Part shown: piece after piece, positions 1 to 57,867 of the stretch
Layout: each line of letters opens with the position of its first letter
Position numbering within the stretch: the first letter of the stretch is position 1
Source: Azoarcus sp.
GTDB taxonomy: Bacteria; Pseudomonadota; Gammaproteobacteria; Burkholderiales; Rhodocyclaceae
Direction: 5' to 3'
NCBI GenBank assembly: GCA_031265765.1
Contig: JAISCE010000067.1
Span: 1 to 57,867 of the forward strand
DNA: 57,867 bases
Translations under genes and position numbers: made by a program
Notes under the pieces: model-generated
What the model was told of the DNA's origin: nothing
The model's input: only the letters and a program-made list of their open reading frames with translations
The model's database searches: none

Positions 1-103
1 ATGTCAGGCGCGCGGGGCGCGTCCGCTCAAGGGGCTGCGGGAAAGTCGCTTGTCCAGAAGTTTTTGCTCTTTTGCAAAGGGTGTGGTTCGAGACCAACAC
101 ATT

Positions 104-2149
104 TCAGGCGCGCAGCAGGGCTTCGCGTCCGCCAAGCCAGCGCGCGAGCAGCTTGTCGACGGCTTCCGGCGCGGTGGCGAGCAGTTCTTCGGCCACGTCC
201 CGCGCCATGTCGGTCATGTCGCCATCGGTTTCGAGGTCGGCGTAGCGCAGCAGGGGCAGCCCGCTTTGTCGCGCGCCGATGAATTCGCCGGGGCCGCGAA
301 TGCGCAGGTCTTCGCGGGCGATGGCGAAGCCGTCGCTTTGTTCGTAGATTGCCTTGAGCCGCGCGCGCGCGGTTTCCGACAGGGGGCGCTCGTACATGAG
401 TACGCAGGTGGAGCGCGCCGAGCCGCGCCCGACGCGACCACGCAACTGGTGCAGCTGGGCGAGGCCGAAGCGTTCGGCGTGCTCGATCACCATCAGGCTG
501 GCGCGGGGGACGTCTACGCCGACTTCGATGACCGTGGTTGCCACCAGTACATGCAGGTCGCCCGCCGAGAAGGCGGCCATCGCCGCCGCTTTTTCTTCGC
601 TCTTGAGACGGCCATGGATAAGACCGATCCGCAGTTCCGGCAAGGCTGCCTTCAGGGTTTCCCAGGTTTCGAGCGCGGTTTTCAGTTGCAGGGCTTCCGA
701 TTCTTCGATGAGCGGGCATACCCAGTAGGCTTGCTGGCCGTCGAGACAGGCGGTTTTCAGACGGGCGGCGATTTCTTCGCGGCGCGTGGCGCAGACCAGC
801 CGGGTCGCAACGGGGGTGCGTCCGGGCGGCAGTTCGTCGAGCACCGTAACGTCGAGGTCGGCGTAATGGGTCATCGCCAAGGTGCGCGGGATCGGCGTGG
901 CCGACATCATCAGCATGTGGGGACGCGCGCCGGATGCGCCTTTGTCGCGCAGGGTCAGGCGTTGGCGCACGCCGAAGCGGTGTTGTTCGTCGATGACCGC
1001 CAGCGCGAGGCGGGGGAGGTCGACCGGGTTTTCGATCAGGGCATGGGTGCCCACGGCGAGCAGGCATTCGCCACTGCGCAGGCGGGCGAGTCCGGCTTCG
1101 CGTTCGCGTTTTTTGCGTCCGCCCGAAATCCAGGCGACATCGCGTCCGAGCGGCGCGAGCCAGGCGGCGAGTTTGCGGTAGTGCTGTTCGGCGAGGATTT
1201 CGGTGGGCGCCATCAGGACGGCCTGCCAGCCGTTTTCGGCGGCTTGCAGCATGGCGCAGACTGCGACGAGGGTTTTGCCGCTGCCGACGTCGCCTTGCAG
1301 GAGCCGTTGCATCGGATGGGGGCTGGCGAGGTCGGCGGCGATTTCCGCCACCGCGCGGCATTGTGCCGCCGTGAGGGGGAACGGCAGATGTTCGCACAGG
1401 GCGGCGGTCAGGGTCCGGCGCGGCGGCAGGCTTATCGCTTCGTGGGCGCGGCGGGCATTGTAGGCGCGCCGCAGCGAGAGTTGCTGGACGAGCAATTCTT
1501 CAAACTTGATGCGCCGCCATGCCGGGTGAGTGCGCGTTTCCAGCGCGCGCGCGTCGGCTTCGGGCGGCGGGCGGTGCAGGTTGAGGATGGCTTCGGCGAA
1601 GCCGGGCAGGTCGAGGCGATGGAAAAGTTCGGCGGGGAGGAGGTCGTCCAGCGGCGTGTTTTGCAGCGCGAAGTCCACCAGCCCGCGCAGGGCTGTCTGG
1701 GAGAGTCCGGCGGTCGCCGGGTAGACGGGGGTCAGGGCTTGCGGCAGCGGTTCGCCTTCCGTCGCCGGGCGCAGGCGCGGGTGCACCATTTCGATGCCGA
1801 AGAAGCCGCTGCGCACTTCGCCGAATAGCCGGAAGCGGCGACCGGGCGTCAATTGCTTTTGCAGCGATGGGTAAAAGTTGATCCAGCGGGCGACGATTTC
1901 ACCGCCCGCGTCGTCGCGCAGGCGGGCAAGCAATTGTTGGCGCGGTCGGGCGGTTTCGCAGGAAAGCAGCACGGCTTCGATTTGCGCGGTTTCGCCGGGC
2001 TGCGTTTGTGCAATCGGGGTGAGCCGGGTTTCGTCTTCGTAGCGCAGAGGCAGGTGGACGATGAGGTCTTCCGGGCGGCGGAGGTCGAGCCTGGCCAGCA
2101 GGCCCGCCTGGCGGCTGCCTTCCGCCGGCCAGCGGTTTGCCGCGCTCAC
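104..2149 (-). CDS. recG: ATP-dependent DNA helicase RecG
   Basis: RecG is a branch-migrating superfamily 2 helicase that remodels stalled replication forks and Holliday junctions in the cytoplasm. The 681-residue product has the N-terminal wedge/OB region (about residues 1-200), Walker A GDVGSGKT at about 286-293, the DEQH box at about 387-390, an SATPIPRT motif III, and a C-terminal RGRVGRG motif with a TRG-type end. The length fits the family (about 690 aa). The start is a GTG at 2149: the ATG just upstream runs into a stop after seven codons. It is the last gene of a minus-strand run and lies 27 bp after ridA. Function is certain; the exact start is less so. Confidence 0.97.
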   Translation of the reverse strand: MSAANRWPAEGSRQAGLLARLDLRRPEDLIVHLPLRYEDETRLTPIAQTQPGETAQIEAVLLSCETARPRQQLLARLRDDAGGEIVARWINFYPSLQKQLTPGRRFRLFGEVRSGFFGIEMVHPRLRPATEGEPLPQALTPVYPATAGLSQTALRGLVDFALQNTPLDDLLPAELFHRLDLPGFAEAILNLHRPPPEADARALETRTHPAWRRIKFEELLVQQLSLRRAYNARRAHEAISLPPRRTLTAALCEHLPFPLTAAQCRAVAEIAADLASPHPMQRLLQGDVGSGKTLVAVCAMLQAAENGWQAVLMAPTEILAEQHYRKLAAWLAPLGRDVAWISGGRKKREREAGLARLRSGECLLAVGTHALIENPVDLPRLALAVIDEQHRFGVRQRLTLRDKGASGARPHMLMMSATPIPRTLAMTHYADLDVTVLDELPPGRTPVATRLVCATRREEIAARLKTACLDGQQAYWVCPLIEESEALQLKTALETWETLKAALPELRIGLIHGRLKSEEKAAAMAAFSAGDLHVLVATTVIEVGVDVPRASLMVIEHAERFGLAQLHQLRGRVGRGSARSTCVLMYERPLSETARARLKAIYEQSDGFAIAREDLRIRGPGEFIGARQSGLPLLRYADLETDGDMTDMARDVAEELLATAPEAVDKLLARWLGGREALLRA

Positions 2150-2176
2150 GTGGCCGCGTTCCCGCGCATGGCGGTA

Positions 2177-2557
2177 TCAGCCGGTGACGATGATGGCGTC
2201 GGCTTCGATCAGTGCGGCCTTGGGCAATTCCTTGACGCCGACTGCCGCCCGCGCCGGATAAGGTTCATCGAAATAGCGCGCCATGATTTCGTTGATTTTG
2301 GCGAAATTCGCCAGATCGGTGAGATAAACGGTGAGGCGCGCGGTTTGCGAAAGTGAAGCGCCCGCGGCGGCGGCCACCGCGTTCAGGTTCTCGAAAACGC
2401 GGACGGCCTGCGCCTCGAAACCTTCGGCCAGTTGACCCGTTTGGGGATCGAGGCCGATCTGGCCCGAGCAATAGACGGTATCGCCAACTTTCACGGCTTG
2501 CGAATAGGCGCCGATGGCGGCGGGCGCGGCGGAAGTGGAAACGATCTCGCGGGTCAT
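2177..2557 (-). CDS. ridA: RidA family enamine/imine deaminase
   Basis: RidA proteins hydrolyse reactive 2-aminoacrylate and related enamines or imines from PLP enzymes to ketoacids and ammonia, protecting other PLP enzymes. The 126-residue length is typical of the trimeric cytoplasmic family. Visible family marks are the N-terminal AIGAYSQAV motif, CSGQIGLDP, and the C-terminal ARAAVGVKELP stretch holding the conserved substrate-binding arginine. It sits between fliW (separated by a strong terminator) and recG, so it is probably transcribed from its own promoter in the 2558-2632 gap and may read into recG. Confidence 0.95.
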   Translation of the reverse strand: MTREIVSTSAAPAAIGAYSQAVKVGDTVYCSGQIGLDPQTGQLAEGFEAQAVRVFENLNAVAAAAGASLSQTARLTVYLTDLANFAKINEIMARYFDEPYPARAAVGVKELPKAALIEADAIIVTG

Positions 2558-2578
2558 GCCTGTATTCCGGAAAAGGGT

Positions 2579-2613
2579 GAAAAAAGAAAGGGGCGCGGGT
2601 TTTCCGCGCCCCT
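2579..2613 (-). terminator. Rho-independent terminator after fliW
   Basis: On the minus strand a perfect 9-bp GC stem (GGGGCGCGG with CCGCGCCCC, 2590-2598 and 2604-2612, loop of 5) is flanked by an extra A-T pair and followed by a T-rich tail (TTTCTTTTTTC). It lies 20 bp past the fliW stop and should separate fliW from ridA. Confidence 0.88.
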
Positions 2614-2632
2614 CGGGATGATACCCGCGCTT

Positions 2633-3067
2633 TCAGCCGCGAACGCGCAAAATGATGTCGTAGCTGAGTTTGTCGATGACTTTTTGCAGGCCGCGCTGCT
2701 GCCGGATGTTGATGACCAGCGGCGCCATGAAATTGGCGGACAGGCCCGCTTCGGCGGGCGCATCGCCGCTCTTGCGGACGATGATGGCAACCGCGGCGTC
2801 TTCGGGGCGCGACAGGCGCAGGGAGGCGATTTCCTCATCCGTGAGCAGAAACTCGTAGGTGATGCCGAGTTGTTCCGGCCCGGTGAGCGAAAACGTGAGG
2901 CTGGCGTCGTCTACGCTCTGGAGCAGGAACACCTTGCCGCCGCCGTTTTCTTCATGCAACAGTACGAAACGGCGCGAATTCTCGAATCCGGGCAGGCCCG
3001 CCGGGAATTCGATTACTTTGTCATCGGAAACTTCTATTGCGCCCAGTGCCGGACTATCGATCTTCAT
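2633..3067 (-). CDS. fliW: Flagellar assembly factor FliW
   Basis: FliW binds flagellin and the RNA regulator CsrA; it releases CsrA when flagellin is exported and so couples flagellin translation to secretion. The product is about 144 residues, the family size, with the typical start MKIDSPALGAIEV, the IEFPAGLPGFE motif and the C-terminal APLVINIRQQRGLQ segment. I chose the ATG at 3067 because a GGGGGAG ribosome site ends 5 bases before it; an in-frame ATG at 3079 would add four residues and place that site inside the gene. No other flagellar structural gene is in the window, but the DUF2802 gene upstream often accompanies flagellar and chemotaxis loci. Confidence 0.95.
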   Translation of the reverse strand: MKIDSPALGAIEVSDDKVIEFPAGLPGFENSRRFVLLHEENGGGKVFLLQSVDDASLTFSLTGPEQLGITYEFLLTDEEIASLRLSRPEDAAVAIIVRKSGDAPAEAGLSANFMAPLVINIRQQRGLQKVIDKLSYDIILRVRG

Positions 3068-3108
3068 ATGCTCCCCCATTGATTGAAACGATCCGCGGCG
3101 CAGGTGGA

Positions 3109-3759
3109 TTATTTCGCCGCCCGCCGCTTCGGTTTTCTGGCCGCTTTCGCGGTTGCCTTACCGGTTTTCCGTGGCGGCAGCACGATACCTTCGGCGACGC
3201 TTCCCAGGCGGCGTCTCGCCGCCTCGGCTTCGCTCTTATTGCGAAAAGGCCCGGCCACGACCCGCGCCTGGAGATGGGCGGACAGGCCAGATGCCAAGGT
3301 ATTGTCCAGCAGGCTTTTGGCATTGTCCATGGAATCGAACACGCCCAACTGGATAAAATATCCGTTCTGCAATGACGGGGGCGATGTTGCGGGCGGCGTT
3401 TCGACCGCCGCGCCCACGGCGGGGCGCGCGGGTTCCGGCGCGGTGTTTTCCGGGCCGGTTTCCATTTCGTCCGGCACGGCTTCCAATGCTGGATAGATGG
3501 TGTTTTCTACCGCGTTGGCGACGATTTCGTCGACGGGAACGATGGCCTCGCCCGATGCCGCGTCGATGGCGTATATGGGATAGCCCGCGCCGACGGGCTG
3601 CGCGGATTCCGGCGCGGTTTTTGCGGGCGGCGCGGGTTCGCCGCCTTCTTCGTACCACAATGCGGTCAGCAGCAGGGCGATTGCCGCCGTCACGGCGAAG
3701 CCCGCGCGGTACAGCGCCTTTCGGCGCAAGTCGGCGGGCGTGGCGAATTCCCGGATCAT
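3109..3759 (-). CDS. SPOR-domain inner-membrane protein
   Basis: A 216-residue protein with a short cytoplasmic N-terminus, one membrane helix at about residues 18-38, a Pro/Ala-rich periplasmic linker and a C-terminal SPOR domain (about 130-200, starting GYFIQLGVFDS). It ends in a very basic tail rich in Lys and Arg. SPOR domains bind denuded septal peptidoglycan, so a role at the division site or cell wall is likely. Its start overlaps the stop of the DUF2802 gene by ATGA, and fliW follows within 41 bp, so the three are probably co-transcribed. The specific function is unknown. Confidence 0.88.
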   Translation of the reverse strand: MIREFATPADLRRKALYRAGFAVTAAIALLLTALWYEEGGEPAPPAKTAPESAQPVGAGYPIYAIDAASGEAIVPVDEIVANAVENTIYPALEAVPDEMETGPENTAPEPARPAVGAAVETPPATSPPSLQNGYFIQLGVFDSMDNAKSLLDNTLASGLSAHLQARVVAGPFRNKSEAEAARRRLGSVAEGIVLPPRKTGKATAKAARKPKRRAAK

Positions 3760-4316
3760 GCCAGCCAGCCCTGCGCTTCCCGATGCCGCGCGCGCATGGC
3801 GAGCGATGCGACCAGATCGGCTTCGGCGCGGGTGATGCCGCAGCGCGTGGCGATGACATCGGCCATGACCCCGCGCCGCGCCAGCGCCAGCGCCTCATCG
3901 TATTCCGGGGAAACATCCGGCGCTGCCGGCAGGGTCATGGGAGCGCCCGGCTGTGTCGCCAGGCGCTCTATTTCCGCCCGCAGCGCATGGACTTCCTGAC
4001 GCTGGATCTCGAACGCTTCCCGGATGCGGTCGACTTCGCGTCGCAAACGCTGCAATTCGAGTTCGAGCGCGAAAGGGTCGAAGGCATTGTCCGGCGCGAT
4101 GTTCCGCACGATGCTTTCCGGTTCCGGCGAAACGGAAACCGGGATTTCTTTCGATGGCAGGGGCGCATAACCGAAAAGATCGTCGTCCAGACTGGCCGCC
4201 GTCCCGCGGTTTTCGGTCAGCGGTTCCGTCCGCTGCCGGATGCGCAGGGCGCGAAAGAATTGCCATCCGCCATAAAGCAGCAGCGCCGCAATAAAACTCC
4301 ATATCAATTGCCGCAT
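3756..4316 (-). CDS. DUF2802 domain membrane protein
   Basis: A 186-residue protein with one N-terminal membrane helix (about residues 4-18), a central coiled coil (about 85-125) rich in Leu, Arg and Glu, and a C-terminal helix-turn-helix-like segment (ALARRGVMADVIATRCGITR) characteristic of DUF2802. Members are found near flagellar and chemotaxis genes in beta- and gammaproteobacteria, fitting the nearby fliW; the molecular role is not known. The ATG at 4316 was chosen because GGGAGG lies 8 bases upstream; a longer open frame continues upstream but reads antisense through the ydcF-like gene. Confidence 0.85.
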   Translation of the reverse strand: MRQLIWSFIAALLLYGGWQFFRALRIRQRTEPLTENRGTAASLDDDLFGYAPLPSKEIPVSVSPEPESIVRNIAPDNAFDPFALELELQRLRREVDRIREAFEIQRQEVHALRAEIERLATQPGAPMTLPAAPDVSPEYDEALALARRGVMADVIATRCGITRAEADLVASLAMRARHREAQGWLA

Positions 4317-4439
4317 GATCCGCCCTCCCTGACGGATATCCAGAAACAATAAACGGGATAACGCCGGACCGTTTGCCACGTAACGCCATGGCCGAATATG
4401 GCGATAATACTTGCCGCACTCGCGTTTCGGACAAACGAT

Positions 4440-5210
4440 ATGGAACTTTTCCCGCCTTTTTTTCTTTTCTGGACGAAAAAAACGATCTCGGCGCTGGTTT
4501 TGCCGCCGCTTTTGCCTTTCGTTCTTGTTTTTGCCGGACTTGTTTTTATCCGCCGCCGCTGGCGCGGCGGCTCCGTCCTGGCCTGGCTCGGCCTCGCCGC
4601 CGGTGTGTTCCTGTCCATGCCCGCCACGACCGACTGGATGCTGGCGGCGCTCGAACCGGCGGCTCCGATCCAGCCTGCCGACGCCAGGAGCGCGCAGGCT
4701 ATCGTGATCCTGGGCGGCGGGCGCATGTTCAATGCGCCGGAATACGGCGGCGATACCGTCGGCCACACGACGCTCGAACGTTTGCGTTACGGCGCGCGGC
4801 TGGCGCGCGAAACCGGCTTGCCGGTATTGGTCAGCGGCGGCTCGCCCGGCGGAGGGACGTCCGAGGCGCAGTTGATGAAGGCTGTGCTGGAAGATGAGTT
4901 CCGCGTTCCCGTGACCTGGATGGAGGATGCTTCGCTCGATACCCGCCAGAACGCCCGCAACAGCGCCGCCTTGCTCAAGGCCGCCGGTATCGGTCGCGTC
5001 GTCCTCGTCACCCACGCTTTCCACATGCGCCGCGCCCAGGCCGAATTCGCGTCGCAGGGTCTCGATACAGTCGCGGCCCCGACCGCCTGGGCGAGCAGCC
5101 GGCACAGCGGCGACATCTTGCCCGCGTTGCCGAGCCTGGGTTCATTCAATGCGGGCTGGTTCGCGCTGCACGAATGGCTTGGCCTGATCGCCCGCCGGTT
5201 CGACGGGTGA
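4440..5210 (+). CDS. YdcF/ElyC-type DUF218 membrane protein
   Basis: A 256-residue protein with two N-terminal membrane helices and a DUF218 domain starting AIVILGGG. The family (YdcF, SanA, ElyC) includes proteins affecting envelope integrity and peptidoglycan precursor supply; the exact reaction is unsettled. Family marks include the glycine-rich VSGGSPGGG, the DTRQNARNSA motif and a late HAFHMRRA motif. An upstream ATG at 4398 would add 14 residues; the one used begins MELFPPFF just before the first helix, and neither has a strong ribosome site. It stands alone on the plus strand, and its last 69 bp overlap the DUF3460 gene on the other strand. Confidence 0.88.
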   Translation: MELFPPFFLFWTKKTISALVLPPLLPFVLVFAGLVFIRRRWRGGSVLAWLGLAAGVFLSMPATTDWMLAALEPAAPIQPADARSAQAIVILGGGRMFNAPEYGGDTVGHTTLERLRYGARLARETGLPVLVSGGSPGGGTSEAQLMKAVLEDEFRVPVTWMEDASLDTRQNARNSAALLKAAGIGRVVLVTHAFHMRRAQAEFASQGLDTVAAPTAWASSRHSGDILPALPSLGSFNAGWFALHEWLGLIARRFDG

Positions 5211-5390
5211 TGCCTCGGTAACACGGCTTGACCGTCGCGCGGGCGGTGCGCTGTCGAGGCGCGCCCGGACATTCTGCGGTCTGTCCTGCCACAGGGCGAG
5301 GCCGGTGCGCCGTATTTCTTGCTGTTCGGGGTGTTGTTCCAGCCATTCGCGCATGAACAGGGTGAATTCGGACTCGTAGGGCTTGGGCAT
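5142..5390 (-). CDS. DUF3460 family small protein
   Basis: An 82-residue protein starting MPKPYESEFTLFMREWLEQH and continuing with GLALWQDRP, the pattern of the small DUF3460 family of Betaproteobacteria. The function is unknown; the soluble, charged N-terminal half is the conserved part and the C-terminal half (Pro/Ala/Arg-rich) looks unconserved. The start at 5390 is supported by an AAGGAAA ribosome site about 8 bases upstream. A longer open frame extends through the 15-bp repeat array but that part reads as low-quality sequence. The 3' end overlaps the convergent ydcF-like gene by 69 bp. Confidence 0.75.
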   Translation of the reverse strand: MPKPYESEFTLFMREWLEQHPEQQEIRRTGLALWQDRPQNVRARLDSAPPARRSSRVTEASPVEPAGDQAKPFVQREPARIE

Positions 5391-5478
5391 GGCGGGTTTC
5401 CTTTTTGCGCGTGAAGGGAGGGGGAACGGCGGACGATACCAGCATTTCGAGCCATCCGGATTCGGGAGTTGCCCGACG

Positions 5479-5583
5479 GAGTTCGTAGCGACAAGATCAT
5501 TGACAACAAGACTATTGACAACGAATTCGTAGTCAACGATGATTTGCATCGCAACACTTCCGTTGGCAACAATTTTGTTGGAA
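5479..5583. repeat. Seven degenerate 15-bp tandem repeats upstream of the ATPase pair
   Basis: Seven consecutive 15-bp units fill the gap between the DUF3460 gene and the first ATPase gene. Units 2 and 3 (5494-5508, 5509-5523) share ATTGACAAC, and units 1 and 4 share TTCGTAG; later units keep only a CAAC or GGCAAC ending. Read in protein they give a 5-residue period on both strands. Two exact TTGACA hexamers (5500-5505, 5515-5520) sit one period apart and could act as -35 elements for the ATPase genes. The array may be an operator region, a decayed coding repeat, or both. Confidence 0.55.
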
Positions 5584-5589
5584 ATCATC

Positions 5590-6846
5590 ATGCCCATGCA
5601 AGAACGGCTCAAATCCATGTGCGGCTCCTATGTCACTGGCCCCGACTTTTGGGGACGCGAAGACGACATCGCACGTTTGCGTCAATTGATCGACGGGGGC
5701 GCGAACATCGTTTTGGTGGCGCAACGGCGCATGGGCAAGACCAGTTTGATGAAAGAATTGCAAAGGCAATTGTCCAGCCAGGAGGATCGCCCCTGGCTAT
5801 GTTTGTTCATCGACCTTCAGGGCGCGCAAAGCCCGGAAGAGGCCATCACCGAACTGGCGGTAGAACTTCGACGCCATCAAGGTTGGGGCAAGAAGATCGG
5901 GCATCTTATCGGGAACTTTTTACGGGCCATACGCCCTGAAGAAATCGATATCAAATTATTTCGCATCAAATTCCGCGAAGCCGTCACCTCGGGCGATTGG
6001 CGCGAAAAAGGAAATGAATTGTTCGATGCGCTGGCAAAATCCGAAAAGCCCGTGCTGCTGATACTGGATGAAATCCCCATCCTGATCAACCGGATACTGA
6101 TGGGCCGCACGCGCACGATCACGTCGGAAGGGCCATCCAGGGTGAGTGAGTTCCTCTCCTGGCTGCGCGGCAACAGTATCAGGCATCAAGGGAAGATACG
6201 GATAATCCTTTTGGGCAGTATAGGGCTGGCGCCTATGCTCCGCCGCGCGAATCTGAGCGCCGCCATCAACAATTTCGTCCCGTTCGAGTTGCCGCCCTGG
6301 GATCACATCACGGCAGCAAGATGTTTGAGAGCATTGGCGCAAGAAAGCGGCATCCGGTTTACGAACGATGCCGAAATCGCCATGGTCGAAAAACTCGGGA
6401 TCTGCATCCCATATCATGTGCAGTTATTCTTCAAGCATGTTCATGACAATTGTTGCACCGCCAGGAAAAACATGCTTTGCGGCCCTGACAACGTAGAGGC
6501 AATATATCGGAAGGGAATGCTGGGCACATCCTGCAACGAACTCTCGCATTATGAGGAACGTCTGAAGGGGGCATTCGATGAAAGAGACTATTCACTGATT
6601 GTCGATCTGCTGACGGAAGCGGCAACAAGCCCTCCGCTGCGGCCGGATACCATTGCCGGAATCGCGGAGGACTCCGCCGCTGAAAAGGCGGCCATTGAAG
6701 TCATCTTGCAGACGCTCATGCACGACGGCTATCTCAGGGAAACGCCGGAAGGAGAATACGTTTTTGTCTCCCATCTGCTCAGGGACTGGTGGGTCAGTCG
6801 GCACAGCCATGGATATGTGCCCATCGCCCGGAGGGCGGCGAGATGA
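5590..6846 (+). CDS. P-loop AAA/STAND-like ATPase (first gene of a two-gene system)
   Basis: A 418-residue soluble ATPase. FWGREDDIARLRQL at about residues 20-33 matches the entry motif of archaeal-type and STAND NTPases. Walker A is AQRRMGKTS at about 45-53 and Walker B VLLILDE at about 155-161. The C-terminal 120 residues look like a winged-helix domain. It has no catalytic effector domain that I recognise. Its stop overlaps the start of the next ATPase gene by ATGA, so the two are co-translated. The start at 5590 follows a weak GGA-containing site; an in-frame ATG at 5596 is possible. A defence, signalling or complex-remodelling role is plausible; the function is unknown. Confidence 0.8.
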   Translation: MPMQERLKSMCGSYVTGPDFWGREDDIARLRQLIDGGANIVLVAQRRMGKTSLMKELQRQLSSQEDRPWLCLFIDLQGAQSPEEAITELAVELRRHQGWGKKIGHLIGNFLRAIRPEEIDIKLFRIKFREAVTSGDWREKGNELFDALAKSEKPVLLILDEIPILINRILMGRTRTITSEGPSRVSEFLSWLRGNSIRHQGKIRIILLGSIGLAPMLRRANLSAAINNFVPFELPPWDHITAARCLRALAQESGIRFTNDAEIAMVEKLGICIPYHVQLFFKHVHDNCCTARKNMLCGPDNVEAIYRKGMLGTSCNELSHYEERLKGAFDERDYSLIVDLLTEAATSPPLRPDTIAGIAEDSAAEKAAIEVILQTLMHDGYLRETPEGEYVFVSHLLRDWWVSRHSHGYVPIARRAAR

Positions 6847-9149
6847 GCGAGCGCATTTTCAAATACAACCCGGCACAGTTTTCCGATGAAGAACTGCGGA
6901 AGAATTTCGTCGTGCGCCAGATGGATTTGGCGCAAATCGTCGAAAACATCCGCGACAATACAAACAGGGAGTCGAACCAGCATGTCATGATAATCGGACA
7001 GCGCGGCAGCGGCAAAACGACACTGGCCTTGCGCGTGGCGCTTGCCATCCGGCAAGACCCGGAATTGACGCAAGAATGGTATCCGCTGCGTTACCCGGAG
7101 GAAAGTTACGAGGTACTTTCCCCCGGCGAATTCTGGCTGGAAGCCCTGTTTCACCTCGCCAGACAGACGGGCGATGAGCGTTGGAAACGAACTTACGATG
7201 ATTTGCGCCAGGAACGCGACGAAGACCGCCTCAGGAATCGCGCTCTGGGACAATTGCTGGATTTTGCCGAGAGCCAGGACAAAAAACTGCTTTTGATCGT
7301 CGAAAACATGAATATGTTGTTCAACGACCAGATTTCCGAAGATGACGCCTGGAAGCTCCGCCATGACTTGATGCATGAATCCCGGTTGATGCTGCTCGGC
7401 ACGGCCACGCAACGATTCAAGGGCATCGACGACTACGGTAAAGCGTTTTTTGAAATGTTCCGGCTGCACGAACTCGACCCGCTGGACGAAGATGAGTGCA
7501 ATACCGCCTGGGAACGGATTGCCGGCGAGAAGCTCGCGGGAAGGAAAATACGTTCCATCCAGATTCTCACGGGCGGCAATCTGCGCCTTCTGACGATTGT
7601 CGCCAAATTTGGCCGGCAGCATTCCTTTCACCGGTTATTGGACGAACTCGTCAACCTGGTCGACGAGCATACGGAATACTTCAAGAGTCATCTCGACAAT
7701 CTCGCGCCCGTCGAAAGAAAAGTTTATCTGGCGCTGGCCGGTTTATGGGATCCCTCGTTGACACGCGATATCGCCAACGCCGCCCGCATGGAAGTCAACA
7801 AGACCAGCGCCCTTCTGAAACGCCTGTGCGAGCGCGGCGCCGTGACGGCCATTCCGGATACTCCTGGAGGAAGGAACTTCCGCTACATGCTCTCCGAGCG
7901 GATGTACAACATCTATTACCTGCTGCGCAGGAGCGGTACATCGGGGCGCGTCAAGGCTGTAATCAATTACATGGCCGAACTGTACGGGAATGACATTGCC
8001 TTCTTGGCGCCTTTCATGGGAAAAGGCACGCTTTCGGCAGAGGATGAACAGGCGATTTATGAAGAAATCCCGGCGCGATTCAGCGTATCGGAAACAGTCG
8101 GGTCGATCCTGCGTGACTTGTATGAGCATGATATTGAACCATTACATGCGTCGGTCAAGCTGATCGACGCCTATGTCAAAGCGGACGACCTCGCCGAGGC
8201 GCGGACGATCTTCGATGCGATGCGGGAATTTGGCGACTCGGAGGAAGCGCGGCTTGCGCGCGCCAATGCGTCTGTCGATCTGATCGGCGCCTATTGCGAT
8301 ATGGACGACCTCGTCGAGGCGCGAGCGATCTTCGATGCGATGCGGGAGTTCGGCAACTCGGAGGAAGTGCGGCTTGCGCGCGCCAATGCGTCTGTCGATA
8401 TGACTGCCGCCTATAGCAAAGCATACGATCCCGCCGAAGCGCGAGTGATCTTTGATGCGATGCGGGAGTTCGGCGACTCGGAGGAAGTGCAGCTTATACG
8501 CGCCAAGGCGTCTGTCAATTTGACCGCCGGCTATAGCAATATGGGCAACCCCTCCGAGGCGCGAGCGATCTTCGATGCGATGCAAGCGTTCGGCGACTCA
8601 GAGGAAGTGCGGCTTGTACGCGCCAAGGCGTCTGTCAATCTGATCAACGCCTATACCGAAGTGGGCGACCTCACCGAAGCGCAAGCGATCTTCCATGCAA
8701 TGCGGGCGCTCGGCGACTCGGAGAAAGTGCGGCTTAACTGCGCCATAGCGTCTTTTAGACTGATCACCATCCATGCCAGAGTGGGCAATTCTATCAGCGC
8801 GCGGGCGATTTTTGATGTCGACAACAGCCTGCCAAGCGCACTTTTATCTGCCATTGCACATAACAACGACAATGCAGAATACCTCATTCTGGCGACTTAT
8901 GCCTTTATGTTCTTGGCCGCGCTGGGTCGCGCCGGGGAATTACTTCGATTGATCGAATGCTCCGGTAGTGCAAAATACTTCGAGCCGTTGGTCGTTTGCC
9001 TCCGGCGTCATTTGGGCGAAAAAGTGTGGGCGGCATGGGAAATCCATGAGGTTGCCAAGGATATGGCAAAAACAATCAAAGATATAGAAAAGCACCTTGC
9101 AGAGAAAACACAGCCTTCCCCAAACACGCAACCCACCGCAAATCAATAA
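6843..9149 (+). CDS. AAA ATPase with tandem 40-residue PPR/TPR-like repeats
   Basis: A 768-residue protein. Residues 1-400 form an ATPase: Walker A GQRGSGKTT at about 52-60, and a Walker B whose acidic pair is changed to Glu-Asn (LLLIVENMN, about 150-157). A winged-helix-like part follows (about 290-400). From residue 436 there are five full 40-residue repeats and a sixth partial one, each with the pattern LI.AY, EAR.IFDAM, FG, followed by a helical C-terminus. The pattern resembles pentatricopeptide (PPR) or TPR helical hairpins. It overlaps the preceding ATPase gene by ATGA and converges on hrpA 30 bp away. The repeats suggest a ligand-sensing surface; whether RNA or protein is unknown. Confidence 0.82.
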   Translation: MSERIFKYNPAQFSDEELRKNFVVRQMDLAQIVENIRDNTNRESNQHVMIIGQRGSGKTTLALRVALAIRQDPELTQEWYPLRYPEESYEVLSPGEFWLEALFHLARQTGDERWKRTYDDLRQERDEDRLRNRALGQLLDFAESQDKKLLLIVENMNMLFNDQISEDDAWKLRHDLMHESRLMLLGTATQRFKGIDDYGKAFFEMFRLHELDPLDEDECNTAWERIAGEKLAGRKIRSIQILTGGNLRLLTIVAKFGRQHSFHRLLDELVNLVDEHTEYFKSHLDNLAPVERKVYLALAGLWDPSLTRDIANAARMEVNKTSALLKRLCERGAVTAIPDTPGGRNFRYMLSERMYNIYYLLRRSGTSGRVKAVINYMAELYGNDIAFLAPFMGKGTLSAEDEQAIYEEIPARFSVSETVGSILRDLYEHDIEPLHASVKLIDAYVKADDLAEARTIFDAMREFGDSEEARLARANASVDLIGAYCDMDDLVEARAIFDAMREFGNSEEVRLARANASVDMTAAYSKAYDPAEARVIFDAMREFGDSEEVQLIRAKASVNLTAGYSNMGNPSEARAIFDAMQAFGDSEEVRLVRAKASVNLINAYTEVGDLTEAQAIFHAMRALGDSEKVRLNCAIASFRLITIHARVGNSISARAIFDVDNSLPSALLSAIAHNNDNAEYLILATYAFMFLAALGRAGELLRLIECSGSAKYFEPLVVCLRRHLGEKVWAAWEIHEVAKDMAKTIKDIEKHLAEKTQPSPNTQPTANQ
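8148..8820 (+). repeat. 120-bp in-frame tandem repeats inside the second ATPase
   Basis: Units start at 8148, 8268, 8388, 8508, 8628 and (partial) 8748, exactly 120 bp apart. Adjacent units keep long near-identical stretches, for example GATCTTCGATGCGATGCGGG and GGCGACTCGGAGGAAGTGCG. High DNA identity between neighbours implies recent duplication or ongoing copy-number change; the sixth unit is diverged. Confidence 0.93.
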
Positions 9150-9179
9150 CCCTCGCCCGGCGACTTCCCCCACCACGCT

Positions 9180-12100
9180 TCATTTCGACCGCCCTTCCCA
9201 GATTTTCTGCAAACGCTTCACCGATACCGGCATCGGTGTTTTCAGCGCCTGCGCATAAAGCCCCACGCGCAATTCTTCGAGCAGCCAGCGAAAGGCTTCC
9301 AGTTCGGGATCGGCGACGCCCGCGCGGCGGCGGGCGGCGGTTTCGCGCGCCCAGGCTTGCGCCAGCGATTTCCATTCCGCCATCTGTCTGGCGTCGCGGG
9401 CAGGGTCTTCGCGCAATTTGTCGAGCCGGAGCGCGGCGGCTTTCAGATAACGCGGGAAATGGGCGAGGCGTTCCCAATCGAAGGCGCACAGGAAATCGGC
9501 GGGCAGGAGCGCGGCGATTTGCGCGCGCACGTCGGCCACGGCTTCGGGAAAAGCCTTGTTGAGCGCGGCAAGGCGTTTTTGCAGCGCGGTGTTTTCCGCC
9601 GCCAGTTGCGCGGCGAGGCGCATGTATTCCTGTGCGACCAGGACGATGCGCGGACGGGCATCCTGGCAGCGGCGGGCGAAGGCGTCGGCATCGGCGGGCA
9701 AGGGCTCGCCGAGACAGCAACGCGCCAGCGCCGCGTCGACAAGCCGCGCCTTGAGTTCGGATTCCGTGCCGGACTCGCGGTATTGCAGGGCAAGATCGCG
9801 CAGGCCCGGCAGGCGCTCGACGGCTTTCACTTGATCCTTGAGCGCGAGGGCGAACAACCGCGCCAGGCCACAGCGGTGCATCCGCGCGGCTTCTTCGGGC
9901 GTGTCGCAGGGGCGGATCGACACGCTATCGCTGTCGTCGTGGAGCGCGGGAAAGCCGATCGCTTCGCGTCCGCCGATCCGCAGTTCGATCAGTTCGGGCA
10001 GGACGCCGAATGTCCACGCGGTCAAGCCAGTGAGCGGGGCTGCGCCGCCGTCTGCGCGGACGCCGTTTTCGGCAGGCGTTTCGCCGCGCTCGCCGCCTTT
10101 CGGGCGATTTTCGAGCGCCGCCGTCTCGAAACGCGCCGCGACCTGCTCTTTCAGTTTCGCGCGCAACTCGCTCAATTGGCGAGACTGTCCGAGTACACGG
10201 CCATGTTCGTCGATGACGCGGAAGTTCATGAAACAGTGCGGCGGAAGGTTTTCCGGGCGGAAGCTCTCCAGCGGCAGCTTGAGGTGGACACGCTCCTCGA
10301 CGAAGTGCTGGAGCGCCTTGAGCAGCGGGGCGTCGCCGTCGAATTCGCCTGCCTCGAAGGCCGCCATGAAGGCCGCCGCGCTTTCGGCGAGCGGTTGCAA
10401 GCGGTGGCGGATTTTTTGCGGCGCGGTTTTCATCAGCGCCATCGCTTTTTCTTCCAGCAACCCCGGCGCCAGCCATTCGCAACGCTGCGCCGGTATCTGG
10501 TTGAGCATCGCCAGCGGCACGATGAGCGTGACGCCGTCGTCGGCCTCTCCCGGCTCGTGGCGGTAGTCGATCCTGAGTTTTTGCCCGAGAACGTCGAGCG
10601 CGGGCGGAAAGCGTTCGCTGGTCACGCCTTCGGCTTCGTGGCGCATCAGTTGTTCGCGCGAAAGGTAGAGGAGGCGGGGCGCGCTTCTTTCCGCCTGCCG
10701 CCGCCAGTGCTCGAAGGCGGCGAGATCGGCGATGTCCGGGGGAATCTTGCTGTCGTAGAAGGCTTCGATCAGGGTTTCGTCGACGAGCACGTCGGGGCGG
10801 CGGGTTTTGTGCTCCAGTCGTTCGATGTCGGCCACGAGGTTCCGATTGTGGGCGAGAAAACCCATCGTCCGCGCGGGGCCTTCGGCGATTTCGCCCGCGA
10901 CCAGTCCTTCGCGGATGAAAAGCTCGCGGCACAGCGCCGGGTCGATGTCGCGGTAGGAAACGCCCCGGCGTGGCCAGATCGTCAGGCCATGGAGCGTGCC
11001 GCGCTCCCAGGCGCGCACGCTGCCGGCGCTTTTCGACCAGTGCGGCTCGAAGACTTGCCGCCGTATCAGATGGCCGCCGACTTCTTCCACCCATTCCGGC
11101 TCGATGCGGGCCAGGCATCTGCCGAAAAGGCGCGACGTCTCGACCTGTTCGGCGGCGACGATCCATTTGCCCGCTTTTTTCGCCAGCATCGATCCTGGAT
11201 GCGGCCAGAAGCGGATGCCGCGCGCGCCAAGATAGCTTCCCGCCTGCGGGCCGGCCGCTTCTTCCGTTTTGCAGCCGATGTTGCCGAGCAGCCCGGCGAG
11301 CAGCGATTTGTGGATGACTTCGTACTGCGCGGGAACGGTATTGATTTTCCAGCCGTGCTCGACGCACAGGGTGTGCAGTTGCGAATGCACGTCGCGCCAC
11401 TCGCGCATGCGCAGCCAGGAGAGGAAATGCCGGCGGCACCATTGTTTCTGCTGGTTGCCGGATTCGTGGCGCTGCGTTTCGCTCCATGCTTTCCAGAGAT
11501 GCCAATACCATAGGAATTCGGAGTGCCGCTCCTGCTCCGCGCCGCGAAACTTCGCGTGCGCCTGATCCGCCGCGCCGGGGTTGTCCTGCGGGCGTTCGCG
11601 CGGGTCCTGCACCGAGAGCGCGGCGGCGATCGCCAGCACCTCGGCGAGCGCCCCGCGGTCGCGCGCGGCCAGCATCATGCGGCCGATGCGCGGATCGAGC
11701 GGCAGCTTCGCCAGTTCGCGCCCGATGGGCGTGAGCGCGCGCTCCTCTTCGATCCCCTCGTCGCCGATCGCGCCCAGTTCGGCCAGCAGTGCGTATCCGT
11801 CGCCGATCAGGCGCGAACCCGGCGGGTCGATGAAGGGGAAGGCTTCGACCGCGCCAAGCCCGAGCGCCTTCATGCGCAGGATGACCCCGGCCAGCGACGA
11901 ACGCAGGATTTCGGGGTCGGTGTGGGCGGGGCGGCGGTTGAAATCGTCCTCGTCGTAGAGGCGGAAGCAGATGCCGTCCATCACCCGCCCGCAGCGTCCG
12001 GCGCGCTGGCGGGCCGAAGCCTGCGATATTTTTTCGATCCGCAATTGTTCGACCTTGTTGCGCGGCGAATAGCGTTTGACGCGGGCGAGTCCGGTATCGA

Positions 12101-13265
12101 CCACGTAACGCACGCCCGGTACGGTGAGTGAGGTTTCGGCCACGTTGGTCGCCAACACCACCCGGCGTCCGCCGGAAGACGAGAACACCCGCGCCTGCTC
12201 CTGCGCCGACTGGCGCGCATAGAGCGGCAGCACTTCGCTGCCGGGCAGGAGCCGCGCCTTGTGCAGCGCCTCGGCGGCTTCACGAATCTCACGCTCGCCG
12301 GGCAGGAACACGAGCACGTCGCCGGGGCCGCAGCGTTGCGCCTCATCGACGGCATCGACCAGTGCATCGTAGAGATCGCGCCGCTTCGCCGCGCCGTTGC
12401 GTTCGCCGCTTCTTTTGGCAGCGCGCCCGGCCTCGGCGCTGTCGTCCGCATCGTCGTCCGCCACCAGGCGGTAACGTATCTCGATCGGGTAGAGCCGCCC
12501 GGAAACCTCGATCACCGGCGCGGGTTGGCCCGAAGCGTCCGCGAAATGACGGGCGAAGCGGTCGGCGTCGAGCGTGGCCGAGGTAACGATGAGCTTGAGA
12601 TCGGGCCGCCTGGGCAGCAGCGTCTTGAGGTAGCCGAGGAGGAAGTCGATGTTGAGCGAACGTTCGTGCGCCTCGTCGATGATGATGGTGTCGTAGGCCG
12701 GGAACAGCGGATCGCCCTGTGTTTCGGCGAGCAGGATGCCGTCGGTCATCAGTTTGACGTGGCTTTCCGCGCCGACGCGATCGGTGAAGCGGATTTTGTA
12801 GCCGACCGCCTGTCCGGGCGGGCTGCCGAGTTCTTGCGCGATGCGCATGGCGGTGGCTCGCGCCGCGAGGCGGCGCGGTTGCGTGTGCCCGATCAGCCCC
12901 GCCGCGCCGCGCCCGAGGGCAAGGCAAATCTTGGGAAGCTGCGTGGTCTTGCCGGAACCTGTTTCGCCGCAGACGATGATGGCTTGATGGGCGGCGAGCG
13001 CGGCGGCGATCTCCTCGCGGCGGGCGGAGACGGGGAGTTCGGGCGGAAAGGCCGGCACGGGCAGCGCGGCCCGGCGAGCCGCAGCGGCGGCGCGGGAACG
13101 GGCGAGCAAGGCATCGAAACCGGCCTGCGAGGCCGCGCGGGCATCCTTGCTGGAACGCTTGCCGCCGTGCAGGGCGCTCCACAGATGGTGCAGGCGGGGA
13201 CGGTCAGCGCAGAGGCAGTCGTCGAAGGAAAGCACGGCGGCGGATGCCGAGCGGGAACCTTGCAT
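9180..13265 (-). CDS. hrpA: ATP-dependent RNA helicase HrpA
   Basis: HrpA is a DEAH-box RNA helicase; in E. coli it affects mRNA processing and rescues stalled ribosomes. The 1361-residue product has Walker A GETGSGKTT, DEAH box IIIDEAHERS, motif III SATLDADRF, motif VI QRAGRCGR, then the helicase-associated domains and the long C-terminal DUF3418 region typical of bacterial HrpA (about 1300 aa). The start ATG is at 13265. It is monocistronic: the ATPase pair converges on its 3' end and an EexN-like gene ends 86 bp upstream on the same strand. Confidence 0.96.
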   Translation of the reverse strand: MQGSRSASAAVLSFDDCLCADRPRLHHLWSALHGGKRSSKDARAASQAGFDALLARSRAAAAARRAALPVPAFPPELPVSARREEIAAALAAHQAIIVCGETGSGKTTQLPKICLALGRGAAGLIGHTQPRRLAARATAMRIAQELGSPPGQAVGYKIRFTDRVGAESHVKLMTDGILLAETQGDPLFPAYDTIIIDEAHERSLNIDFLLGYLKTLLPRRPDLKLIVTSATLDADRFARHFADASGQPAPVIEVSGRLYPIEIRYRLVADDDADDSAEAGRAAKRSGERNGAAKRRDLYDALVDAVDEAQRCGPGDVLVFLPGEREIREAAEALHKARLLPGSEVLPLYARQSAQEQARVFSSSGGRRVVLATNVAETSLTVPGVRYVVDTGLARVKRYSPRNKVEQLRIEKISQASARQRAGRCGRVMDGICFRLYDEDDFNRRPAHTDPEILRSSLAGVILRMKALGLGAVEAFPFIDPPGSRLIGDGYALLAELGAIGDEGIEEERALTPIGRELAKLPLDPRIGRMMLAARDRGALAEVLAIAAALSVQDPRERPQDNPGAADQAHAKFRGAEQERHSEFLWYWHLWKAWSETQRHESGNQQKQWCRRHFLSWLRMREWRDVHSQLHTLCVEHGWKINTVPAQYEVIHKSLLAGLLGNIGCKTEEAAGPQAGSYLGARGIRFWPHPGSMLAKKAGKWIVAAEQVETSRLFGRCLARIEPEWVEEVGGHLIRRQVFEPHWSKSAGSVRAWERGTLHGLTIWPRRGVSYRDIDPALCRELFIREGLVAGEIAEGPARTMGFLAHNRNLVADIERLEHKTRRPDVLVDETLIEAFYDSKIPPDIADLAAFEHWRRQAERSAPRLLYLSREQLMRHEAEGVTSERFPPALDVLGQKLRIDYRHEPGEADDGVTLIVPLAMLNQIPAQRCEWLAPGLLEEKAMALMKTAPQKIRHRLQPLAESAAAFMAAFEAGEFDGDAPLLKALQHFVEERVHLKLPLESFRPENLPPHCFMNFRVIDEHGRVLGQSRQLSELRAKLKEQVAARFETAALENRPKGGERGETPAENGVRADGGAAPLTGLTAWTFGVLPELIELRIGGREAIGFPALHDDSDSVSIRPCDTPEEAARMHRCGLARLFALALKDQVKAVERLPGLRDLALQYRESGTESELKARLVDAALARCCLGEPLPADADAFARRCQDARPRIVLVAQEYMRLAAQLAAENTALQKRLAALNKAFPEAVADVRAQIAALLPADFLCAFDWERLAHFPRYLKAAALRLDKLREDPARDARQMAEWKSLAQAWARETAARRRAGVADPELEAFRWLLEELRVGLYAQALKTPMPVSVKRLQKIWEGRSK

Positions 13266-13351
13266 ATCGGTACGCTACGTGAAAGGGGAGCGCATTATCC
13301 CGTGCAATGGCATGGAACGGTCATGGATGGCGTATGCACCGAAGCGCCGTT

Positions 13352-13570
13352 TCAGCGCCCCGCGTTGAGTATTTCCCGGTTGGCTTTCTTGGCGTTGATG
13401 CAGTTCTCCGTCCTGTTCAGCTTGTCGGGATTCGCCTTGCACTCGCGGATAACTTCCATGCGCTCGGCGTCGTTCGCCTTGTACCACTCGAGGCTCTGGA
13501 CTTCCCTTTCGCAACCGGCGAGCGCGGCGGCGAGGGCGAGAAGCGCGATAAGGGATACGGATGGGTTCAT
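13352..13570 (-). CDS. EexN-family small lipoprotein
   Basis: A 72-residue protein with a signal peptide ending in a lipobox (LAALAGC), so it should be lipidated at Cys and anchored in the envelope. The mature part has VQSLEWYKANDAERMEVIREC and a late NCINAKKANRE motif, the pattern of the EexN family. EexN means entry exclusion in conjugative plasmids, but chromosomal members are common and of unknown role. An AAGGAG ribosome site lies 9 bases before the start. It follows the FTR1 permease gene by 49 bp and may be its last co-transcribed gene. Confidence 0.75.
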   Translation of the reverse strand: MNPSVSLIALLALAAALAGCEREVQSLEWYKANDAERMEVIRECKANPDKLNRTENCINAKKANREILNAGR

Positions 13571-13619
13571 GGGTCGTTCTCCTTTCGGGTTGTGAATGAA
13601 AATGAATGGGAGCGCGCTT

Positions 13620-14804
13620 TCAGTTGGCCGGCGCGGCGGCGATAGTCTTGCCGAAGCGGCGATATGCGAGCCAGGCGAACGGCAGGAGCAGCAATAGCGC
13701 CTGCGCGCCCAGGCTTTGCGCGCTCGGCGCGATGCCGAGCCAACCGATTTGCGGAAAGCCCGGCAGATAGATGCTGGCCATCCAGCCGGCGGCTTGCAGT
13801 TCGACGATGGCTTGCCCGAGAAAGACGATGGCAAGGCCGTAGAGCAGGGCGGAAGTCGCGCCGAAGAAAAGGCCGAAAGGCAGGCGGAGCGCGGCATGGC
13901 GCAGGGCGAAATACAGCGCGGCGAGGGCCAGGGCCGCGAGCGCGAAACCGGCACGGAGCGCGCCTTCCTGTCCGGGCGAGCCGACGGCGAGCGCCTGGTA
14001 GAAAAGCACGGTTTCCGCGCCTTCCCGATAGACCGCGAGGCAGGCCGCGCCGCCGAGCGCCAGCAGCGATCCCGCGCCCAGGGCGCTTTCCATCTGGCCG
14101 GCGATCCATTCTTCCCAGCGCCGGGCTTCGCGTTTGGCGAACAGCCAGCAGCTGACGTAGAACAGCATGGCGCTGGCGGCAAGCATGGTGATGCCTTCCA
14201 CCACCGCCAGCGGCGCGCCGATGCTCTGGAGCAGGCTGTCGACGGCCCAGCCGGTCAGGATGGAAAGGGGGATCGCCACCGCAACGCCCGCATGGATCAC
14301 CCATATTTTGTCCGCCGCGCCGGCGCGGCGCAGCCATGCCGCCAGCGCGCCGACGACCAGTATGGCTTCCGCGCCCTCGCGCAGCAAAATGATGAATGCC
14401 TTGAGGAAGACGCCGCTTCCGTCGTCCGCGCGCGCGCCTTCGCCGTAGTGGGTCTGCGCTTCTTCGAGCTTGGTCTTCAGGCTACGCCACGCGCTTTCCA
14501 GCCGCGCGCGCGGCACGCCGCGCATGGCGCTGCCGTTGAGCGCGCCGAAAAGCACTTCCAGTTCGTTCTTCAGCCCGGCGTCGCGCAGGCCCAGATCGAG
14601 TTCCAGCGCCTCGAAGCGGTCGAAATACAGCGCCGAAAATTCGCTCGCGGTTGCCAGTGGGCCAGCCTCGTCGTAGGCGGCGACAGCGGCTTCGCCGCGC
14701 TGGAGGATTTCGGCGATGACCGCCCCGCCGTCGGGCGCGGCGCGCAAGGGCGCGGCAAGAAGGGCGAAGCCTATGCACAGGATGGCGCGGAATGGGCGGA
14801 ACAT
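13620..14804 (-). CDS. FTR1-family high-affinity iron permease
   Basis: A 394-residue membrane protein. It has a signal peptide, a helical periplasmic N-terminal domain (about residues 23-125) as in bacterial EfeU/FTR1 relatives with an extended N-terminus, and then about seven membrane helices. The two iron-translocating REGAE motifs are present (LLREGAEAIL and YREGAETVLF). It should move ferric iron across the inner membrane. No EfeO, EfeB or multicopper oxidase is adjacent; instead the upstream operon supplies a cytochrome b-like protein and a pentaheme cytochrome c. It begins 9 bp after the transglutaminase-like gene, so it is probably in the same operon. Confidence 0.93.
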   Translation of the reverse strand: MFRPFRAILCIGFALLAAPLRAAPDGGAVIAEILQRGEAAVAAYDEAGPLATASEFSALYFDRFEALELDLGLRDAGLKNELEVLFGALNGSAMRGVPRARLESAWRSLKTKLEEAQTHYGEGARADDGSGVFLKAFIILLREGAEAILVVGALAAWLRRAGAADKIWVIHAGVAVAIPLSILTGWAVDSLLQSIGAPLAVVEGITMLAASAMLFYVSCWLFAKREARRWEEWIAGQMESALGAGSLLALGGAACLAVYREGAETVLFYQALAVGSPGQEGALRAGFALAALALAALYFALRHAALRLPFGLFFGATSALLYGLAIVFLGQAIVELQAAGWMASIYLPGFPQIGWLGIAPSAQSLGAQALLLLLPFAWLAYRRFGKTIAAAPAN

Positions 14805-14813
14805 GGTGAATCC

Positions 14814-17072
14814 TCAGGGTGTTTCCGGTTTTGGCCGGGGCGCGGCGGTGTCGGCCAGGATCAGGTTGTGAAGCTTGCGGGCGCAGATTTCGATGCGGCG
14901 GGGCGCATCGGCCCGCCCCAGGGCATAGCGCCAGTCGGTATAGGCGTTCGCCAGCGCAGTCATGGCGCCGGCCCAGAGCGGACGGGCGGCGGCGACCCGG
15001 CGGGCGAAGCCGTCCGGGCATTCCCACGCCGCTTGCCGGAAGCCCCGGCGGGCGAGTAAACGGCCAAGACGGTTCCAGTGGCGTTGCGGCGGCGGCAAGT
15101 GACGCGATTCGCGCCGCCAGGCGATCAATTGCCCGATGGCGAGCACCAGCGCGCTGGAAATCGCCGCGCCGATCAACATCCAGACCCAGGCGAACTTGCC
15201 GCCGAGCGCGCCGCCCAGTTTTTCGCCGAGTTTCTCGCCCAGACCGGCAAGCAGGGATTGCTGTGTTTCGCCGTCGAGCCGGAAAACCCAGCGCGCGAAG
15301 AAGTCGTCCAGTCCGGGCAGGTTGCCGCCCACATTCACGGTTGCCGTCATTCCAGCGGCGGGCGCGGAGGCGGGCGGCGCTTTTTGCGGCGCGGTAGACG
15401 CCGCTTGCGGGCGCGCGGCCTCTTGCGGCGGCGGTTTCGGCGCGGCGGCGCTCGCCGGTTTGGGTTGCGCGGCTTTCGCCTGCGGCTTGCCGGCGAAACG
15501 CTCCGGCGCAATCAGGTCGACGGGGTCGATGCGCAACCAGCCCCGCGCCTCATCCCAGACTTCCGCCCAGGCGTGGGCGTGGTTTTTCTTGACGATCACG
15601 TAGTCGGTGAGCGCCATCAGCTTGCCGCCCCGGTAGCCGGCGACGAGCCGCGCGGGCAGACCGGCGGCGCGCATCAGGAAAACGAAGCTTCCGGCATACA
15701 GGTCGGCATTGCCCTCGCGGGTGTCGAACCAGAATTCATCGAGCGCGTCCGGCCCTTCGCGGAATGTGAAGCGGTCGCGCACCTTGTAGCCGTTTTTCGC
15801 CAGCGCGCCGAGCGCGGAGGCGATGCGCCCGTCCGGCGGCTGCGCGGCCAGTTCCGCGCCCAGCGCCCGCAGCCGGGGATTGCCGGTTTCGGGCAGCGCC
15901 AGCGCGCGGCGGCGCAAGGCGTCGTCGAGCGCGCCGCCCGCTTCCCATTCCAGCCACGACTTCAGACGGTAGCTCGTCTCCGCTTCCACCGGACGATGGG
16001 CGAGCACCTGCCAGTCGGCGCTGACGAAGGATTCGGCGGCGAGCGCGGCGGGCAGGTCGAGACCGTAAAGCCAGAGGCGGTCGTGCGGGGTGAGGCGCAC
16101 CGTATAGGCGATTTCGTTCGCTTTCCTCGCCAGCGTCGCGGAAAAGGCGCCGCCCTTCGTCCAGCCGCGCCGCATCAGCGTCCGCCCCTGCCCCGCTTCG
16201 TATTCCGGGCCGAGCCGCCATTCGCGCCCGTCGAAATCGTAATAGACCGGCCCGCGCCAGTAGAGCAGACTCGTCGGCGGCACCCAGTTCTCGAATTCGG
16301 CCACCAGTACCGGCGCGCTTTCGCCCACGCCGGTCTGGACTTGCCCCTGTCCGGGCTTCAGGCGGGTGGAAACGCCCAGGCCCTGATTGGATTTTTCCAG
16401 CGAGATCGACAGCGGCAGGCCGAAGGTGAGGCCGATGTCCCAAAGCGGCCCCGGAATGCGCGGGAAAAACAGAAAGAGCGCCGCCGTCAGCGGCAAGGCC
16501 AGCGCGATGCGGCCCAGGTTGCCGCCCAGGCGCGCGCCGATGCGCCGCCCTGCCGCGCGGACGGGCAAAGGCGTTTCCGCCGCCTGCCCGCCGCGCATTT
16601 CCGCTTCCGCCGCCGCCTCCAGCGCGCCCAGCGCGAGGAGCGGCAGGAGCACGATCAGCGCAAGGCCCGTCCACTCGTCCCAATGCAGCAGGCCCAGCGC
16701 GCCCGCGAGCAGCGATCCGCCCGCAAGCAGGGCGAATTCCCGCGCGCCGCGCGCTTCGGCCCATTTCAGCGCCAGCACGAGGAGCAGCGCCACCCGCACG
16801 GTACGGCTGTCCGTCCAACCGAAGGCCCATCCGGCGGTGGCGGCGACCCCGCCGAGGAAAAGCAGCCGCAAGACCGGCGTCCAACGCCGTTGCGGCAGCC
16901 TCCGGCTGCACAGCGCAAGGATCAGCGCGGGCCACGCGGCGAGAGGCAGGGCGGGCGCGTGGCTTGCCAGCGCCAGCGCCAGCAGGGCGAGGCTCCAGCC
17001 CGCGCACGCGCTGCCGGACGTGGACGCAGGCAGGGGCAAAGAGACGGGCAAGCGCGCCATTCGTCGCCTCAT
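14814..17072 (-). CDS. TgpA/DUF3488-like transglutaminase protein, catalytic Cys absent
   Basis: A 752-residue inner-membrane protein with an N-terminal helical bundle (DUF3488-like, about 15-180), a periplasmic transglutaminase fold (about 240-560), a Pro/Ala-rich linker and a last membrane helix (about 640). The His (KNHAHAWAEVW) and Asp (RIDP) of the triad are present. The usual G-F-C-E-H-Y catalytic block reads G-N-A-D-L-Y, placing Ala at residue 456 (15705-15707) where the Cys should be. It would not be a working thiol transamidase or protease. The start at 17072 overlaps the pseudopilin-like stop by ATGA; a downstream ATG at 17060 is possible. It sits with moxR and DUF58 as usual for this family. 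Confidence 0.9.
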   Translation of the reverse strand: MRRRMARLPVSLPLPASTSGSACAGWSLALLALALASHAPALPLAAWPALILALCSRRLPQRRWTPVLRLLFLGGVAATAGWAFGWTDSRTVRVALLLVLALKWAEARGAREFALLAGGSLLAGALGLLHWDEWTGLALIVLLPLLALGALEAAAEAEMRGGQAAETPLPVRAAGRRIGARLGGNLGRIALALPLTAALFLFFPRIPGPLWDIGLTFGLPLSISLEKSNQGLGVSTRLKPGQGQVQTGVGESAPVLVAEFENWVPPTSLLYWRGPVYYDFDGREWRLGPEYEAGQGRTLMRRGWTKGGAFSATLARKANEIAYTVRLTPHDRLWLYGLDLPAALAAESFVSADWQVLAHRPVEAETSYRLKSWLEWEAGGALDDALRRRALALPETGNPRLRALGAELAAQPPDGRIASALGALAKNGYKVRDRFTFREGPDALDEFWFDTREGNADLYAGSFVFLMRAAGLPARLVAGYRGGKLMALTDYVIVKKNHAHAWAEVWDEARGWLRIDPVDLIAPERFAGKPQAKAAQPKPASAAAPKPPPQEAARPQAASTAPQKAPPASAPAAGMTATVNVGGNLPGLDDFFARWVFRLDGETQQSLLAGLGEKLGEKLGGALGGKFAWVWMLIGAAISSALVLAIGQLIAWRRESRHLPPPQRHWNRLGRLLARRGFRQAAWECPDGFARRVAAARPLWAGAMTALANAYTDWRYALGRADAPRRIEICARKLHNLILADTAAPRPKPETP

Positions 17073-17479
17073 CGCCCGCCGTAGAGGTTCCAGGAAATCA
17101 CATCGTCCTTGCTCTCCACGCCGTCGGGGCCGAGCGAGTACAACTCCCAGGCGGATTCCGTGCCCGGATTGCGGTACTGGTAAGGACGCCCCCACGGGTC
17201 TTGCGGCAGGAAAGGAAGCTCGCCCCGCTCGACGAGCGCGCGCAGGCCAGCTTCGGTGGCGGGCATCCCGCGAGGGCTGAAAAGCAGCACGCTGCGCAGG
17301 GCGCGGATGTCGTCACGGGCGCGCGCATAGTGGGCATCGTCGCCGCCCGGCAAGCCGGAGAGCAGATAAGCTCCCATGCCGATGGCGGCGGCCAGGGGCA
17401 AGGCGACCGCCAGTACTTCCATGAGACTCGGCAAGCGCGACGGGCGGGGGGGCGATCCGGCTGCGGTTTCGGCTTTCAC
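17069..17479 (-). CDS. GspG-like pseudopilin-related protein
   Basis: A 136-residue protein with one N-terminal membrane helix (about residues 20-42) and a C-terminal domain ending as in GspG major pseudopilins: LPQDPWGRPYQYRNPG, then SLGPDGVESKDD. The usual prepilin peptidase site (Gly before FTLIE) is missing: the corresponding stretch is RLPSLMEVLAV, with no glycine but with a glutamate in the right neighbourhood. It may therefore be a membrane-anchored pseudopilin homologue that is not processed. The start is GTG at 17479, overlapping the cytochrome stop by GTGA. Confidence 0.8.
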   Translation of the reverse strand: MKAETAAGSPPRPSRLPSLMEVLAVALPLAAAIGMGAYLLSGLPGGDDAHYARARDDIRALRSVLLFSPRGMPATEAGLRALVERGELPFLPQDPWGRPYQYRNPGTESAWELYSLGPDGVESKDDVISWNLYGGR

Positions 17480-19122
17480 GATTTACCTCCCTGTCCGGCT
17501 TCGTGCGTCCGCCCGGCGGCGGATGCCGCTGCCGCCCCCGCCGCGCCGGTATGACGGACTTCTTTCAGGAGCAGCGGCGGAACGATGGCATCGACCTTGC
17601 CCAAGCCCTGGTTTTCGATGTTCTTGAGGATGTCCTGCACGGCCATCCGGTACCAGAGGCGGACATCCACCGTCACCGGGCCTTGCACGCCCGCGGGCAG
17701 GGCGACGCGGACATCCACCGCATCGGTCTGGCGCGGCGGAACCGGCTTGCGCGTGTAATGGAGCGTGAAAGCGTCGAACAGCAGATGGCGGCGCTCGGGC
17801 TTGCCGTCGATGTCGCGCACTTCCTTCATCCAGCGCACGGCCTCGGGGTCTTCCTCGCCTTTTTTCTCGTCGAACTTGCCTTGGTGGAAGACGGTATTGC
17901 CCGCGGCATCCTTCGCCTGCACTTCAAGCCACAGATAACGCTGGTCGAGCGGGCCGGTCGGCAGCGCATGGCCCGCGCCCGCGTTGGTCACGAGCACCCG
18001 CAGATGCAGCGCCCCATCCCGCGGCGCGCCGGGCGCGGCTTCCACCCGCAGTTCGGCGGCTTCCCGCAGGAGCGCGACGACGGCTTCGTGCGTCTTGCCC
18101 AGTTCCTTCTTGAAGGTGGCGCGGTCATACAGGCGGTTGAGTCCCGGCGGCGAGCCGCCGCGCAGGGCGGATAGCAGGCCGGCGGGCAAGGCGGTGTTGG
18201 AGAGCAGGTAATTGTTCCCGGCGAAGCGGTGAGACACCGTTTTCCTGGGCCGCTCGCCCCGCTTCAGGGCGGCGACGAAACCGGCGGGATCGGCGGCCAT
18301 GTGGCAGTCCTGGCACTGGATGCCCGCCGCGGCATAAGGCGATTGCCGCCACTCGCTGTAAGTGTCCTGGAGATTCAGCGGAGGCGTCGCCGCATTGACC
18401 GAGGTGGGACGGATTTCCGTGTGGCATGCGCCGCACAGCGCGCTGCTGCCCATCAAGGGTTGGACGCGGCGCGCGCGCATGTCCTGGGCATGACGCGACG
18501 GCGCGGCGGCGATGAGCGCCGGATGCGCGTAGCGGAAAATGCCGTTGATGTCGATTTCCAGCGCGCCGTTGCCGGCCAGCGGTTCGGCGCGGTTGGCGGC
18601 GTGGCAGACGATGCAGGCGGTGCCTTCTTCCATCGCCGCGATTTCCTGCACGCTGTTGGCGGGCGTGACCGCGCCCGCCAGGGTGCCGAGCGGATTGTGG
18701 CAGGCTTCGCACCAGCGCCCCTTTTCCATGCCGTGCGCCGCCTTGCCGGCGCGGCTGGCGAGGGTGTTTTCCAGCACCGTGCTGTCATAGACCAGATCGA
18801 GATCGGAAATGGCGTGCATCGAGGTCGCCCATTCCACCGTCTCTTTCAGGTGGCACTCGCCGCAGTTCAATGCGCCGGGCACGGCGCGCCAGTTGAGAAG
18901 CTTGCCGTCCGGCGTCGAAAGCTCGGCGGGATAGAAAGGCGGATGCTCCTTGCCGAACGGTTTCGAGTAGAGCGGCAAATCCTTTTCCGGCGTCACGCCC
19001 AGATCGACCGGCGGCGGCAACAGCCGGTCGAGCGCCAGCGCGAGCAACAACGCGGCGGCGAGCGCGAGCAGGAAGCGGCCCAGCGGCAGGGCGAAAAAAC
19101 GGGCCGGGAATTTCACGCTCAT
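17476..19122 (-). CDS. Membrane-anchored pentaheme c-type cytochrome
   Basis: A 548-residue protein with an N-terminal membrane anchor or signal (about residues 12-32) and a periplasmic domain with five CXXCH haem sites: CGECH, CEACH, CIVCH, CGACH and CQDCH. A C-terminal beta-rich domain of about 230 residues has no haem motif. It resembles multihaem cytochromes of the NapC/NrfA-like or c554 type in spacing, but I cannot place it in a named family. It overlaps the preceding cytochrome b-like gene by ATGA and the following pseudopilin-like gene by GTGA, so the pair likely passes electrons between the quinone pool and the periplasm. Confidence 0.88.
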   Translation of the reverse strand: MSVKFPARFFALPLGRFLLALAAALLLALALDRLLPPPVDLGVTPEKDLPLYSKPFGKEHPPFYPAELSTPDGKLLNWRAVPGALNCGECHLKETVEWATSMHAISDLDLVYDSTVLENTLASRAGKAAHGMEKGRWCEACHNPLGTLAGAVTPANSVQEIAAMEEGTACIVCHAANRAEPLAGNGALEIDINGIFRYAHPALIAAAPSRHAQDMRARRVQPLMGSSALCGACHTEIRPTSVNAATPPLNLQDTYSEWRQSPYAAAGIQCQDCHMAADPAGFVAALKRGERPRKTVSHRFAGNNYLLSNTALPAGLLSALRGGSPPGLNRLYDRATFKKELGKTHEAVVALLREAAELRVEAAPGAPRDGALHLRVLVTNAGAGHALPTGPLDQRYLWLEVQAKDAAGNTVFHQGKFDEKKGEEDPEAVRWMKEVRDIDGKPERRHLLFDAFTLHYTRKPVPPRQTDAVDVRVALPAGVQGPVTVDVRLWYRMAVQDILKNIENQGLGKVDAIVPPLLLKEVRHTGAAGAAAASAAGRTHEAGQGGKS

Positions 19123-19703
19123 GGCAACGGCCTTTTCGGGAAATGCAGCAGCACGAAAAAGACGAGCAAGCCCGAGAGCGTGAGGTGCAGCCGCAGCAGC
19201 GCGGGGCCGACGCCGTAAGGCAGGATCGCGGCCCGCCCCGCGAGATAGGAGATGGCGGGCGCGGCGATCGTCAGGCCGGTGACGATCGTCAGCGCCAGAC
19301 ACCACATCAGGAGATAGCCGAGCACCCTGTGATAGAGCGGCTCGCCTTTATACAGCCGGTGCAGCAGCCGCCACGGCATGACGAGATGCAGGAGCGGCTC
19401 CTTGCCGTCGCTCAGGTGCACGAAAAGGAAGGGGATGAAAAACACCAGCGCGAGCGCGCCGGAAACCAGATGCGCGACCAGCGCGATCAGGATCAGGTGC
19501 CCGTTCCCCATCGGCAGCAGCAGCACGATGCCCGTGGCGCAGGCAATGCCGATACTATAGACCATGGACATCAACAAATGACGGGAGGACGCCCGCGTGC
19601 GCCACACCAGCAGGCTGTCGGCGGCGCCGGGCTTCGCCGGGGTTTCCGGCGAAGCAGCCAGCGGCATTTCCGCCGGGCTTGCCATCGCGGTTTCGTTGCT
19701 CAT
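19119..19703 (-). CDS. Four-helix cytochrome b-like membrane protein
   Basis: A 194-residue protein with a soluble N-terminal 40 residues and four membrane helices (about 45-65, 72-100, 122-145, 163-188) carrying several helix-edge histidines, the layout of cytochrome b561 or the cytochrome b of multihaem reductases. It probably binds two b haems and exchanges electrons with the pentaheme cytochrome encoded by the next, overlapping gene. GAGGAG lies about 8 bases before the start at 19703, 11 bp after the DUF58 stop. Haem ligands cannot be assigned with certainty from sequence alone. Confidence 0.75.
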   Translation of the reverse strand: MSNETAMASPAEMPLAASPETPAKPGAADSLLVWRTRASSRHLLMSMVYSIGIACATGIVLLLPMGNGHLILIALVAHLVSGALALVFFIPFLFVHLSDGKEPLLHLVMPWRLLHRLYKGEPLYHRVLGYLLMWCLALTIVTGLTIAAPAISYLAGRAAILPYGVGPALLRLHLTLSGLLVFFVLLHFPKRPLP

Positions 19704-19714
19704 GACATGACTCC

Positions 19715-20722
19715 TCACGATGTACTGGCGGCAGCGGACAGTCCCGCCGCAACAGGCGGCGCGGACGCCGCCGTTCGTTCCCCGTACAGGGCCAGCCGCG
19801 CCAGACAGGCCCGGTAATGGGCGCGTCCCCGTCCGGGCGGGCGATCCTGCCCGTTTCCCAGGCGCAGGCCGTACTCGCGCCCCTGCCGTTCGGCGGCGAC
19901 GACCCACTGGCACAACTGCGACAAACGGGTTTCCAGATCGCCCTCGCAGGCGGCGGCATCCAGCCACAGCGCCCGCCCGCCCGCGCCGCCGTCGAAGCTA
20001 TTGACCGCCAGTTCTTCCCGGCGGCCATAAATCCGCCAGTTGATCCGGCGCGGCGAATCGCCCGGCACATAAGCCCGGACGCCCTGGAAATCGCCCGCCT
20101 CCTGCCGCCGGTGCGCCGGACTGGGCGCGTTGCCCGCCAGCGGACGCTCGCCCGCCGGTTGCGGATAAATGAGCGCCATTACATCGGGCAGCGCCCGCAG
20201 CGCCCGCCACAAGCCGAGCGGGTGGAGCGAGAAAAGCTGCAAATCCTCGATCCGCCGCCGTCCGCGCGCAGGCGCGGGCAGCGACAATTCGAGCGCCGCG
20301 CCATCGCCCGCGCCGCTCGCCGCCTGCGCGGCGGGGCCGCAGTGGCGGCGGCGTCCCCGTCCGGCGCACAACATCACCGGCCCATGCCGCCGCCCCGGTA
20401 GGCCGCGGACGCTGCCCGAGAGGTGCAAAACCTCGCCCGCGAATGCTTCCGGTTCGGGCGCGGGCAGCCATTCCAGCCCGGAGAGGCCGCGGCGGCATTG
20501 CCAGCCCGCCGAAATCCAGATCGACAGCAACAGGAAGGCCAGCGCGAACACGAGGTTGTTGCCGTAATTGACGGCAACGGCCAGCAAGGCGAACACCGCC
20601 AGCAGCCAGACGACGCCGGAAGCGGTGGGCGCGAGGACGGCGCGCGGCGGCTTCGTCGCGGCGGCCCCGGCATCCCGTCTGCATTTTCCCCAGCGGGAAA
20701 CGAGGCTACGGATGGCGCTCAT
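19715..20722 (-). CDS. DUF58 domain protein
   Basis: A 335-residue protein with two close N-terminal membrane helices (about 33-75) and a DUF58 domain with the defining GDSPRRINWRIYGRREEL motif (about 230-250), followed by a degenerate von Willebrand-A-like part. DUF58 proteins are encoded with MoxR ATPases and TgpA-type transglutaminases, and are thought to act as MoxR-assisted assembly or metal-insertion factors. The start overlaps the moxR stop by ATGA. Here the module may mature the adjacent cytochromes. Confidence 0.92.
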   Translation of the reverse strand: MSAIRSLVSRWGKCRRDAGAAATKPPRAVLAPTASGVVWLLAVFALLAVAVNYGNNLVFALAFLLLSIWISAGWQCRRGLSGLEWLPAPEPEAFAGEVLHLSGSVRGLPGRRHGPVMLCAGRGRRRHCGPAAQAASGAGDGAALELSLPAPARGRRRIEDLQLFSLHPLGLWRALRALPDVMALIYPQPAGERPLAGNAPSPAHRRQEAGDFQGVRAYVPGDSPRRINWRIYGRREELAVNSFDGGAGGRALWLDAAACEGDLETRLSQLCQWVVAAERQGREYGLRLGNGQDRPPGRGRAHYRACLARLALYGERTAASAPPVAAGLSAAASTS

Positions 20723-21711
20723 GGCAAGGGCACGGCAGCCAGCAGTTCGCGCGCTGCCGTCCCCGCCTCGCGCGCATCGCCCAAGCCGAGGCGATGTATG
20801 GCGACGGCGGGAAACACCGCCTGCACGTCGCCGGGCAGCACATGATCGCGTCCGCCGAGAAGCGCCCAGGCGCGGGCGGCGGCCAGCAGGGCCTGCGCGC
20901 CGCGCGGCGACAGCCCATAGGGGAGTCCAGCGCCGTGGCGGGTGTGTTCGGCCAGCGCGCGAATGTAGGCGAGCAACGGTTCGGCGGCATGGACGGCCCG
21001 CGCCTGCGCCTGTAATGCGAGGAGCAGCCCGGCGTCCAGCGCCGGGCCGGTCCGTTCGAGCAGCGCGCGGCGGTCTTCGCCGCGCAGGATCTCCAGTTCC
21101 GCCGCCCTGTCCGGATAACCGAGCGCAAGGCGCATCAGGAAGCGGTCGAGTTGGGCTTCCGGCAGCGGATTGGTGGAAAGCCGATCGACCGGGTTCTGGG
21201 TGGCGATGACGAAAAAGGGCCGGGGCAAGGGACGGCTCTCGCATTCGTTCGATACCTGCCGCTCCTCCATCGCTTCCAACAGGGCCGACTGGGTTTTCGG
21301 CGAAGCGCGGTTGATTTCGTCGGCGAGCAATACCTGGGTGAAGACCGGGCCGGGGTGAAAGACGAATTCGCCCTTGTCGCGGTCGAACACCGCCGCGCCG
21401 GTGAGATCGCCCGGCAGCATGTCGCTGGTGAATTGCACGCGGTTGAATTGCAGACCGGCGATGCGGGCGAGCGCATGTGCGAGCACGGTCTTGCCCATGC
21501 CCGGCAGGTCTTCGATCAGCAGATGGCCGCCCGCGACGAGGCAGGCGAACGAAAGGCGCACGGCTTCCGCCTTGCCGAGCAGTATCTGGCCCGCCTTGTC
21601 GAGCGCCGCGCCCAGGCGCGACGCCTGCGCGGCATCCACGGCTGTCGGGGCGGCTTCAGTCTCCCCGGAAGGAGGCGGAACCGGATGAAGAATGGCTTGG
21701 GCGGAAGACAT
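20719..21711 (-). CDS. MoxR-family AAA+ ATPase
   Basis: A 330-residue cytoplasmic ATPase of the MoxR branch, which acts as a chaperone for assembly of membrane or metal-containing complexes. Walker A LPGMGKT, Walker B VLLADEINRASPKTQSALLE, sensor 1 ATQNPVD and arginine-finger LPEAQLDRF are all present, so it should be active. It is the first gene of the minus-strand run down to FTR1/EexN. The start at 21711 has an AGAGG site 7 bases upstream; a longer in-frame extension is basic and not conserved-looking. Confidence 0.95.
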   Translation of the reverse strand: MSSAQAILHPVPPPSGETEAAPTAVDAAQASRLGAALDKAGQILLGKAEAVRLSFACLVAGGHLLIEDLPGMGKTVLAHALARIAGLQFNRVQFTSDMLPGDLTGAAVFDRDKGEFVFHPGPVFTQVLLADEINRASPKTQSALLEAMEERQVSNECESRPLPRPFFVIATQNPVDRLSTNPLPEAQLDRFLMRLALGYPDRAAELEILRGEDRRALLERTGPALDAGLLLALQAQARAVHAAEPLLAYIRALAEHTRHGAGLPYGLSPRGAQALLAAARAWALLGGRDHVLPGDVQAVFPAVAIHRLGLGDAREAGTAARELLAAVPLP

Positions 21712-21858
21712 GGAAGAACCTCTGGAGGTCGATCGGCGTTGACGAAGAATGGGCCGTTTCCCGCGGCGGACACGCAAACCGCGCGCGGCGCGGGCCGCCT
21801 TTCGTTTTCACGGCGCGGCGGGAATCGGGGACGAAGGCGGCGAACATGGGCTTTCCCC

Positions 21859-23001
21859 TCAAAAATCCAGGCGCCATCCCAATGCGCCGGCCCAACTGTC
21901 CCAATTCACACCGTTGAGACGGGTTTTCGTCGATTCGCCGGAGGAGAGAAAAGTGCGATCCGTCCCATTCCTCAACCGCTGCTCGCTGCGATCCAGCGTG
22001 AACGTGATGGCGCTTTGCGCGGACAAGCGCCAGAGCGCGCCGATCTCTGCCTGCCAGCCGCTGCTGTTGCCGTGATGCCTGAAACTGACCGGGTGCTCGA
22101 AATTGCTGCGCAGATTCCAGTCGGCCTCGGCGCGGTAGCGGTACCACTGCTGTTTCAGCCCGAACCGCAAATCGAACCGCTTTCCGAGATGCGCATCGAG
22201 CCGCAAACCCAGCCAGGGGCCGTGCCAGCGCGGGCGGTAGTGCGAATCCAGCCCATGGATCGGGCCGAGCGGAACGCCAAAGCCGAAATCGCTGACGACC
22301 TGCCGGCCATGGCGGGAGCGCAAATCCTGCTCCTGGTACGCATAGCCCGCCATCGGCGTCACGCCGACGCGACTGTGCGGCATGATGCGCCAGCCCAGTC
22401 CGAGCGCGAAGCGGCTCTCCGTGCTGCCATGCGGTTTGGAATAGGAGCGCGAAAATTCGCCCTGCCTGCCGTTATACATATAATCGGAGTCCCGCACCTT
22501 GCCGGAGAATCCGGAGGCATAAGCCAGTTCCCCGGCGATGGTGAAGCCGTTGGCGGCCATCCAGTCGCCGTTCAGGCGAAATTCCGCCATCTCCGTTTCC
22601 CATTCCAGTTCGGAGAGGACATTGGGCGCGCCGCCGGAACCGGCGATATTGAAATCGAGCCGGTCGCGGCGATAGCCGAGGGCGGCTGTCCAGGCGTGGC
22701 GCAGGTCTTTGGGATTTGCGCCCTCCTCCGCGTCCGCGGCGCTCTGGGCCGGCGCATCCGGCGCATCCCGGCGCTCGCCGTTTTCCGGAAACATCGTCAT
22801 GAAAAACGTGGCGGGCGCACCGGACGGCGCGTCCGTCGCGGGCCGCGCGGTCGTTGTGGATTGCGTAACCATTGTGGGCGGCGTCTTCGCGCCGAGGCGC
22901 GCGCCATCGTACACCCATATGCCGGCATCATCCAGCGGATGCGCCTGGAGCGGCGCGGAAAATATCGAAACCAGCGCCAGCAGCGCGCATTGTTTTTTCA
23001 T
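21859..23001 (-). CDS. Omptin-like outer-membrane beta-barrel protein
   Basis: A 380-residue secreted protein with a signal peptide (residues 1-20, ending LQA), a Pro/Ala-rich stretch (about 40-100) and a C-terminal beta-barrel of alternating strands ending in Phe, the outer-membrane C-terminal signature. The barrel loosely follows the omptin protease layout: LSELEW, then RDSDYMY (Asp171 and Asp173, like OmpT Asp83/Asp85). In the region where OmpT has its Asp-x-His pair this protein seems to have Asp294-x-Asn296. It is the last gene of the secretin operon, 5 bp after the secretin. Omptin homology is my reading and needs structure-based checking. Confidence 0.55.
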   Translation of the reverse strand: MKKQCALLALVSIFSAPLQAHPLDDAGIWVYDGARLGAKTPPTMVTQSTTTARPATDAPSGAPATFFMTMFPENGERRDAPDAPAQSAADAEEGANPKDLRHAWTAALGYRRDRLDFNIAGSGGAPNVLSELEWETEMAEFRLNGDWMAANGFTIAGELAYASGFSGKVRDSDYMYNGRQGEFSRSYSKPHGSTESRFALGLGWRIMPHSRVGVTPMAGYAYQEQDLRSRHGRQVVSDFGFGVPLGPIHGLDSHYRPRWHGPWLGLRLDAHLGKRFDLRFGLKQQWYRYRAEADWNLRSNFEHPVSFRHHGNSSGWQAEIGALWRLSAQSAITFTLDRSEQRLRNGTDRTFLSSGESTKTRLNGVNWDSWAGALGWRLDF

Positions 23002-23006
23002 GGTTG

Positions 23007-25283
23007 TTACTCCGAAGACTGTTCATAAGGCTGACGGGAGATCGCATACACCCATGTCCATGACGCTTCGCTTCCCACGGGATCGAGTTGCTGGCGCTCC
23101 GCCACGATGGCCGCCCAACGGCCCGCGATCAGACCCGGATCGAAGGTCGCAGCCTGCGCACCCATGTTGATGACGCGCAAGGCCGTCACATAAAAGCCGT
23201 CCATCCGCCAGGCATGCGACACCTGGCATTCTACATCTTTGTCCAGACGCCGCCATGCTCTCTGGAAGGGAACCGGCGCCAGGCCGCTGGCGGGGTGGGC
23301 GGCGTCCGGGTCGACGCGGCGCACGGCATCGGCGGCGGCGCGGGCAATGGCGGTGAATCGTTCGGCATCCGCGTCCGGCGCGCCGGAAGCCGTTTTTCCG
23401 GGCGGCTGCTCGACGGACGCAAGACCGGTCTTCGGATTGAACATGGACTCGCGCCGCCAGAAATCGGGAGTGTGCTGTTCCTTGGCGCCCGCCGTATCCA
23501 TGCCGCGCATGGCGTCTTCCTTGCTGCGCGCCAATGCGTCGCTTTCCTCGGGAGTTTCCAGGACGTGCGGCGTAATCAGCAGCACGAGTTGCTTGCGCGC
23601 GTTCCCGCGCACGGTTTTCTTGAACAGATGCCCCAGCACGGGGATGTCGCCGAGCAGCGGGACTTTTTCTTCCGCATCGGTCACGCGCTGGGTAATCATG
23701 CCGCCCACCGCCACGGTGAGGCCGTCCCGCGCATGCGCCGTGACTTGCATGTTGGCGGTATTGACCGTATCGATGGGGAACTGCTGCACCCCGCCATTGG
23801 CCAATGGCAACGGTATCGTGGCCCCGCCGCTGTTGATGCGGGAATTGTCCTGGTCGATGGTCAGCGTCACCGAACGGTCGGCATTGATGCGCGGCAGGAT
23901 CACCAGGGTCTGCCCGACGTTTCTCTGCTCGGTTTCCACGGTGACGGTGGTATTGGTCGCGCCCGTGGTGCCGGTGACACTGTCGGAACTCGCGCCCGTG
24001 ATCAACACCTGCTCGTCGCCGATGAAAAGCCGCGCGGGCTGGTTGTTGGCGGCCACGAGCATCGGCGTGGCCAGCACATTGACGCGGTTTTCGCCCTCCA
24101 GCAATTGCAGGCGCAGGCGCAGATTGTCGTTGACCAGTTGCCAGATGGCCGTCGAAGCCTCGGCGGCGAAGTTGCCGAGCGAAGCCGCGGCGCGGGGAAA
24201 CTCGCCCTGGACGCCGCCGCTCGCGCTGCCGCCCGCGCCCAGTTCCCGCGGGCCGCGCGACGTAGAATCGCCGCTCGCGCCGATGTCGAACACCGAACGG
24301 AAATCCTTGCCCAGTTCCACCTCCAGGATGCGCATCTCCAGCAAGACCTGGCGCGGCGGAAGATCCATGTCGACGACGAATTTGTCGATCTCTTTCAGGG
24401 CCGCCTCGTCGCTCGTGCGCACCAGCAGCATGTTGTGCAACTTGTTGTAGGTGACGTTGATCGCCGGCCCCTTGTTCGTGGCGGCGGCCATCACCGCGGA
24501 AGCGTCGAGGCTTTCCGCCTGGCTGCTGTCGACATCGAGCGCCGCCTCCAGCCCGGTCTGCGAAACAGCGGAGATTTCCTTGCGCGCATCGACCTGCGCC
24601 TGCCCCGCGCGGGAAGAACCGCCGCTGCGGCGGCTGTACACACCCTCGGAGCTGATGCTGCGGCCAAAAGAGCCGCCGCCATAATTACGATTGTTACCAT
24701 AACTGCTGCTACCGTAACCGCTGCCGCCATAACCGCTCCGGTTGCGGCTCGACCCCCCCATGTCGACCGGCGGCATTTCCTCAACCGGTTCGACGAGGTT
24801 GACCCGGTTGCCGAACAAGGCCGAGATGGCATTGGCGACACTGACGACGTTGTGATGGCGCAGCACATAATTGCGGGTGATTTCGTCGCGAGTGATGGCA
24901 ATGTCCTGCTGATATTCCCGCGCGTTCATCAGGATATACGCCTTGGTCTGGGCATCGAACCGGTACCAGACCCCGGCGGCGCGGCAAAGGCTCCTCACCA
25001 TACCGTCCACACTGACATCGCGCAGATACAGAGACACCCTCTTTTTCGCTACGCTGGACGTCACCACGATACTGGTCTTGCCGATCTGGGAAATGAACTG
25101 CGCCGCTTCGTCGAGCGTGATCTGTCGAAAATAAACATCGCCCGGCGAACCGTTCGCATCGAGCTTCGCGGGCGCGACAGGCCGCGCCGACGCCGGGAAC
25201 GCTATGATCAGCGCGAAGGCAAGCGCCACAGCGCAGGAAACGCTCGGGGACGGAGGCAGGCAAAACCTGTTTTTCATATTCAT
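23007..25283 (-). CDS. Secretin of a type IV pilus / type II secretion-like system
   Basis: A 758-residue outer-membrane channel subunit. Signal peptide about 1-33; N0-type domain (about 50-130) with ITLDEAAQFISQIGKTS; an N1 domain interrupted by a Gly/Ser/Asn/Tyr-rich stretch (about 175-225); then the secretin core with the conserved EEKVPLLGDIPVLGHLFK motif near residue 560. After the core there is an extra C-terminal region of about 160 residues. The MSHA-pilus secretin MshL is the nearest familiar layout, but that is usually shorter. The start overlaps the preceding stop by ATGA; an ATG 6 bases in (25277) is equally possible. Confidence 0.92.
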   Translation of the reverse strand: MNMKNRFCLPPSPSVSCAVALAFALIIAFPASARPVAPAKLDANGSPGDVYFRQITLDEAAQFISQIGKTSIVVTSSVAKKRVSLYLRDVSVDGMVRSLCRAAGVWYRFDAQTKAYILMNAREYQQDIAITRDEITRNYVLRHHNVVSVANAISALFGNRVNLVEPVEEMPPVDMGGSSRNRSGYGGSGYGSSSYGNNRNYGGGSFGRSISSEGVYSRRSGGSSRAGQAQVDARKEISAVSQTGLEAALDVDSSQAESLDASAVMAAATNKGPAINVTYNKLHNMLLVRTSDEAALKEIDKFVVDMDLPPRQVLLEMRILEVELGKDFRSVFDIGASGDSTSRGPRELGAGGSASGGVQGEFPRAAASLGNFAAEASTAIWQLVNDNLRLRLQLLEGENRVNVLATPMLVAANNQPARLFIGDEQVLITGASSDSVTGTTGATNTTVTVETEQRNVGQTLVILPRINADRSVTLTIDQDNSRINSGGATIPLPLANGGVQQFPIDTVNTANMQVTAHARDGLTVAVGGMITQRVTDAEEKVPLLGDIPVLGHLFKKTVRGNARKQLVLLITPHVLETPEESDALARSKEDAMRGMDTAGAKEQHTPDFWRRESMFNPKTGLASVEQPPGKTASGAPDADAERFTAIARAAADAVRRVDPDAAHPASGLAPVPFQRAWRRLDKDVECQVSHAWRMDGFYVTALRVINMGAQAATFDPGLIAGRWAAIVAERQQLDPVGSEASWTWVYAISRQPYEQSSE

Positions 25284-25834
25284 CGTACCAGCATCTTGTA
25301 TTGAGGCGCTCCCGCGCCGTGCAGTAACACGCCGTCCGCTTCCACCGTCACCGTATAGCGGATGTTGTTCACATCGATTTCATCGCCATCCCTGACGATA
25401 ATGACATTTTTCCCGGATTGAATCTTGGCGATGCCGCCTTGCGGCCCCCGCACCACCGCGCGCAAGCGCAGGATTTGGCTGAGCGCCATACCCCCCTGCT
25501 GGCTGAAACGGGACGACCGCCCGCTATCCTCGCGCAGCCGGGGCGACACCTCGAAAGGGTCGCGCTCGGGTGCATCGGACGCGCCCGGCGCGATTGAAGT
25601 TCTCGGCGGCGCGATGGTCTGCGGCGCAAAACGCGCACCGCCTTCCGATCCCGTATCCACCTTCCCTTTCTCGCCGCCGATACGTTTGTTCACCTCGCCG
25701 TTATGCTGGTCTATCGCCGCCACATCGCGCTGAATGGCTGGCGACATCCCGGCCGGCAAGCGGGTCTGCGCCGCAACCAGCGCCGGCAGGACGAAAGAAA
25801 GGACGAGAAACGTGCTTATGCGCATGAAGTTCAT
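25280..25834 (-). CDS. PilP/GspC-like periplasmic alignment protein
   Basis: A 184-residue protein with an N-terminal signal or anchor (about 4-22), a disordered Pro/Gly-rich middle and a small C-terminal beta domain (about 120-184) starting LRLRAVVRGPQGGIAKI. That domain resembles the homology region of GspC and PilP, which link the inner-membrane platform to the secretin. Its position between the GspF-type platform gene and the secretin gene, with ATGA overlaps on both sides, supports this. Sequence similarity is weak, so the family name is tentative. Confidence 0.65.
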   Translation of the reverse strand: MNFMRISTFLVLSFVLPALVAAQTRLPAGMSPAIQRDVAAIDQHNGEVNKRIGGEKGKVDTGSEGGARFAPQTIAPPRTSIAPGASDAPERDPFEVSPRLREDSGRSSRFSQQGGMALSQILRLRAVVRGPQGGIAKIQSGKNVIIVRDGDEIDVNNIRYTVTVEADGVLLHGAGAPQYKMLVR

Positions 25835-27060
25835 GCTCCAGTGGAAATCGTCATCATGGCCTTGAAAAAAGCAAAATAGACAAAGCCCACCACGCCGCCG
25901 ACCGTCACGATGAGCACGGGTTCGATCATGGCGGCCAGCAATTTCACGCGGGCATCCAGCAATTTCTGGTAATGCTCGCCCAGCGATTCCATAACCATAT
26001 CCAGTTGCCCGCTTTTCTCGCCAACTGCGGCCATGTGTTGTACGAGTTGGGGCAGGGATGGCCCCTCGAACGCGACGGTGAGGCTCTTGCCCGCCAGCAC
26101 ATCGTCCGCCGCCTGCGAGAGCGCATCGGTAAACGTGGCGTTTCCGGACACCTGCGCACAAATACGCAAGGACTCCAATACCGTGAGGCGGCTCTTGACA
26201 AGTACGCCGAAAATCCACATCACCTGCGCCATCGCGGCCACGACGAGCGTGACGCCCAAAACCGGGAATACAAGCACAGCGCGGTCGATGACCCGCCGCG
26301 CGGGCGGTGCCCGGCGCAGCAACGGAATGCCGACGGCAAACGCCACGGCGATCACGCCAATCGTCCCGCCCCATTTGCCCAGCCAGTCGGAAACGTCCAG
26401 CATGGTCTGCGCTTCCCAAGGCAACGCCTTGCCGCGCCCGTTCAGAAAAAGCGCGAAGCGCGGTATAACAGTAATGACTAAAAAGCTGACTACACCAATG
26501 GCGGAAAGCAGCACGAAGCCCGGATAAACCAGCGCCGTGGCCAACTGCCGCCTCACCTCGCCGCGCCGCTCGATCAGCGCCGCAAGCCGCTCGAACACCA
26601 ATCCCAACTCACCGGAAGCCTCGCCCGCCTCGATCAGCTTCAGGGCCAGACGGTCGAAAAGCTCCTTCTCGCCGCTGCACGCCACCGAAAAACTGCTGCC
26701 GCGCTGGATGCCGACGGCCACGCGGCCAAGGCTGTCGGCGAGCCGCGCCTTCGCGGTGAGTCGAGCCGTAGCGGCCAGCGCCTCAAGCACCGTATGCCCG
26801 GCTTTCAGCATCAATTGCATCTGCCGGAAAAAAAGCACCCGGTCGACATCGCTGATGGAACGGAGGCGTGAAATACCATATACATAACCATTCAGTATTG
26901 CAATCACGCCCCGGCCGCTGGCAACGCCTTCCGCAATGCTCAGGATTTTCAACCCCCGCTCCCGCAACTGGCGGCGCGCGGCGGCCTCGTCCGGCGCATC
27001 CATCTGGCCGCGCGCTTCCGCTCCCTGAGCCGTGAGACAAAGATAAGTAAAACCCGTCAT
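25831..27060 (-). CDS. GspF/PilC-type inner-membrane platform protein
   Basis: A 409-residue protein with the two GspF domains (about 70-195 and 275-395) and three membrane helices (about 170-190, 220-240, 375-395). The LIEAGEASGELG and VGEKSGQLD motifs of the two repeats are clear. It starts MTGFTYLC like family members. It is the first gene of the gspF, pilP-like, secretin, omptin-like operon and is preceded by a 185-base leader with a Fur-like box over the predicted promoter. The platform works with the GspE- and PilT-like ATPases encoded 9-10 kb away. Confidence 0.94.
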   Translation of the reverse strand: MTGFTYLCLTAQGAEARGQMDAPDEAAARRQLRERGLKILSIAEGVASGRGVIAILNGYVYGISRLRSISDVDRVLFFRQMQLMLKAGHTVLEALAATARLTAKARLADSLGRVAVGIQRGSSFSVACSGEKELFDRLALKLIEAGEASGELGLVFERLAALIERRGEVRRQLATALVYPGFVLLSAIGVVSFLVITVIPRFALFLNGRGKALPWEAQTMLDVSDWLGKWGGTIGVIAVAFAVGIPLLRRAPPARRVIDRAVLVFPVLGVTLVVAAMAQVMWIFGVLVKSRLTVLESLRICAQVSGNATFTDALSQAADDVLAGKSLTVAFEGPSLPQLVQHMAAVGEKSGQLDMVMESLGEHYQKLLDARVKLLAAMIEPVLIVTVGGVVGFVYFAFFKAMMTISTGA

Positions 27061-27140
27061 GCCAGAACCAACCCTGCCGCAAAAACCATGCGCTGCATCA
27101 TCCAGTCGATATCACAAGATCCGGGCCGCCGACCCTGAAA

Positions 27141-27180
27141 ACCGGGGAGCCCCCGAAACGTCCCAAAGGAAGCCCCCGGT
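27141..27180 (-). promoter_or_regulatory. GC-rich hairpin in the gspF leader
   Basis: On the minus strand ACCGGGG (27174-27180) can pair with CCCCGGT (27141-27147), enclosing two direct copies of AGCCCCCG on the plus strand. It lies between the predicted promoter (27253-27280) and the gspF start and would fold in the 5' untranslated RNA. No T run follows, so it is not a standard terminator. The rest of 27061-27511 contains only the promoter/Fur box and no convincing gene. Confidence 0.4.
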
Positions 27181-27247
27181 TCCATGAACACCTACCTCGC
27201 CGCCCCGGCCATGAACGGCAAGGACGGCGCTCGCCCACGCAAAACAA

Positions 27248-27280
27248 TGATAATTATTACCATTAATGTTCATCTGTCAA
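27248..27280 (-). promoter_or_regulatory. Fur-like box over a sigma-70-type promoter of the gspF operon
   Basis: Minus-strand -35 TTGACA (27275-27280), 16-bp spacer and -10 AATAAT (27253-27258). TGATAATTATTACCA (27248-27262 on the plus strand) matches the 7-1-7 Fur motif at 13 of 14 specified bases, and the surrounding 19 bases match the classical Fur consensus at about 15 positions. The box covers the -10, the usual place for repression by iron-loaded Fur. Confidence 0.7.
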
Positions 27281-27511
27281 GATGCCTGTCGCTTCGCTGT
27301 TGCTGCGTTGCCATCGTGAGAGCCTGCCTCGCCATGCGCGTGTCCATCGACGTCTTGGCGAGGATGTTCCCTTTCCGGAACAAAACCACCGGGAGTAGCC
27401 CGCTTGCAACACCGGTGGATCACAAAAACAAACGATTTTTCATAGTCTGGATAAACATGATGATTAAATTATCCGAAAAGAATCTTGGCCACAATTGCGT
27501 AATGTGCTTGG

Positions 27512-29635
27512 TCATTGCATTTGACCTTCATGGACAAATGATTTGCTGGGGGAAACGCGAAATGATGCTGTAGTACTTTCATTTGGCTTGAATTGAACAG
27601 ATGCCAGAACCGGCAATGCCAGTACATCAAGGATGAGCTTTGCCACATGATAAGCACCTGTTATGCTAAGATGATCGTCATCATAGTAAAATAACTGCCC
27701 ATCCCGATAACCCGCGCATTTAGTCCGATCACAAAACAGTGGTTCAGGGTCGACGATGGTCAGGTCGCCATGTCGCGCGTTAACCTTGGCAATCAGTTCC
27801 CGATAATGCTGCATCCGCTCTCGATATACAGGGTAGGGTACGGTGCACTCTGTCTTGGATCGCGTAAGGGTCAGCGGGCGAGATGATAGGCATTCCTGCG
27901 GTCGTACACCAAGCTCCGGTACTTGCAACAAATAAGCAACCTTGAGGCCGTGCGCTTTCAGCCTCAGGAAAGAATTTTCTATTCCATGCTCAAAAATTTG
28001 TTCTGGAGGCCGATTGCTACCATCGCGCGTGGCGGCAATCGCATCAGTCCAGTTGAAACCTGGTTCGGTAAGGCCAAAGCCTTTCCCTGTAATGGATAAT
28101 GGTCCTCTCGTCACCATGACGACATGCGTGATATGCGGTATCTGTTCCAGAAGATCGAATATGGCGTCGATTACTTTGGTGCAAGCCTCTCTCTTCTTGG
28201 TGGCTTTACTGGTGGTAAAACCTTCCAGAGGTAAACAGCCGTTTTTCCCAACGACTAATGTACTGTAACCGTGTTCTGATGCGAATTTTGAAAATCCGGC
28301 GAATAGATAACCTGCATGTGAATCACCAATTATGGCTATCATAGGGCTAGTCTTGCCTTCCAAGCGACAATAGCTGACCAAATCCATTACATCTTTAGGG
28401 AGCATGTCAAGGCATTGGCTATCTCGCATGAAAGGAAGTGTCAAATCCGCCATGATTTCAGGTGAAAATCGGGACGATTGCGTAAACTGCGGCGACAAAT
28501 CGAATTGCGCAATGCTGCATGTAGCCAGAAACAGAACCGCCATTGAAGCTGCGAGCCCGGAGAGCACAGCTTTTCCGCTCTTTTTCAGGGGCATGGTGTG
28601 CATATTGCGTATCGGCAACTCGACGAAGCGCCAAGTCAGCGCCGCCAGCAAAAATGAAAGCAACGCACCCACACAGATGAAGACCGGCGACGGCTTGCCG
28701 GATTCCATGATGCGGATGAACGAAAAAACCGGCCAATGCCACAAATAGAGCGGGTAGCTGATGAAGCCGACCCACACCAGGGGTTTCAGGGCAAGCAGGC
28801 GATTTGCCGGGCACGCCGCATGTGAAGCGAGGAGAAGCAGCGTTCCAGCGACGGGAATGAGGGTCATCGGGCCGGGGTAGGTCATTTTCCAGTCATGAGG
28901 ATAAAGCCCCAGGAGCACAGCGGCGAACCCGAGCAGCGACAAAGGCGCGGCCAACTGGTGTACACGACTTTTCCCCCCGCGTTTTACGCCAAAGGCATGA
29001 AAGTGGGCGAGCGCCGCGCCCAGGAGCAATTCCCAGACGCGGGTAAAAGGATGAAAATAGATTTCCGTTCCTTCCTTTCCCAGAGCAAGCGTGACAAGCC
29101 AGGAACTTGTCAGCAAGAGGGACAGCAAGCCGACGATGGCTCTTTGCTTGCCCAGTCGCCACGCCAGTACCAAAGAAAAAGGCCACGCTAGGTAAAATTG
29201 TTCTTCGACGGAAAGCGACCACAGATGCATCAGGGGTTTGGTATAGGAGGCCGCGTCGAAATATCCGCTCTCATTCATGAGCCGGAAGTTTTCCAGGAAA
29301 GCCATCGACCAGTAAGCGTGACGGGCAAGCTGTGCGTATTCGTCCGAGAACAGGGCGAAAGCGCCAAAGATCAACACAGCAAGAAGAACGGTCATCAGCG
29401 CCGGAAAAAGCCGCCGGACGCGACGGGCGTAGAAGCTGGCGAAACGGAAGGAGTTCTCCTGCAATTCGCGGAAAATGATTTGCGAGATCAGATAACCGGA
29501 AATGACGAAGAAAATATCTACGCCCAGGAACCCGCCCGGCAACAAGGACGGCGCGGCATGGTTGATGACGACCGCCAGCACGGCGACGGCGCGCAAGCCG
29601 TCGATGTCGGGACGGTAACGGATCGCGGGCTTCAT
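27512..29635 (-). CDS. OafA/YrhL-type acyltransferase with C-terminal SGNH domain
   Basis: A 707-residue membrane enzyme. Residues 1-380 form an acyltransferase-3 domain with about ten membrane helices and the catalytic His in DGLRAVAVLAVVINH. A periplasmic SGNH hydrolase-like domain follows (about 430-680) with GDSHAGYL as block I and DDDHLSITGA as the Asp-x-x-His block. Such fusions O-acetylate or otherwise acylate surface glycans. It is the last gene of the five-gene sugar operon, overlapping the previous gene by ATGA, so a glycan built on the lipid-linked pentose is the likely substrate. Confidence 0.92.
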   Translation of the reverse strand: MKPAIRYRPDIDGLRAVAVLAVVINHAAPSLLPGGFLGVDIFFVISGYLISQIIFRELQENSFRFASFYARRVRRLFPALMTVLLAVLIFGAFALFSDEYAQLARHAYWSMAFLENFRLMNESGYFDAASYTKPLMHLWSLSVEEQFYLAWPFSLVLAWRLGKQRAIVGLLSLLLTSSWLVTLALGKEGTEIYFHPFTRVWELLLGAALAHFHAFGVKRGGKSRVHQLAAPLSLLGFAAVLLGLYPHDWKMTYPGPMTLIPVAGTLLLLASHAACPANRLLALKPLVWVGFISYPLYLWHWPVFSFIRIMESGKPSPVFICVGALLSFLLAALTWRFVELPIRNMHTMPLKKSGKAVLSGLAASMAVLFLATCSIAQFDLSPQFTQSSRFSPEIMADLTLPFMRDSQCLDMLPKDVMDLVSYCRLEGKTSPMIAIIGDSHAGYLFAGFSKFASEHGYSTLVVGKNGCLPLEGFTTSKATKKREACTKVIDAIFDLLEQIPHITHVVMVTRGPLSITGKGFGLTEPGFNWTDAIAATRDGSNRPPEQIFEHGIENSFLRLKAHGLKVAYLLQVPELGVRPQECLSSRPLTLTRSKTECTVPYPVYRERMQHYRELIAKVNARHGDLTIVDPEPLFCDRTKCAGYRDGQLFYYDDDHLSITGAYHVAKLILDVLALPVLASVQFKPNESTTASFRVSPSKSFVHEGQMQ

Positions 29636-30645
29636 GTTTCCTGACCTCGTGGGGAGGGATGCCCGCTTCCGGGAGACACCGCTCCCGTCCCTCCAAACAA
29701 GGCCGCGCCGCCGATCGCCACCGCGAACCACAGCGTGACGGCGCGAGTCACGATCGTCGCGGCGGCGGCTTCCGCGCCCGGCATGCCGGACAGGATCAGC
29801 AGGCTGGCCATGACCGCTTCCGCCCCGCCCAGGCCGCCCGGCAGGAAGCTCAGCGCGCCCGCCAGCATGGCAGCGGCGTAGATGAAGACGGCCTGGAAAA
29901 GCGGAACCGTCTGCCCCATCCAGTGAAGCACCAGATAAAAAGCGAAGGCTTCCGCGAACCAGGCGACGAGGCTCAATACCGTCGCAACGGCGAAAAGGCG
30001 CGGCGCATGGCAATGGCGCGTCCTGAGCAGGGTTTGCAGGACGTGGCGCGACAGCCGCGGCCAGCGGCTCTCTCCCCGGACGCGCTGTCCAGTCTTTTCC
30101 AGGAAACGCCGGTTGAGCAGCACGGCGAAAACCGACAGGACGCCCGCCGCGCCGATGGCGACGGGCCAGCGCGCCGAGGGATAAAGCGCCAGGCCGCCGA
30201 GCGCCAGCAACACGACCGCCAGCAGATCGGAGAGGCGCTCGCTCAGGAAGGCCGCGAAACTGTCCGGCAGGGGCACCTTCCAGCGTTTGAGCAGCAGGCC
30301 GCGCAAGGCTTCCCCGGCCTTGCCGGGCGTCGCCGTCAAGGCGAAGCCCGCGAGATAGATGCCGAGACTGGGCCGCCACGGGACGGCGTGCCCCATGGCG
30401 GCGAGATAGGTTTGCCAGCGCGCGAAGCGCAGCGCGTAATTGACGAGAGACAGGCTCAGTGCGATGCCGACGCCCGCATAGCCGATCTTGCGAACCGCGC
30501 CGATGACGTCGTCCCAGCCGCTCCAGAGCGCGAAACCCAGATAGCCGGCCATGGCCAGCAGTACCGGCCAGACGAGCGCATGAAGACGACGATCCGGAAG
30601 ATCATGCGCCGCGTCCGCCGCCGGATTGAACGATGGGGCGCGCAT
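29632..30645 (-). CDS. AglD/YbhN-like (LPG synthase TM family) membrane protein
   Basis: A 337-residue integral membrane protein with about eight helices, of the lysylphosphatidylglycerol-synthase-TM/UPF0104 family. Visible family marks are GFALTATPGKAGEALRG and LSFLPGGLGGAEAVMASLL. Members include archaeal AglD and proteins proposed to act on or flip polyprenyl-phosphate sugars. Here it lies between a DprE2-like and an acyltransferase gene (TGATG and ATGA overlaps), which favours handling of the lipid-linked sugar at the membrane. Substrate and direction are inferred only. Confidence 0.85.
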   Translation of the reverse strand: MRAPSFNPAADAAHDLPDRRLHALVWPVLLAMAGYLGFALWSGWDDVIGAVRKIGYAGVGIALSLSLVNYALRFARWQTYLAAMGHAVPWRPSLGIYLAGFALTATPGKAGEALRGLLLKRWKVPLPDSFAAFLSERLSDLLAVVLLALGGLALYPSARWPVAIGAAGVLSVFAVLLNRRFLEKTGQRVRGESRWPRLSRHVLQTLLRTRHCHAPRLFAVATVLSLVAWFAEAFAFYLVLHWMGQTVPLFQAVFIYAAAMLAGALSFLPGGLGGAEAVMASLLILSGMPGAEAAAATIVTRAVTLWFAVAIGGAALFGGTGAVSPGSGHPSPRGQET

Positions 30646-31382
30646 CAGAGCTTCATCCGCTTGAAGAGCGCGCCAGGTATGCACCGGATCGCCAGCATGA
30701 TCGGAAACCAGAAAAACGGCGCGTAGAGTACGTCGGCTTTCCGCGCGATGCCCGCCACGATGCGCTTTGCCACGGCTTCGGGCGTCGCCGTCAGGCGCTT
30801 CGGCAAGGGCAGCCCCTGCGTCATCGGCGTCGCCACGAAGCCGGGACGAATGTCGGTGAGCGCGACGCCGGCCCTGGAAAGCCGCGCCCGCAGACCTTCG
30901 CAGAAGACGGATACCGCCGCCTTGGCGCTCCCGTAGACGTAGTTGCTTGGCCGTCCCCGGTCGCCCGCCACCGAAGTGATGACCGCGAGCGCGCCGCCCT
31001 GCTGCCGCTCGAAGCGATTGGCCAGACTGGTCAACAGGGCGATGGCGGACAGGCCATTGGTCGAGAATTCGCGCAGGGTCAGGGCGGCGTCCCGTTCGCA
31101 GGCGCTCTGGTCGGGCAGCGTGCCGTGCGCGATCAGGGCGATGTCCAGCCCCTGCCATGCCTGGAACGCCTGTTCGATCATGCCGGCATGGGCGGCGACG
31201 TCGTTGGCGTCCATCTGGAAAGAAGCAACGTCGGCGCCGCGCACGCGCAGATCGCCCGCCAGGGCGGCGAGCTTTTCGGCGTCGCGCGCCGCCAGGAAGA
31301 AACGCGCACCCTCCGCCGCCCACAGCCGGGCGCAGGCCATGGCGATTGCCGACGTCGCGCCGACGATCAGAATCCGTTTCAT
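30645..31382 (-). CDS. DprE2-like short-chain dehydrogenase/reductase
   Basis: A 245-residue NAD(P)H-dependent SDR with cofactor motif GATSAIAMACA near the start, the catalytic Tyr-x-x-x-Lys in YVYGSAKAAV and a Ser in ITSVAG. In mycobacteria DprE2 reduces the 2-keto intermediate made by DprE1, completing the 2-epimerisation of decaprenylphosphoryl-ribose to the arabinose donor. The overlap with the DprE1-like gene (ATGA) and the matching length (about 254 aa in mycobacteria) support that role. It ends with the AWP-like hydrophobic tail common in this subgroup (FFWFPIMLAIRCIPG). Confidence 0.85.
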   Translation of the reverse strand: MKRILIVGATSAIAMACARLWAAEGARFFLAARDAEKLAALAGDLRVRGADVASFQMDANDVAAHAGMIEQAFQAWQGLDIALIAHGTLPDQSACERDAALTLREFSTNGLSAIALLTSLANRFERQQGGALAVITSVAGDRGRPSNYVYGSAKAAVSVFCEGLRARLSRAGVALTDIRPGFVATPMTQGLPLPKRLTATPEAVAKRIVAGIARKADVLYAPFFWFPIMLAIRCIPGALFKRMKL

Positions 31383-32695
31383 TGCGCGACCCGTTTCCAG
31401 AAATGGGACAGGAGCAGCGGATCGCGGAGCGCCGCGAGTTTTTCCCAGTCCGGATAGGCGCGGCGGAAATCCTCGCCTTTCATGTGCGCATCCTTGGCGG
31501 GATAGAGCCGCCCCCCCGCTTCGTGGACGATGGCGTCGAGCCGTGGGAAAAGCGCGTCTTCCAGATGCCCGGAATGGGGGAAATCCAGCGCCAGCGTCAC
31601 GCCTGGGCGCGGAAAGGACAGCAGCCCCGGCGATGCGTCCCCGCCGCAGCGTTTCAGCACGGCGAGAAAGGAACCCTTGCCGGATCGGGCGATGGCGTCG
31701 AGCAGCGCCTGGACGCCGGCCCGCGCCTCGGCATCGGGAATCAGCGCCTGATATTGCTGGAAACCCTTGATGCCATAGATGCGGTTCCAGTTCGGCAGGG
31801 CGTCCAGCGGGTAAAAGAAAGGATCGTAGCCGCCGCGGACGTACCGGCGCTTCGCGGACGCCTTGCGCCAATAGATGGCGTTGAACGCCCGCAGCGACCA
31901 TGCATTCACCAGCGAGACCGGCGGCGTCAGAGGGACGCCCGGCCGCCGGCGGTTTTCCACGGCCCTGGGGCCGTCGCTGGCGAAATCGCCCGCCATGTAG
32001 ACGCCGCGCCCCGCCGTTTTTCCCCGTGCGGCGCAATCGACCCAGGAGACGCAGAACTCGTGCCGTTCGTCGAGTTCCGCCGACAGGGCAAAGAATTCGC
32101 CGAGATCGCCGAAGCGCACGGCAAGACCGTCGACATGGCTGGAAGCGATGGGCATCAACTGGATTTCGGCCCATTCGATCAACCCGGTCAGCCCCAGGCC
32201 GCCGATCGTCGCCGCGAACAGCGCCGGTTCGGCGTCCGGCGCGCAGACGAGGCGGCCACGGTCGGAACGCAGCAGCCCGAAGCGCCGGACGTGCCGCCCG
32301 AACGTTCCCCGTCGGTGATGATTCTTGCCATGCACGTCATTGGCGATCGCCCCGCCCAGGGTGACGAATTTCGTGCCCGGCGTCACGGGGAGGAACCAGC
32401 CGCGCGGGACAGCCACCGCGAGAATGTCCGCGAGCGTCGTGCCCGCCTCGGCGCGCAGGACGCCGGACGACCAGTCCGCGTCCAGGAAGCGGTCGAGGCG
32501 GCGCATGGCGATGACTTCGCCGCTGGCGGCCAGGCAACTGTCGCCGTAGCTGCGGCCTTCGCCGTGCGCCAGCGTCGAGCCTTTCTCCTTCGCGGCGCTC
32601 GCCAGCAACGCCGGCAGCCCGCCGCACCAGTTCGCCGCGCGGGCGCGCTGCGGCAAGGGCGGATAACGCCCCCAGGACATCGGCCCCGCGCTCAT
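31379..32695 (-). CDS. DprE1-like FAD-dependent oxidoreductase
   Basis: A 438-residue FAD-binding-4 flavoenzyme. The flavin region has GEGRSYGDSCL and GGAIANDVHGKNHHRRGTFG; the D-x-HGKNHH signature is the one around the active-site His of mycobacterial DprE1. DprE1 oxidises the 2-hydroxyl of decaprenylphosphoryl-beta-D-ribose. The length matches (about 460 aa). It overlaps the UbiA fusion gene upstream and the DprE2-like gene downstream, each by ATGA, giving the full order of the mycobacterial arabinose-donor pathway in one operon. Confidence 0.88.
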   Translation of the reverse strand: MSAGPMSWGRYPPLPQRARAANWCGGLPALLASAAKEKGSTLAHGEGRSYGDSCLAASGEVIAMRRLDRFLDADWSSGVLRAEAGTTLADILAVAVPRGWFLPVTPGTKFVTLGGAIANDVHGKNHHRRGTFGRHVRRFGLLRSDRGRLVCAPDAEPALFAATIGGLGLTGLIEWAEIQLMPIASSHVDGLAVRFGDLGEFFALSAELDERHEFCVSWVDCAARGKTAGRGVYMAGDFASDGPRAVENRRRPGVPLTPPVSLVNAWSLRAFNAIYWRKASAKRRYVRGGYDPFFYPLDALPNWNRIYGIKGFQQYQALIPDAEARAGVQALLDAIARSGKGSFLAVLKRCGGDASPGLLSFPRPGVTLALDFPHSGHLEDALFPRLDAIVHEAGGRLYPAKDAHMKGEDFRRAYPDWEKLAALRDPLLLSHFWKRVAQ

Positions 32696-34116
32696 ATCGC
32701 AACCCAGAACGCCAGCCCCATCAGGGCGACGATGGCGAGGCTCACGCGGTCGCTCACCGCGAAGACGACCGGATCTTCGTGCATCTGGCCGCGATGCGCG
32801 AGAAACCAGACGCGGCTGATCCAAATGAGCAGCGGCAGGCAGGAGCACCAGATGAATTCCGGGTGGCGGTAGTGTTCCAGCGTCACCGGATCGTTGACGT
32901 AGAGCGCCAGCACGATCACGGACATATAGCCCGAAGCCGTCCCCAGGGACGCGATCATCGGGAGGTCGTCCGCGTGATAGCCCCGCCCGCGCGCTTTCCC
33001 GTCCTCTCCCCCCGCCCGCATGATGGGCAGCAGTTCGGCATAACGCTTGACCAGCGCCAGGCTCAGGAAGATGAAGACGGAAAAGGCGAGCAGCCAGAAG
33101 CTCAGGGGAATGCCCAGCGCCACGGCCCCGATGATGATGCGCAAGGTATACAGGGCTGCCAGCGCGACCACATCGACGACCCACAGGCGCTTGAGCCGCA
33201 TCGAATAGGCCAGCGTCAGGCCGTAATAAGCCAGCATGCCGAGCGCGAACGCGCCGGGCAGACGCCACGTGGCGATGCCGAAGGCGCACAGGAGCAGGAC
33301 GGGAAAAACGGCGAGGCCGGACAGGGGCGACAGACGCCCGGAGGCGAAAGGCCGGTGCCGCTTTCGGGCATGATGGCGGTCGTCGCGCAAATCCAGCAGA
33401 TCGTTGAGGAGATAGACGCTGGAAGCGCACAGGCCGAAGCAGAAAAAGGCCAGTAGCGCCTGAAGCAGCAGCGGCGCTTCCAGATAGCGGTGCGCGGTCA
33501 GGAGCGGCACGAAAATCAGCAGGTTCTTGAGCCATTGATGCAGGCGTAGCGCCCTGGCCCAGTCACCGAAGCGCGCGCGCCGCGAACTGACGACTCCCGC
33601 GAAATTGCCCAGGGCGCGCGCCTTGCGTTCGAGCCGCGCGGCGGCATTGGCGACCAGGGTTTTCCGGGCGGCACGCCAGACCGGCAGATCGTCCCCGGCA
33701 TTGCCCAGGTAGTCGAAGCCCTGTTCGCCGTAGCGTTCGAGCAGCGCGTCGCGCTTGACCTCGCCCTTCAGGTTGACGTCAGGACGGCTCGCCAGCACCT
33801 CGTCGAACAAGCCCAGATGATCGGCGATCCGCCCGGCAAGCGTCTGGTGGCTGGCCGTCGCCAGCGTCACCCGGCGTCCCCCGGCGCGCGCCTCCCGGAT
33901 GAAGGCGATTACGTTTTCATCGTAGGGCAGCGCGGCGACGTCCAGATCCGCGCGCCTGGCCAGTTCATGTTTCAGCGCCGCCCTGCCCCGCGCCAACCAG
34001 CGGAACGGCGACAACAACTGGCGCGGATGATCGCGCGCGAACAGCAGGCCCGTTTCGACCAAGAGGTCGGAACGCAGCAAGGTGCCATCCAGATCGACGA
34101 CCAGCGGGGCTTCCAT
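32692..34116 (-). CDS. HAD phosphatase-UbiA prenyltransferase fusion (phosphoribosyl-polyprenyl-phosphate synthesis)
   Basis: A 474-residue protein. Residues 1-190 are a HAD phosphatase (DLDGTLLRSD near the start). Residues 200-474 are a UbiA-type prenyltransferase with about eight helices and the Asp-rich NDLLDLRDDRHH motif. In mycobacteria a UbiA enzyme transfers phosphoribose from PRPP to decaprenyl phosphate and a separate phosphatase removes the 5-phosphate; this fusion could do both. It heads the five-gene operon. I prefer the ATG at 34116 (AAGG site, HAD motif begins at once) over 34176, which has no ribosome site and adds 20 low-complexity residues. Confidence 0.87.
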   Translation of the reverse strand: MEAPLVVDLDGTLLRSDLLVETGLLFARDHPRQLLSPFRWLARGRAALKHELARRADLDVAALPYDENVIAFIREARAGGRRVTLATASHQTLAGRIADHLGLFDEVLASRPDVNLKGEVKRDALLERYGEQGFDYLGNAGDDLPVWRAARKTLVANAAARLERKARALGNFAGVVSSRRARFGDWARALRLHQWLKNLLIFVPLLTAHRYLEAPLLLQALLAFFCFGLCASSVYLLNDLLDLRDDRHHARKRHRPFASGRLSPLSGLAVFPVLLLCAFGIATWRLPGAFALGMLAYYGLTLAYSMRLKRLWVVDVVALAALYTLRIIIGAVALGIPLSFWLLAFSVFIFLSLALVKRYAELLPIMRAGGEDGKARGRGYHADDLPMIASLGTASGYMSVIVLALYVNDPVTLEHYRHPEFIWCSCLPLLIWISRVWFLAHRGQMHEDPVVFAVSDRVSLAIVALMGLAFWVAI

Positions 34117-34279
34117 CGCCACGGCCTTATCGCCGCGGCCTGGCGGAATCGCCTCGCCGGACGGACTTTTTCCCATGGGCGGCGGGCGGAAAAAATGCCG
34201 ACTGCTCCGGTTTCATATTCTTTCTTCGCGCTCGAACGTAATGTGGTCGCGACAGGATAACAATCGTGATCGCAAATTG

Positions 34280-34299
34280 CAATCATTATCATTAGCATG
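34280..34299 (-). promoter_or_regulatory. Fur-like box upstream of the UbiA-DprE operon
   Basis: On the minus strand GCTAATGATAATGATTGCA matches the 19-base Fur consensus at 14 positions, with two tandem AATGAT hexamers. It lies about 165 bases before the chosen start of the HAD-UbiA gene and 140 bases downstream of the RelE-like gene. No clear -35/-10 pair was seen next to it. The rest of the 34117-34438 gap holds no gene I can support. Confidence 0.55.
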
Positions 34300-34438
34300 A
34301 ACTATCCTCTCCACGAACCCATGCTTTTCAGTAACGACGCGAAATTGGGTGCCATTACGAAGTTTATATTACCTTGGCATAAGCGGGTTTCAAGCCGCCC
34401 CTGCTATTCCACACCGAGTTGTTCGCAAAAAACGAGAG

Positions 34439-34753
34439 TCAATCGTCGGCGGCATCATGCAGGATCGTTTCGTAATCCTGTCCGCCATAGAACACGCCGA
34501 TGATGGAAACCAGATCGGCGGCCACGTCGAAAGCGATCACGGCGCGCTTCTTGTAGTGCGTGATGCGAAGGCCAGGTCGCACATCATCACGCTCGGCGCC
34601 GCGCAGGGGAAAGGTGCGCAAGCTTTCGCAATAGGAGACGATTGCTTCGGTGTAACGCGCTGCAATGTCCGGCGAGGCGACTGCCGCGATGTAGCGGTAC
34701 AGCTTGGCAAGCTGCTCTTCGGCCTCGGGAGAGAAAACGACACGATAGTTCAT
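34439..34753 (-). CDS. RelE/ParE-family toxin
   Basis: A 104-residue toxin of the RelE/ParE fold, with the N-terminal YRVVFSPEAEEQLAKLYRYI helix pair and the LRITHYKKRAVIAFDV and VFYGGQDYETIL strands of the family. ParE-type members poison DNA gyrase and RelE types cut mRNA on the ribosome; which applies is not clear. The GGQDYE end is more like ParE. Its start overlaps the antitoxin stop by ATGA. The pair lies between the sugar operon and the pilus operon. Confidence 0.9.
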   Translation of the reverse strand: MNYRVVFSPEAEEQLAKLYRYIAAVASPDIAARYTEAIVSYCESLRTFPLRGAERDDVRPGLRITHYKKRAVIAFDVAADLVSIIGVFYGGQDYETILHDAADD

Positions 34754-35019
34754 CGACCCTTCGCGTGTTCGGCAGCGAGGCGGGCGCGCACCTGGTCGGC
34801 GGTGACTGCTCGATTCGGGTCGGCCTTCAAGGCATCGTAGGCCGGGCCTACTTGGTCATGGAACCAGGCTGCCACGGCGCGATCACGCGCAAGAAGCGCG
34901 CGCAAACCGTCGCGGATGACCTCGCTTTCGGTCGCGTACTCCCCTATTCGTACCTTCGTTTTCACCACGTCGGCCATATCGTTCGGCAGGGTGATGCTCA
35001 GTTGTTGCGTGGTTCGCAT
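34750..35019 (-). CDS. ParD-like antitoxin
   Basis: An 89-residue protein with an N-terminal ribbon-helix-helix (QQLSITLPNDMADVVKTKV, then ATESEVIRDGLRAL) typical of ParD/CopG antitoxins, and a C-terminal helical arm that should wrap the toxin. The ATG at 35019 is preceded by GGAG; a TTG at 35031 is less likely. It should repress its own operon at the palindrome just upstream. Confidence 0.88.
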   Translation of the reverse strand: MRTTQQLSITLPNDMADVVKTKVRIGEYATESEVIRDGLRALLARDRAVAAWFHDQVGPAYDALKADPNRAVTADQVRARLAAEHAKGR

Positions 35020-35040
35020 GGCGGTCTCCAATCGGCTGGG

Positions 35041-35055
35041 TAGGATTGAATCCTA
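35041..35055. promoter_or_regulatory. Perfect palindrome, likely ParD operator
   Basis: TAGGATTGAATCCTA is a perfect inverted repeat with 7-bp arms, centred 29 bases before the antitoxin start. A ribbon-helix-helix antitoxin would be expected to bind such a site. Confidence 0.6.
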
Positions 35056-35189
35056 TCACCACAAGGAATCCCTGGACGACGAAACCACCGTGCATTCGCC
35101 TCCAATCAGTCTTTTTCGACTGGGATCGATCAGCGAATTTTTTCGTCCTGAACCGTCTATTTTCGGGACTTTTTCGTCCCTATCGCCCT

Positions 35190-36800
35190 TTACAGGAAGG
35201 CCCGCGCCTCCTCCAGGCTCGTTACCCCCGCCAGCACCTTTTCGCGCGCGTCGTCGGCAAGCCGCCAGTAATCCCGCGCCGTCGCGGCGATCGTCCGTTC
35301 GTCCGCGCTGGCGGAAATCGCGGCGGAGACTTCGGCATCCACCCACAGCGCCTCATACAGCCCGATCCGCCCCCGGTAGCCGGAACCCAGGCAGCGCGGA
35401 CAGCCCACGGGTTCCCAGACGGCGAAAGCGGCTCGTCCTTCCTCCCGCTCGCCGCCGTGGAACAAAAGCCGCCGCTCGTCTTCCGTGCCTTCGCGCTCGC
35501 GGCGGCAATGCGGGCAGAGCATGCGCACGAGCCGCTGCGCCAGCATGCCGCGCAGGGTCGCCCCGAGCATGAAACGCTCGCAGCCGATGTCGACCAGCCG
35601 CGTCACCGCGCCGGGCGCGCTGTTGGTATGCAGGGTGGACAGCACCATGTGGCCGGTCGTGGCCGCCTTCAGCGCCACGTCGGCGGTATCGAGATCGCGG
35701 ATTTCGCCCACGAGGATCACGTCCGGGTCGTGGCGCAGGAAAGAACGCAAGGCGCTGGCGAAACCGACCTTGGTATTGACCTGCACCTGCGAGACGCCGG
35801 GGATGACCTGCTCGATCGGGTCTTCGACGGTGAGAATGTTGAGGCTGTCGGCGTCGAACTCGCGCAGCGCGCAATACAGCGTCGTGCTCTTGCCGCTGCC
35901 GGTGGGACCCGTGACGAGCACGATGCCATGCGGATGGGCAAGCGCCTCGCGCAGCTTTGCGATCATGGCGGCGGGCAGCCCCAGCGCGTCGAGCTTCTGG
36001 CGATCGGGATCGCTTTTCATCACCCGCAGGGTCAGGCGCTCGCCGAACTTCACCGGCGCGGAAGCCACGCGCATCTCGACGGCTCCGCCTTCCGCGGTCG
36101 GGTAGATGAGGCCGCCGTCCTGCGGCGCGCGCGCCTCGGCGATGTCCATGCCGGAGAGCACCTTGACCCGCGATATCAGGCTCTCGCCCAGTTCACGGGC
36201 GAGCGGCGAGCCGAAGATTTCCAGCCGTCCATCCACCCGCAAGCGCACCCGCGCAGCGTTTTCGATCGGCTCGATATGAATATCGGAAGCGCGGCGCAAA
36301 AACGCCTCGCGCACGACGCGCTCGAAAAGCCTGACCGGATCTTCGGCCTCTCCGCTAGCGCCCGCCTCCTTGCCGCGCAAACGCAAGAGCAGAGAAGCAA
36401 GCCCTTCCGGCTCGGTGATCGCCAGCGGCAGCGCGCCGACCACTCGGCGCGCTGTCTCCACCCCCAGAGCATCGTCGGGATTCGCCGCCACGATGTGTGG
36501 CACACCCGACGGGTCGCGCAATACCGCTATCGGATGGCGCTTCAGGAGCGTGACGGGGAGCTTGGCGAGCAAGACTTCATCCGCCGGCCAACGCGCGAGA
36601 TGCGCGTAAGGCAAGCCCCTCACCTCGGCGAGCGCGAGATAAAACGCGGTCTGCGGCAGCGCGCATTCCGTGGCGAGCGTCTCCATCAGGCTCGCCCGCC
36701 GCGCGCGCGCCACCGGACGCAAGCGCGCCAGTTGCTCGTTGTCGAACAGTCCAGCCTGTAAACCGGCCTGGATCAGCGTACTCTCGCTCAGTTCGCTCAT
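35190..36800 (-). CDS. GspE/PilB-type assembly ATPase
   Basis: A 536-residue hexameric traffic ATPase that powers pilus or pseudopilus extension. It has an N-terminal GspE-N-like domain (about 1-120), Walker A GPTGSGKSTT (about 300), an Asp box, Walker B ILVGEIRD and a His box (STLHTNSAPGA). A tetra-cysteine zinc site (CPHC and CPRC, about 435-480) is typical of GspE. It is the last gene of the operon that begins at 44804, overlapping the PilT-like gene by ATGA. The 35056-35189 gap after it holds T-rich sequence and a weak 5-bp hairpin but no clear terminator. Confidence 0.95.
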   Translation of the reverse strand: MSELSESTLIQAGLQAGLFDNEQLARLRPVARARRASLMETLATECALPQTAFYLALAEVRGLPYAHLARWPADEVLLAKLPVTLLKRHPIAVLRDPSGVPHIVAANPDDALGVETARRVVGALPLAITEPEGLASLLLRLRGKEAGASGEAEDPVRLFERVVREAFLRRASDIHIEPIENAARVRLRVDGRLEIFGSPLARELGESLISRVKVLSGMDIAEARAPQDGGLIYPTAEGGAVEMRVASAPVKFGERLTLRVMKSDPDRQKLDALGLPAAMIAKLREALAHPHGIVLVTGPTGSGKSTTLYCALREFDADSLNILTVEDPIEQVIPGVSQVQVNTKVGFASALRSFLRHDPDVILVGEIRDLDTADVALKAATTGHMVLSTLHTNSAPGAVTRLVDIGCERFMLGATLRGMLAQRLVRMLCPHCRREREGTEDERRLLFHGGEREEGRAAFAVWEPVGCPRCLGSGYRGRIGLYEALWVDAEVSAAISASADERTIAATARDYWRLADDAREKVLAGVTSLEEARAFL

Positions 36801-37954
36801 GGCCGCGCGCCGCCTGCCCGGCCCGGATTGCCCGCCTCGGCGGCAGCATTGCCGCCGCCGTTTTTCATCAGCCAGTCGAAACCGCCCGGATTGCGCGCAA
36901 GCGGGCGCACGAGTTCGACACTCACCAGTTTGTCGCGCGCCAGCCGCGCCAGCGATTGATCGTAAGTCTGCATACCAAGGCTCGAACCGGATTCCATCGC
37001 CGAATAAAGCTGCGAACTGCGGCCCGTGGCGATGAGGTTTGTCACCGCCGTGGTACCGCGCAGGATTTCCACCGCCGGCACGCGCCCCCGCTGGTCGGCG
37101 CGCGGCAAAAGCTGCTGCGCCACCACTGCCTTCATGACGAGAGACAGACGGTGCCGCGCCAGATCCTGCTCCTCGCCGGGAAACGCGCCCACGAAACGCT
37201 CCGTCGCGCCCACCGCATCGCCGGTGTGCAAGGTAGAAAAAACGAGATGCCCGGTTTCGGCGGCGGTCAGCGCGGCGCGCATGGTTTCGGTGTCGCGCAT
37301 TTCTCCCACCAGGATCACGTCCGGATCTTCGCGCATGGCCGCGCGCACCGCGAGCGCGAAATCCGGCGTATCCGTCCCCACTTCACGGTGACTGACCAGG
37401 CTTTGCATGGACTTGTGCACGAACTCCACCGGATCTTCGATGGTGAGGATGTGCCGCGCCATGTGCGTATTGATCTCGTTGATCAGGGTGGCAAGCGTCG
37501 TGCTCTTGCCGCTGCCGGTGACGCCGGTGACGAGAACGAGGCCGGAAGGCAGATAGGCAAGCTCCTTCAGCCCAGGCGGCAACATGAGCTCGGCCAGGCT
37601 GGCGAAACGGTCCGGCAAATGCCGCGCCACCAGCGCGGGCATGCCCAGCGAACGAAAAAAATTGATGCGGAAACGGAAGCCGCCCGGCGAAGTATGGCCC
37701 AGGTCGGCGCTGCCGGTTTCCGCGAACAACACCTGGCGCGACGCATCGAGCATATGCTCGGCAAGGCTGCGCACATCGGCCTCGCTCCAGGACCGGTCAT
37801 CGCAAACACGCAGTTCGCCATACGCGCGCCAGTGTGCGCGACGGCCCGCGCTCATATGCAAGTCGGATGCCCCCTCGATCGGCAATCGTTCGAGCAACAA
37901 GCGGAAAGCTTCCAGCGGCGGCAGGCCCGCCGTGGGAACAATGCCGCCCCGCAT
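36797..37954 (-). CDS. PilT-type retraction ATPase
   Basis: A 385-residue traffic ATPase of the PilT/PilU branch: Walker A GVTGSGKSTT, Walker B ILVGEMRD, His box STLHTGDA and a late AVTNLIATGR segment in the position of the PilT AIRNLIRE motif, here changed. PilT normally drives retraction, so a pilus able to retract is implied, unlike a plain type II secretion system. The start is placed at the ATG at 37954; no strong ribosome site is visible and an in-frame extension overlaps the PilO-like gene. Confidence 0.92.
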   Translation of the reverse strand: MRGGIVPTAGLPPLEAFRLLLERLPIEGASDLHMSAGRRAHWRAYGELRVCDDRSWSEADVRSLAEHMLDASRQVLFAETGSADLGHTSPGGFRFRINFFRSLGMPALVARHLPDRFASLAELMLPPGLKELAYLPSGLVLVTGVTGSGKSTTLATLINEINTHMARHILTIEDPVEFVHKSMQSLVSHREVGTDTPDFALAVRAAMREDPDVILVGEMRDTETMRAALTAAETGHLVFSTLHTGDAVGATERFVGAFPGEEQDLARHRLSLVMKAVVAQQLLPRADQRGRVPAVEILRGTTAVTNLIATGRSSQLYSAMESGSSLGMQTYDQSLARLARDKLVSVELVRPLARNPGGFDWLMKNGGGNAAAEAGNPGRAGGARP

Positions 37955-37982
37955 GGCGGGCGGGGCGGCGGCGTCTTCGTTT

Positions 37983-38696
37983 TCAGATGGCAAGGCGTAT
38001 CTCCACTTCCAACCATTGCTTGGGCGCTTCGGCAATGCCCAGGACGTCTTCATCGTTACGGCGGCGCTTGCCTGTTTTCACCGAGATATCGCTCCACACT
38101 GGCGCGGCAACACGCGACAACGTGGAGAGACCATCGAGAAAAGCCATCAGGCCCCGGTAGCTGGCGCGCGCCTTCAACCTCAGGAGCGGACGCTTGTAGG
38201 CATTGCTTTCGCTCGCTTTCTTGAGCAGTTTCAGCGTTGGCGGATGGTCACGGTCATTGGCCCGGGCATAGATATGCTCCAGCACGCTGATTTCCATATC
38301 GCCGCTTTCGGCCAGGCGGGTCAACTCCGACTTCAGCGTCTGGAGAGTTTCAACATCGTCGAGCGGCGTGAAGCGCGCACTCAGCCGCGCCTGCTCCGCT
38401 TCCAGCGTCTCGAACGATTTCTGCACCGCGGCCAGTTCGCGTTGCGTTGCCTGGATGTTCAGTCCATCAATATTGAATTTTCTCAGCACTGTCGCATTCT
38501 TGCTCATTGCACGGTTACGCACCGCCTGTTTCTGTTCCTTGTAGGCCAGATTGCCCAGCGTCTTGTTGGCCGGATACCAAAACAGCAGGCCGTAAAAGAG
38601 CGCGATCAAAAAACACGTCGCACCCACGATCTGATAGCGTTCGGCCAATGAAAAATGCAACCAGAAATCCGCGGCATCACGGAAGATCTTCTTCAT
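37983..38696 (-). CDS. PilO/GspM-like inner-membrane protein
   Basis: A 237-residue bitopic protein: short cytoplasmic end, one helix at about 22-42, a long coiled coil (about 50-120) and a C-terminal ferredoxin-like domain with PLLRLKARASYRGLMAFLDGLS, the layout of PilO, GspM or MshJ. It would pair with the PilN-like domain of the preceding gene product. GGAGG lies 6 bases before the ATG at 38696, and the gene overlaps its neighbour's 3' end by 20 bp. Confidence 0.8.
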   Translation of the reverse strand: MKKIFRDAADFWLHFSLAERYQIVGATCFLIALFYGLLFWYPANKTLGNLAYKEQKQAVRNRAMSKNATVLRKFNIDGLNIQATQRELAAVQKSFETLEAEQARLSARFTPLDDVETLQTLKSELTRLAESGDMEISVLEHIYARANDRDHPPTLKLLKKASESNAYKRPLLRLKARASYRGLMAFLDGLSTLSRVAAPVWSDISVKTGKRRRNDEDVLGIAEAPKQWLEVEIRLAI

Positions 38697-40647
38697 TTCC
38701 CGCCTCCTCTTCTCCACTCTCCGGCGCCATGGTTTCCTTTTCCGCGGCAACCGCGCCGCCGTCCTCCATGCCGAGTTCTTCCTTTCGCGCATCCGGAATA
38801 AGCCAGAAGGACACGAAATAACCGGGCTTGCCATCGCGCCCGCTACCGGCCCGGACATCCGTCTGCACCACCGAATAGCCGAAGCCTGCAAGCCCGCCCT
38901 GCATCCGTGACGCGAAAGCCTGCGCATTACCGTAGTCGTTCGCCCATCCGATGACCATGACATTACCGAAATTGCCGCCTCCCTTGCCGTTGCGCACCAC
39001 CTCCAACACCAGATCGTCACTGATGTTCCGGGCAAGCGCGCGCAACAGTCGCGGCAAATGCGTCGTCATGTTTTCGATGGATCGCAGACGTTCGACTTCG
39101 GGGAGGCGACGGGCAAGCTGCTTGCGCAAATCCTTGAGTTCTTTCTTGCTCCGCTGGGCTTCGAGGATAACGCCCGCTTCCGAACTCTTGAGGTTCGTGG
39201 CGCGCTTGGCCTCCAGTTCGGCAAGATCCATCCGCGTCTGGACTTTTTTGATTTCCGCGCGTTGCTGAACGCCCAACCCAATAACGATCGCCAGCGTCGA
39301 CAGGGGCAGGATGAGGTGCCAGAACCCCGGCCGCTTCCACAATGGCCGGGGTAATTCGCCAAAACGGATGAGGGGCAGCGGTTCGATGCGCGCCTTATAC
39401 TGCCCGGCAAGGTATTCGAGCAGACCATGCCGAGTAGCGACCGCACCGCGCAATTGCAGCGATTGTCCCCACTGGCGGCTGAAATCGTCGAACAATGCCT
39501 TGATCGCCGCTTCGTCGCCAGATTCGAGGCAAACGATTTCCAGCGCATTGACGCCGCTCGCGCGCCAATCGACGACCAGCCGCAACAGCCAGTCGACCGC
39601 CAGTCCCCGCTCCATGCGTCCCTCGACGCGCGCCGACACCACGCGGCCACGGTGGCGCAACACCGCCACCACACCCTCGGCATGGATTTCCAGTGCGATA
39701 CGGCTGTGCTTGCGCTCGTCCGTCCAGCCCTCCGGCTCCACCTTGAGCGCCGTGCGGTTCAAGGCATCCCCGGCGGCCTCGCTCACACTCCAGGCCAGCG
39801 GCAGGCCGCCGAGCAGCTTCAGCCCCCGGCGCTTGCAGGCGGACTCGAACCGGTTCCACAGCGTCATCCCGCTGGCCGAGACCAGCCACACCGGCGGCTC
39901 GCCCGGCTCGCTCCGGTAGCCCGTCCAGCCACAGACGAGTGTGGATTCGAGCGTTTGCAACTTTTCCTGCAAATGCAGCGTTACCTGCAAGTCTTCCTTG
40001 CCGATCAGCCCGAGCTCGCAGGCCACCTGCCCAAAATACGTCGGCACGTTCGACTGCTCGCGCCGCACCGCCAGTTCCAGCGCAATGCGTTCGCGATCTT
40101 CCGGACCGATCAGCCCGCGCGCGGCAAGCACCGCGCCTATCGTCCAGAACGCGCCCGCTTCCGAGACAGCCGACTCCATCTCCGCCCGCGCGAGTTCGCG
40201 CATTTGCAGGCGCGGGCGCGGCTTTTCCGGATCGACGGGCAAATCCACCCGCGCGGGCACGATGAAACGTGCGGCGAGATAGCAATGCCGGGGCGGGCGG
40301 ATCCCGGCGGCCTTGAGGCCGTCGAGCGCCTCGTCGAGCGCGGGCGCGAAATCGGCGAGGCGGGACGAGGCTTCTTCCGAAAAGCGCCACGTCCTGCCCT
40401 GCCGCCACGCCGCCACGGCGCTCAGGCGGCCCACGTCCCAGACGAGCAGCAGCAAGGACGGCGAGAACGCCCGCCGCAACCGCGCAAACAGTCTTGCGGT
40501 GAAGACGGCGCCCCCCGAAGAGAGCGTCCGCGAAAAACGCCCGCCGCCGCCCGGTTCAGATCTTCCGCCCGCCCGCGCCAACGATACGGCCGGTGCGCGA
40601 CCCGCCGACGGCGCAACACCCAAAACCTTGTTTTCCGCCGTGTTCAT
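38677..40647 (-). CDS. PilM-PilN-like fusion with inserted MshEN-like repeats
   Basis: A 656-residue protein. The N-terminal half looks like a PilM/GspL actin-like domain (about 60-420). It is interrupted at about 169-227 by two copies of a G.(V/A)..GLI...D......LQ pattern (GAVLAARGLIG and GQVACELGLIGKEDLQ) resembling the MshEN/GspE-N motif that binds cyclic di-GMP in MshE. A membrane helix at about 450-470 and a PilN-like coiled coil and periplasmic domain follow, then an acidic tail. The ATG at 40647 was chosen over a TTG at 40671. It starts 4 bp after the third prepilin gene. Confidence 0.75.
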   Translation of the reverse strand: MNTAENKVLGVAPSAGRAPAVSLARAGGRSEPGGGGRFSRTLSSGGAVFTARLFARLRRAFSPSLLLLVWDVGRLSAVAAWRQGRTWRFSEEASSRLADFAPALDEALDGLKAAGIRPPRHCYLAARFIVPARVDLPVDPEKPRPRLQMRELARAEMESAVSEAGAFWTIGAVLAARGLIGPEDRERIALELAVRREQSNVPTYFGQVACELGLIGKEDLQVTLHLQEKLQTLESTLVCGWTGYRSEPGEPPVWLVSASGMTLWNRFESACKRRGLKLLGGLPLAWSVSEAAGDALNRTALKVEPEGWTDERKHSRIALEIHAEGVVAVLRHRGRVVSARVEGRMERGLAVDWLLRLVVDWRASGVNALEIVCLESGDEAAIKALFDDFSRQWGQSLQLRGAVATRHGLLEYLAGQYKARIEPLPLIRFGELPRPLWKRPGFWHLILPLSTLAIVIGLGVQQRAEIKKVQTRMDLAELEAKRATNLKSSEAGVILEAQRSKKELKDLRKQLARRLPEVERLRSIENMTTHLPRLLRALARNISDDLVLEVVRNGKGGGNFGNVMVIGWANDYGNAQAFASRMQGGLAGFGYSVVQTDVRAGSGRDGKPGYFVSFWLIPDARKEELGMEDGGAVAAEKETMAPESGEEEAGNEEDLP

Positions 40648-40651
40648 CTTT

Positions 40652-41908
40652 TCAGCGTACCTCCCAGACAAGATTCGGCTGGAGCGCGCCGGGGAAGAAA
40701 TCGATCTGGGTCACGAAACGGTACTTCTCCTCCGGCAAAGTCATGCTGTCTGTATTGTCGATGGCAAGCAGCAGCACATGGCGGCCAAGCGGCACTTTTG
40801 CATCGGTATTGTTGCCCGCACCGCCGCACTGGATCTTGCCGTCATCATCCGCAACGAACCTGAATACGCAGAACTCCCCGGGTTTCAGCACAGCATCCGG
40901 ATCGTTGTTGCCGCCGCAATCGGGCGGACCGCTCCGGTACTGCCGCCATCGCCCGGACGCCCCGGCATTCTCGAACACCAGCAGGACAAGGCCCAGCTTG
41001 CTGAAACTGCTTATGGAGGAATCGAAGTTATCGGGACTGATATCTCCAGTGAAGGCACTTCCAGCAGAAGCGTTTCCTGTCCCGGTTCCTCCAGGGCCGC
41101 CCTCCCCGGAATCGGCCTCATCAGCATCGGCTTCCCCGGTACCGGAACCCACTGTTTCGGAAACCGCGGCATTTGCATTCCTGATCGTCACCATCCAGCC
41201 ATCGAGCGGCACTCGCCAGTCGGCGTCATCAATGCGCATCGTCTGGTCGACTTCCGCTTCCAAGTCCGGAGGGGGAGCGCCGTCCAGCATATTGTCCGCG
41301 CCGAAGCTCGTAATCGTGAGACCGTCGGCAGTTTCGTCCCAATGCCAGCCGAAATTGTCCGCTTCGGAATTTTTCTCACCGGAATCCTCCGAAGAACCTT
41401 CCGCTTCCGCCGATCCCACATTGCCCCATCCGTCCCGGAATTCGCCGCCACGCGCCGCGCTGGCGAGGTAATTGCCGCGATGCCCTTTGAGAACACGGGC
41501 GGCATTGCCAAGTTCGACGGCCTTGTCCTTATCTTCATCATCATCGCCACCATCCATCTGCTGGAAACATTTGGCATCGACCTTGGCGGCCAGCTTTGGC
41601 GCCACGCCTTTACGCAACAGGTAATCTTCTCCCGCAACGCCGAGCAGTTCGCCAAGGTTCCGCGGCAACCGTCCATTGTCCGCCACATAACCCGCAAGCC
41701 GCATTTCACCGCCGTAGACCGGGGCCTCCGGCCCGATCACGGCGCGCCGCAGAACGGCAAGCCGGTTGCGGGTATCATCGATGCGCACCTGGGCGCGGTC
41801 CTCGCTCACCAGCCCGAACGCGGCCAGGGCGGTGGCAGACAAAACCGCCACGACCACCAACAGTTCCGCCAGGGTAAAGCCGGCAACGGAGGGAGGCGCG
41901 GTTCTCAT
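40652..41908 (-). CDS. Large minor prepilin with acidic insertion
   Basis: A 418-residue type IV prepilin-like protein with a short leader ending AG and the helix FTLAELLVVVAVLSATAL, so prepilin peptidase should cut before Phe. It is much larger than usual minor pilins and contains acidic, Gly/Ser-rich stretches (about 105-115 and 230-265). It may be a tip or GspK-like subunit. Cysteines occur late (CGG, CVF, CGG), perhaps forming disulfides. The ATG at 41908 puts the cleavage site at a normal distance; a GTG at 41935 is possible. Confidence 0.8.
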   Translation of the reverse strand: MRTAPPSVAGFTLAELLVVVAVLSATALAAFGLVSEDRAQVRIDDTRNRLAVLRRAVIGPEAPVYGGEMRLAGYVADNGRLPRNLGELLGVAGEDYLLRKGVAPKLAAKVDAKCFQQMDGGDDDEDKDKAVELGNAARVLKGHRGNYLASAARGGEFRDGWGNVGSAEAEGSSEDSGEKNSEADNFGWHWDETADGLTITSFGADNMLDGAPPPDLEAEVDQTMRIDDADWRVPLDGWMVTIRNANAAVSETVGSGTGEADADEADSGEGGPGGTGTGNASAGSAFTGDISPDNFDSSISSFSKLGLVLLVFENAGASGRWRQYRSGPPDCGGNNDPDAVLKPGEFCVFRFVADDDGKIQCGGAGNNTDAKVPLGRHVLLLAIDNTDSMTLPEEKYRFVTQIDFFPGALQPNLVWEVR

Positions 41909-41924
41909 ATCGTGCGATGGAAGC

Positions 41925-42425
41925 TCACTCTTCACTGAACGAAGTAATCAGCAGCGCCGGCCCGTAGCGGTTGTTATAGACATGGAAGGCATAGAAGGTG
42001 CGCATGTCGCCCGCCTTGAGTTCCTTGCCGATGCGAGAGGCTGCGTCATCTTCCACATAGGCGGCGAGCAATTTTTCGCCGCCGTAATCGAGCGCAACGC
42101 GCTGGCCGACCTTGAATTCCGCGCTCATGCCCATCATGCCCATTACCTGTTTCAGGTAATCGGCCTTTTGCGGCGTGGGCAGTTGCGCAAGCCTGGCGGC
42201 AAAGCGCACCGGGCGCGGCTCGAAAATGACGCGCCCGCCGTCGGTTATCCGCGCGGCGGGCACGAGTTCGGCCAGCTTGACTTCCTTGTAGCTTGTATGT
42301 GGATCGACCGCGGCGACGGCGGCCCTGGCGTCTGCCGCCCGCGCCGCGCCGGCGGCGCACAGGCAGAAAACGGACATGGACAGGGCAACGCCCAAACTGG
42401 CAAGGAAACGTCCTGGAATCATCAT
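41925..42425 (-). CDS. Exported protein of unknown function in the pilus operon
   Basis: A 166-residue protein with a signal peptide (about 1-30, cut after ARA). I do not recognise the mature domain. It is rich in short beta-type stretches with Tyr and Phe near the end (RTFYAFHVYNNRYGPALLIT) and a Met-rich segment (VMGMMGMSAEF). It is placed between two prepilin genes, 16 bp and 30 bp from its neighbours, so it probably belongs to the pilus machine, for example as a periplasmic assembly or subunit-capping factor. Confidence 0.75.
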   Translation of the reverse strand: MMIPGRFLASLGVALSMSVFCLCAAGAARAADARAAVAAVDPHTSYKEVKLAELVPAARITDGGRVIFEPRPVRFAARLAQLPTPQKADYLKQVMGMMGMSAEFKVGQRVALDYGGEKLLAAYVEDDAASRIGKELKAGDMRTFYAFHVYNNRYGPALLITSFSEE

Positions 42426-42455
42426 CGTTTTTCTCTCAGTGAAAAATGGACAAGA

Positions 42456-43307
42456 TCAAAAGCAGATCACCACGTCATCGCGGCCATCGGCCGAATCGCT
42501 GGCAAGACAGGGATCGAGCGGGTTCGCGCCGCCATAGCGGCCATCCGCGCCCGCATAGACCACGCGCGGAACGGCGCGTGGCAGAGCCGATTCAGGCGGT
42601 TCAGCCGGTTCGGTCGTCCCGGCCGATTCGTCGTACAGCAAGAACAGGAATGGACGCGCATGACGCGCAAAACCGGCGCTGGCGGAAGAAGAGGGGCGCA
42701 TCTTCCAGTTGAACGCGCACCGATTCAGGTCGGCGGCAGTGCAGCCCGCGTTCGCGCCGTTCGGCGCGAACGCGGGGCCTGCACCGAATGCGGGGATATT
42801 GACGAGATTTCCGGACGCCAGCAAATCCACCCAGTGCCGTTTGCCCACCGGCAGATAGGGGCCGTTCCAGCCGCGATGGGTATCGGCGTTCCACTTTTGC
42901 AGGAAAACGAGGCGATGCCCGGCGCAAAGGACGGGCGCCTTGAAAAGCAGGGACAGGTTGGCGGGCGATTTGAACCACGCTTCCTGCTGCTCAGCGGTGG
43001 CCGACCCGGTAGAAGACGGCTCCGAGTACGGCCCGGCATGCCCGGGATCGACGGCGGCAATGCCGGCGGCCTTGCATCCTTCGTTCAATTGAAACGGCCC
43101 TTCGCCGGGCCAGTAGCCGGTATCGTCGTGAAAACGCCTGAGCGCATCGGCGAGCCGCAGCAACTCCCCGCGCGCCAGTTCATCCTCGGCGCGGCGGTCG
43201 ACGCCCAGATAAGCCCCCCAGGCCACGTAGGAAAGGGTGGCGAGAAGCGCGCAGACGAGCAGAAGCTCAATCAGGGTAAAACCCGAACGGCGATACGTGG
43301 AACCCAT
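42456..43307 (-). CDS. Minor prepilin/pseudopilin
   Basis: A 283-residue prepilin with leader MGSTYRRSG and helix FTLIELLLVCALLATLSYV, so it should be processed by prepilin peptidase. The mature domain contains four or more cysteines and a GPYLP motif, like some GspG/PilE relatives with large C-terminal domains. It follows the major-pilin candidate after two strong hairpins (43332-43414), which could lower its expression relative to that gene. Confidence 0.85.
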   Translation of the reverse strand: MGSTYRRSGFTLIELLLVCALLATLSYVAWGAYLGVDRRAEDELARGELLRLADALRRFHDDTGYWPGEGPFQLNEGCKAAGIAAVDPGHAGPYSEPSSTGSATAEQQEAWFKSPANLSLLFKAPVLCAGHRLVFLQKWNADTHRGWNGPYLPVGKRHWVDLLASGNLVNIPAFGAGPAFAPNGANAGCTAADLNRCAFNWKMRPSSSASAGFARHARPFLFLLYDESAGTTEPAEPPESALPRAVPRVVYAGADGRYGGANPLDPCLASDSADGRDDVVICF

Positions 43308-43331
43308 GAAAATTCCGGAAAAGGCAACGCC

Positions 43332-43414
43332 CCGGGCCGGGCGAAAATAGCCAGCGCCCCATGGGGACGCCGGCCCGGAAAAGCGGAAGGCGCGGCAGGA
43401 GAGAAACGCCTTCC
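43332..43414 (-). terminator. Paired hairpins between the first and second prepilin genes
   Basis: Two perfect stems lie in the 148-bp gap. The first has GGAAGGCG/CGCCTTCC arms (43385-43392 and 43407-43414). The second has CCGGGCCGG/CCGGCCCGG arms (43332-43340 and 43370-43378) and encloses a smaller CCCC-AT-GGGG stem. The minus-strand sequence after the first is GCTTTTCC, not a true T run. They could act as an attenuator or an mRNA-stabilising structure favouring the upstream major pilin. Confidence 0.55.
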
Positions 43415-43455
43415 TTGTGCAACAGGCAGGCCAGGACCTGCCGGACGTCTACAAA

Positions 43456-44400
43456 TCAAGTATTGCGGATGTTATCCACTTCGCCCAATTCTTCGTCCTT
43501 GGTATCGCCAGCGCCGTCGATGATGGCATGGAAACTGGCCTTGCCGTTACCGTTGTTGGTTCCACTCACATTCCCCACGTTGAACAACACAATGAAACGG
43601 TTGTACTGGTGGGACTCCACGTGACGATAAGTCGGCGTATTGGAAAGCGCGCCAATAGTGGCCGGATCGAACAGGCTGGAATCGGGGCCAATGCCGAAAG
43701 CAATGAGCGTGTCGCTCGCCTTCGCATTCACACGCTCCGGCGCTCCACTCCAAATCAAAACATTCGAATCCACTTCCAACGTATCGGACTTACCCCCGCA
43801 GCCATTGCCCTTGTCAGAACGATAAAGGTTGCCAGGCACTACATCGTTACTCCTGTCCCGTACCGCTGCAATAACCGCGGCGCGGTTATTAGCACCGCAA
43901 TTGACACTACTAGTGTCCAGCACACGATACTGAGTAATACCAGCCTCCTCCAGTGATTTTTGGGCAGCCGAATTAAGACTCCATACTGACAAAGCGTCAT
44001 GCAGCCCTTCATCGAAGAGCGACCTATCCGACGAGTCGAGAACAATCCCCCTGACGTCGCCGGGCAGAAGCAGAGAATCAAAGTTGTCAGGGTATTTACC
44101 CTTGTTCAGCACCATGTAGGTCTGGATGCCCTTGGAGAGTTCATCCATCATCGCCACGTGCGCCGCCGCCGCGCCCTTGCGGTCGGTATCTTGCAGCATG
44201 ATGGTGGCGGTGCCGGCGATCGCCGCGAGGATGGCGACCACGACCAGCAGTTCCAGCAGCGTGAAACCGCCTTGTTTACCGCGGATTTTCTCGAACCGGC
44301 GGCGCAGGCCGCGCCCCTTGACGGCGCCGGCATCGACGGCTTGCAGCCTGGACTTGAGTTCGGCCTTGGGCATGGACAGCAACTTGGACAACATAGACAT
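43456..44400 (-). CDS. Prepilin with a 45-residue leader, probable major subunit
   Basis: A 314-residue prepilin. The processing site is GG-FTLLELLVVVAILAAIAGTA with the cut after Gly45, so the leader is 45 residues and strongly basic near the site (GLRRRFEKIRGKQGG), longer than the usual 6-30. The mature protein (about 269 residues) has a four-cysteine set, a Ser/Thr-rich surface and a C-terminal Thr. It is first of the prepilin genes and is followed by hairpins, as expected for the most expressed subunit. ATG codons at 44394 and 44373 would still leave leaders of 43 and 36 residues. Confidence 0.85.
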   Translation of the reverse strand: MSMLSKLLSMPKAELKSRLQAVDAGAVKGRGLRRRFEKIRGKQGGFTLLELLVVVAILAAIAGTATIMLQDTDRKGAAAAHVAMMDELSKGIQTYMVLNKGKYPDNFDSLLLPGDVRGIVLDSSDRSLFDEGLHDALSVWSLNSAAQKSLEEAGITQYRVLDTSSVNCGANNRAAVIAAVRDRSNDVVPGNLYRSDKGNGCGGKSDTLEVDSNVLIWSGAPERVNAKASDTLIAFGIGPDSSLFDPATIGALSNTPTYRHVESHQYNRFIVLFNVGNVSGTNNGNGKASFHAIIDGAGDTKDEELGEVDNIRNT

Positions 44401-44459
44401 AGGAATCTCCTGATGAACCGGCTTCGGTTCCCCCCACGGGAACGCCTGGGCCGCGTTTT

Positions 44460-44804
44460 TTACGACATATCCGGCTCTTCGCCGGCAGGTTGTGCCGCGA
44501 CCCCACGTCGCCAGCCCGTTTCTTCATTCGCCGGATCGCTCCCGGCGGGAAAACGCTTTTGTCCGCCGCCGCCGCCCGCCCGCTTTTCGGCGGCGGGCAA
44601 CGGGTAATCCACTACAAACCTGTATTGCTTGCCGCAATGCAGGATGACTTCTTTCTGCCCCCGCCGCAGGATACGAAGCTCCACCCGGATTTCCGCATAC
44701 CCATCATGGGCAAAAGCTTCCCGGTAAAGCTCTTCAAGCTTGGACAATACCTGGTCTTTGGACTGGGCGGGCTTCGCGCCCGCCGCCTTCTCCAAGTTGT
44801 ACAT
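44460..44804 (-). CDS. Small protein of unknown function, first gene of the pilus operon
   Basis: A 114-residue soluble protein. The first 75 residues look folded (EELYREAFAHDGYAEIRVEL, then ILRRGQKEVILHCGKQY RFVVDYP), with a mix of helix and strands; the last 40 are Gly/Pro-rich. No family recognised and no membrane segment. It is the first gene after the Fur-like promoter and lies 59 bp before the major prepilin gene. The ATG at 44804 was used; the adjacent GTG at 44807 is an alternative. It could be a regulator of the operon, but nothing in it shows that. Confidence 0.65.
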   Translation of the reverse strand: MYNLEKAAGAKPAQSKDQVLSKLEELYREAFAHDGYAEIRVELRILRRGQKEVILHCGKQYRFVVDYPLPAAEKRAGGGGGQKRFPAGSDPANEETGWRRGVAAQPAGEEPDMS

Positions 44805-44841
44805 CACAAGGGGTTTACCTCGCTATCATGCATCTCTTGCG

Positions 44842-44871
44842 AACGATAATAGTTATTATTCGCCATGTCAA
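44842..44871 (-). promoter_or_regulatory. Fur-like box and promoter of the pilus operon
   Basis: Minus-strand -35 TTGACA (44866-44871) is followed by TATTAT (44846-44851, short 14-bp spacer) or TATCGT (44843-44848, 17 bp). The plus-strand sequence GCGAACGATAATAGTTATTATTCGC region is nearly palindromic and its minus strand matches the Fur consensus at 14 of 19 positions. It lies about 40 bases before the first gene. Confidence 0.6.
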
Positions 44872-44909
44872 CTATTTTCCATTTATTTTTTTGAGCCTAC
44901 GCAAGAGCC

Positions 44910-45011
44910 CGCCCGGATCAGGATGGGCGCGGCAACGGACTCCGCCCCGGGCATGCCGGAAAAGACCGGCAAGCCGACCATGAACGCGACTTGATCCTCG
45001 GCAGGAAGATA
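44910..45011 (-). pseudogene. Remnant of an AglD/YbhN-like gene
   Basis: The minus-strand frame reads YLPAEDQVAFMVGLPVFSGM and on through PGAESVAAPILIRA. It aligns with the C-terminal part of the AglD-like protein at 29632-30645 (FLPGG, AVMASLLILSGMPGAEAAAA, TIVTRA) at about 14 of 26 residues, with a shared SGMPGAE core. The rest of the gene is absent, so it is a decayed fragment of a second copy lying between the two Fur-like boxes. Confidence 0.5.
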
Positions 45012-45012
45012 C

Positions 45013-45040
45013 TTGACATGCAAACGATAATCATTATTAT
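45013..45040 (+). promoter_or_regulatory. Fur-like box and promoter of the glycosyltransferase operon
   Basis: Plus-strand -35 TTGACA (45013-45018), 16-bp spacer and -10 TATTAT (45035-45040). CGATAATCATTATTA (45025-45039) lies in the spacer and -10 and matches the 7-1-7 Fur motif at 12 of 14 specified bases, or the 19-base consensus at 15. It would drive the three plus-strand genes from 45266. Confidence 0.65.
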
Positions 45041-45078
45041 ACGCAGGCTGCCTTCCTTCAAGAGAATTTTCAGCGTCC

Positions 45079-45135
45079 ATGCAAAAAACTCTGCAAATCC
45101 ACTTCTTTCCCGGCCCTCTTGCTCTCGTTGCCCTG
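45079..45135 (+). pseudogene. Remnant of the 5' end of a TMTC-like glycosyltransferase gene
   Basis: This stretch reads MQKTLQIHFFPGPLALVAL and matches the start of the intact gene at 47129 (MQNTLKIRLFPVLAALAAL) at protein and DNA level, including ATGCAAAA and TCTTTCCCG. It breaks off after about 19 codons. It looks like the left-over start of a deleted paralogue in the leader of the operon. Confidence 0.5.
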
Positions 45136-45265
45136 TCATGCCATGGGCGCAGGCAAGCCTGCAAGCCTGGAAGAACAATGACATTCCCACGCAAATTGCA
45201 TTTTTCGCGCGGCGCGGCGTCGATTCTTCCAGAATCGCCCCGTCCTTTCTGAAACGAGCGCCGGC

Positions 45266-47086
45266 ATGTCCAAACCCTCGGGCCTCATGTCCAGACTCCC
45301 GCAAATCCGTTTTCCGTCCGGATCGTGGGCAGCCATGGATTTCCAGGTTGCCTTGCCGGAATCTGTACAAATCCGCTTCCCGTCTGGCAAGGCATTCTCT
45401 TTCGACATGCGGAGCGCCCTGTCCGGCCTGGGCTGCCTCCTTGTCTTCGCCCTTTTCATCCTGACTTTTGTCAAGACTGCATGGGTAACGGAAGACGCCT
45501 TCATCACGTTCCGCGTCGTCGACAATGCATTGAATGGCCATGGTTTAAGCTGGAATCCCAATGAACGCGTGCAAGCCTACACGCATCCGCTTTGGTTCTT
45601 TCTGCTGCTCGCCGGTTCGGCGATCAATAATCAACCCTATTACATCAGCCTGTTTTTAAGCTATATCTGCATTGTTACAACACTTTGGCTTGCACTGAAA
45701 ATCCTGCGCCCCTGCGGCGCTTTGTCTTTCCTTTTTCTTTTCGCCCTCCTCTTCTCCAAGGCGTTTATAGACTGGATGACTTCCGGGCTGGAAAATCCCC
45801 TTGGCTATCTGCTTATCACCCTGTTTTTATGGATCTGGTTCCGGAAAGAAGGCAATCGGCATCATCTCTTTCTTCTGACATTCACTGCGGGTGCAATGTA
45901 CCTGAACCGCCCGGACGCCATTGTATTGATTTCCCCGGCGCTTCTCTATGCTTTCCTGACGGATGAACATCCCTGGCGCAAGAAAATCGGCATCGTACTC
46001 ATGGGGGGAATGGGCGTTTTTGCCTGGACGCTGTTTTCCCTCGTTTATTACGGTACGCCCGTGCCCAACACCGCATTGGCGAAAACGGCTACCGATATTC
46101 CGGCTCTGCAATACCTTGCGCAAGCCGCCCTGACATATGCGCATATCGCGCGCACGGACACTGTCAGCCTTATCCTGTTGCTTGCTGGCTGCCTCATCGG
46201 TTTCCTGCAATCTCCCCGGCGATGGAAAGCACTCTCGGCGGGGCTTCCCGTCTGGGGCATCTATCTTTGCATGATCGGCGGCGATTACATGGCCGGACGC
46301 TTTTTCAGCATTCCCGTTCTCTTTTCCGCGCTTCTGTGCGCCCGCGCACTCAGGAATTACCCATTCCGGAAACTGGGCGCCGCCGTGGTCGCGGCCATGC
46401 TGATTGCATTGCCGCAATTACAGTTCACACTTTTTTCAACCCTTGATTACCGCATAGAAGGCCGCATCTACGATATTACGGATTCGCGTGGCGCTTACTA
46501 CAGGGCAACCGGCCTGCTTCGCATTCTTCAAAACACTCCGGGGGGGGGCGGTATCTCCCACAGATGGTTCCTCACGGGCAAGGCGCTCAAGGATGCAGCG
46601 CCACGGAAGGGAATTTATACCGGTTGCGTCATGGGAATGTTGCCTTACGGGGCCGGCCCGGATTTTTATTGGATAGACCCTCTGGCATTGTCCAATGCCT
46701 TTCTGGCCAGGCTGCCGGCACGTTCAGGGTCTCGCGTCGGCCATTACGAGCGCGCCCTTCCCCCAGGCTATCTGGAATCCGTCATGACTGAACAAAACCA
46801 TATTGCCGACCCGGCGCTCGCCCGGCTTTACAGCGATGTGCTTTTGGCAAGCACCGGAAAGATTTTTCGCCGGGAGCGTTTTGCCGCTATTTTTCGCCTG
46901 AATACGGGTTTTCACAAAAATGCCGCGGCAAATTACGACCGGGAAGCCATTGGTCTTCCGGGTCTTTCTGTCGCCACAAAAGAAACGCACAGTTGTCACG
47001 GCAGAAAAGCCCGGGGATATCATGTTGATGAATCGCTGCGGACTTTATCCCTGTCTCGACTCCTCGGGTCTTCCTATCCGAATTAA
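45266..47086 (+). CDS. AftB/TfpW-like GT-C glycosyltransferase (putative arabinofuranosyltransferase)
   Basis: A 606-residue membrane enzyme with about ten helices and a periplasmic C-terminal part. After the first helix it reads VTEDAFITFRVVDNALNGHG and ERVQAYTHPLW: the E-D pair in the first external loop, followed by the N..ERV...T.PLW pattern, is the layout of mycobacterial AftB and of Pseudomonas TfpW, which use decaprenylphosphoryl-D-arabinose. With the HAD-UbiA, DprE1 and DprE2-like genes nearby it is the expected transferase. The first 48 residues contain two QIRFPSG copies and may be leader DNA; a start at 45410 is possible. Confidence 0.78.
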   Translation: MSKPSGLMSRLPQIRFPSGSWAAMDFQVALPESVQIRFPSGKAFSFDMRSALSGLGCLLVFALFILTFVKTAWVTEDAFITFRVVDNALNGHGLSWNPNERVQAYTHPLWFFLLLAGSAINNQPYYISLFLSYICIVTTLWLALKILRPCGALSFLFLFALLFSKAFIDWMTSGLENPLGYLLITLFLWIWFRKEGNRHHLFLLTFTAGAMYLNRPDAIVLISPALLYAFLTDEHPWRKKIGIVLMGGMGVFAWTLFSLVYYGTPVPNTALAKTATDIPALQYLAQAALTYAHIARTDTVSLILLLAGCLIGFLQSPRRWKALSAGLPVWGIYLCMIGGDYMAGRFFSIPVLFSALLCARALRNYPFRKLGAAVVAAMLIALPQLQFTLFSTLDYRIEGRIYDITDSRGAYYRATGLLRILQNTPGGGGISHRWFLTGKALKDAAPRKGIYTGCVMGMLPYGAGPDFYWIDPLALSNAFLARLPARSGSRVGHYERALPPGYLESVMTEQNHIADPALARLYSDVLLASTGKIFRRERFAAIFRLNTGFHKNAAANYDREAIGLPGLSVATKETHSCHGRKARGYHVDESLRTLSLSRLLGSSYPN

Positions 47087-47128
47087 TGCGCTTTTGCCCT
47101 CCACTCACCCTTCCGGCTTTGCAAAACC

Positions 47129-49117
47129 ATGCAAAACACTTTGAAAATCCGCCTCTTTCCCGTCCTGGCCGCGCTGGCCGCATTGCTTCTATACGTGCGC
47201 ACACTGGGCTACAACTACCTTTGGGATGACATCGTTATTTTCAGGGGAGTTGTCTCCACGGCATTGAGTACGTTCGATCTATCCGGGCTCCTCCAGCCCT
47301 TCCTGGAAGAAGCAGATTATTTTCGTCCGCTGGTCGTGCTTTCTTTCTGGCTGGACGCCGTTCTTGCCGGTAATCGTCCGGGATTTTCGCACGCGGTGAA
47401 CCTCGCCCTGTTCCTCGTGAATATCCTGCTTGTCTTTTCCATCTGCCGCCATCTGGCGAAAACGCTGGAGAGTCCGCGCGCATCCTGGCGCGCTTTCTGG
47501 GCCGCTCTCATCTACGCGATACACCCCGTCATGGTGGAATCGACCGTATGGATTTCCGGACGCTTCGACGTGCTGGCAACCACCTGCATCCTGGGTGCAA
47601 CGCGGGTTTATTTGAGCCGCCGCCCCGGCCATTGGCGCCTCATCGGGTTCGGGCTTCTATCTTTTCTCGCCCTGCTCTCCAAGGAAACCGGCATCATGCT
47701 GCTGCCGGGCATTTTCTGCCTGTGGCTGGCCGTCGAAACCACGCGCCACGAGACGCCGGTTTCCTATGCGAATTTTCGCCAATGTCTCGCCGTCAACAAC
47801 AAAGCCCTGAATACCCTCCTGGGCATTGCCGTACTTTATGCCGCCCTGCGCTTCACGTTTTTGCCTGTAAGCATGGATATGACTTCGACTGCCTCGGCAA
47901 AATATGGAAGTTTTTTCCTGGCCATGGAAAGCGTGAAGTTCTATTTTCATCAGGCGCTTTTCCCCTTTGCCACGATGTTTCCGCGACATCCGGTCGAATC
48001 CGTAGTATCGGCCTGGAGCCTGTTGGACATCCTCGGCAATCTCGCAACGCTTGCGGCCCTGGTGGCCGTGATCTTCCATGCCATGCGCCGCCGATCCGCC
48101 GCTGCCTGGGTGTTTCTGGCCGGGATGTGCTACCTCGCGCCGGCGCTGTATATTTCTATATCCCTCAACGAAAATCTGGGACATGAGCGGTTTTTGACCA
48201 CGCCCCTGGCCTTCTGGTCAATGGCTGCCGTCTTGCTGAGATGGGAACGCATTTTTGCCACATCTCCCATGCAAAAATTCGCCGCCGCCATGAATGTACT
48301 TTCCCCGCGCCTTATTGCACAGGCCGTGGCAGCCGTGTGGCTTTCCATGCTCGCCTGGACGACGCACACGACCATTCCACTCTGGCAAGATAACCTCATT
48401 CTATGGAGCTGGAGCTGGAAGCAATTCCCGGATGACAAATACAGCCGCTATAGCTATTTCCATGCCATGTCTTCTGTCGATTCGACAACGGCAAAAAAAG
48501 CCGTGGATCACTTGATGCAGGAGACCGGCTTCCTCTATGCCGATGAAGCAATACTTTACGCGGGTATTCTTATGAAAGAAGGGAATATAAAAAGTCTCGA
48601 TTATTTGGACATGGTTCGCCAGCGGACAGGAAATAGCCTGAACATTCACGAGGACCCCAATGCAGAATACTTGCGTATCAAACTCACGCCACTTGCGTCG
48701 GGCCTGATTTCCAGCTATTACTATCTTTCCGCGCAGGCATATTTCCGTTTCAGGAAAAATCCGGCAACAGCGCAGCAACTGAACGAAACGGCTTTTTGGT
48801 ACAAAAAAAGAAAGCCTAAGCTGGATCGAAATGATATGGTATATTATAATCTGCCAAGGGCCGCTTATTTATATGGAATGGGGCTTTTCGGACCTGCCGA
48901 TAAACTGCGCGATGAACTGGTGACAGTTTATGGAATAAAGAAGGAAGCTGTCCATGGAGTTCTGCGCCACCTTCTGGAAGACTATTGCGATTGGAAAACA
49001 AATGAAAACGAACCGGCAGACCGGCCATTGCTGCCTGTATGCAGCCAGCTTGACCAATTTTTCCCGAAACCGGATAATGGCAATGAGATGAACAAAGAAG
49101 GCGGAAACGACACATAG
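47129..49117 (+). CDS. TMTC/PMT-like GT-C glycosyltransferase
   Basis: A 662-residue membrane protein with about eleven helices and a C-terminal helical domain. It has the first-loop Asp pair (YNYLWDDIVIF), DYFRPL, and the HPVMVESTVWISGRFDVLA motif typical of TMTC and related O-mannosyltransferases (HP...E.V..ISGR.D.LA). Such enzymes use dolichyl- or polyprenyl-phosphate sugars and glycosylate proteins or lipids on the outer face of the membrane. It follows the AftB-like gene by 42 bp and precedes the sulfatase-fold gene, so it is part of the same glycan operon. The sugar donor and acceptor are unknown. Confidence 0.82.
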   Translation: MQNTLKIRLFPVLAALAALLLYVRTLGYNYLWDDIVIFRGVVSTALSTFDLSGLLQPFLEEADYFRPLVVLSFWLDAVLAGNRPGFSHAVNLALFLVNILLVFSICRHLAKTLESPRASWRAFWAALIYAIHPVMVESTVWISGRFDVLATTCILGATRVYLSRRPGHWRLIGFGLLSFLALLSKETGIMLLPGIFCLWLAVETTRHETPVSYANFRQCLAVNNKALNTLLGIAVLYAALRFTFLPVSMDMTSTASAKYGSFFLAMESVKFYFHQALFPFATMFPRHPVESVVSAWSLLDILGNLATLAALVAVIFHAMRRRSAAAWVFLAGMCYLAPALYISISLNENLGHERFLTTPLAFWSMAAVLLRWERIFATSPMQKFAAAMNVLSPRLIAQAVAAVWLSMLAWTTHTTIPLWQDNLILWSWSWKQFPDDKYSRYSYFHAMSSVDSTTAKKAVDHLMQETGFLYADEAILYAGILMKEGNIKSLDYLDMVRQRTGNSLNIHEDPNAEYLRIKLTPLASGLISSYYYLSAQAYFRFRKNPATAQQLNETAFWYKKRKPKLDRNDMVYYNLPRAAYLYGMGLFGPADKLRDELVTVYGIKKEAVHGVLRHLLEDYCDWKTNENEPADRPLLPVCSQLDQFFPKPDNGNEMNKEGGNDT

Positions 49118-49170
49118 CCGGAGTTCCTCCAGTATCCTTGATCTATATCTCTCGCTTGAGGCTGACCAAT

Positions 49171-51549
49171 ATGTTTTCGGAACACTTTCACATTACATTT
49201 AAAATTATCCAGAAATATCTGGGTAAACAACTTTCTCTGTTCTCCATATTTTTACTATTTTATTATTCAAAAATATTTGAAGGCATCCCTGAGTTGATTA
49301 TCCGTGCTATCTGGAATACAAATAAAAACAATGACCAGATGCAAAACCTTTTCCAAAACCTTGAGGAATTCGGTTTCAACACCGGGCTTGCATTGGAATT
49401 TCTCGGGTTCATTGCCATAAACCTGCTTTTGCTGTTTATATGTTTTTTGCTATTATCATGGGCGGGCAGGCAGGTAACGCATATCTTTGGTTTCACTGAA
49501 ATCGCAGGCCGATTCCTTGGAATTCTTTTTGGATGTATAACTCTTTTTGCATACGATCATGCGGTTTTCAAAATAAATCATCAGAATTCCGTATTTTTTA
49601 TCGGTGCCATGTCCTTCCTCGCATTTTTAACACTGCGCGTATGGAAACTGGCAGTCTACTCCCGAAAGCTTCATAAAATAAAAAGAATTTCGATGGGCCT
49701 GCTCCTGTCATGCATTTGCCTACCATCCTTCTTCAGCCTCTCGATTCCAGAAATGTTGCTTTATTTCCGTTGGTATTCGCTTTCTCCTGTTATTTTATTT
49801 CTAGGAACTCTGTTTTTCCTTGTATACAGAATCCCCGAGCGCACAGATCGTATCTCCGGCATGAGATATTTCAAGGTATTACTGCTATTATGCCTTGCAC
49901 TTATATTTTCTCCGCGTGCATTGAAAATGAACTGCGCTCAAATTTTAATGTTTGGCGCACCATTGATTTCTGCATGGGCGTGCTTTTCAGCACTTATCAA
50001 AATTCGACATCGTTTTCAATGGCGGTTCTTAGTTCCGATTGCCGTGCTTTGTCTTTTTGCTTTCATGCCCTTGGACAACTATTCCCAGAATGACAAGGTT
50101 CGGCATGGGAAAAATATCATCATCGTGGGCGTGGATGACCTATCGCCCGACATGTTGATGCGCGCCAATAAACTTGACCTTGCGCCGACCCTGAAAAATT
50201 TGGCGGAGAATGGGATACAGTATTCCCGTGCCTATACCCCGCTAGGACGAACATCCGCTGCCTGGGCCAGCATTTTAAGCGGCGACTCACCACAGGAGCA
50301 CGGTTCTTATTTCAATCTCCGCGATCTGAAAAATATCAAAAAAGAGCATTTTGTTACTTTCAAACTTCGGGAACTGGGCTATAAAACTATATGGGCACTG
50401 GATGAACGGCGTTTCAATTACATGGATGAAACATTTGGTTTCGACAAGGTCGTTGGCCCCAAAACGGGCCTCATGGAATTTTTCTTGAAAGATCTGACAC
50501 GCTTTCCGGTGAACAATATTCTTCTACAATTTTCTTTTTCCAAGAAAATATTTCCTTATGCCTATGAAAATGCTGGTTATGGAACCACTTACAATCCAAA
50601 TGGGTTTGTGCGTTCCATTCTTTCTTCGGTACAGGATTCGGATAAACCCATATTCCTGGCGGTTCATTTTGAATCGGCACACTATCCATGGGAAACCCGT
50701 CCCGTGCAAAAGTTGGATGACGATGTGAAAGTCCCTAATCCGATAATGCGTCGTGCTCTGGAAACTGTTGCGGTGGTTGATCGTCAGGTCCGGAATCTGT
50801 TGCAAGGACTTGAACGCCAAGGCGCATTGGATGATGCGTTAGTAATTTTCCTGTCGGATCACGGTGAAGGATTTCTAGAGACAGAAAACAAGGTGAAAAT
50901 GGAAAACGTCGGGTTCGTCAATATTAGGGGATATGGTCATGGGAATGAGGTGCTCAGCGACCGCGCAAATCATGCTGTACTGTCCATATTACATTTCAAG
51001 AATGGAAAAATAGTCAGCCTCCCGGAAACTCGCGATGAACAGGTTTCTTTGTTGGACATAAAAAATACAATAGAAAATTATCTTGAAAATGGCGATATTC
51101 ATGTCTACCCCAAAAATGCATGCATAATCGTTGAAACAGGTAAAAAAGTTGGAGGATTTGGCGCATTGGCGGCAAAGGGCAATAATAACCTGAAAATCAT
51201 TGAAACAAGCCTTCCTTTCTATCGGCTCAATCCGGAAGGTTTTGTATATTTGCGTGAAGATAAAATAAAAGAGTTGATTGCAAGCAAAGATATCGGAGTG
51301 CGTTGCAAGGATAGAATAACTTATTTCTCGCCAGATATTGGCTATCTTGTCGCACACGCCCTGAATGCCGAAGGTATTCCAGATCAACTTATTCCACCTC
51401 CTGAAGAAGATATCGCCAGAATATCCCGCTACATGACCGGCTATGGCCTTGATCTGCCACAGTCCACTCTGGCGATACAAAGTCCGGAATTGAAACAGCG
51501 AATGTTGATACGTGATGCGAAACAGGTAGACATCATGGATAACCGATGA
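49171..51549 (+). CDS. Membrane-anchored sulfatase/phosphoethanolamine-transferase-fold enzyme
   Basis: A 792-residue protein: five or more N-terminal helices (about 1-290) and a C-terminal alkaline-phosphatase-superfamily domain. Metal ligands are visible in VGVDDLSPDM, LSDHGEG and GYGHGNEV, and the nucleophile region is PLGRTSAAWASILSG (Thr or Ser). This is the layout of LptA/EptA phosphoethanolamine or phosphoglycerol transferases and sulfatases. The start ATG at 49171 has a GAGG site; an upstream TTG at 49138 is less likely. The gene is clearly more AT-rich than its neighbours, suggesting transfer. It may add a phospho-group to the glycan. Confidence 0.8.
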   Translation: MFSEHFHITFKIIQKYLGKQLSLFSIFLLFYYSKIFEGIPELIIRAIWNTNKNNDQMQNLFQNLEEFGFNTGLALEFLGFIAINLLLLFICFLLLSWAGRQVTHIFGFTEIAGRFLGILFGCITLFAYDHAVFKINHQNSVFFIGAMSFLAFLTLRVWKLAVYSRKLHKIKRISMGLLLSCICLPSFFSLSIPEMLLYFRWYSLSPVILFLGTLFFLVYRIPERTDRISGMRYFKVLLLLCLALIFSPRALKMNCAQILMFGAPLISAWACFSALIKIRHRFQWRFLVPIAVLCLFAFMPLDNYSQNDKVRHGKNIIIVGVDDLSPDMLMRANKLDLAPTLKNLAENGIQYSRAYTPLGRTSAAWASILSGDSPQEHGSYFNLRDLKNIKKEHFVTFKLRELGYKTIWALDERRFNYMDETFGFDKVVGPKTGLMEFFLKDLTRFPVNNILLQFSFSKKIFPYAYENAGYGTTYNPNGFVRSILSSVQDSDKPIFLAVHFESAHYPWETRPVQKLDDDVKVPNPIMRRALETVAVVDRQVRNLLQGLERQGALDDALVIFLSDHGEGFLETENKVKMENVGFVNIRGYGHGNEVLSDRANHAVLSILHFKNGKIVSLPETRDEQVSLLDIKNTIENYLENGDIHVYPKNACIIVETGKKVGGFGALAAKGNNNLKIIETSLPFYRLNPEGFVYLREDKIKELIASKDIGVRCKDRITYFSPDIGYLVAHALNAEGIPDQLIPPPEEDIARISRYMTGYGLDLPQSTLAIQSPELKQRMLIRDAKQVDIMDNR

Positions 51550-51645
51550 ATACAAAAACCACATTTCCGCGTGCCATGCTCACGCCCGCCGCTCATCCCC
51601 GTTCCGCCGCGCCGTTCGCACGATGCCTATGAAGAAGCGTTGCGT

Positions 51646-51664
51646 TATCCGCCAATGGCGGATA
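51646..51664. promoter_or_regulatory. Perfect inverted repeat, likely HigA operator
   Basis: TATCCGCCAATGGCGGATA has 8-bp arms and a 3-base loop and ends 2 bases before the first toxin start codon. HigA-type antitoxins usually repress their operon at such sites. The 51550-51645 stretch before it shows no gene. Confidence 0.6.
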
Positions 51665-51666
51665 TC

Positions 51667-51976
51667 ATGCGAAGCATGGAATTCATTGAAACCCCGACGT
51701 TCACCCGCTTGCTTGCCGATCTGCTGACGGACGATGAGTATGCCGGCCTCCAGAATAAACCCGGAACGAGGCAACATCATCAAGGGCGGCGGTGGAATCC
51801 GCAAGCTGCGCTTCGCACTGCCTGGGCGTGGCAAGAGCGGCGGCGTTCGAGTGATCTACTACTGGCTCCGGGACGATGAACGGATTTACATGCTGCTGAT
51901 CTACCCCAAGTCAAAAAAGGATGACCTTACCGACCGGGAAACCGCCCTGCTGCGCGAATTTGCAAAGGAACTATGA
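51667..51976 (+). pseudogene. higB: Frameshifted HigB-like toxin gene
   Basis: The frame from 51667 reads MRSMEFIETPTFTRLLADLL and DDEYAGLQ, the start of HigB2/RelE toxins. The rest of the family pattern (NPERGNIIKGGGGIRKL, GRGKSGGVRVIYYW, LLIYPKSKKDDL) continues in another frame, beginning about 51746. The shift between them, near 51740-51756, is compatible with a small deletion (net minus 2, for example 8 or 11 bases) that also removed a few residues. The toxin should be inactive unless the ribosome shifts frame. Its stop overlaps the antitoxin start (ATGA). Confidence 0.8.
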
Positions 51977-52269
51977 CGATGGAACAAGCATTGTTCGATG
52001 AACTGGTACAAAGCCTGAAAGAAGCCAAGGCGATTGCTCGCGGGGAAGCGCCGGCTTCGCGCCGGATCAAGGTCGCGCCGCCCGACGTGAGGGCGGCGCG
52101 CGAACAAATCGGGCTGTCGCAAAGCGAGTTTGCCCGCCTGATGCGGGTCAGCGTCAAGACCTTGCAAAACTGGGAGCAACATCGCCGCAACCCTACCGGC
52201 CCCGCTGCCGCCTTGCTCAAGATCGTGCTGACATCGCCGGATGTGGCGCTCAAAACGCTGCACGCCTGA
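51973..52269 (+). CDS. higA: HigA-family helix-turn-helix antitoxin
   Basis: A 98-residue protein with an XRE-type HTH (QIGLSQSEFARLMRVSVKTL, then NWEQHRRNPTGPA) and the N-terminal helices typical of HigA2 antitoxins. An AAGGA site lies 5 bases before the ATG at 51973. It is intact although its toxin is frameshifted, so it may persist as an orphan autorepressor. Confidence 0.9.
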   Translation: MTMEQALFDELVQSLKEAKAIARGEAPASRRIKVAPPDVRAAREQIGLSQSEFARLMRVSVKTLQNWEQHRRNPTGPAAALLKIVLTSPDVALKTLHA

Positions 52270-52315
52270 TTCTCGAAACACTGTACGGGCACCGACGATC
52301 TACAGGAGAAACTCG

Positions 52316-52663
52316 ATGAACAACACGCAATACCACGATGTATTCCGGAAAACCGCGGGCCGGATGAAGGATTTGGCGAGCGAGATTCCGGACGTCATGA
52401 AAAGTTTCCAGGAGGTCGGCGCGGCGGCCATTGCCGATGGCGCGCTCGATGCCAAGACCAAGGAATTGATCGCGCTGGCGCTGGGCGTGGCGGCGCGTTG
52501 CGAAGCCTGCGTGGCTTTCCATGCCCGGGCGCTGTCGAAACTGGGCGCGACCCGCGCCGAGGTGGCGGAAACGCTCGGCGTTGCCATCCAGATGGGCGGC
52601 GGGCCTTCGGTGATGTGGGCAACGGAGGCGATGGCGGCGTTCGATGAGTTTTCCGCCAAATAA
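52316..52663 (+). CDS. Carboxymuconolactone decarboxylase/AhpD-like protein
   Basis: A 115-residue protein of the AhpD-like CMD family. The redox-active motif is ARCEACVAFHARAL (Cys-x-x-Cys plus His), with KTKELIALALGVA before it and ATRAEVAETLGVA after. Such proteins are alkylhydroperoxidase partners or stress proteins; no AhpC is adjacent. AGGAG lies 8 bases before the ATG at 52316. It converges on rsmG 30 bp away. Confidence 0.93.
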   Translation: MNNTQYHDVFRKTAGRMKDLASEIPDVMKSFQEVGAAAIADGALDAKTKELIALALGVAARCEACVAFHARALSKLGATRAEVAETLGVAIQMGGGPSVMWATEAMAAFDEFSAK

Positions 52664-52693
52664 GGTGCGGGCGGGGGCGCATCCGGCAGGCTC

Positions 52694-53347
52694 TTACGCC
52701 CGCCGGATGCGCAGCAGATGCCGTTCGGCGGCCAGGCCGGGCACGGCGAGCGGGCGCGCGTCTTCGATGCGCCATCCGGCGGGAAGGGCGGCGATCTCAT
52801 CCGCCGGATACGCGCCTTTCATTGCGTACAGCGCGCCGCCTTCGCGGGCCAGATGTCCCGCCAGGCGCACGAAATCGGCAAGGCTGGAAAAGGCGCGCGA
52901 GACGACGGCTTCCGCGCCGCCATCGGGGAGTTCCGCCGGGCGAACCGCTTCGATCCGCCGATGGACGACCCTGAAATTATCCAGCTTCAATTCGATTTTC
53001 GCTTGTTGCTGGAAGCTCGCTTTCTTGCCGACGGCTTCGACTGAATAAACCGCCATGCCGGGACGGACGAGCGCGAACGCGATCCCCGGCAGGCCCGCGC
53101 CCGAACCGGCATCCGCCAATACGCGCGGGCGGTCGAGCCACGGCAGCGCGGAGAGCGCGTCGAGCAAGTGATGCGTGACGACTTCCCCCGGTTCGCGGAT
53201 TGCGGTGAGGTTGTAGACCCGATTCCATTTCAGCAGCAGTTCGCCGAAGGCCAGCAGGCGCGCGAGCAGCGCCGGCGCGGGATCGAGGCCGAGCGCCGCC
53301 ATGCCGTCCGCGAGTTTTTGCCCGCAGGAGGCAAGCGCGCCGCTCAT
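52694..53347 (-). CDS. rsmG: 16S rRNA (guanine-527-N7) methyltransferase RsmG
   Basis: RsmG (GidB) methylates N7 of G527 in 16S rRNA using S-adenosylmethionine. The 217-residue product has [19 protein letters not shown], the SAM site [14 protein letters not shown], and [13 protein letters not shown], all standard. The start at 53347 overlaps the mnmG stop by ATGA, the usual gid gene order. The expected parA/parB genes do not follow it directly; the only ParA-like gene in the window is damaged and lies 3.4 kb away. Confidence 0.97.
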
Positions 53348-55233
53348 GGCCGCGCCGTCGCCATGCGGCGTTTGAGCCATACCAGCAAAAGCGAGATGGC
53401 CGCGGGCGTCACGCCTTGTATGCGGCTCGCCTGGGCGATGGTTTCGGGGCGGGCCGCGTCGAGTTTTTGCCGGACTTCGCTGGAGAGGCCGCGCACGGCG
53501 GCATAGTCGATGTCTTCCGGCAGCCGCCATTCGCCCGCATGCGACTGGCGGGCGATTTCGTCCCGCTGGCGGTCGATGTAGCCCTGGTATTTGGCGGCGA
53601 TGCCGATCTGCTCGATGACGCATCCATCGTCCGTGCCGATGCCGGGCGCGCCGGGCAGCGACATCAACGCCTCCCAGGTCACGTCCGGACGGCGCAGGAG
53701 ATCGAAATAGCGCGTCTCGCGCTCCAGCGGCTTGCCGAGCGCCCGCGCCTGTTCGGCGAGGGGAATGGCTTCGGGCCGCGCCCAGGCCGCTTTCAGCGCA
53801 GCCGCGCCGCGTTCGATGGCTTCGCGCTTGACGCAGAACGCCGCCCAGCGCGCATCGTCCACCATGCCGAGTTCGCGCCCGGTTCCGGTGAGCCGCAGAT
53901 CGGCGTTGTCCTCGCGCAATTGCAGGCGGTATTCGGCGCGCGAGGTAAACATCCGGTACGGCTCGGAAACGCCGCGCGTAATGAGGTCGTCGACCATCAC
54001 GCCGAGGTAGGCTTCGTCGCGGCGCGGACACCACGGCTCGCGGCCCCGCGCCTGCCGCGCGGCGTTCAGGCCCGCGAGCAGCCCTTGCGCCGCCGCTTCT
54101 TCGTAGCCGGTGGTGCCGTTGATCTGCCCGGCGAAGAAAAGTCCGCCGATGTCGCGCGTCTCCAGCGACGAACGCAGGTGGCGCGGATCGAAGTAGTCGT
54201 ATTCGATGGCGTAGCCGGGCCGCAGGATGTGCGCTTCCTCCAGCCCCGCGATGGAATGGACGAGATCGAGTTGCACGTCGTGAGGCAAGGACGTGGAAAT
54301 ACCGTTAGGATAAATTTCATGCGTCGCCAGCCCCTCCGGCTCAAGGAAGATGTGATGGCTGTCGCGGCTGGCGAAGCGGTGGATCTTGTCTTCGATGGAA
54401 GGGCAATAACGCGGCCCCGCGCCTTCTATTACGCCGGTATACATCGGCGAGCGGTCGAGACCGGCGCGGATGATGTCGTGGGTGCGGGGATTGGTTTGCG
54501 TCACCCAGCAGGGAAGTTGCGCCGGATGCTGCTCGGGCCGTCCCAGGAAGCCGAACACGGGCGGCGGCGTGTCGCCGGGCTGCGCCGTCATTCTTGAGAA
54601 GTCGATGCTGCGCGCATCGAGTCGGGGCGGCGTGCCGGTCTTGAGGCGGCCTTGCGGCAGGCCGAGCGCCTTCAGGCGCTCGCCGAGCCGGATTGCGGGC
54701 GGGTCGCCCGCGCGGCCCGCCGGGTAGTTCGCCAGTCCGATGTGGATCAGACCGTTGAGGAAGGTTCCGGCGGCCAGCACCACCGTCCGCGCCGCGAACC
54801 GCAGCCCGATCTGGGTGACGACGCCCGCCGCGCGCCCGTTTTCCACGATGAGATCATCGACCGCCTGCTGGAAAAGCCACAGGCCGGGCTGATTCTCCAG
54901 CCGCCTGCGGATGGCGCTCCGGTAAAGCGCGCGGTCGGCCTGCGCCCGCGTCGCCCGCACCGCCGGTCCCTTGGAAGCATTGAGGATGCGAAACTGGATA
55001 CCCGCCTCATCCGCCGCCGCCGCCATCGCCCCGCCAAGCGCATCGACTTCCTTGACCAGATGTCCCTTGCCGATGCCGCCGATCGACGGATTGCAACTCA
55101 TCGCGCCCAGCGTCTCGAAGTTGTGGGTCAGGAGCAGCGTGCGGCAGCCCATGCGCGCCGCCGCCAGCGCGGCCTCGGTTCCGGCATGACCGCCGCCGAC
55201 GACAATGACATCGAAAGGAGTGGGGTAAAGCAT
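53344..55233 (-). CDS. mnmG: tRNA uridine-5-carboxymethylaminomethyl modification enzyme MnmG
   Basis: MnmG (GidA) is the FAD-binding partner of MnmE that makes the cmnm5 modification of wobble uridine in tRNA. The 629-residue product has the FAD site [41 protein letters not shown], and the GTFLNG and PGYAIEYDY motifs, full length for the family. It is transcribed away from folD through a 105-bp gap that must hold both promoters. Confidence 0.98.
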
Positions 55234-55338
55234 CGGACGATTCGCAAAAGCAGGAAAGGACGCGGGATTTTACGCTGGCGGCGCGCAAAAGCAGCGGGCG
55301 CGGACTGCTAGAATCTCCGCTTTCTCCGGGAGCATCCG

Positions 55339-56202
55339 ATGAGCGCACAGTTGATCGACGGTAAAACTTTGGCGGAAGAATTGCGCGCGGCCTTCAAAAC
55401 GCGCGTAGCGGCGCTGACGGCGCGGAATCATCGCCCCGGCCTCGCGGTGATCCTGGTCGGGGAAGACCCGGCCTCCCAAGTTTATGTACGCAACAAGGTC
55501 AATGCCTGCGAGGCGGCGGGCATCTTCTCGCAAAAACGCGTTTACCCGGCGGACGTGGCGCAGGCCGTGATACTGGCCAAGCTCGCCGAACTGAACGCCG
55601 ACCCGAAAATCCACGGCATCCTCGTGCAGTTGCCGCTGCCGCGCCACTTCGACGAAAAAGCCGTGCTCGAAGCCATCGCGCCGGAAAAGGACGTCGACGG
55701 CTTTCACGCCGAGAACGTCGGCGCATTGGCGCAGGGCAATGCCCGTTTCATTCCCTGCACGCCCTACGGTGTGATGAAGATGTTCGAGGCGAACGGCGTC
55801 GATCTCGCTGGCAAGGAAGCGGTCGTCATCGGCCGTTCCAACATCGTCGGCAAACCGATGGCGCTGCTCCTCATCAACGCGGGCGCGACGGTGACGGTAT
55901 GCCACTCGAAGACGCGCGACCTGGCCGCCCACACCCGCCGCGCCGACATCCTCGTCGCCGCCGTGGGCAAACCGCGCTTCGTCACAGCCGGCATGGTCAA
56001 GCCCGGCGCGGTCGTCATCGACGTCGGCATCAACCGCCTGCCGCCGGAAGAAGGCGGCAAGCTTTGCGGCGACGTGGATTTCGAGGCCGTCAAGGAAGTC
56101 GCATCCCTGATTACGCCGGTTCCCGGCGGCGTCGGCCCGATGACGATCGCCATGCTGCTGGCGAACACCATCGAAGCGGCGGAACGGGAAGCCGGGCAGT
56201 GA
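55339..56202 (+). CDS. folD: Bifunctional methylenetetrahydrofolate dehydrogenase/cyclohydrolase FolD
   Basis: FolD interconverts 5,10-methylene-, 5,10-methenyl- and 10-formyl-tetrahydrofolate with NADP. The 287-residue product has [18 protein letters not shown] with KV following, [10 protein letters not shown], the PEKDVDGFH motif and the [13 protein letters not shown] nucleotide site, all standard. GGGAG lies 7 bases before the ATG. It overlaps purE by GTGA, joining one-carbon supply to purine synthesis. Confidence 0.98.
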
Positions 56203-56717
56203 GCGCCGCCGCCGCGCAAGCGCCGCTCATCGGCGTCGTCATGGGTTCCGCCTCCGACTGGCCGACGATGCAGGCCGCCGCCCTCGTCCTCGAAGATTTC
56301 GGCGTACCCTTCGAGGCGCGCATCGTCTCCGCCCACCGCACGCCCGACCTTCTTTTCGAGTATGCCGAGACCGCGAAAGCGCGCGGCCTGAAGGCCATCG
56401 TCGCCGGCGCGGGCGGCGCGGCGCATCTGCCCGGCATGCTGGCCGCAAAGACCGTCGTGCCCGTGCTGGGCGTGCCGGTGCAATCGCGCGCGCTCTCCGG
56501 CGTCGACTCGCTCCATTCCATCGTGCAGATGCCCAAAGGCGTGCCGGTGGCGACCTTCGCCATCGGCGAGGCGGGCGCGGCCAATGCGGCGCTCTTTGCC
56601 GTCGCCATGCTGGCGAATGAAGACGCGGCGCTCTTTGCCAGATTGCGGGCTTTCCGCGAAAAGCAGACGGCAAACGTCCTGGCGATGACGCTGCCCGATA
56701 TTCCCGCGCCCGGATGA
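56199..56717 (+). CDS. purE: N5-carboxyaminoimidazole ribonucleotide mutase PurE
   Basis: PurE moves the carboxyl group of N5-CAIR to give CAIR in purine synthesis. The 172-residue product has [14 protein letters not shown], the SAHRTPD motif and [12 protein letters not shown], all diagnostic. The start is GTG at 56199, overlapping the folD stop; no ATG exists before the active-site motif. No purK follows in the window. Confidence 0.96.
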
Positions 56718-56727
56718 GAGACAGGCC

Positions 56728-57678
56728 ATGTTGTCACCAGAACAGCTACAGCGTTTGATGACCGATCTCGAATCGGAGCGCGTCGAACGCACTACGTCGG
56801 TCGACAAAATGACCTCGATGTTCCTGGATGAAGACCGGCTCGAAACGCTCTGGCCCGATGGCGAACATCCCGAAACGATCCATGGCGCCATCCAGCCCAT
56901 CCTGGAAGGGACAGGCGACATTGGAAAACCGCATCTGGAAATCTTTCAGGATCGGCTGGCCCTGATTCCCGGCGATTTGGCGCTGTCGCGTTTCGAGGAC
57001 AAGCTCTCGGATGCCTGGCCGCGCTGCCTTCTCGGAGACAGCGCGGCTTTTCGCGTGACGACGGCTTTTTACCGTTTGGCGCACAATGGAGGAAAAGAGC
57101 GCGGGGCCGACATTATCCTGATCGATGCAGGTCCCAACCTTGGCGCAATCAATCGCGCGGCCCTGATTGCTTCCGATCAGGTGGTCGTGCCGCTCGGTGC
57201 GGATATGTTTTCCTTGCAAGGCTTGAGAAACCTGGGGCCGACCCTGCGCGAGTGGCGAAGAGAGTGGCAGATGTGTTTGAATCAAAAGCCCAGGAATCTT
57301 GCACTCGATATGCCGCGAGGCACGATGGAGCCGGTCGGCTATGTCGTGAGCCAGCATGGCATCCGGGAAAGCCGCCCGGTAAAATCGTACCGGCGATGGC
57401 TTGCGAGAATTCCACGTACATACCGCCGGTCCGTTCTGGACGAAAACGAAGAAAACATTCCAGACCCGGAAAACGATCCACACGCACTGGCGATGCTCAA
57501 GCATTATCGCAGCCTCATGCCCATGGCCATGGATGCGCGCAAACCCATGTTTTCACTGAGATCGGCGGATGGCGCGATTGGCGCGCACATCGAGGCCGTG
57601 CATGCATGTCATGAAGACTTCCTGAACCTCGCAAAAAAAATCGCGGACAGAACGGGTATTTCTCGACGGGATGAATGA
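56728..57678 (+). pseudogene. Chimeric ParA-like gene lacking Walker A
   Basis: A 316-residue frame. Residues 1-25 (MLSPEQLQRLMTDLESERVE then RTTSV) look like the start of an AlbA_2/Schlafen-type ATP-binding protein. From about residue 28 (MTSMFLDEDRLETLWPDG) it reads as a ParA/MinD-like ATPase from just after the first part of the fold: IIDA GPNLGAINRAAL is the Walker B region, followed by the VVVPLGADMFSLQGL segment. The 40-45 residues that carry the KGGVGKT Walker A are missing. The junction at about 56802-56812 looks like a deletion between two genes. It is 10 bp after purE. ATP binding is not expected. Confidence 0.75.
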
Positions 57679-57808
57679 TGCAGACGCCTTTATGGCGTGA
57701 ATTTCCTGTATCGGACGATCCGTCCCCGCCCCTCGAACCGCCCCCACAAAAAAATCGTGAGAACTATTGCACACACGATTTAAATAGGCGTAAGATGCCG
57801 CTACGTTT

Positions 57809-57824
57809 TTCCCGCATGCGGGAA
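57809..57824. repeat. 16-bp perfect palindrome near the window end
   Basis: TTCCCGCATGCGGGAA is a perfect inverted repeat. It lies 25 bases before a possible start codon (57849) and after an AT-rich stretch (57768-57786), so it could be an operator of the next gene. The 57679-57867 gap holds no complete gene. Confidence 0.5.
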
Positions 57825-57848
57825 TCCCATGACGATGACGGGCGACTC

Positions 57849-57867
57849 ATGAAAACGGCACAAAAAT
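57849..57867 (+). CDS. Possible start of a gene running off the window
   Basis: The last ATG opens a frame (MKTAQK...) that reaches the window edge. A 7-codon reading frame from 57829 ends on this ATG (TCATGA overlap). There is too little to judge. Confidence 0.2.

Follow-up and report, generated by a model that had tools for sequence, protein, structure and literature searches.

A type IV filament locus of Azoarcus sp. linked to an FTR1 iron permease and predicted to be repressed by Fur

Introduction

Type IV filaments are classed by their job, namely motility, adhesion, secretion or DNA uptake, and iron-acquisition genes are repressed via Fur boxes. To our knowledge, the reports that connect pilins with iron concern the major pilins of ordinary pili, and no mechanism has been agreed upon. 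In Synechocystis PCC 6803 the major type IV pilin is needed for growth on iron oxides (PMC4144903, as cited in PMC13170364), a pilT mutant is likewise impaired there, and the pili have been proposed to reduce, adsorb or bind iron (passage of PMC13170364). According to the same passage, the Legionella type IV pilin PilA2 promotes iron acquisition with no need for PilT or PilD and is not raised in low iron, and in other bacteria type IV pilus genes go up in low iron and are Fur-repressed, with no linked iron permease mentioned there. The P19–FTR1 uptake systems FetMP and FtrABCD combine FTR1 with a Fur box, and no filament machine is described in the relevant passages (PMC6083913, PMC11966278; the latter point from PMC6083913). 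Three-component pentofuranose systems, including those for D-arabinofuranose (D-Araf) glycosylation of pilins, comprise a HAD–UbiA protein, DprE1/E2, a flippase candidate and a GT-C glycosyltransferase (part of PMC11127046).

The locus described here lies in a window (the whole stretch analysed) of 57,867 nt from Azoarcus sp. (GCA_031265765.1, contig JAISCE010000067.1), in which no RNA families or tRNAs were found. Whereas Synechocystis uses its organism's major pilin, this locus has ATPases of separate clades, Fur-type boxes, and FTR1 and cytochromes within the cluster; in contrast to PilA2, Fur repression is predicted here for an entire machine, and the linkage of that machine to FTR1 also sets it apart from the Fur-repressed pili of other bacteria as described in that passage. 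FTR1 and a Fur box are shared with FetMP and FtrABCD, and P19 occurs in some pilus clusters, but BLAST of the window found no P19 homologue in it, so that P19 does not stand beside FTR1 there. The pentofuranose gene set is also shared, with the differences that here it carries a Fur-type box, stands in an iron and pilus cluster and has an added SucT-like acyltransferase, and that its flippase candidate matches TIGR00374, a family not named in the part of PMC11127046 considered.

Results

The filament genes are the following.

44460..44807, minus strand: orf115, a small conserved gene that opens the pilus operon; faintly HemP-like (30 columns invariant among six sequences)
43456..44400, minus strand: pp1, large prepilin (Pfam N_methyl) with the C-terminal motif DGAGDTKDEELGE; predicted structure m0fa7d057a385
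42456..43307, minus strand: pp2, prepilin (Pfam N_methyl)
41925..42425, minus strand: orf166, small, cluster-conserved; by eye it has a likely export signal, and an OB-like fold is predicted (sequence and predicted structure)
40652..41935, minus strand: pp3, prepilin (Pfam N_methyl just under cut-off)
38677..40626, minus strand: PilM/PilN-position protein, named by size and position (no Pfam or NCBIfam match)
37983..38717, minus strand: PilO-position protein, named by size and position (no Pfam match)
36797..38053, minus strand: PilT-type retraction ATPase (TIGR01420, pilT_fam); own clade, 99/99
35190..36800, minus strand: assembly ATPase of GspE/PilB/MshE type (Pfam T2SSE and MshEN; below the cut-offs of NCBIfam for GspE and PilB); own clade, 99/99
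25831..27060, minus strand: GspF/PilC platform protein (Pfam T2SSF)
25280..25867, minus strand: PilP-position protein, named by size and position (no Pfam match)
23007..25283, minus strand: secretin (Pfam Secretin)
21859..23001, minus strand: outer-membrane protein of the Pom family (Pfam PF17251, E 5e-47)

Judged from these genes, the locus encodes a type IV filament machine whose ATPases form clades of their own: it has the prepilins (N_methyl), assembly ATPase (T2SSE) and platform (T2SSF) that define the superfamily. An earlier note on this DNA had described a complete assembly machine, of which the platform, the secretin, two ATPases and three prepilins are recognized by Pfam (pp3 just under cut-off), whereas the names PilM, PilN, PilO and PilP have no Pfam match behind them. 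In trees both ATPases stand apart, in clades of their own (99/99), from the ATPases of the genome's ordinary type IV pilus and T2SS, although the long branches of the present genome's rows meet and make the placement of these rows unsure. Type IVa pili (T4aP), MSHA pili and T2SS likewise have prepilins, an assembly ATPase, a platform and a secretin, and T4aP also a PilT-type ATPase. In contrast to them, besides its separate ATPase clades, this locus misses the NCBIfam equivalog cut-offs of T2SS for GspD (179 bits, cut-off 351), GspE (454, cut-off 630) and GspF (261, cut-off 424), those of T4aP for PilB (430, cut-off 676) and PilQ (125, cut-off 284), and that of the MSHA secretin MshL (117, cut-off 250); pilT_fam alone is passed (382, cut-off 319). 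The assembly ATPase, platform and secretin are nearest to T2SS models, though under the cut-offs.

The major pilin is probably pp1, whose predicted structure gives a weak structural match, to type IV pilins only. Its motif DGAGDTKDEELGE occurs in 23/23 rows of our alignment (A2) and in 119 of the 120 cases among the homologues listed. The alignment holds 23 of the 30 pp1 frames found and leaves out those cut by contig ends (L056, L066, the latter stopping before the motif) and the divergent L070, in which the motif is varied (DARGDFLDEEMAE), and L083, L086, L091 and L092, from which it is absent; the loci of these last four also have no linked FTR1 and no strong box. The idea of haem-carrying pilins (nanowires) was discarded, no CXXCH occurring in the pp1, pp2 or pp3 frames of the clusters where these were found. 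A class-level pp1 search at E 1e-30 retrieved 2 of 369 genomes, the present one included, and the system is therefore rare.

Downstream of the Pom-family gene, the same strand continues as follows.

20719..21777, minus strand: MoxR AAA ATPase (Pfam; cluster-conserved), the given start being upstream of the likely one
19715..20740, minus strand: DUF58 protein with approximate boundaries (22.5 bits in Pfam, slightly below the 23.4 cut-off)
19122..19727, minus strand: membrane protein, cytochrome-b-like by eye, adjoining the multihaem cytochrome (no Pfam family)
17476..19122, minus strand: c-type cytochrome with five CXXCH motifs (motif count)
14814..17195, minus strand: TgpA-type transglutaminase-like membrane protein (Pfam; cluster-conserved)
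13620..14804, minus strand: FTR1 iron permease with two REGxE motifs (Pfam PF03239, 64 bits, cut-off 25)

The permease has both marks of its family, an FTR1 domain and two REXXE motifs, and scores 90 bits against the NCBIfam EfeU model, under its cut-off of 255. The earlier note had joined the filament and a lipid-linked pentose pathway in one predicted Fur regulon and had kept the moxR-side genes out of it. The regulon stands, the more so as its boxes are conserved in relatives, but that exclusion must be abandoned: the genes from moxR to 13620 make up the downstream half of this one cluster and are conserved with it, and they include FTR1, the five-haem cytochrome and the cytochrome-like membrane protein. 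The border had been drawn too early, and the sugar pathway lies outside the core. We predict one transcription unit from 27060 to 13620, and the lack of a box before moxR fits, since moxR lies inside it.

Thirteen other clusters read end to end, from Beta- and Gammaproteobacteria and Nitrospinota, have the pilus genes, moxR, the DUF58 gene, the transglutaminase-like gene and FTR1 on one strand, plus a haem protein. In 10/10 completed named clusters and in G061, G109 and G106, the ATPases are followed on their own strand by the MoxR, DUF58, TgpA and FTR1 genes, while the G111 and G052 clusters are interrupted by contig ends and their FTR1 lies on other contigs. Among 16 clusters (the window, five family genomes and ten named ones), the PilT-type ATPase is present in all, as a single clade, and a haem protein in 15, this being a di-haem protein in clusters other than the five-haem ones; the cytochrome-b-like protein has a homologue in 11/11 clusters with the five-CXXCH cytochrome. 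The FTR1 subfamily was found in all six pilus genomes of the family (57–100% identity) against none of the 144 others (best 154 bits, 35%), and the five-haem cytochrome, at 61–100% identity, in 4/150 family genomes, all pilus carriers, with weak matches under 30 bits in 14 more. Genes for P19 (PF10634) and Fer4_5 lie inside two clusters, and BLAST places them downstream of FTR1 in a third (G109, G052 and Rubrivivax being the P19 clusters). When 24 genomes with the orf115 pilus were searched, FTR1 was linked in ten and not found in six (L055, L070, L077, L078, L080, L091), and in eight it lay elsewhere or past the end of a contig; related filaments can therefore occur without FTR1. Nor is the pilus with FTR1 this genome's only iron route, since a FeoB-type match and four TonB-dependent receptors are present in it as well. 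Among the matches listed in the literature searched, which covered few subscription papers, we found no report of the pilus–FTR1 cluster.

The 19-base Fur consensus is GATAATGATAATCATTATC, and all box scores are matches out of 19 to it. Four boxes stand before operons of the window.

27243..27267, minus strand: Fur-like box upstream of the gspF to FTR1 gene run, 15/19, overlapping a TTGACA-N16-AATAAT promoter (27280-27253)
34272..34302, minus strand: Fur-like box upstream of the HAD-UbiA/DprE operon, 14/19, where only a weak promoter was seen
44839..44863, minus strand: Fur-like box upstream of the orf115/prepilin/ATPase operon, 14/19, overlapping a TTGACA-N17-TATCGT promoter (44871-44843)
45020..45044, plus strand: Fur-like box upstream of the GT-C operon, 15/19, overlapping a TTGACA-N16-TATTAT promoter (45013-45040)

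These scores and overlaps bear out the earlier note, which had placed a Fur-like box before each of four operons and had seen three of them overlap a TTGACA promoter. The boxes are real and above chance: eight matches of at least 14/19 occur in the window, seven within the four promoters and one in an ORF (6195), while 20 second-order Markov resamplings gave six in total, or 0.3 per window. Both comparisons that had been proposed, with shuffled sequence and with the rest of the genome, gave an excess. For the latter, a Fur-type pattern picked only after the boxes were known had 22 matches with up to three mismatches over the 2.58 Mb and 98 contigs of the genome, against seven for the reversed pattern. 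With up to two mismatches there are six rows, five in three of the four boxes (the 34280 box has three mismatches) and the sixth, which is the best site beyond the window, before a tonB gene. A single Fur-family gene is encoded in the genome (FUR, 158 bits).

Conservation in relatives carrying the locus, likewise proposed as a check, was also found. Within 260 bp upstream of orf115, 19/29 pilus loci reach at least 13/19 against 23/536 control regions (odds ratio 42, P 5e-17, a value too small because the rows are related); the duplicate loci L061, L063 and L065 were excluded, G052 lacked orf115 on its stretch, and the remaining 39 were all kept. Ten of the 29 score below 13, including Dechloromonas (11) and the Azoarcus record L056 (11); 3/10 orf115 loci without the pilus reach 13, as do 50/399 longer upstream regions, cluster genes included. 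Over the 16 clusters the best upstream score is at least 13 in 13, 12 in two and 11 in one. In the rearranged relative L055 the UbiA operon is located elsewhere, yet boxes precede HAD-UbiA (15/19), gspF (15/19) and orf115. Predicted Fur regulation and gene linkage are strongly supported by comparison, and from the Fur-type boxes at its promoters the locus is likely switched on by iron shortage.

The sugar genes are the following.

32692..34176, minus strand: HAD phosphatase–UbiA fusion, predicted polyprenyl-phosphate phosphoribosyltransferase (Pfam; NF006088 661 bits, cut-off 351; PDB 8j8j, E 6e-27)
31379..32695, minus strand: DprE1-like oxidase (PDB 4aut, E 4e-64; NF053785 336 bits, under cut-off 500)
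30645..31379, minus strand: DprE2-like short-chain reductase (NF005489 319 bits, over 267; NF053786 177 bits, under 250)
29632..30650, minus strand: flippase-like membrane protein (Pfam LPG_synthase_TM; TIGR00374), start approximate
27512..29635, minus strand: acyltransferase-3/SGNH protein (best NCBIfam SucT, 146 bits, cut-off 1275), start approximate
45266..47086, plus strand: GT-C-type glycosyltransferase (PMT_2 just under cut-off; nearest NCBIfam arabinofuranosyltransferase, 66 bits, cut-off 1050)
47129..49117, plus strand: second GT-C-like membrane protein, by eye (no Pfam or NCBIfam match; homologue in L055)
49138..51549, plus strand: sulfatase-fold membrane enzyme, possibly a phosphotransferase (Pfam Sulfatase)

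The components of a three-component pentofuranose (Araf) system are all found, with the DprE1 and DprE2 models under their cut-offs and the flippase and GT-C recognized by general or weak models. Among the relatives' stretches UbiA-DprE genes were found only in L055, which places the pathway outside the core, and L064 has one glycosyltransferase homologue. The D-Araf genes are probably a lineage-specific add-on that decorates the pilin, whereby D-Araf decoration and iron stress would be joined in one lineage.

Discussion

Gene order, co-occurrence and Fur boxes tie one filament family to one FTR1 subfamily and to haem redox proteins, and we consider it rather probable that the locus encodes a dedicated, iron-repressed type IV filament serving as the outer arm of iron uptake with a haem redox chain and FTR1; we infer that the filament captures iron. 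With iron present, Fur over the -35 to -10 region would block transcription, and when iron is short the GspE-type ATPase, platform and prepilins would push a pp1 filament through the secretin, to be retracted by the PilT-type ATPase. The acidic C terminus of pp1 might bind ferric iron, although to read its motif as an iron site is guesswork. Electrons for reducing the iron, in the periplasm or at the outer membrane, would come through the cytochrome-like membrane protein and the five-haem cytochrome (the di-haem protein in other clusters). Transport across the inner membrane would fall to FTR1, joined in some relatives by P19 and a 4Fe-4S protein. In the Azoarcus-type lineage, the D-Araf pathway under a like box would likely decorate the pilin.

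A T2SS-like machine made under iron limitation could instead export an iron-scavenging or ferric-reducing protein, such as a multihaem or di-haem cytochrome, that serves FTR1. The haem proteins in the same cluster and the closeness of the assembly ATPase, platform and secretin to T2SS models speak for such an exporter, which we nevertheless regard as unlikely given the single-clade PilT-type ATPase in every cluster, the missed T2SS cut-offs and the T2SS-type GspE encoded elsewhere in the genome. We know of no T2SS with a PilT-type retraction ATPase. Attachment or twitching is a further function compatible with prepilins and a PilT-type ATPase, iron shortage then being only a habitat cue and FTR1 and the cytochromes adjoining as common Fur targets, and Fur-repressed pilus genes are known in some bacteria (passage of PMC13170364). 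However, the same gene set extends through FTR1 in both Pseudomonadota and Nitrospinota, and the FTR1 subfamily co-occurs exclusively with the pilus in the sampled family, which makes shared regulation alone a hard explanation and a plain attachment pilus quite unlikely.

It is improbable that haem, and not ionic iron, is what the filament takes up, with orf115 as a HemP relative that sits in haem-type uptake operons where the pilus is absent. In L082, orf115 does adjoin a TonB-dependent receptor-like gene and Peripla_BP_2, FecCD and PNPOx_N genes, and its profile matches HemP weakly over 28 columns (E 7e-4; 18 HemP rows from 20 loci), but the hhalign probability is 27%, orf115 has no Pfam match, HemP/HmuP PF10636 included, the conserved permease belongs to the FTR1 family and P19 to an Fe2+ transport family. 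HemP itself occurs in 92/150 family genomes and not in the present one. That the boxes are merely AT-rich promoter matches without function we hold to be highly improbable: an AT-rich consensus is readily met by chance in AT-rich DNA (119 matches of at least 14/19 in 20 random windows at 64% AT), whereas the window has 62% GC and its boxes exceed both Markov resamplings and control regions and are conserved in relatives.

Returning to the filament as outer arm of iron uptake, we suggest, more tentatively, that it may be the founding case of an iron-importing pilus, analogous to competence pili, which bring DNA to ComEC. It would be a separate, Fur-switched filament class, patchy over at least two phyla, in which a retractile, ExxE-tipped pilin fibre brings ferric iron through the secretin and on to FTR1 and a haem reductase chain dedicated to this task. 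Direct iron feeding by a pilus becomes testable in named carrier strains, which include Rubrivivax gelatinosus DSM 1709 and Pseudothauera rhizosphaerae CC-YHH848.

Fur-like sites and their conservation

Sites resembling a Fur box, scored as matches to the classical 19-base Fur consensus and with overlapping matches at each, stand at four operons of the window:

27243-27267, box of the gspF operon, 15 of 19 matches
34272-34302, box of the UbiA-DprE operon (the 34280 box), 14 of 19
44839-44863, box of orf115, the small first gene of the pilus operon, 14 of 19
45020-45044, box of the GT-C glycosyltransferase operon, 15 of 19

The earlier note had placed Fur-like boxes at these operons, three of them overlapping a TTGACA promoter, and both observations were reproduced, the UbiA promoter at its box being weak. 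Seven of the eight window sites with at least 14 matches fall inside the four boxes, and 20 Markov resamplings of the window yielded six such sites in total. A Fur-type pattern, picked after the boxes were seen, matched 22 times in the whole genome vs 7 for a reversed-pattern control; with at most two mismatches there were six rows, five in the three boxes other than 34280, the latter differing at three positions, and one on contig C79 before a gene for TonB, a classical Fur target. By consensus and pattern counts alike, the boxes are above chance. The genome holds a single Fur gene.

A Fur-like site was also found upstream of orf115 in all six pilus-bearing family genomes, scoring 14 in the window, 17 in G061, 15 in G052, 13 in G111, 12 in G106, and in G109 13 for a site chosen by eye and 14 for a match nearby. 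Scores of at least 13 were reached by 19/29 pilus loci, counted without duplicates (L061, L063 and L065 repeat G061, G052 and G111), vs 23/536 control upstream regions, and by 3/10 orf115 loci without a pilus; the window scores 15 in this test because its stretch includes the GT-C box. A previous control of lower stringency, which used longer regions and kept cluster genes in, gave 50/399 at this threshold. The ten low scorers are Methylophaga/Methylomonas loci (L083, L086, L091, L092), L078, Thiohalocapsa L080, Amphritea L072, G106, the Azoarcus record L056 and Dechloromonas L062. L055 is the closest named relative. Its UbiA-DprE genes are placed upstream of orf115 and not beside gspF, and boxes are found at HAD-UbiA (15), orf115 (13) and gspF (15). 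Because the boxes stay with the same operons through this rearrangement, shared control is strongly evidenced, and Fur control of the cluster, predicted from these sites and their conservation in relatives, is strongly supported.

Relatives of orf115 also occur outside pilus loci (L068, L069, L081, L082, L085, L088, L089), where their neighbours, identified mostly by eye, are TonB-, chelatase- or FecCD-type genes and proteins carrying a motif like WGGWTRG; a broader accessory role of orf115 in iron/haem uptake is possible.

Composition and extent of the cluster

With the PilM/N-position protein as query, the pilus system was detected in 6/150 family genomes, belonging to five genera, and was not detected in either of the two further genomes sampled from the genus of the window. 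Compared in the DNA of the family genomes (G111 and G052 end at contig ends within the cluster), the common order is orf115, the prepilins pp1 and pp2, the small conserved protein orf166, the prepilin pp3, PilM/N-position, PilO-position, PilT-type, GspE-type, GspF, PilP-position, secretin, often an outer-membrane protein, MoxR, DUF58, cytochrome (a di-haem protein in G109), TgpA and the iron permease FTR1. The GspE-type gene and gspF adjoin in the five relatives, and in the window the UbiA-DprE operon stands between them. The only minus-strand promoter-like site in a scan of 13.0-28.0 kb is at the 27243-27267 box, in keeping with one long unit down to FTR1; a terminator scan gave 22 matches vs 14.6 in shuffles. 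The regulon of the earlier note thus included the pilus operons rightly and ended too early, since by conserved order the moxR-to-FTR1 genes belong to it, and their predicted membership of the pilus system is strongly supported.

Pfam recovered the platform protein, secretin, two T2SSE ATPases and three prepilins (pp3 just below cut-off), as had been claimed, and no model backs the PilM/N/O/P names, which are kept here for position only. The second ATPase exceeds the PilT family cut-off, and the assembly ATPase, platform and secretin all fell below the cut-offs of the T2SS, T4aP and MSHA models. T2SSE matches lie at seven other places in the genome, six of them typed: one over PilB (817 bits, cut-off 676), one narrowly over GspE (631, cut-off 630), two over the PilT family and two over none. 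In a tree of 38 sequences, these six plus 16 assembly and 16 PilT-type ATPases of the pilus system, the latter two sets each formed one clade (support 99/99 each), apart from the six.

The C-terminal stretch of the secretin resembles DUF3438/TIGR03749 of integrating conjugative elements (28 and 35 bits):

23007-25283, minus strand, secretin

The link to iron

The FTR1 subfamily (at least 57% identity) is present in 6/6 pilus genomes, on a separate contig in G111 and G052, and its best match in the other 144 reaches 154 bits and 35% identity. The five-haem cytochrome (at least 61%) was found in 4/150 genomes, every one a pilus carrier, with weak matches (<30 bits) in 14 more; in 11/11 clusters it adjoins a membrane protein that is cytochrome b-like by eye and has no Pfam family. 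In G109 and G052, pp1 and pp2 are separated by P19 and 4Fe-4S genes, the G106 cluster contains a TonB-dependent receptor, and in G111 FecCD lies upstream. A GGDEF-EAL gene (L049:17402-19546) immediately follows FTR1 in G109, and a gene with a similar N-terminus, by eye, comes after FTR1 in G106.

A scan with the orf115 alignment found at least 38 loci, among those listed being Azoarcus, Zoogloeaceae, Accumulibacter, Dechloromonas, Pseudothauera, Rubrivivax, Amphritea, Oleiphilaceae, Chromatiaceae, Methylophaga, Nitrospina and Nitrospira records. Isolate codes Gsp477 and Pcl387 appear in papers on termite guts, and the window thus probably derives from an Azoarcus relative of that habitat. Of the genomes behind the listed loci, 26 were searched for FTR1. 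Among the 24 with a pilus locus, it is linked in 10; in 8 it lies elsewhere or past the end of a contig, and in the remaining 6 it was not found. In all ten completed linked clusters, two of them from Nitrospinota, the ATPases are followed on their own strand by MoxR, DUF58, TgpA and FTR1, and the multihaem cytochrome or a di-haem protein is present. Order varies: Oleiphilaceae and Amphritea have a secretin upstream of orf115, with small prepilins moved or not found, and both Nitrospinota clusters have the cytochrome after FTR1. Non-core slots exchange parts between genomes (L062, L074, L090 with L095, L093, L094), namely a TonB-dependent receptor, Pom protein, di-haem protein and multihaem cytochrome.

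Such a cluster could encode a secretion machine, or a structure for attachment, instead of an uptake filament. We consider that a filament itself aiding iron uptake is the best explanation, and a moderately probable one. The idea is plausible given earlier work on Synechocystis pilins (PMC4144903) and on Legionella pilins and Fur-repressed pilus genes (PMC13170364); our literature search turned up no description of a filament-FTR1 cluster of this dedicated, Fur-boxed kind.

Sugar genes and other genes of the window

Beyond the pilus proteins, Pfam assigns HAD-UbiA, an FAD oxidase and an SDR, and also a flippase-like protein, an acyltransferase-SGNH protein and a sulfatase-fold enzyme, with PMT_2 just below cut-off on the GT-C-type enzyme. 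HAD-UbiA matches a solved decaprenyl-phosphate phosphoribosyltransferase (E 6e-27) and the oxidase a solved DprE1 (E 4e-64); the acyltransferase is nearest SucT and one GT-C enzyme nearest an arabinofuranosyltransferase, both far below cut-offs. HAD-UbiA pathways of this kind have been described and a D-Araf donor proposed for Pseudomonas pilin glycosylation (PMC11127046). The joining of pilus and sugar pathway in one predicted regulon holds for the window and L055, where UbiA-DprE is boxed; in the stretches fetched from the other relatives this set was not found, apart from one GT-C homologue in L064. The best reading of the sugar genes is that they serve to decorate the pilus and are specific to this lineage.

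Two further observations concern these genes of the window:

49138-51549, plus strand, sulfatase-fold gene
5539-9149, plus strand, two adjoining AAA/STAND-like ATPase genes

Recent acquisition of the former is suggested by its third-position GC of 0.44 vs about 0.6-0.8 around it. The latter, the second with TPR/PPR-like repeats, are possibly a defence or signalling pair.
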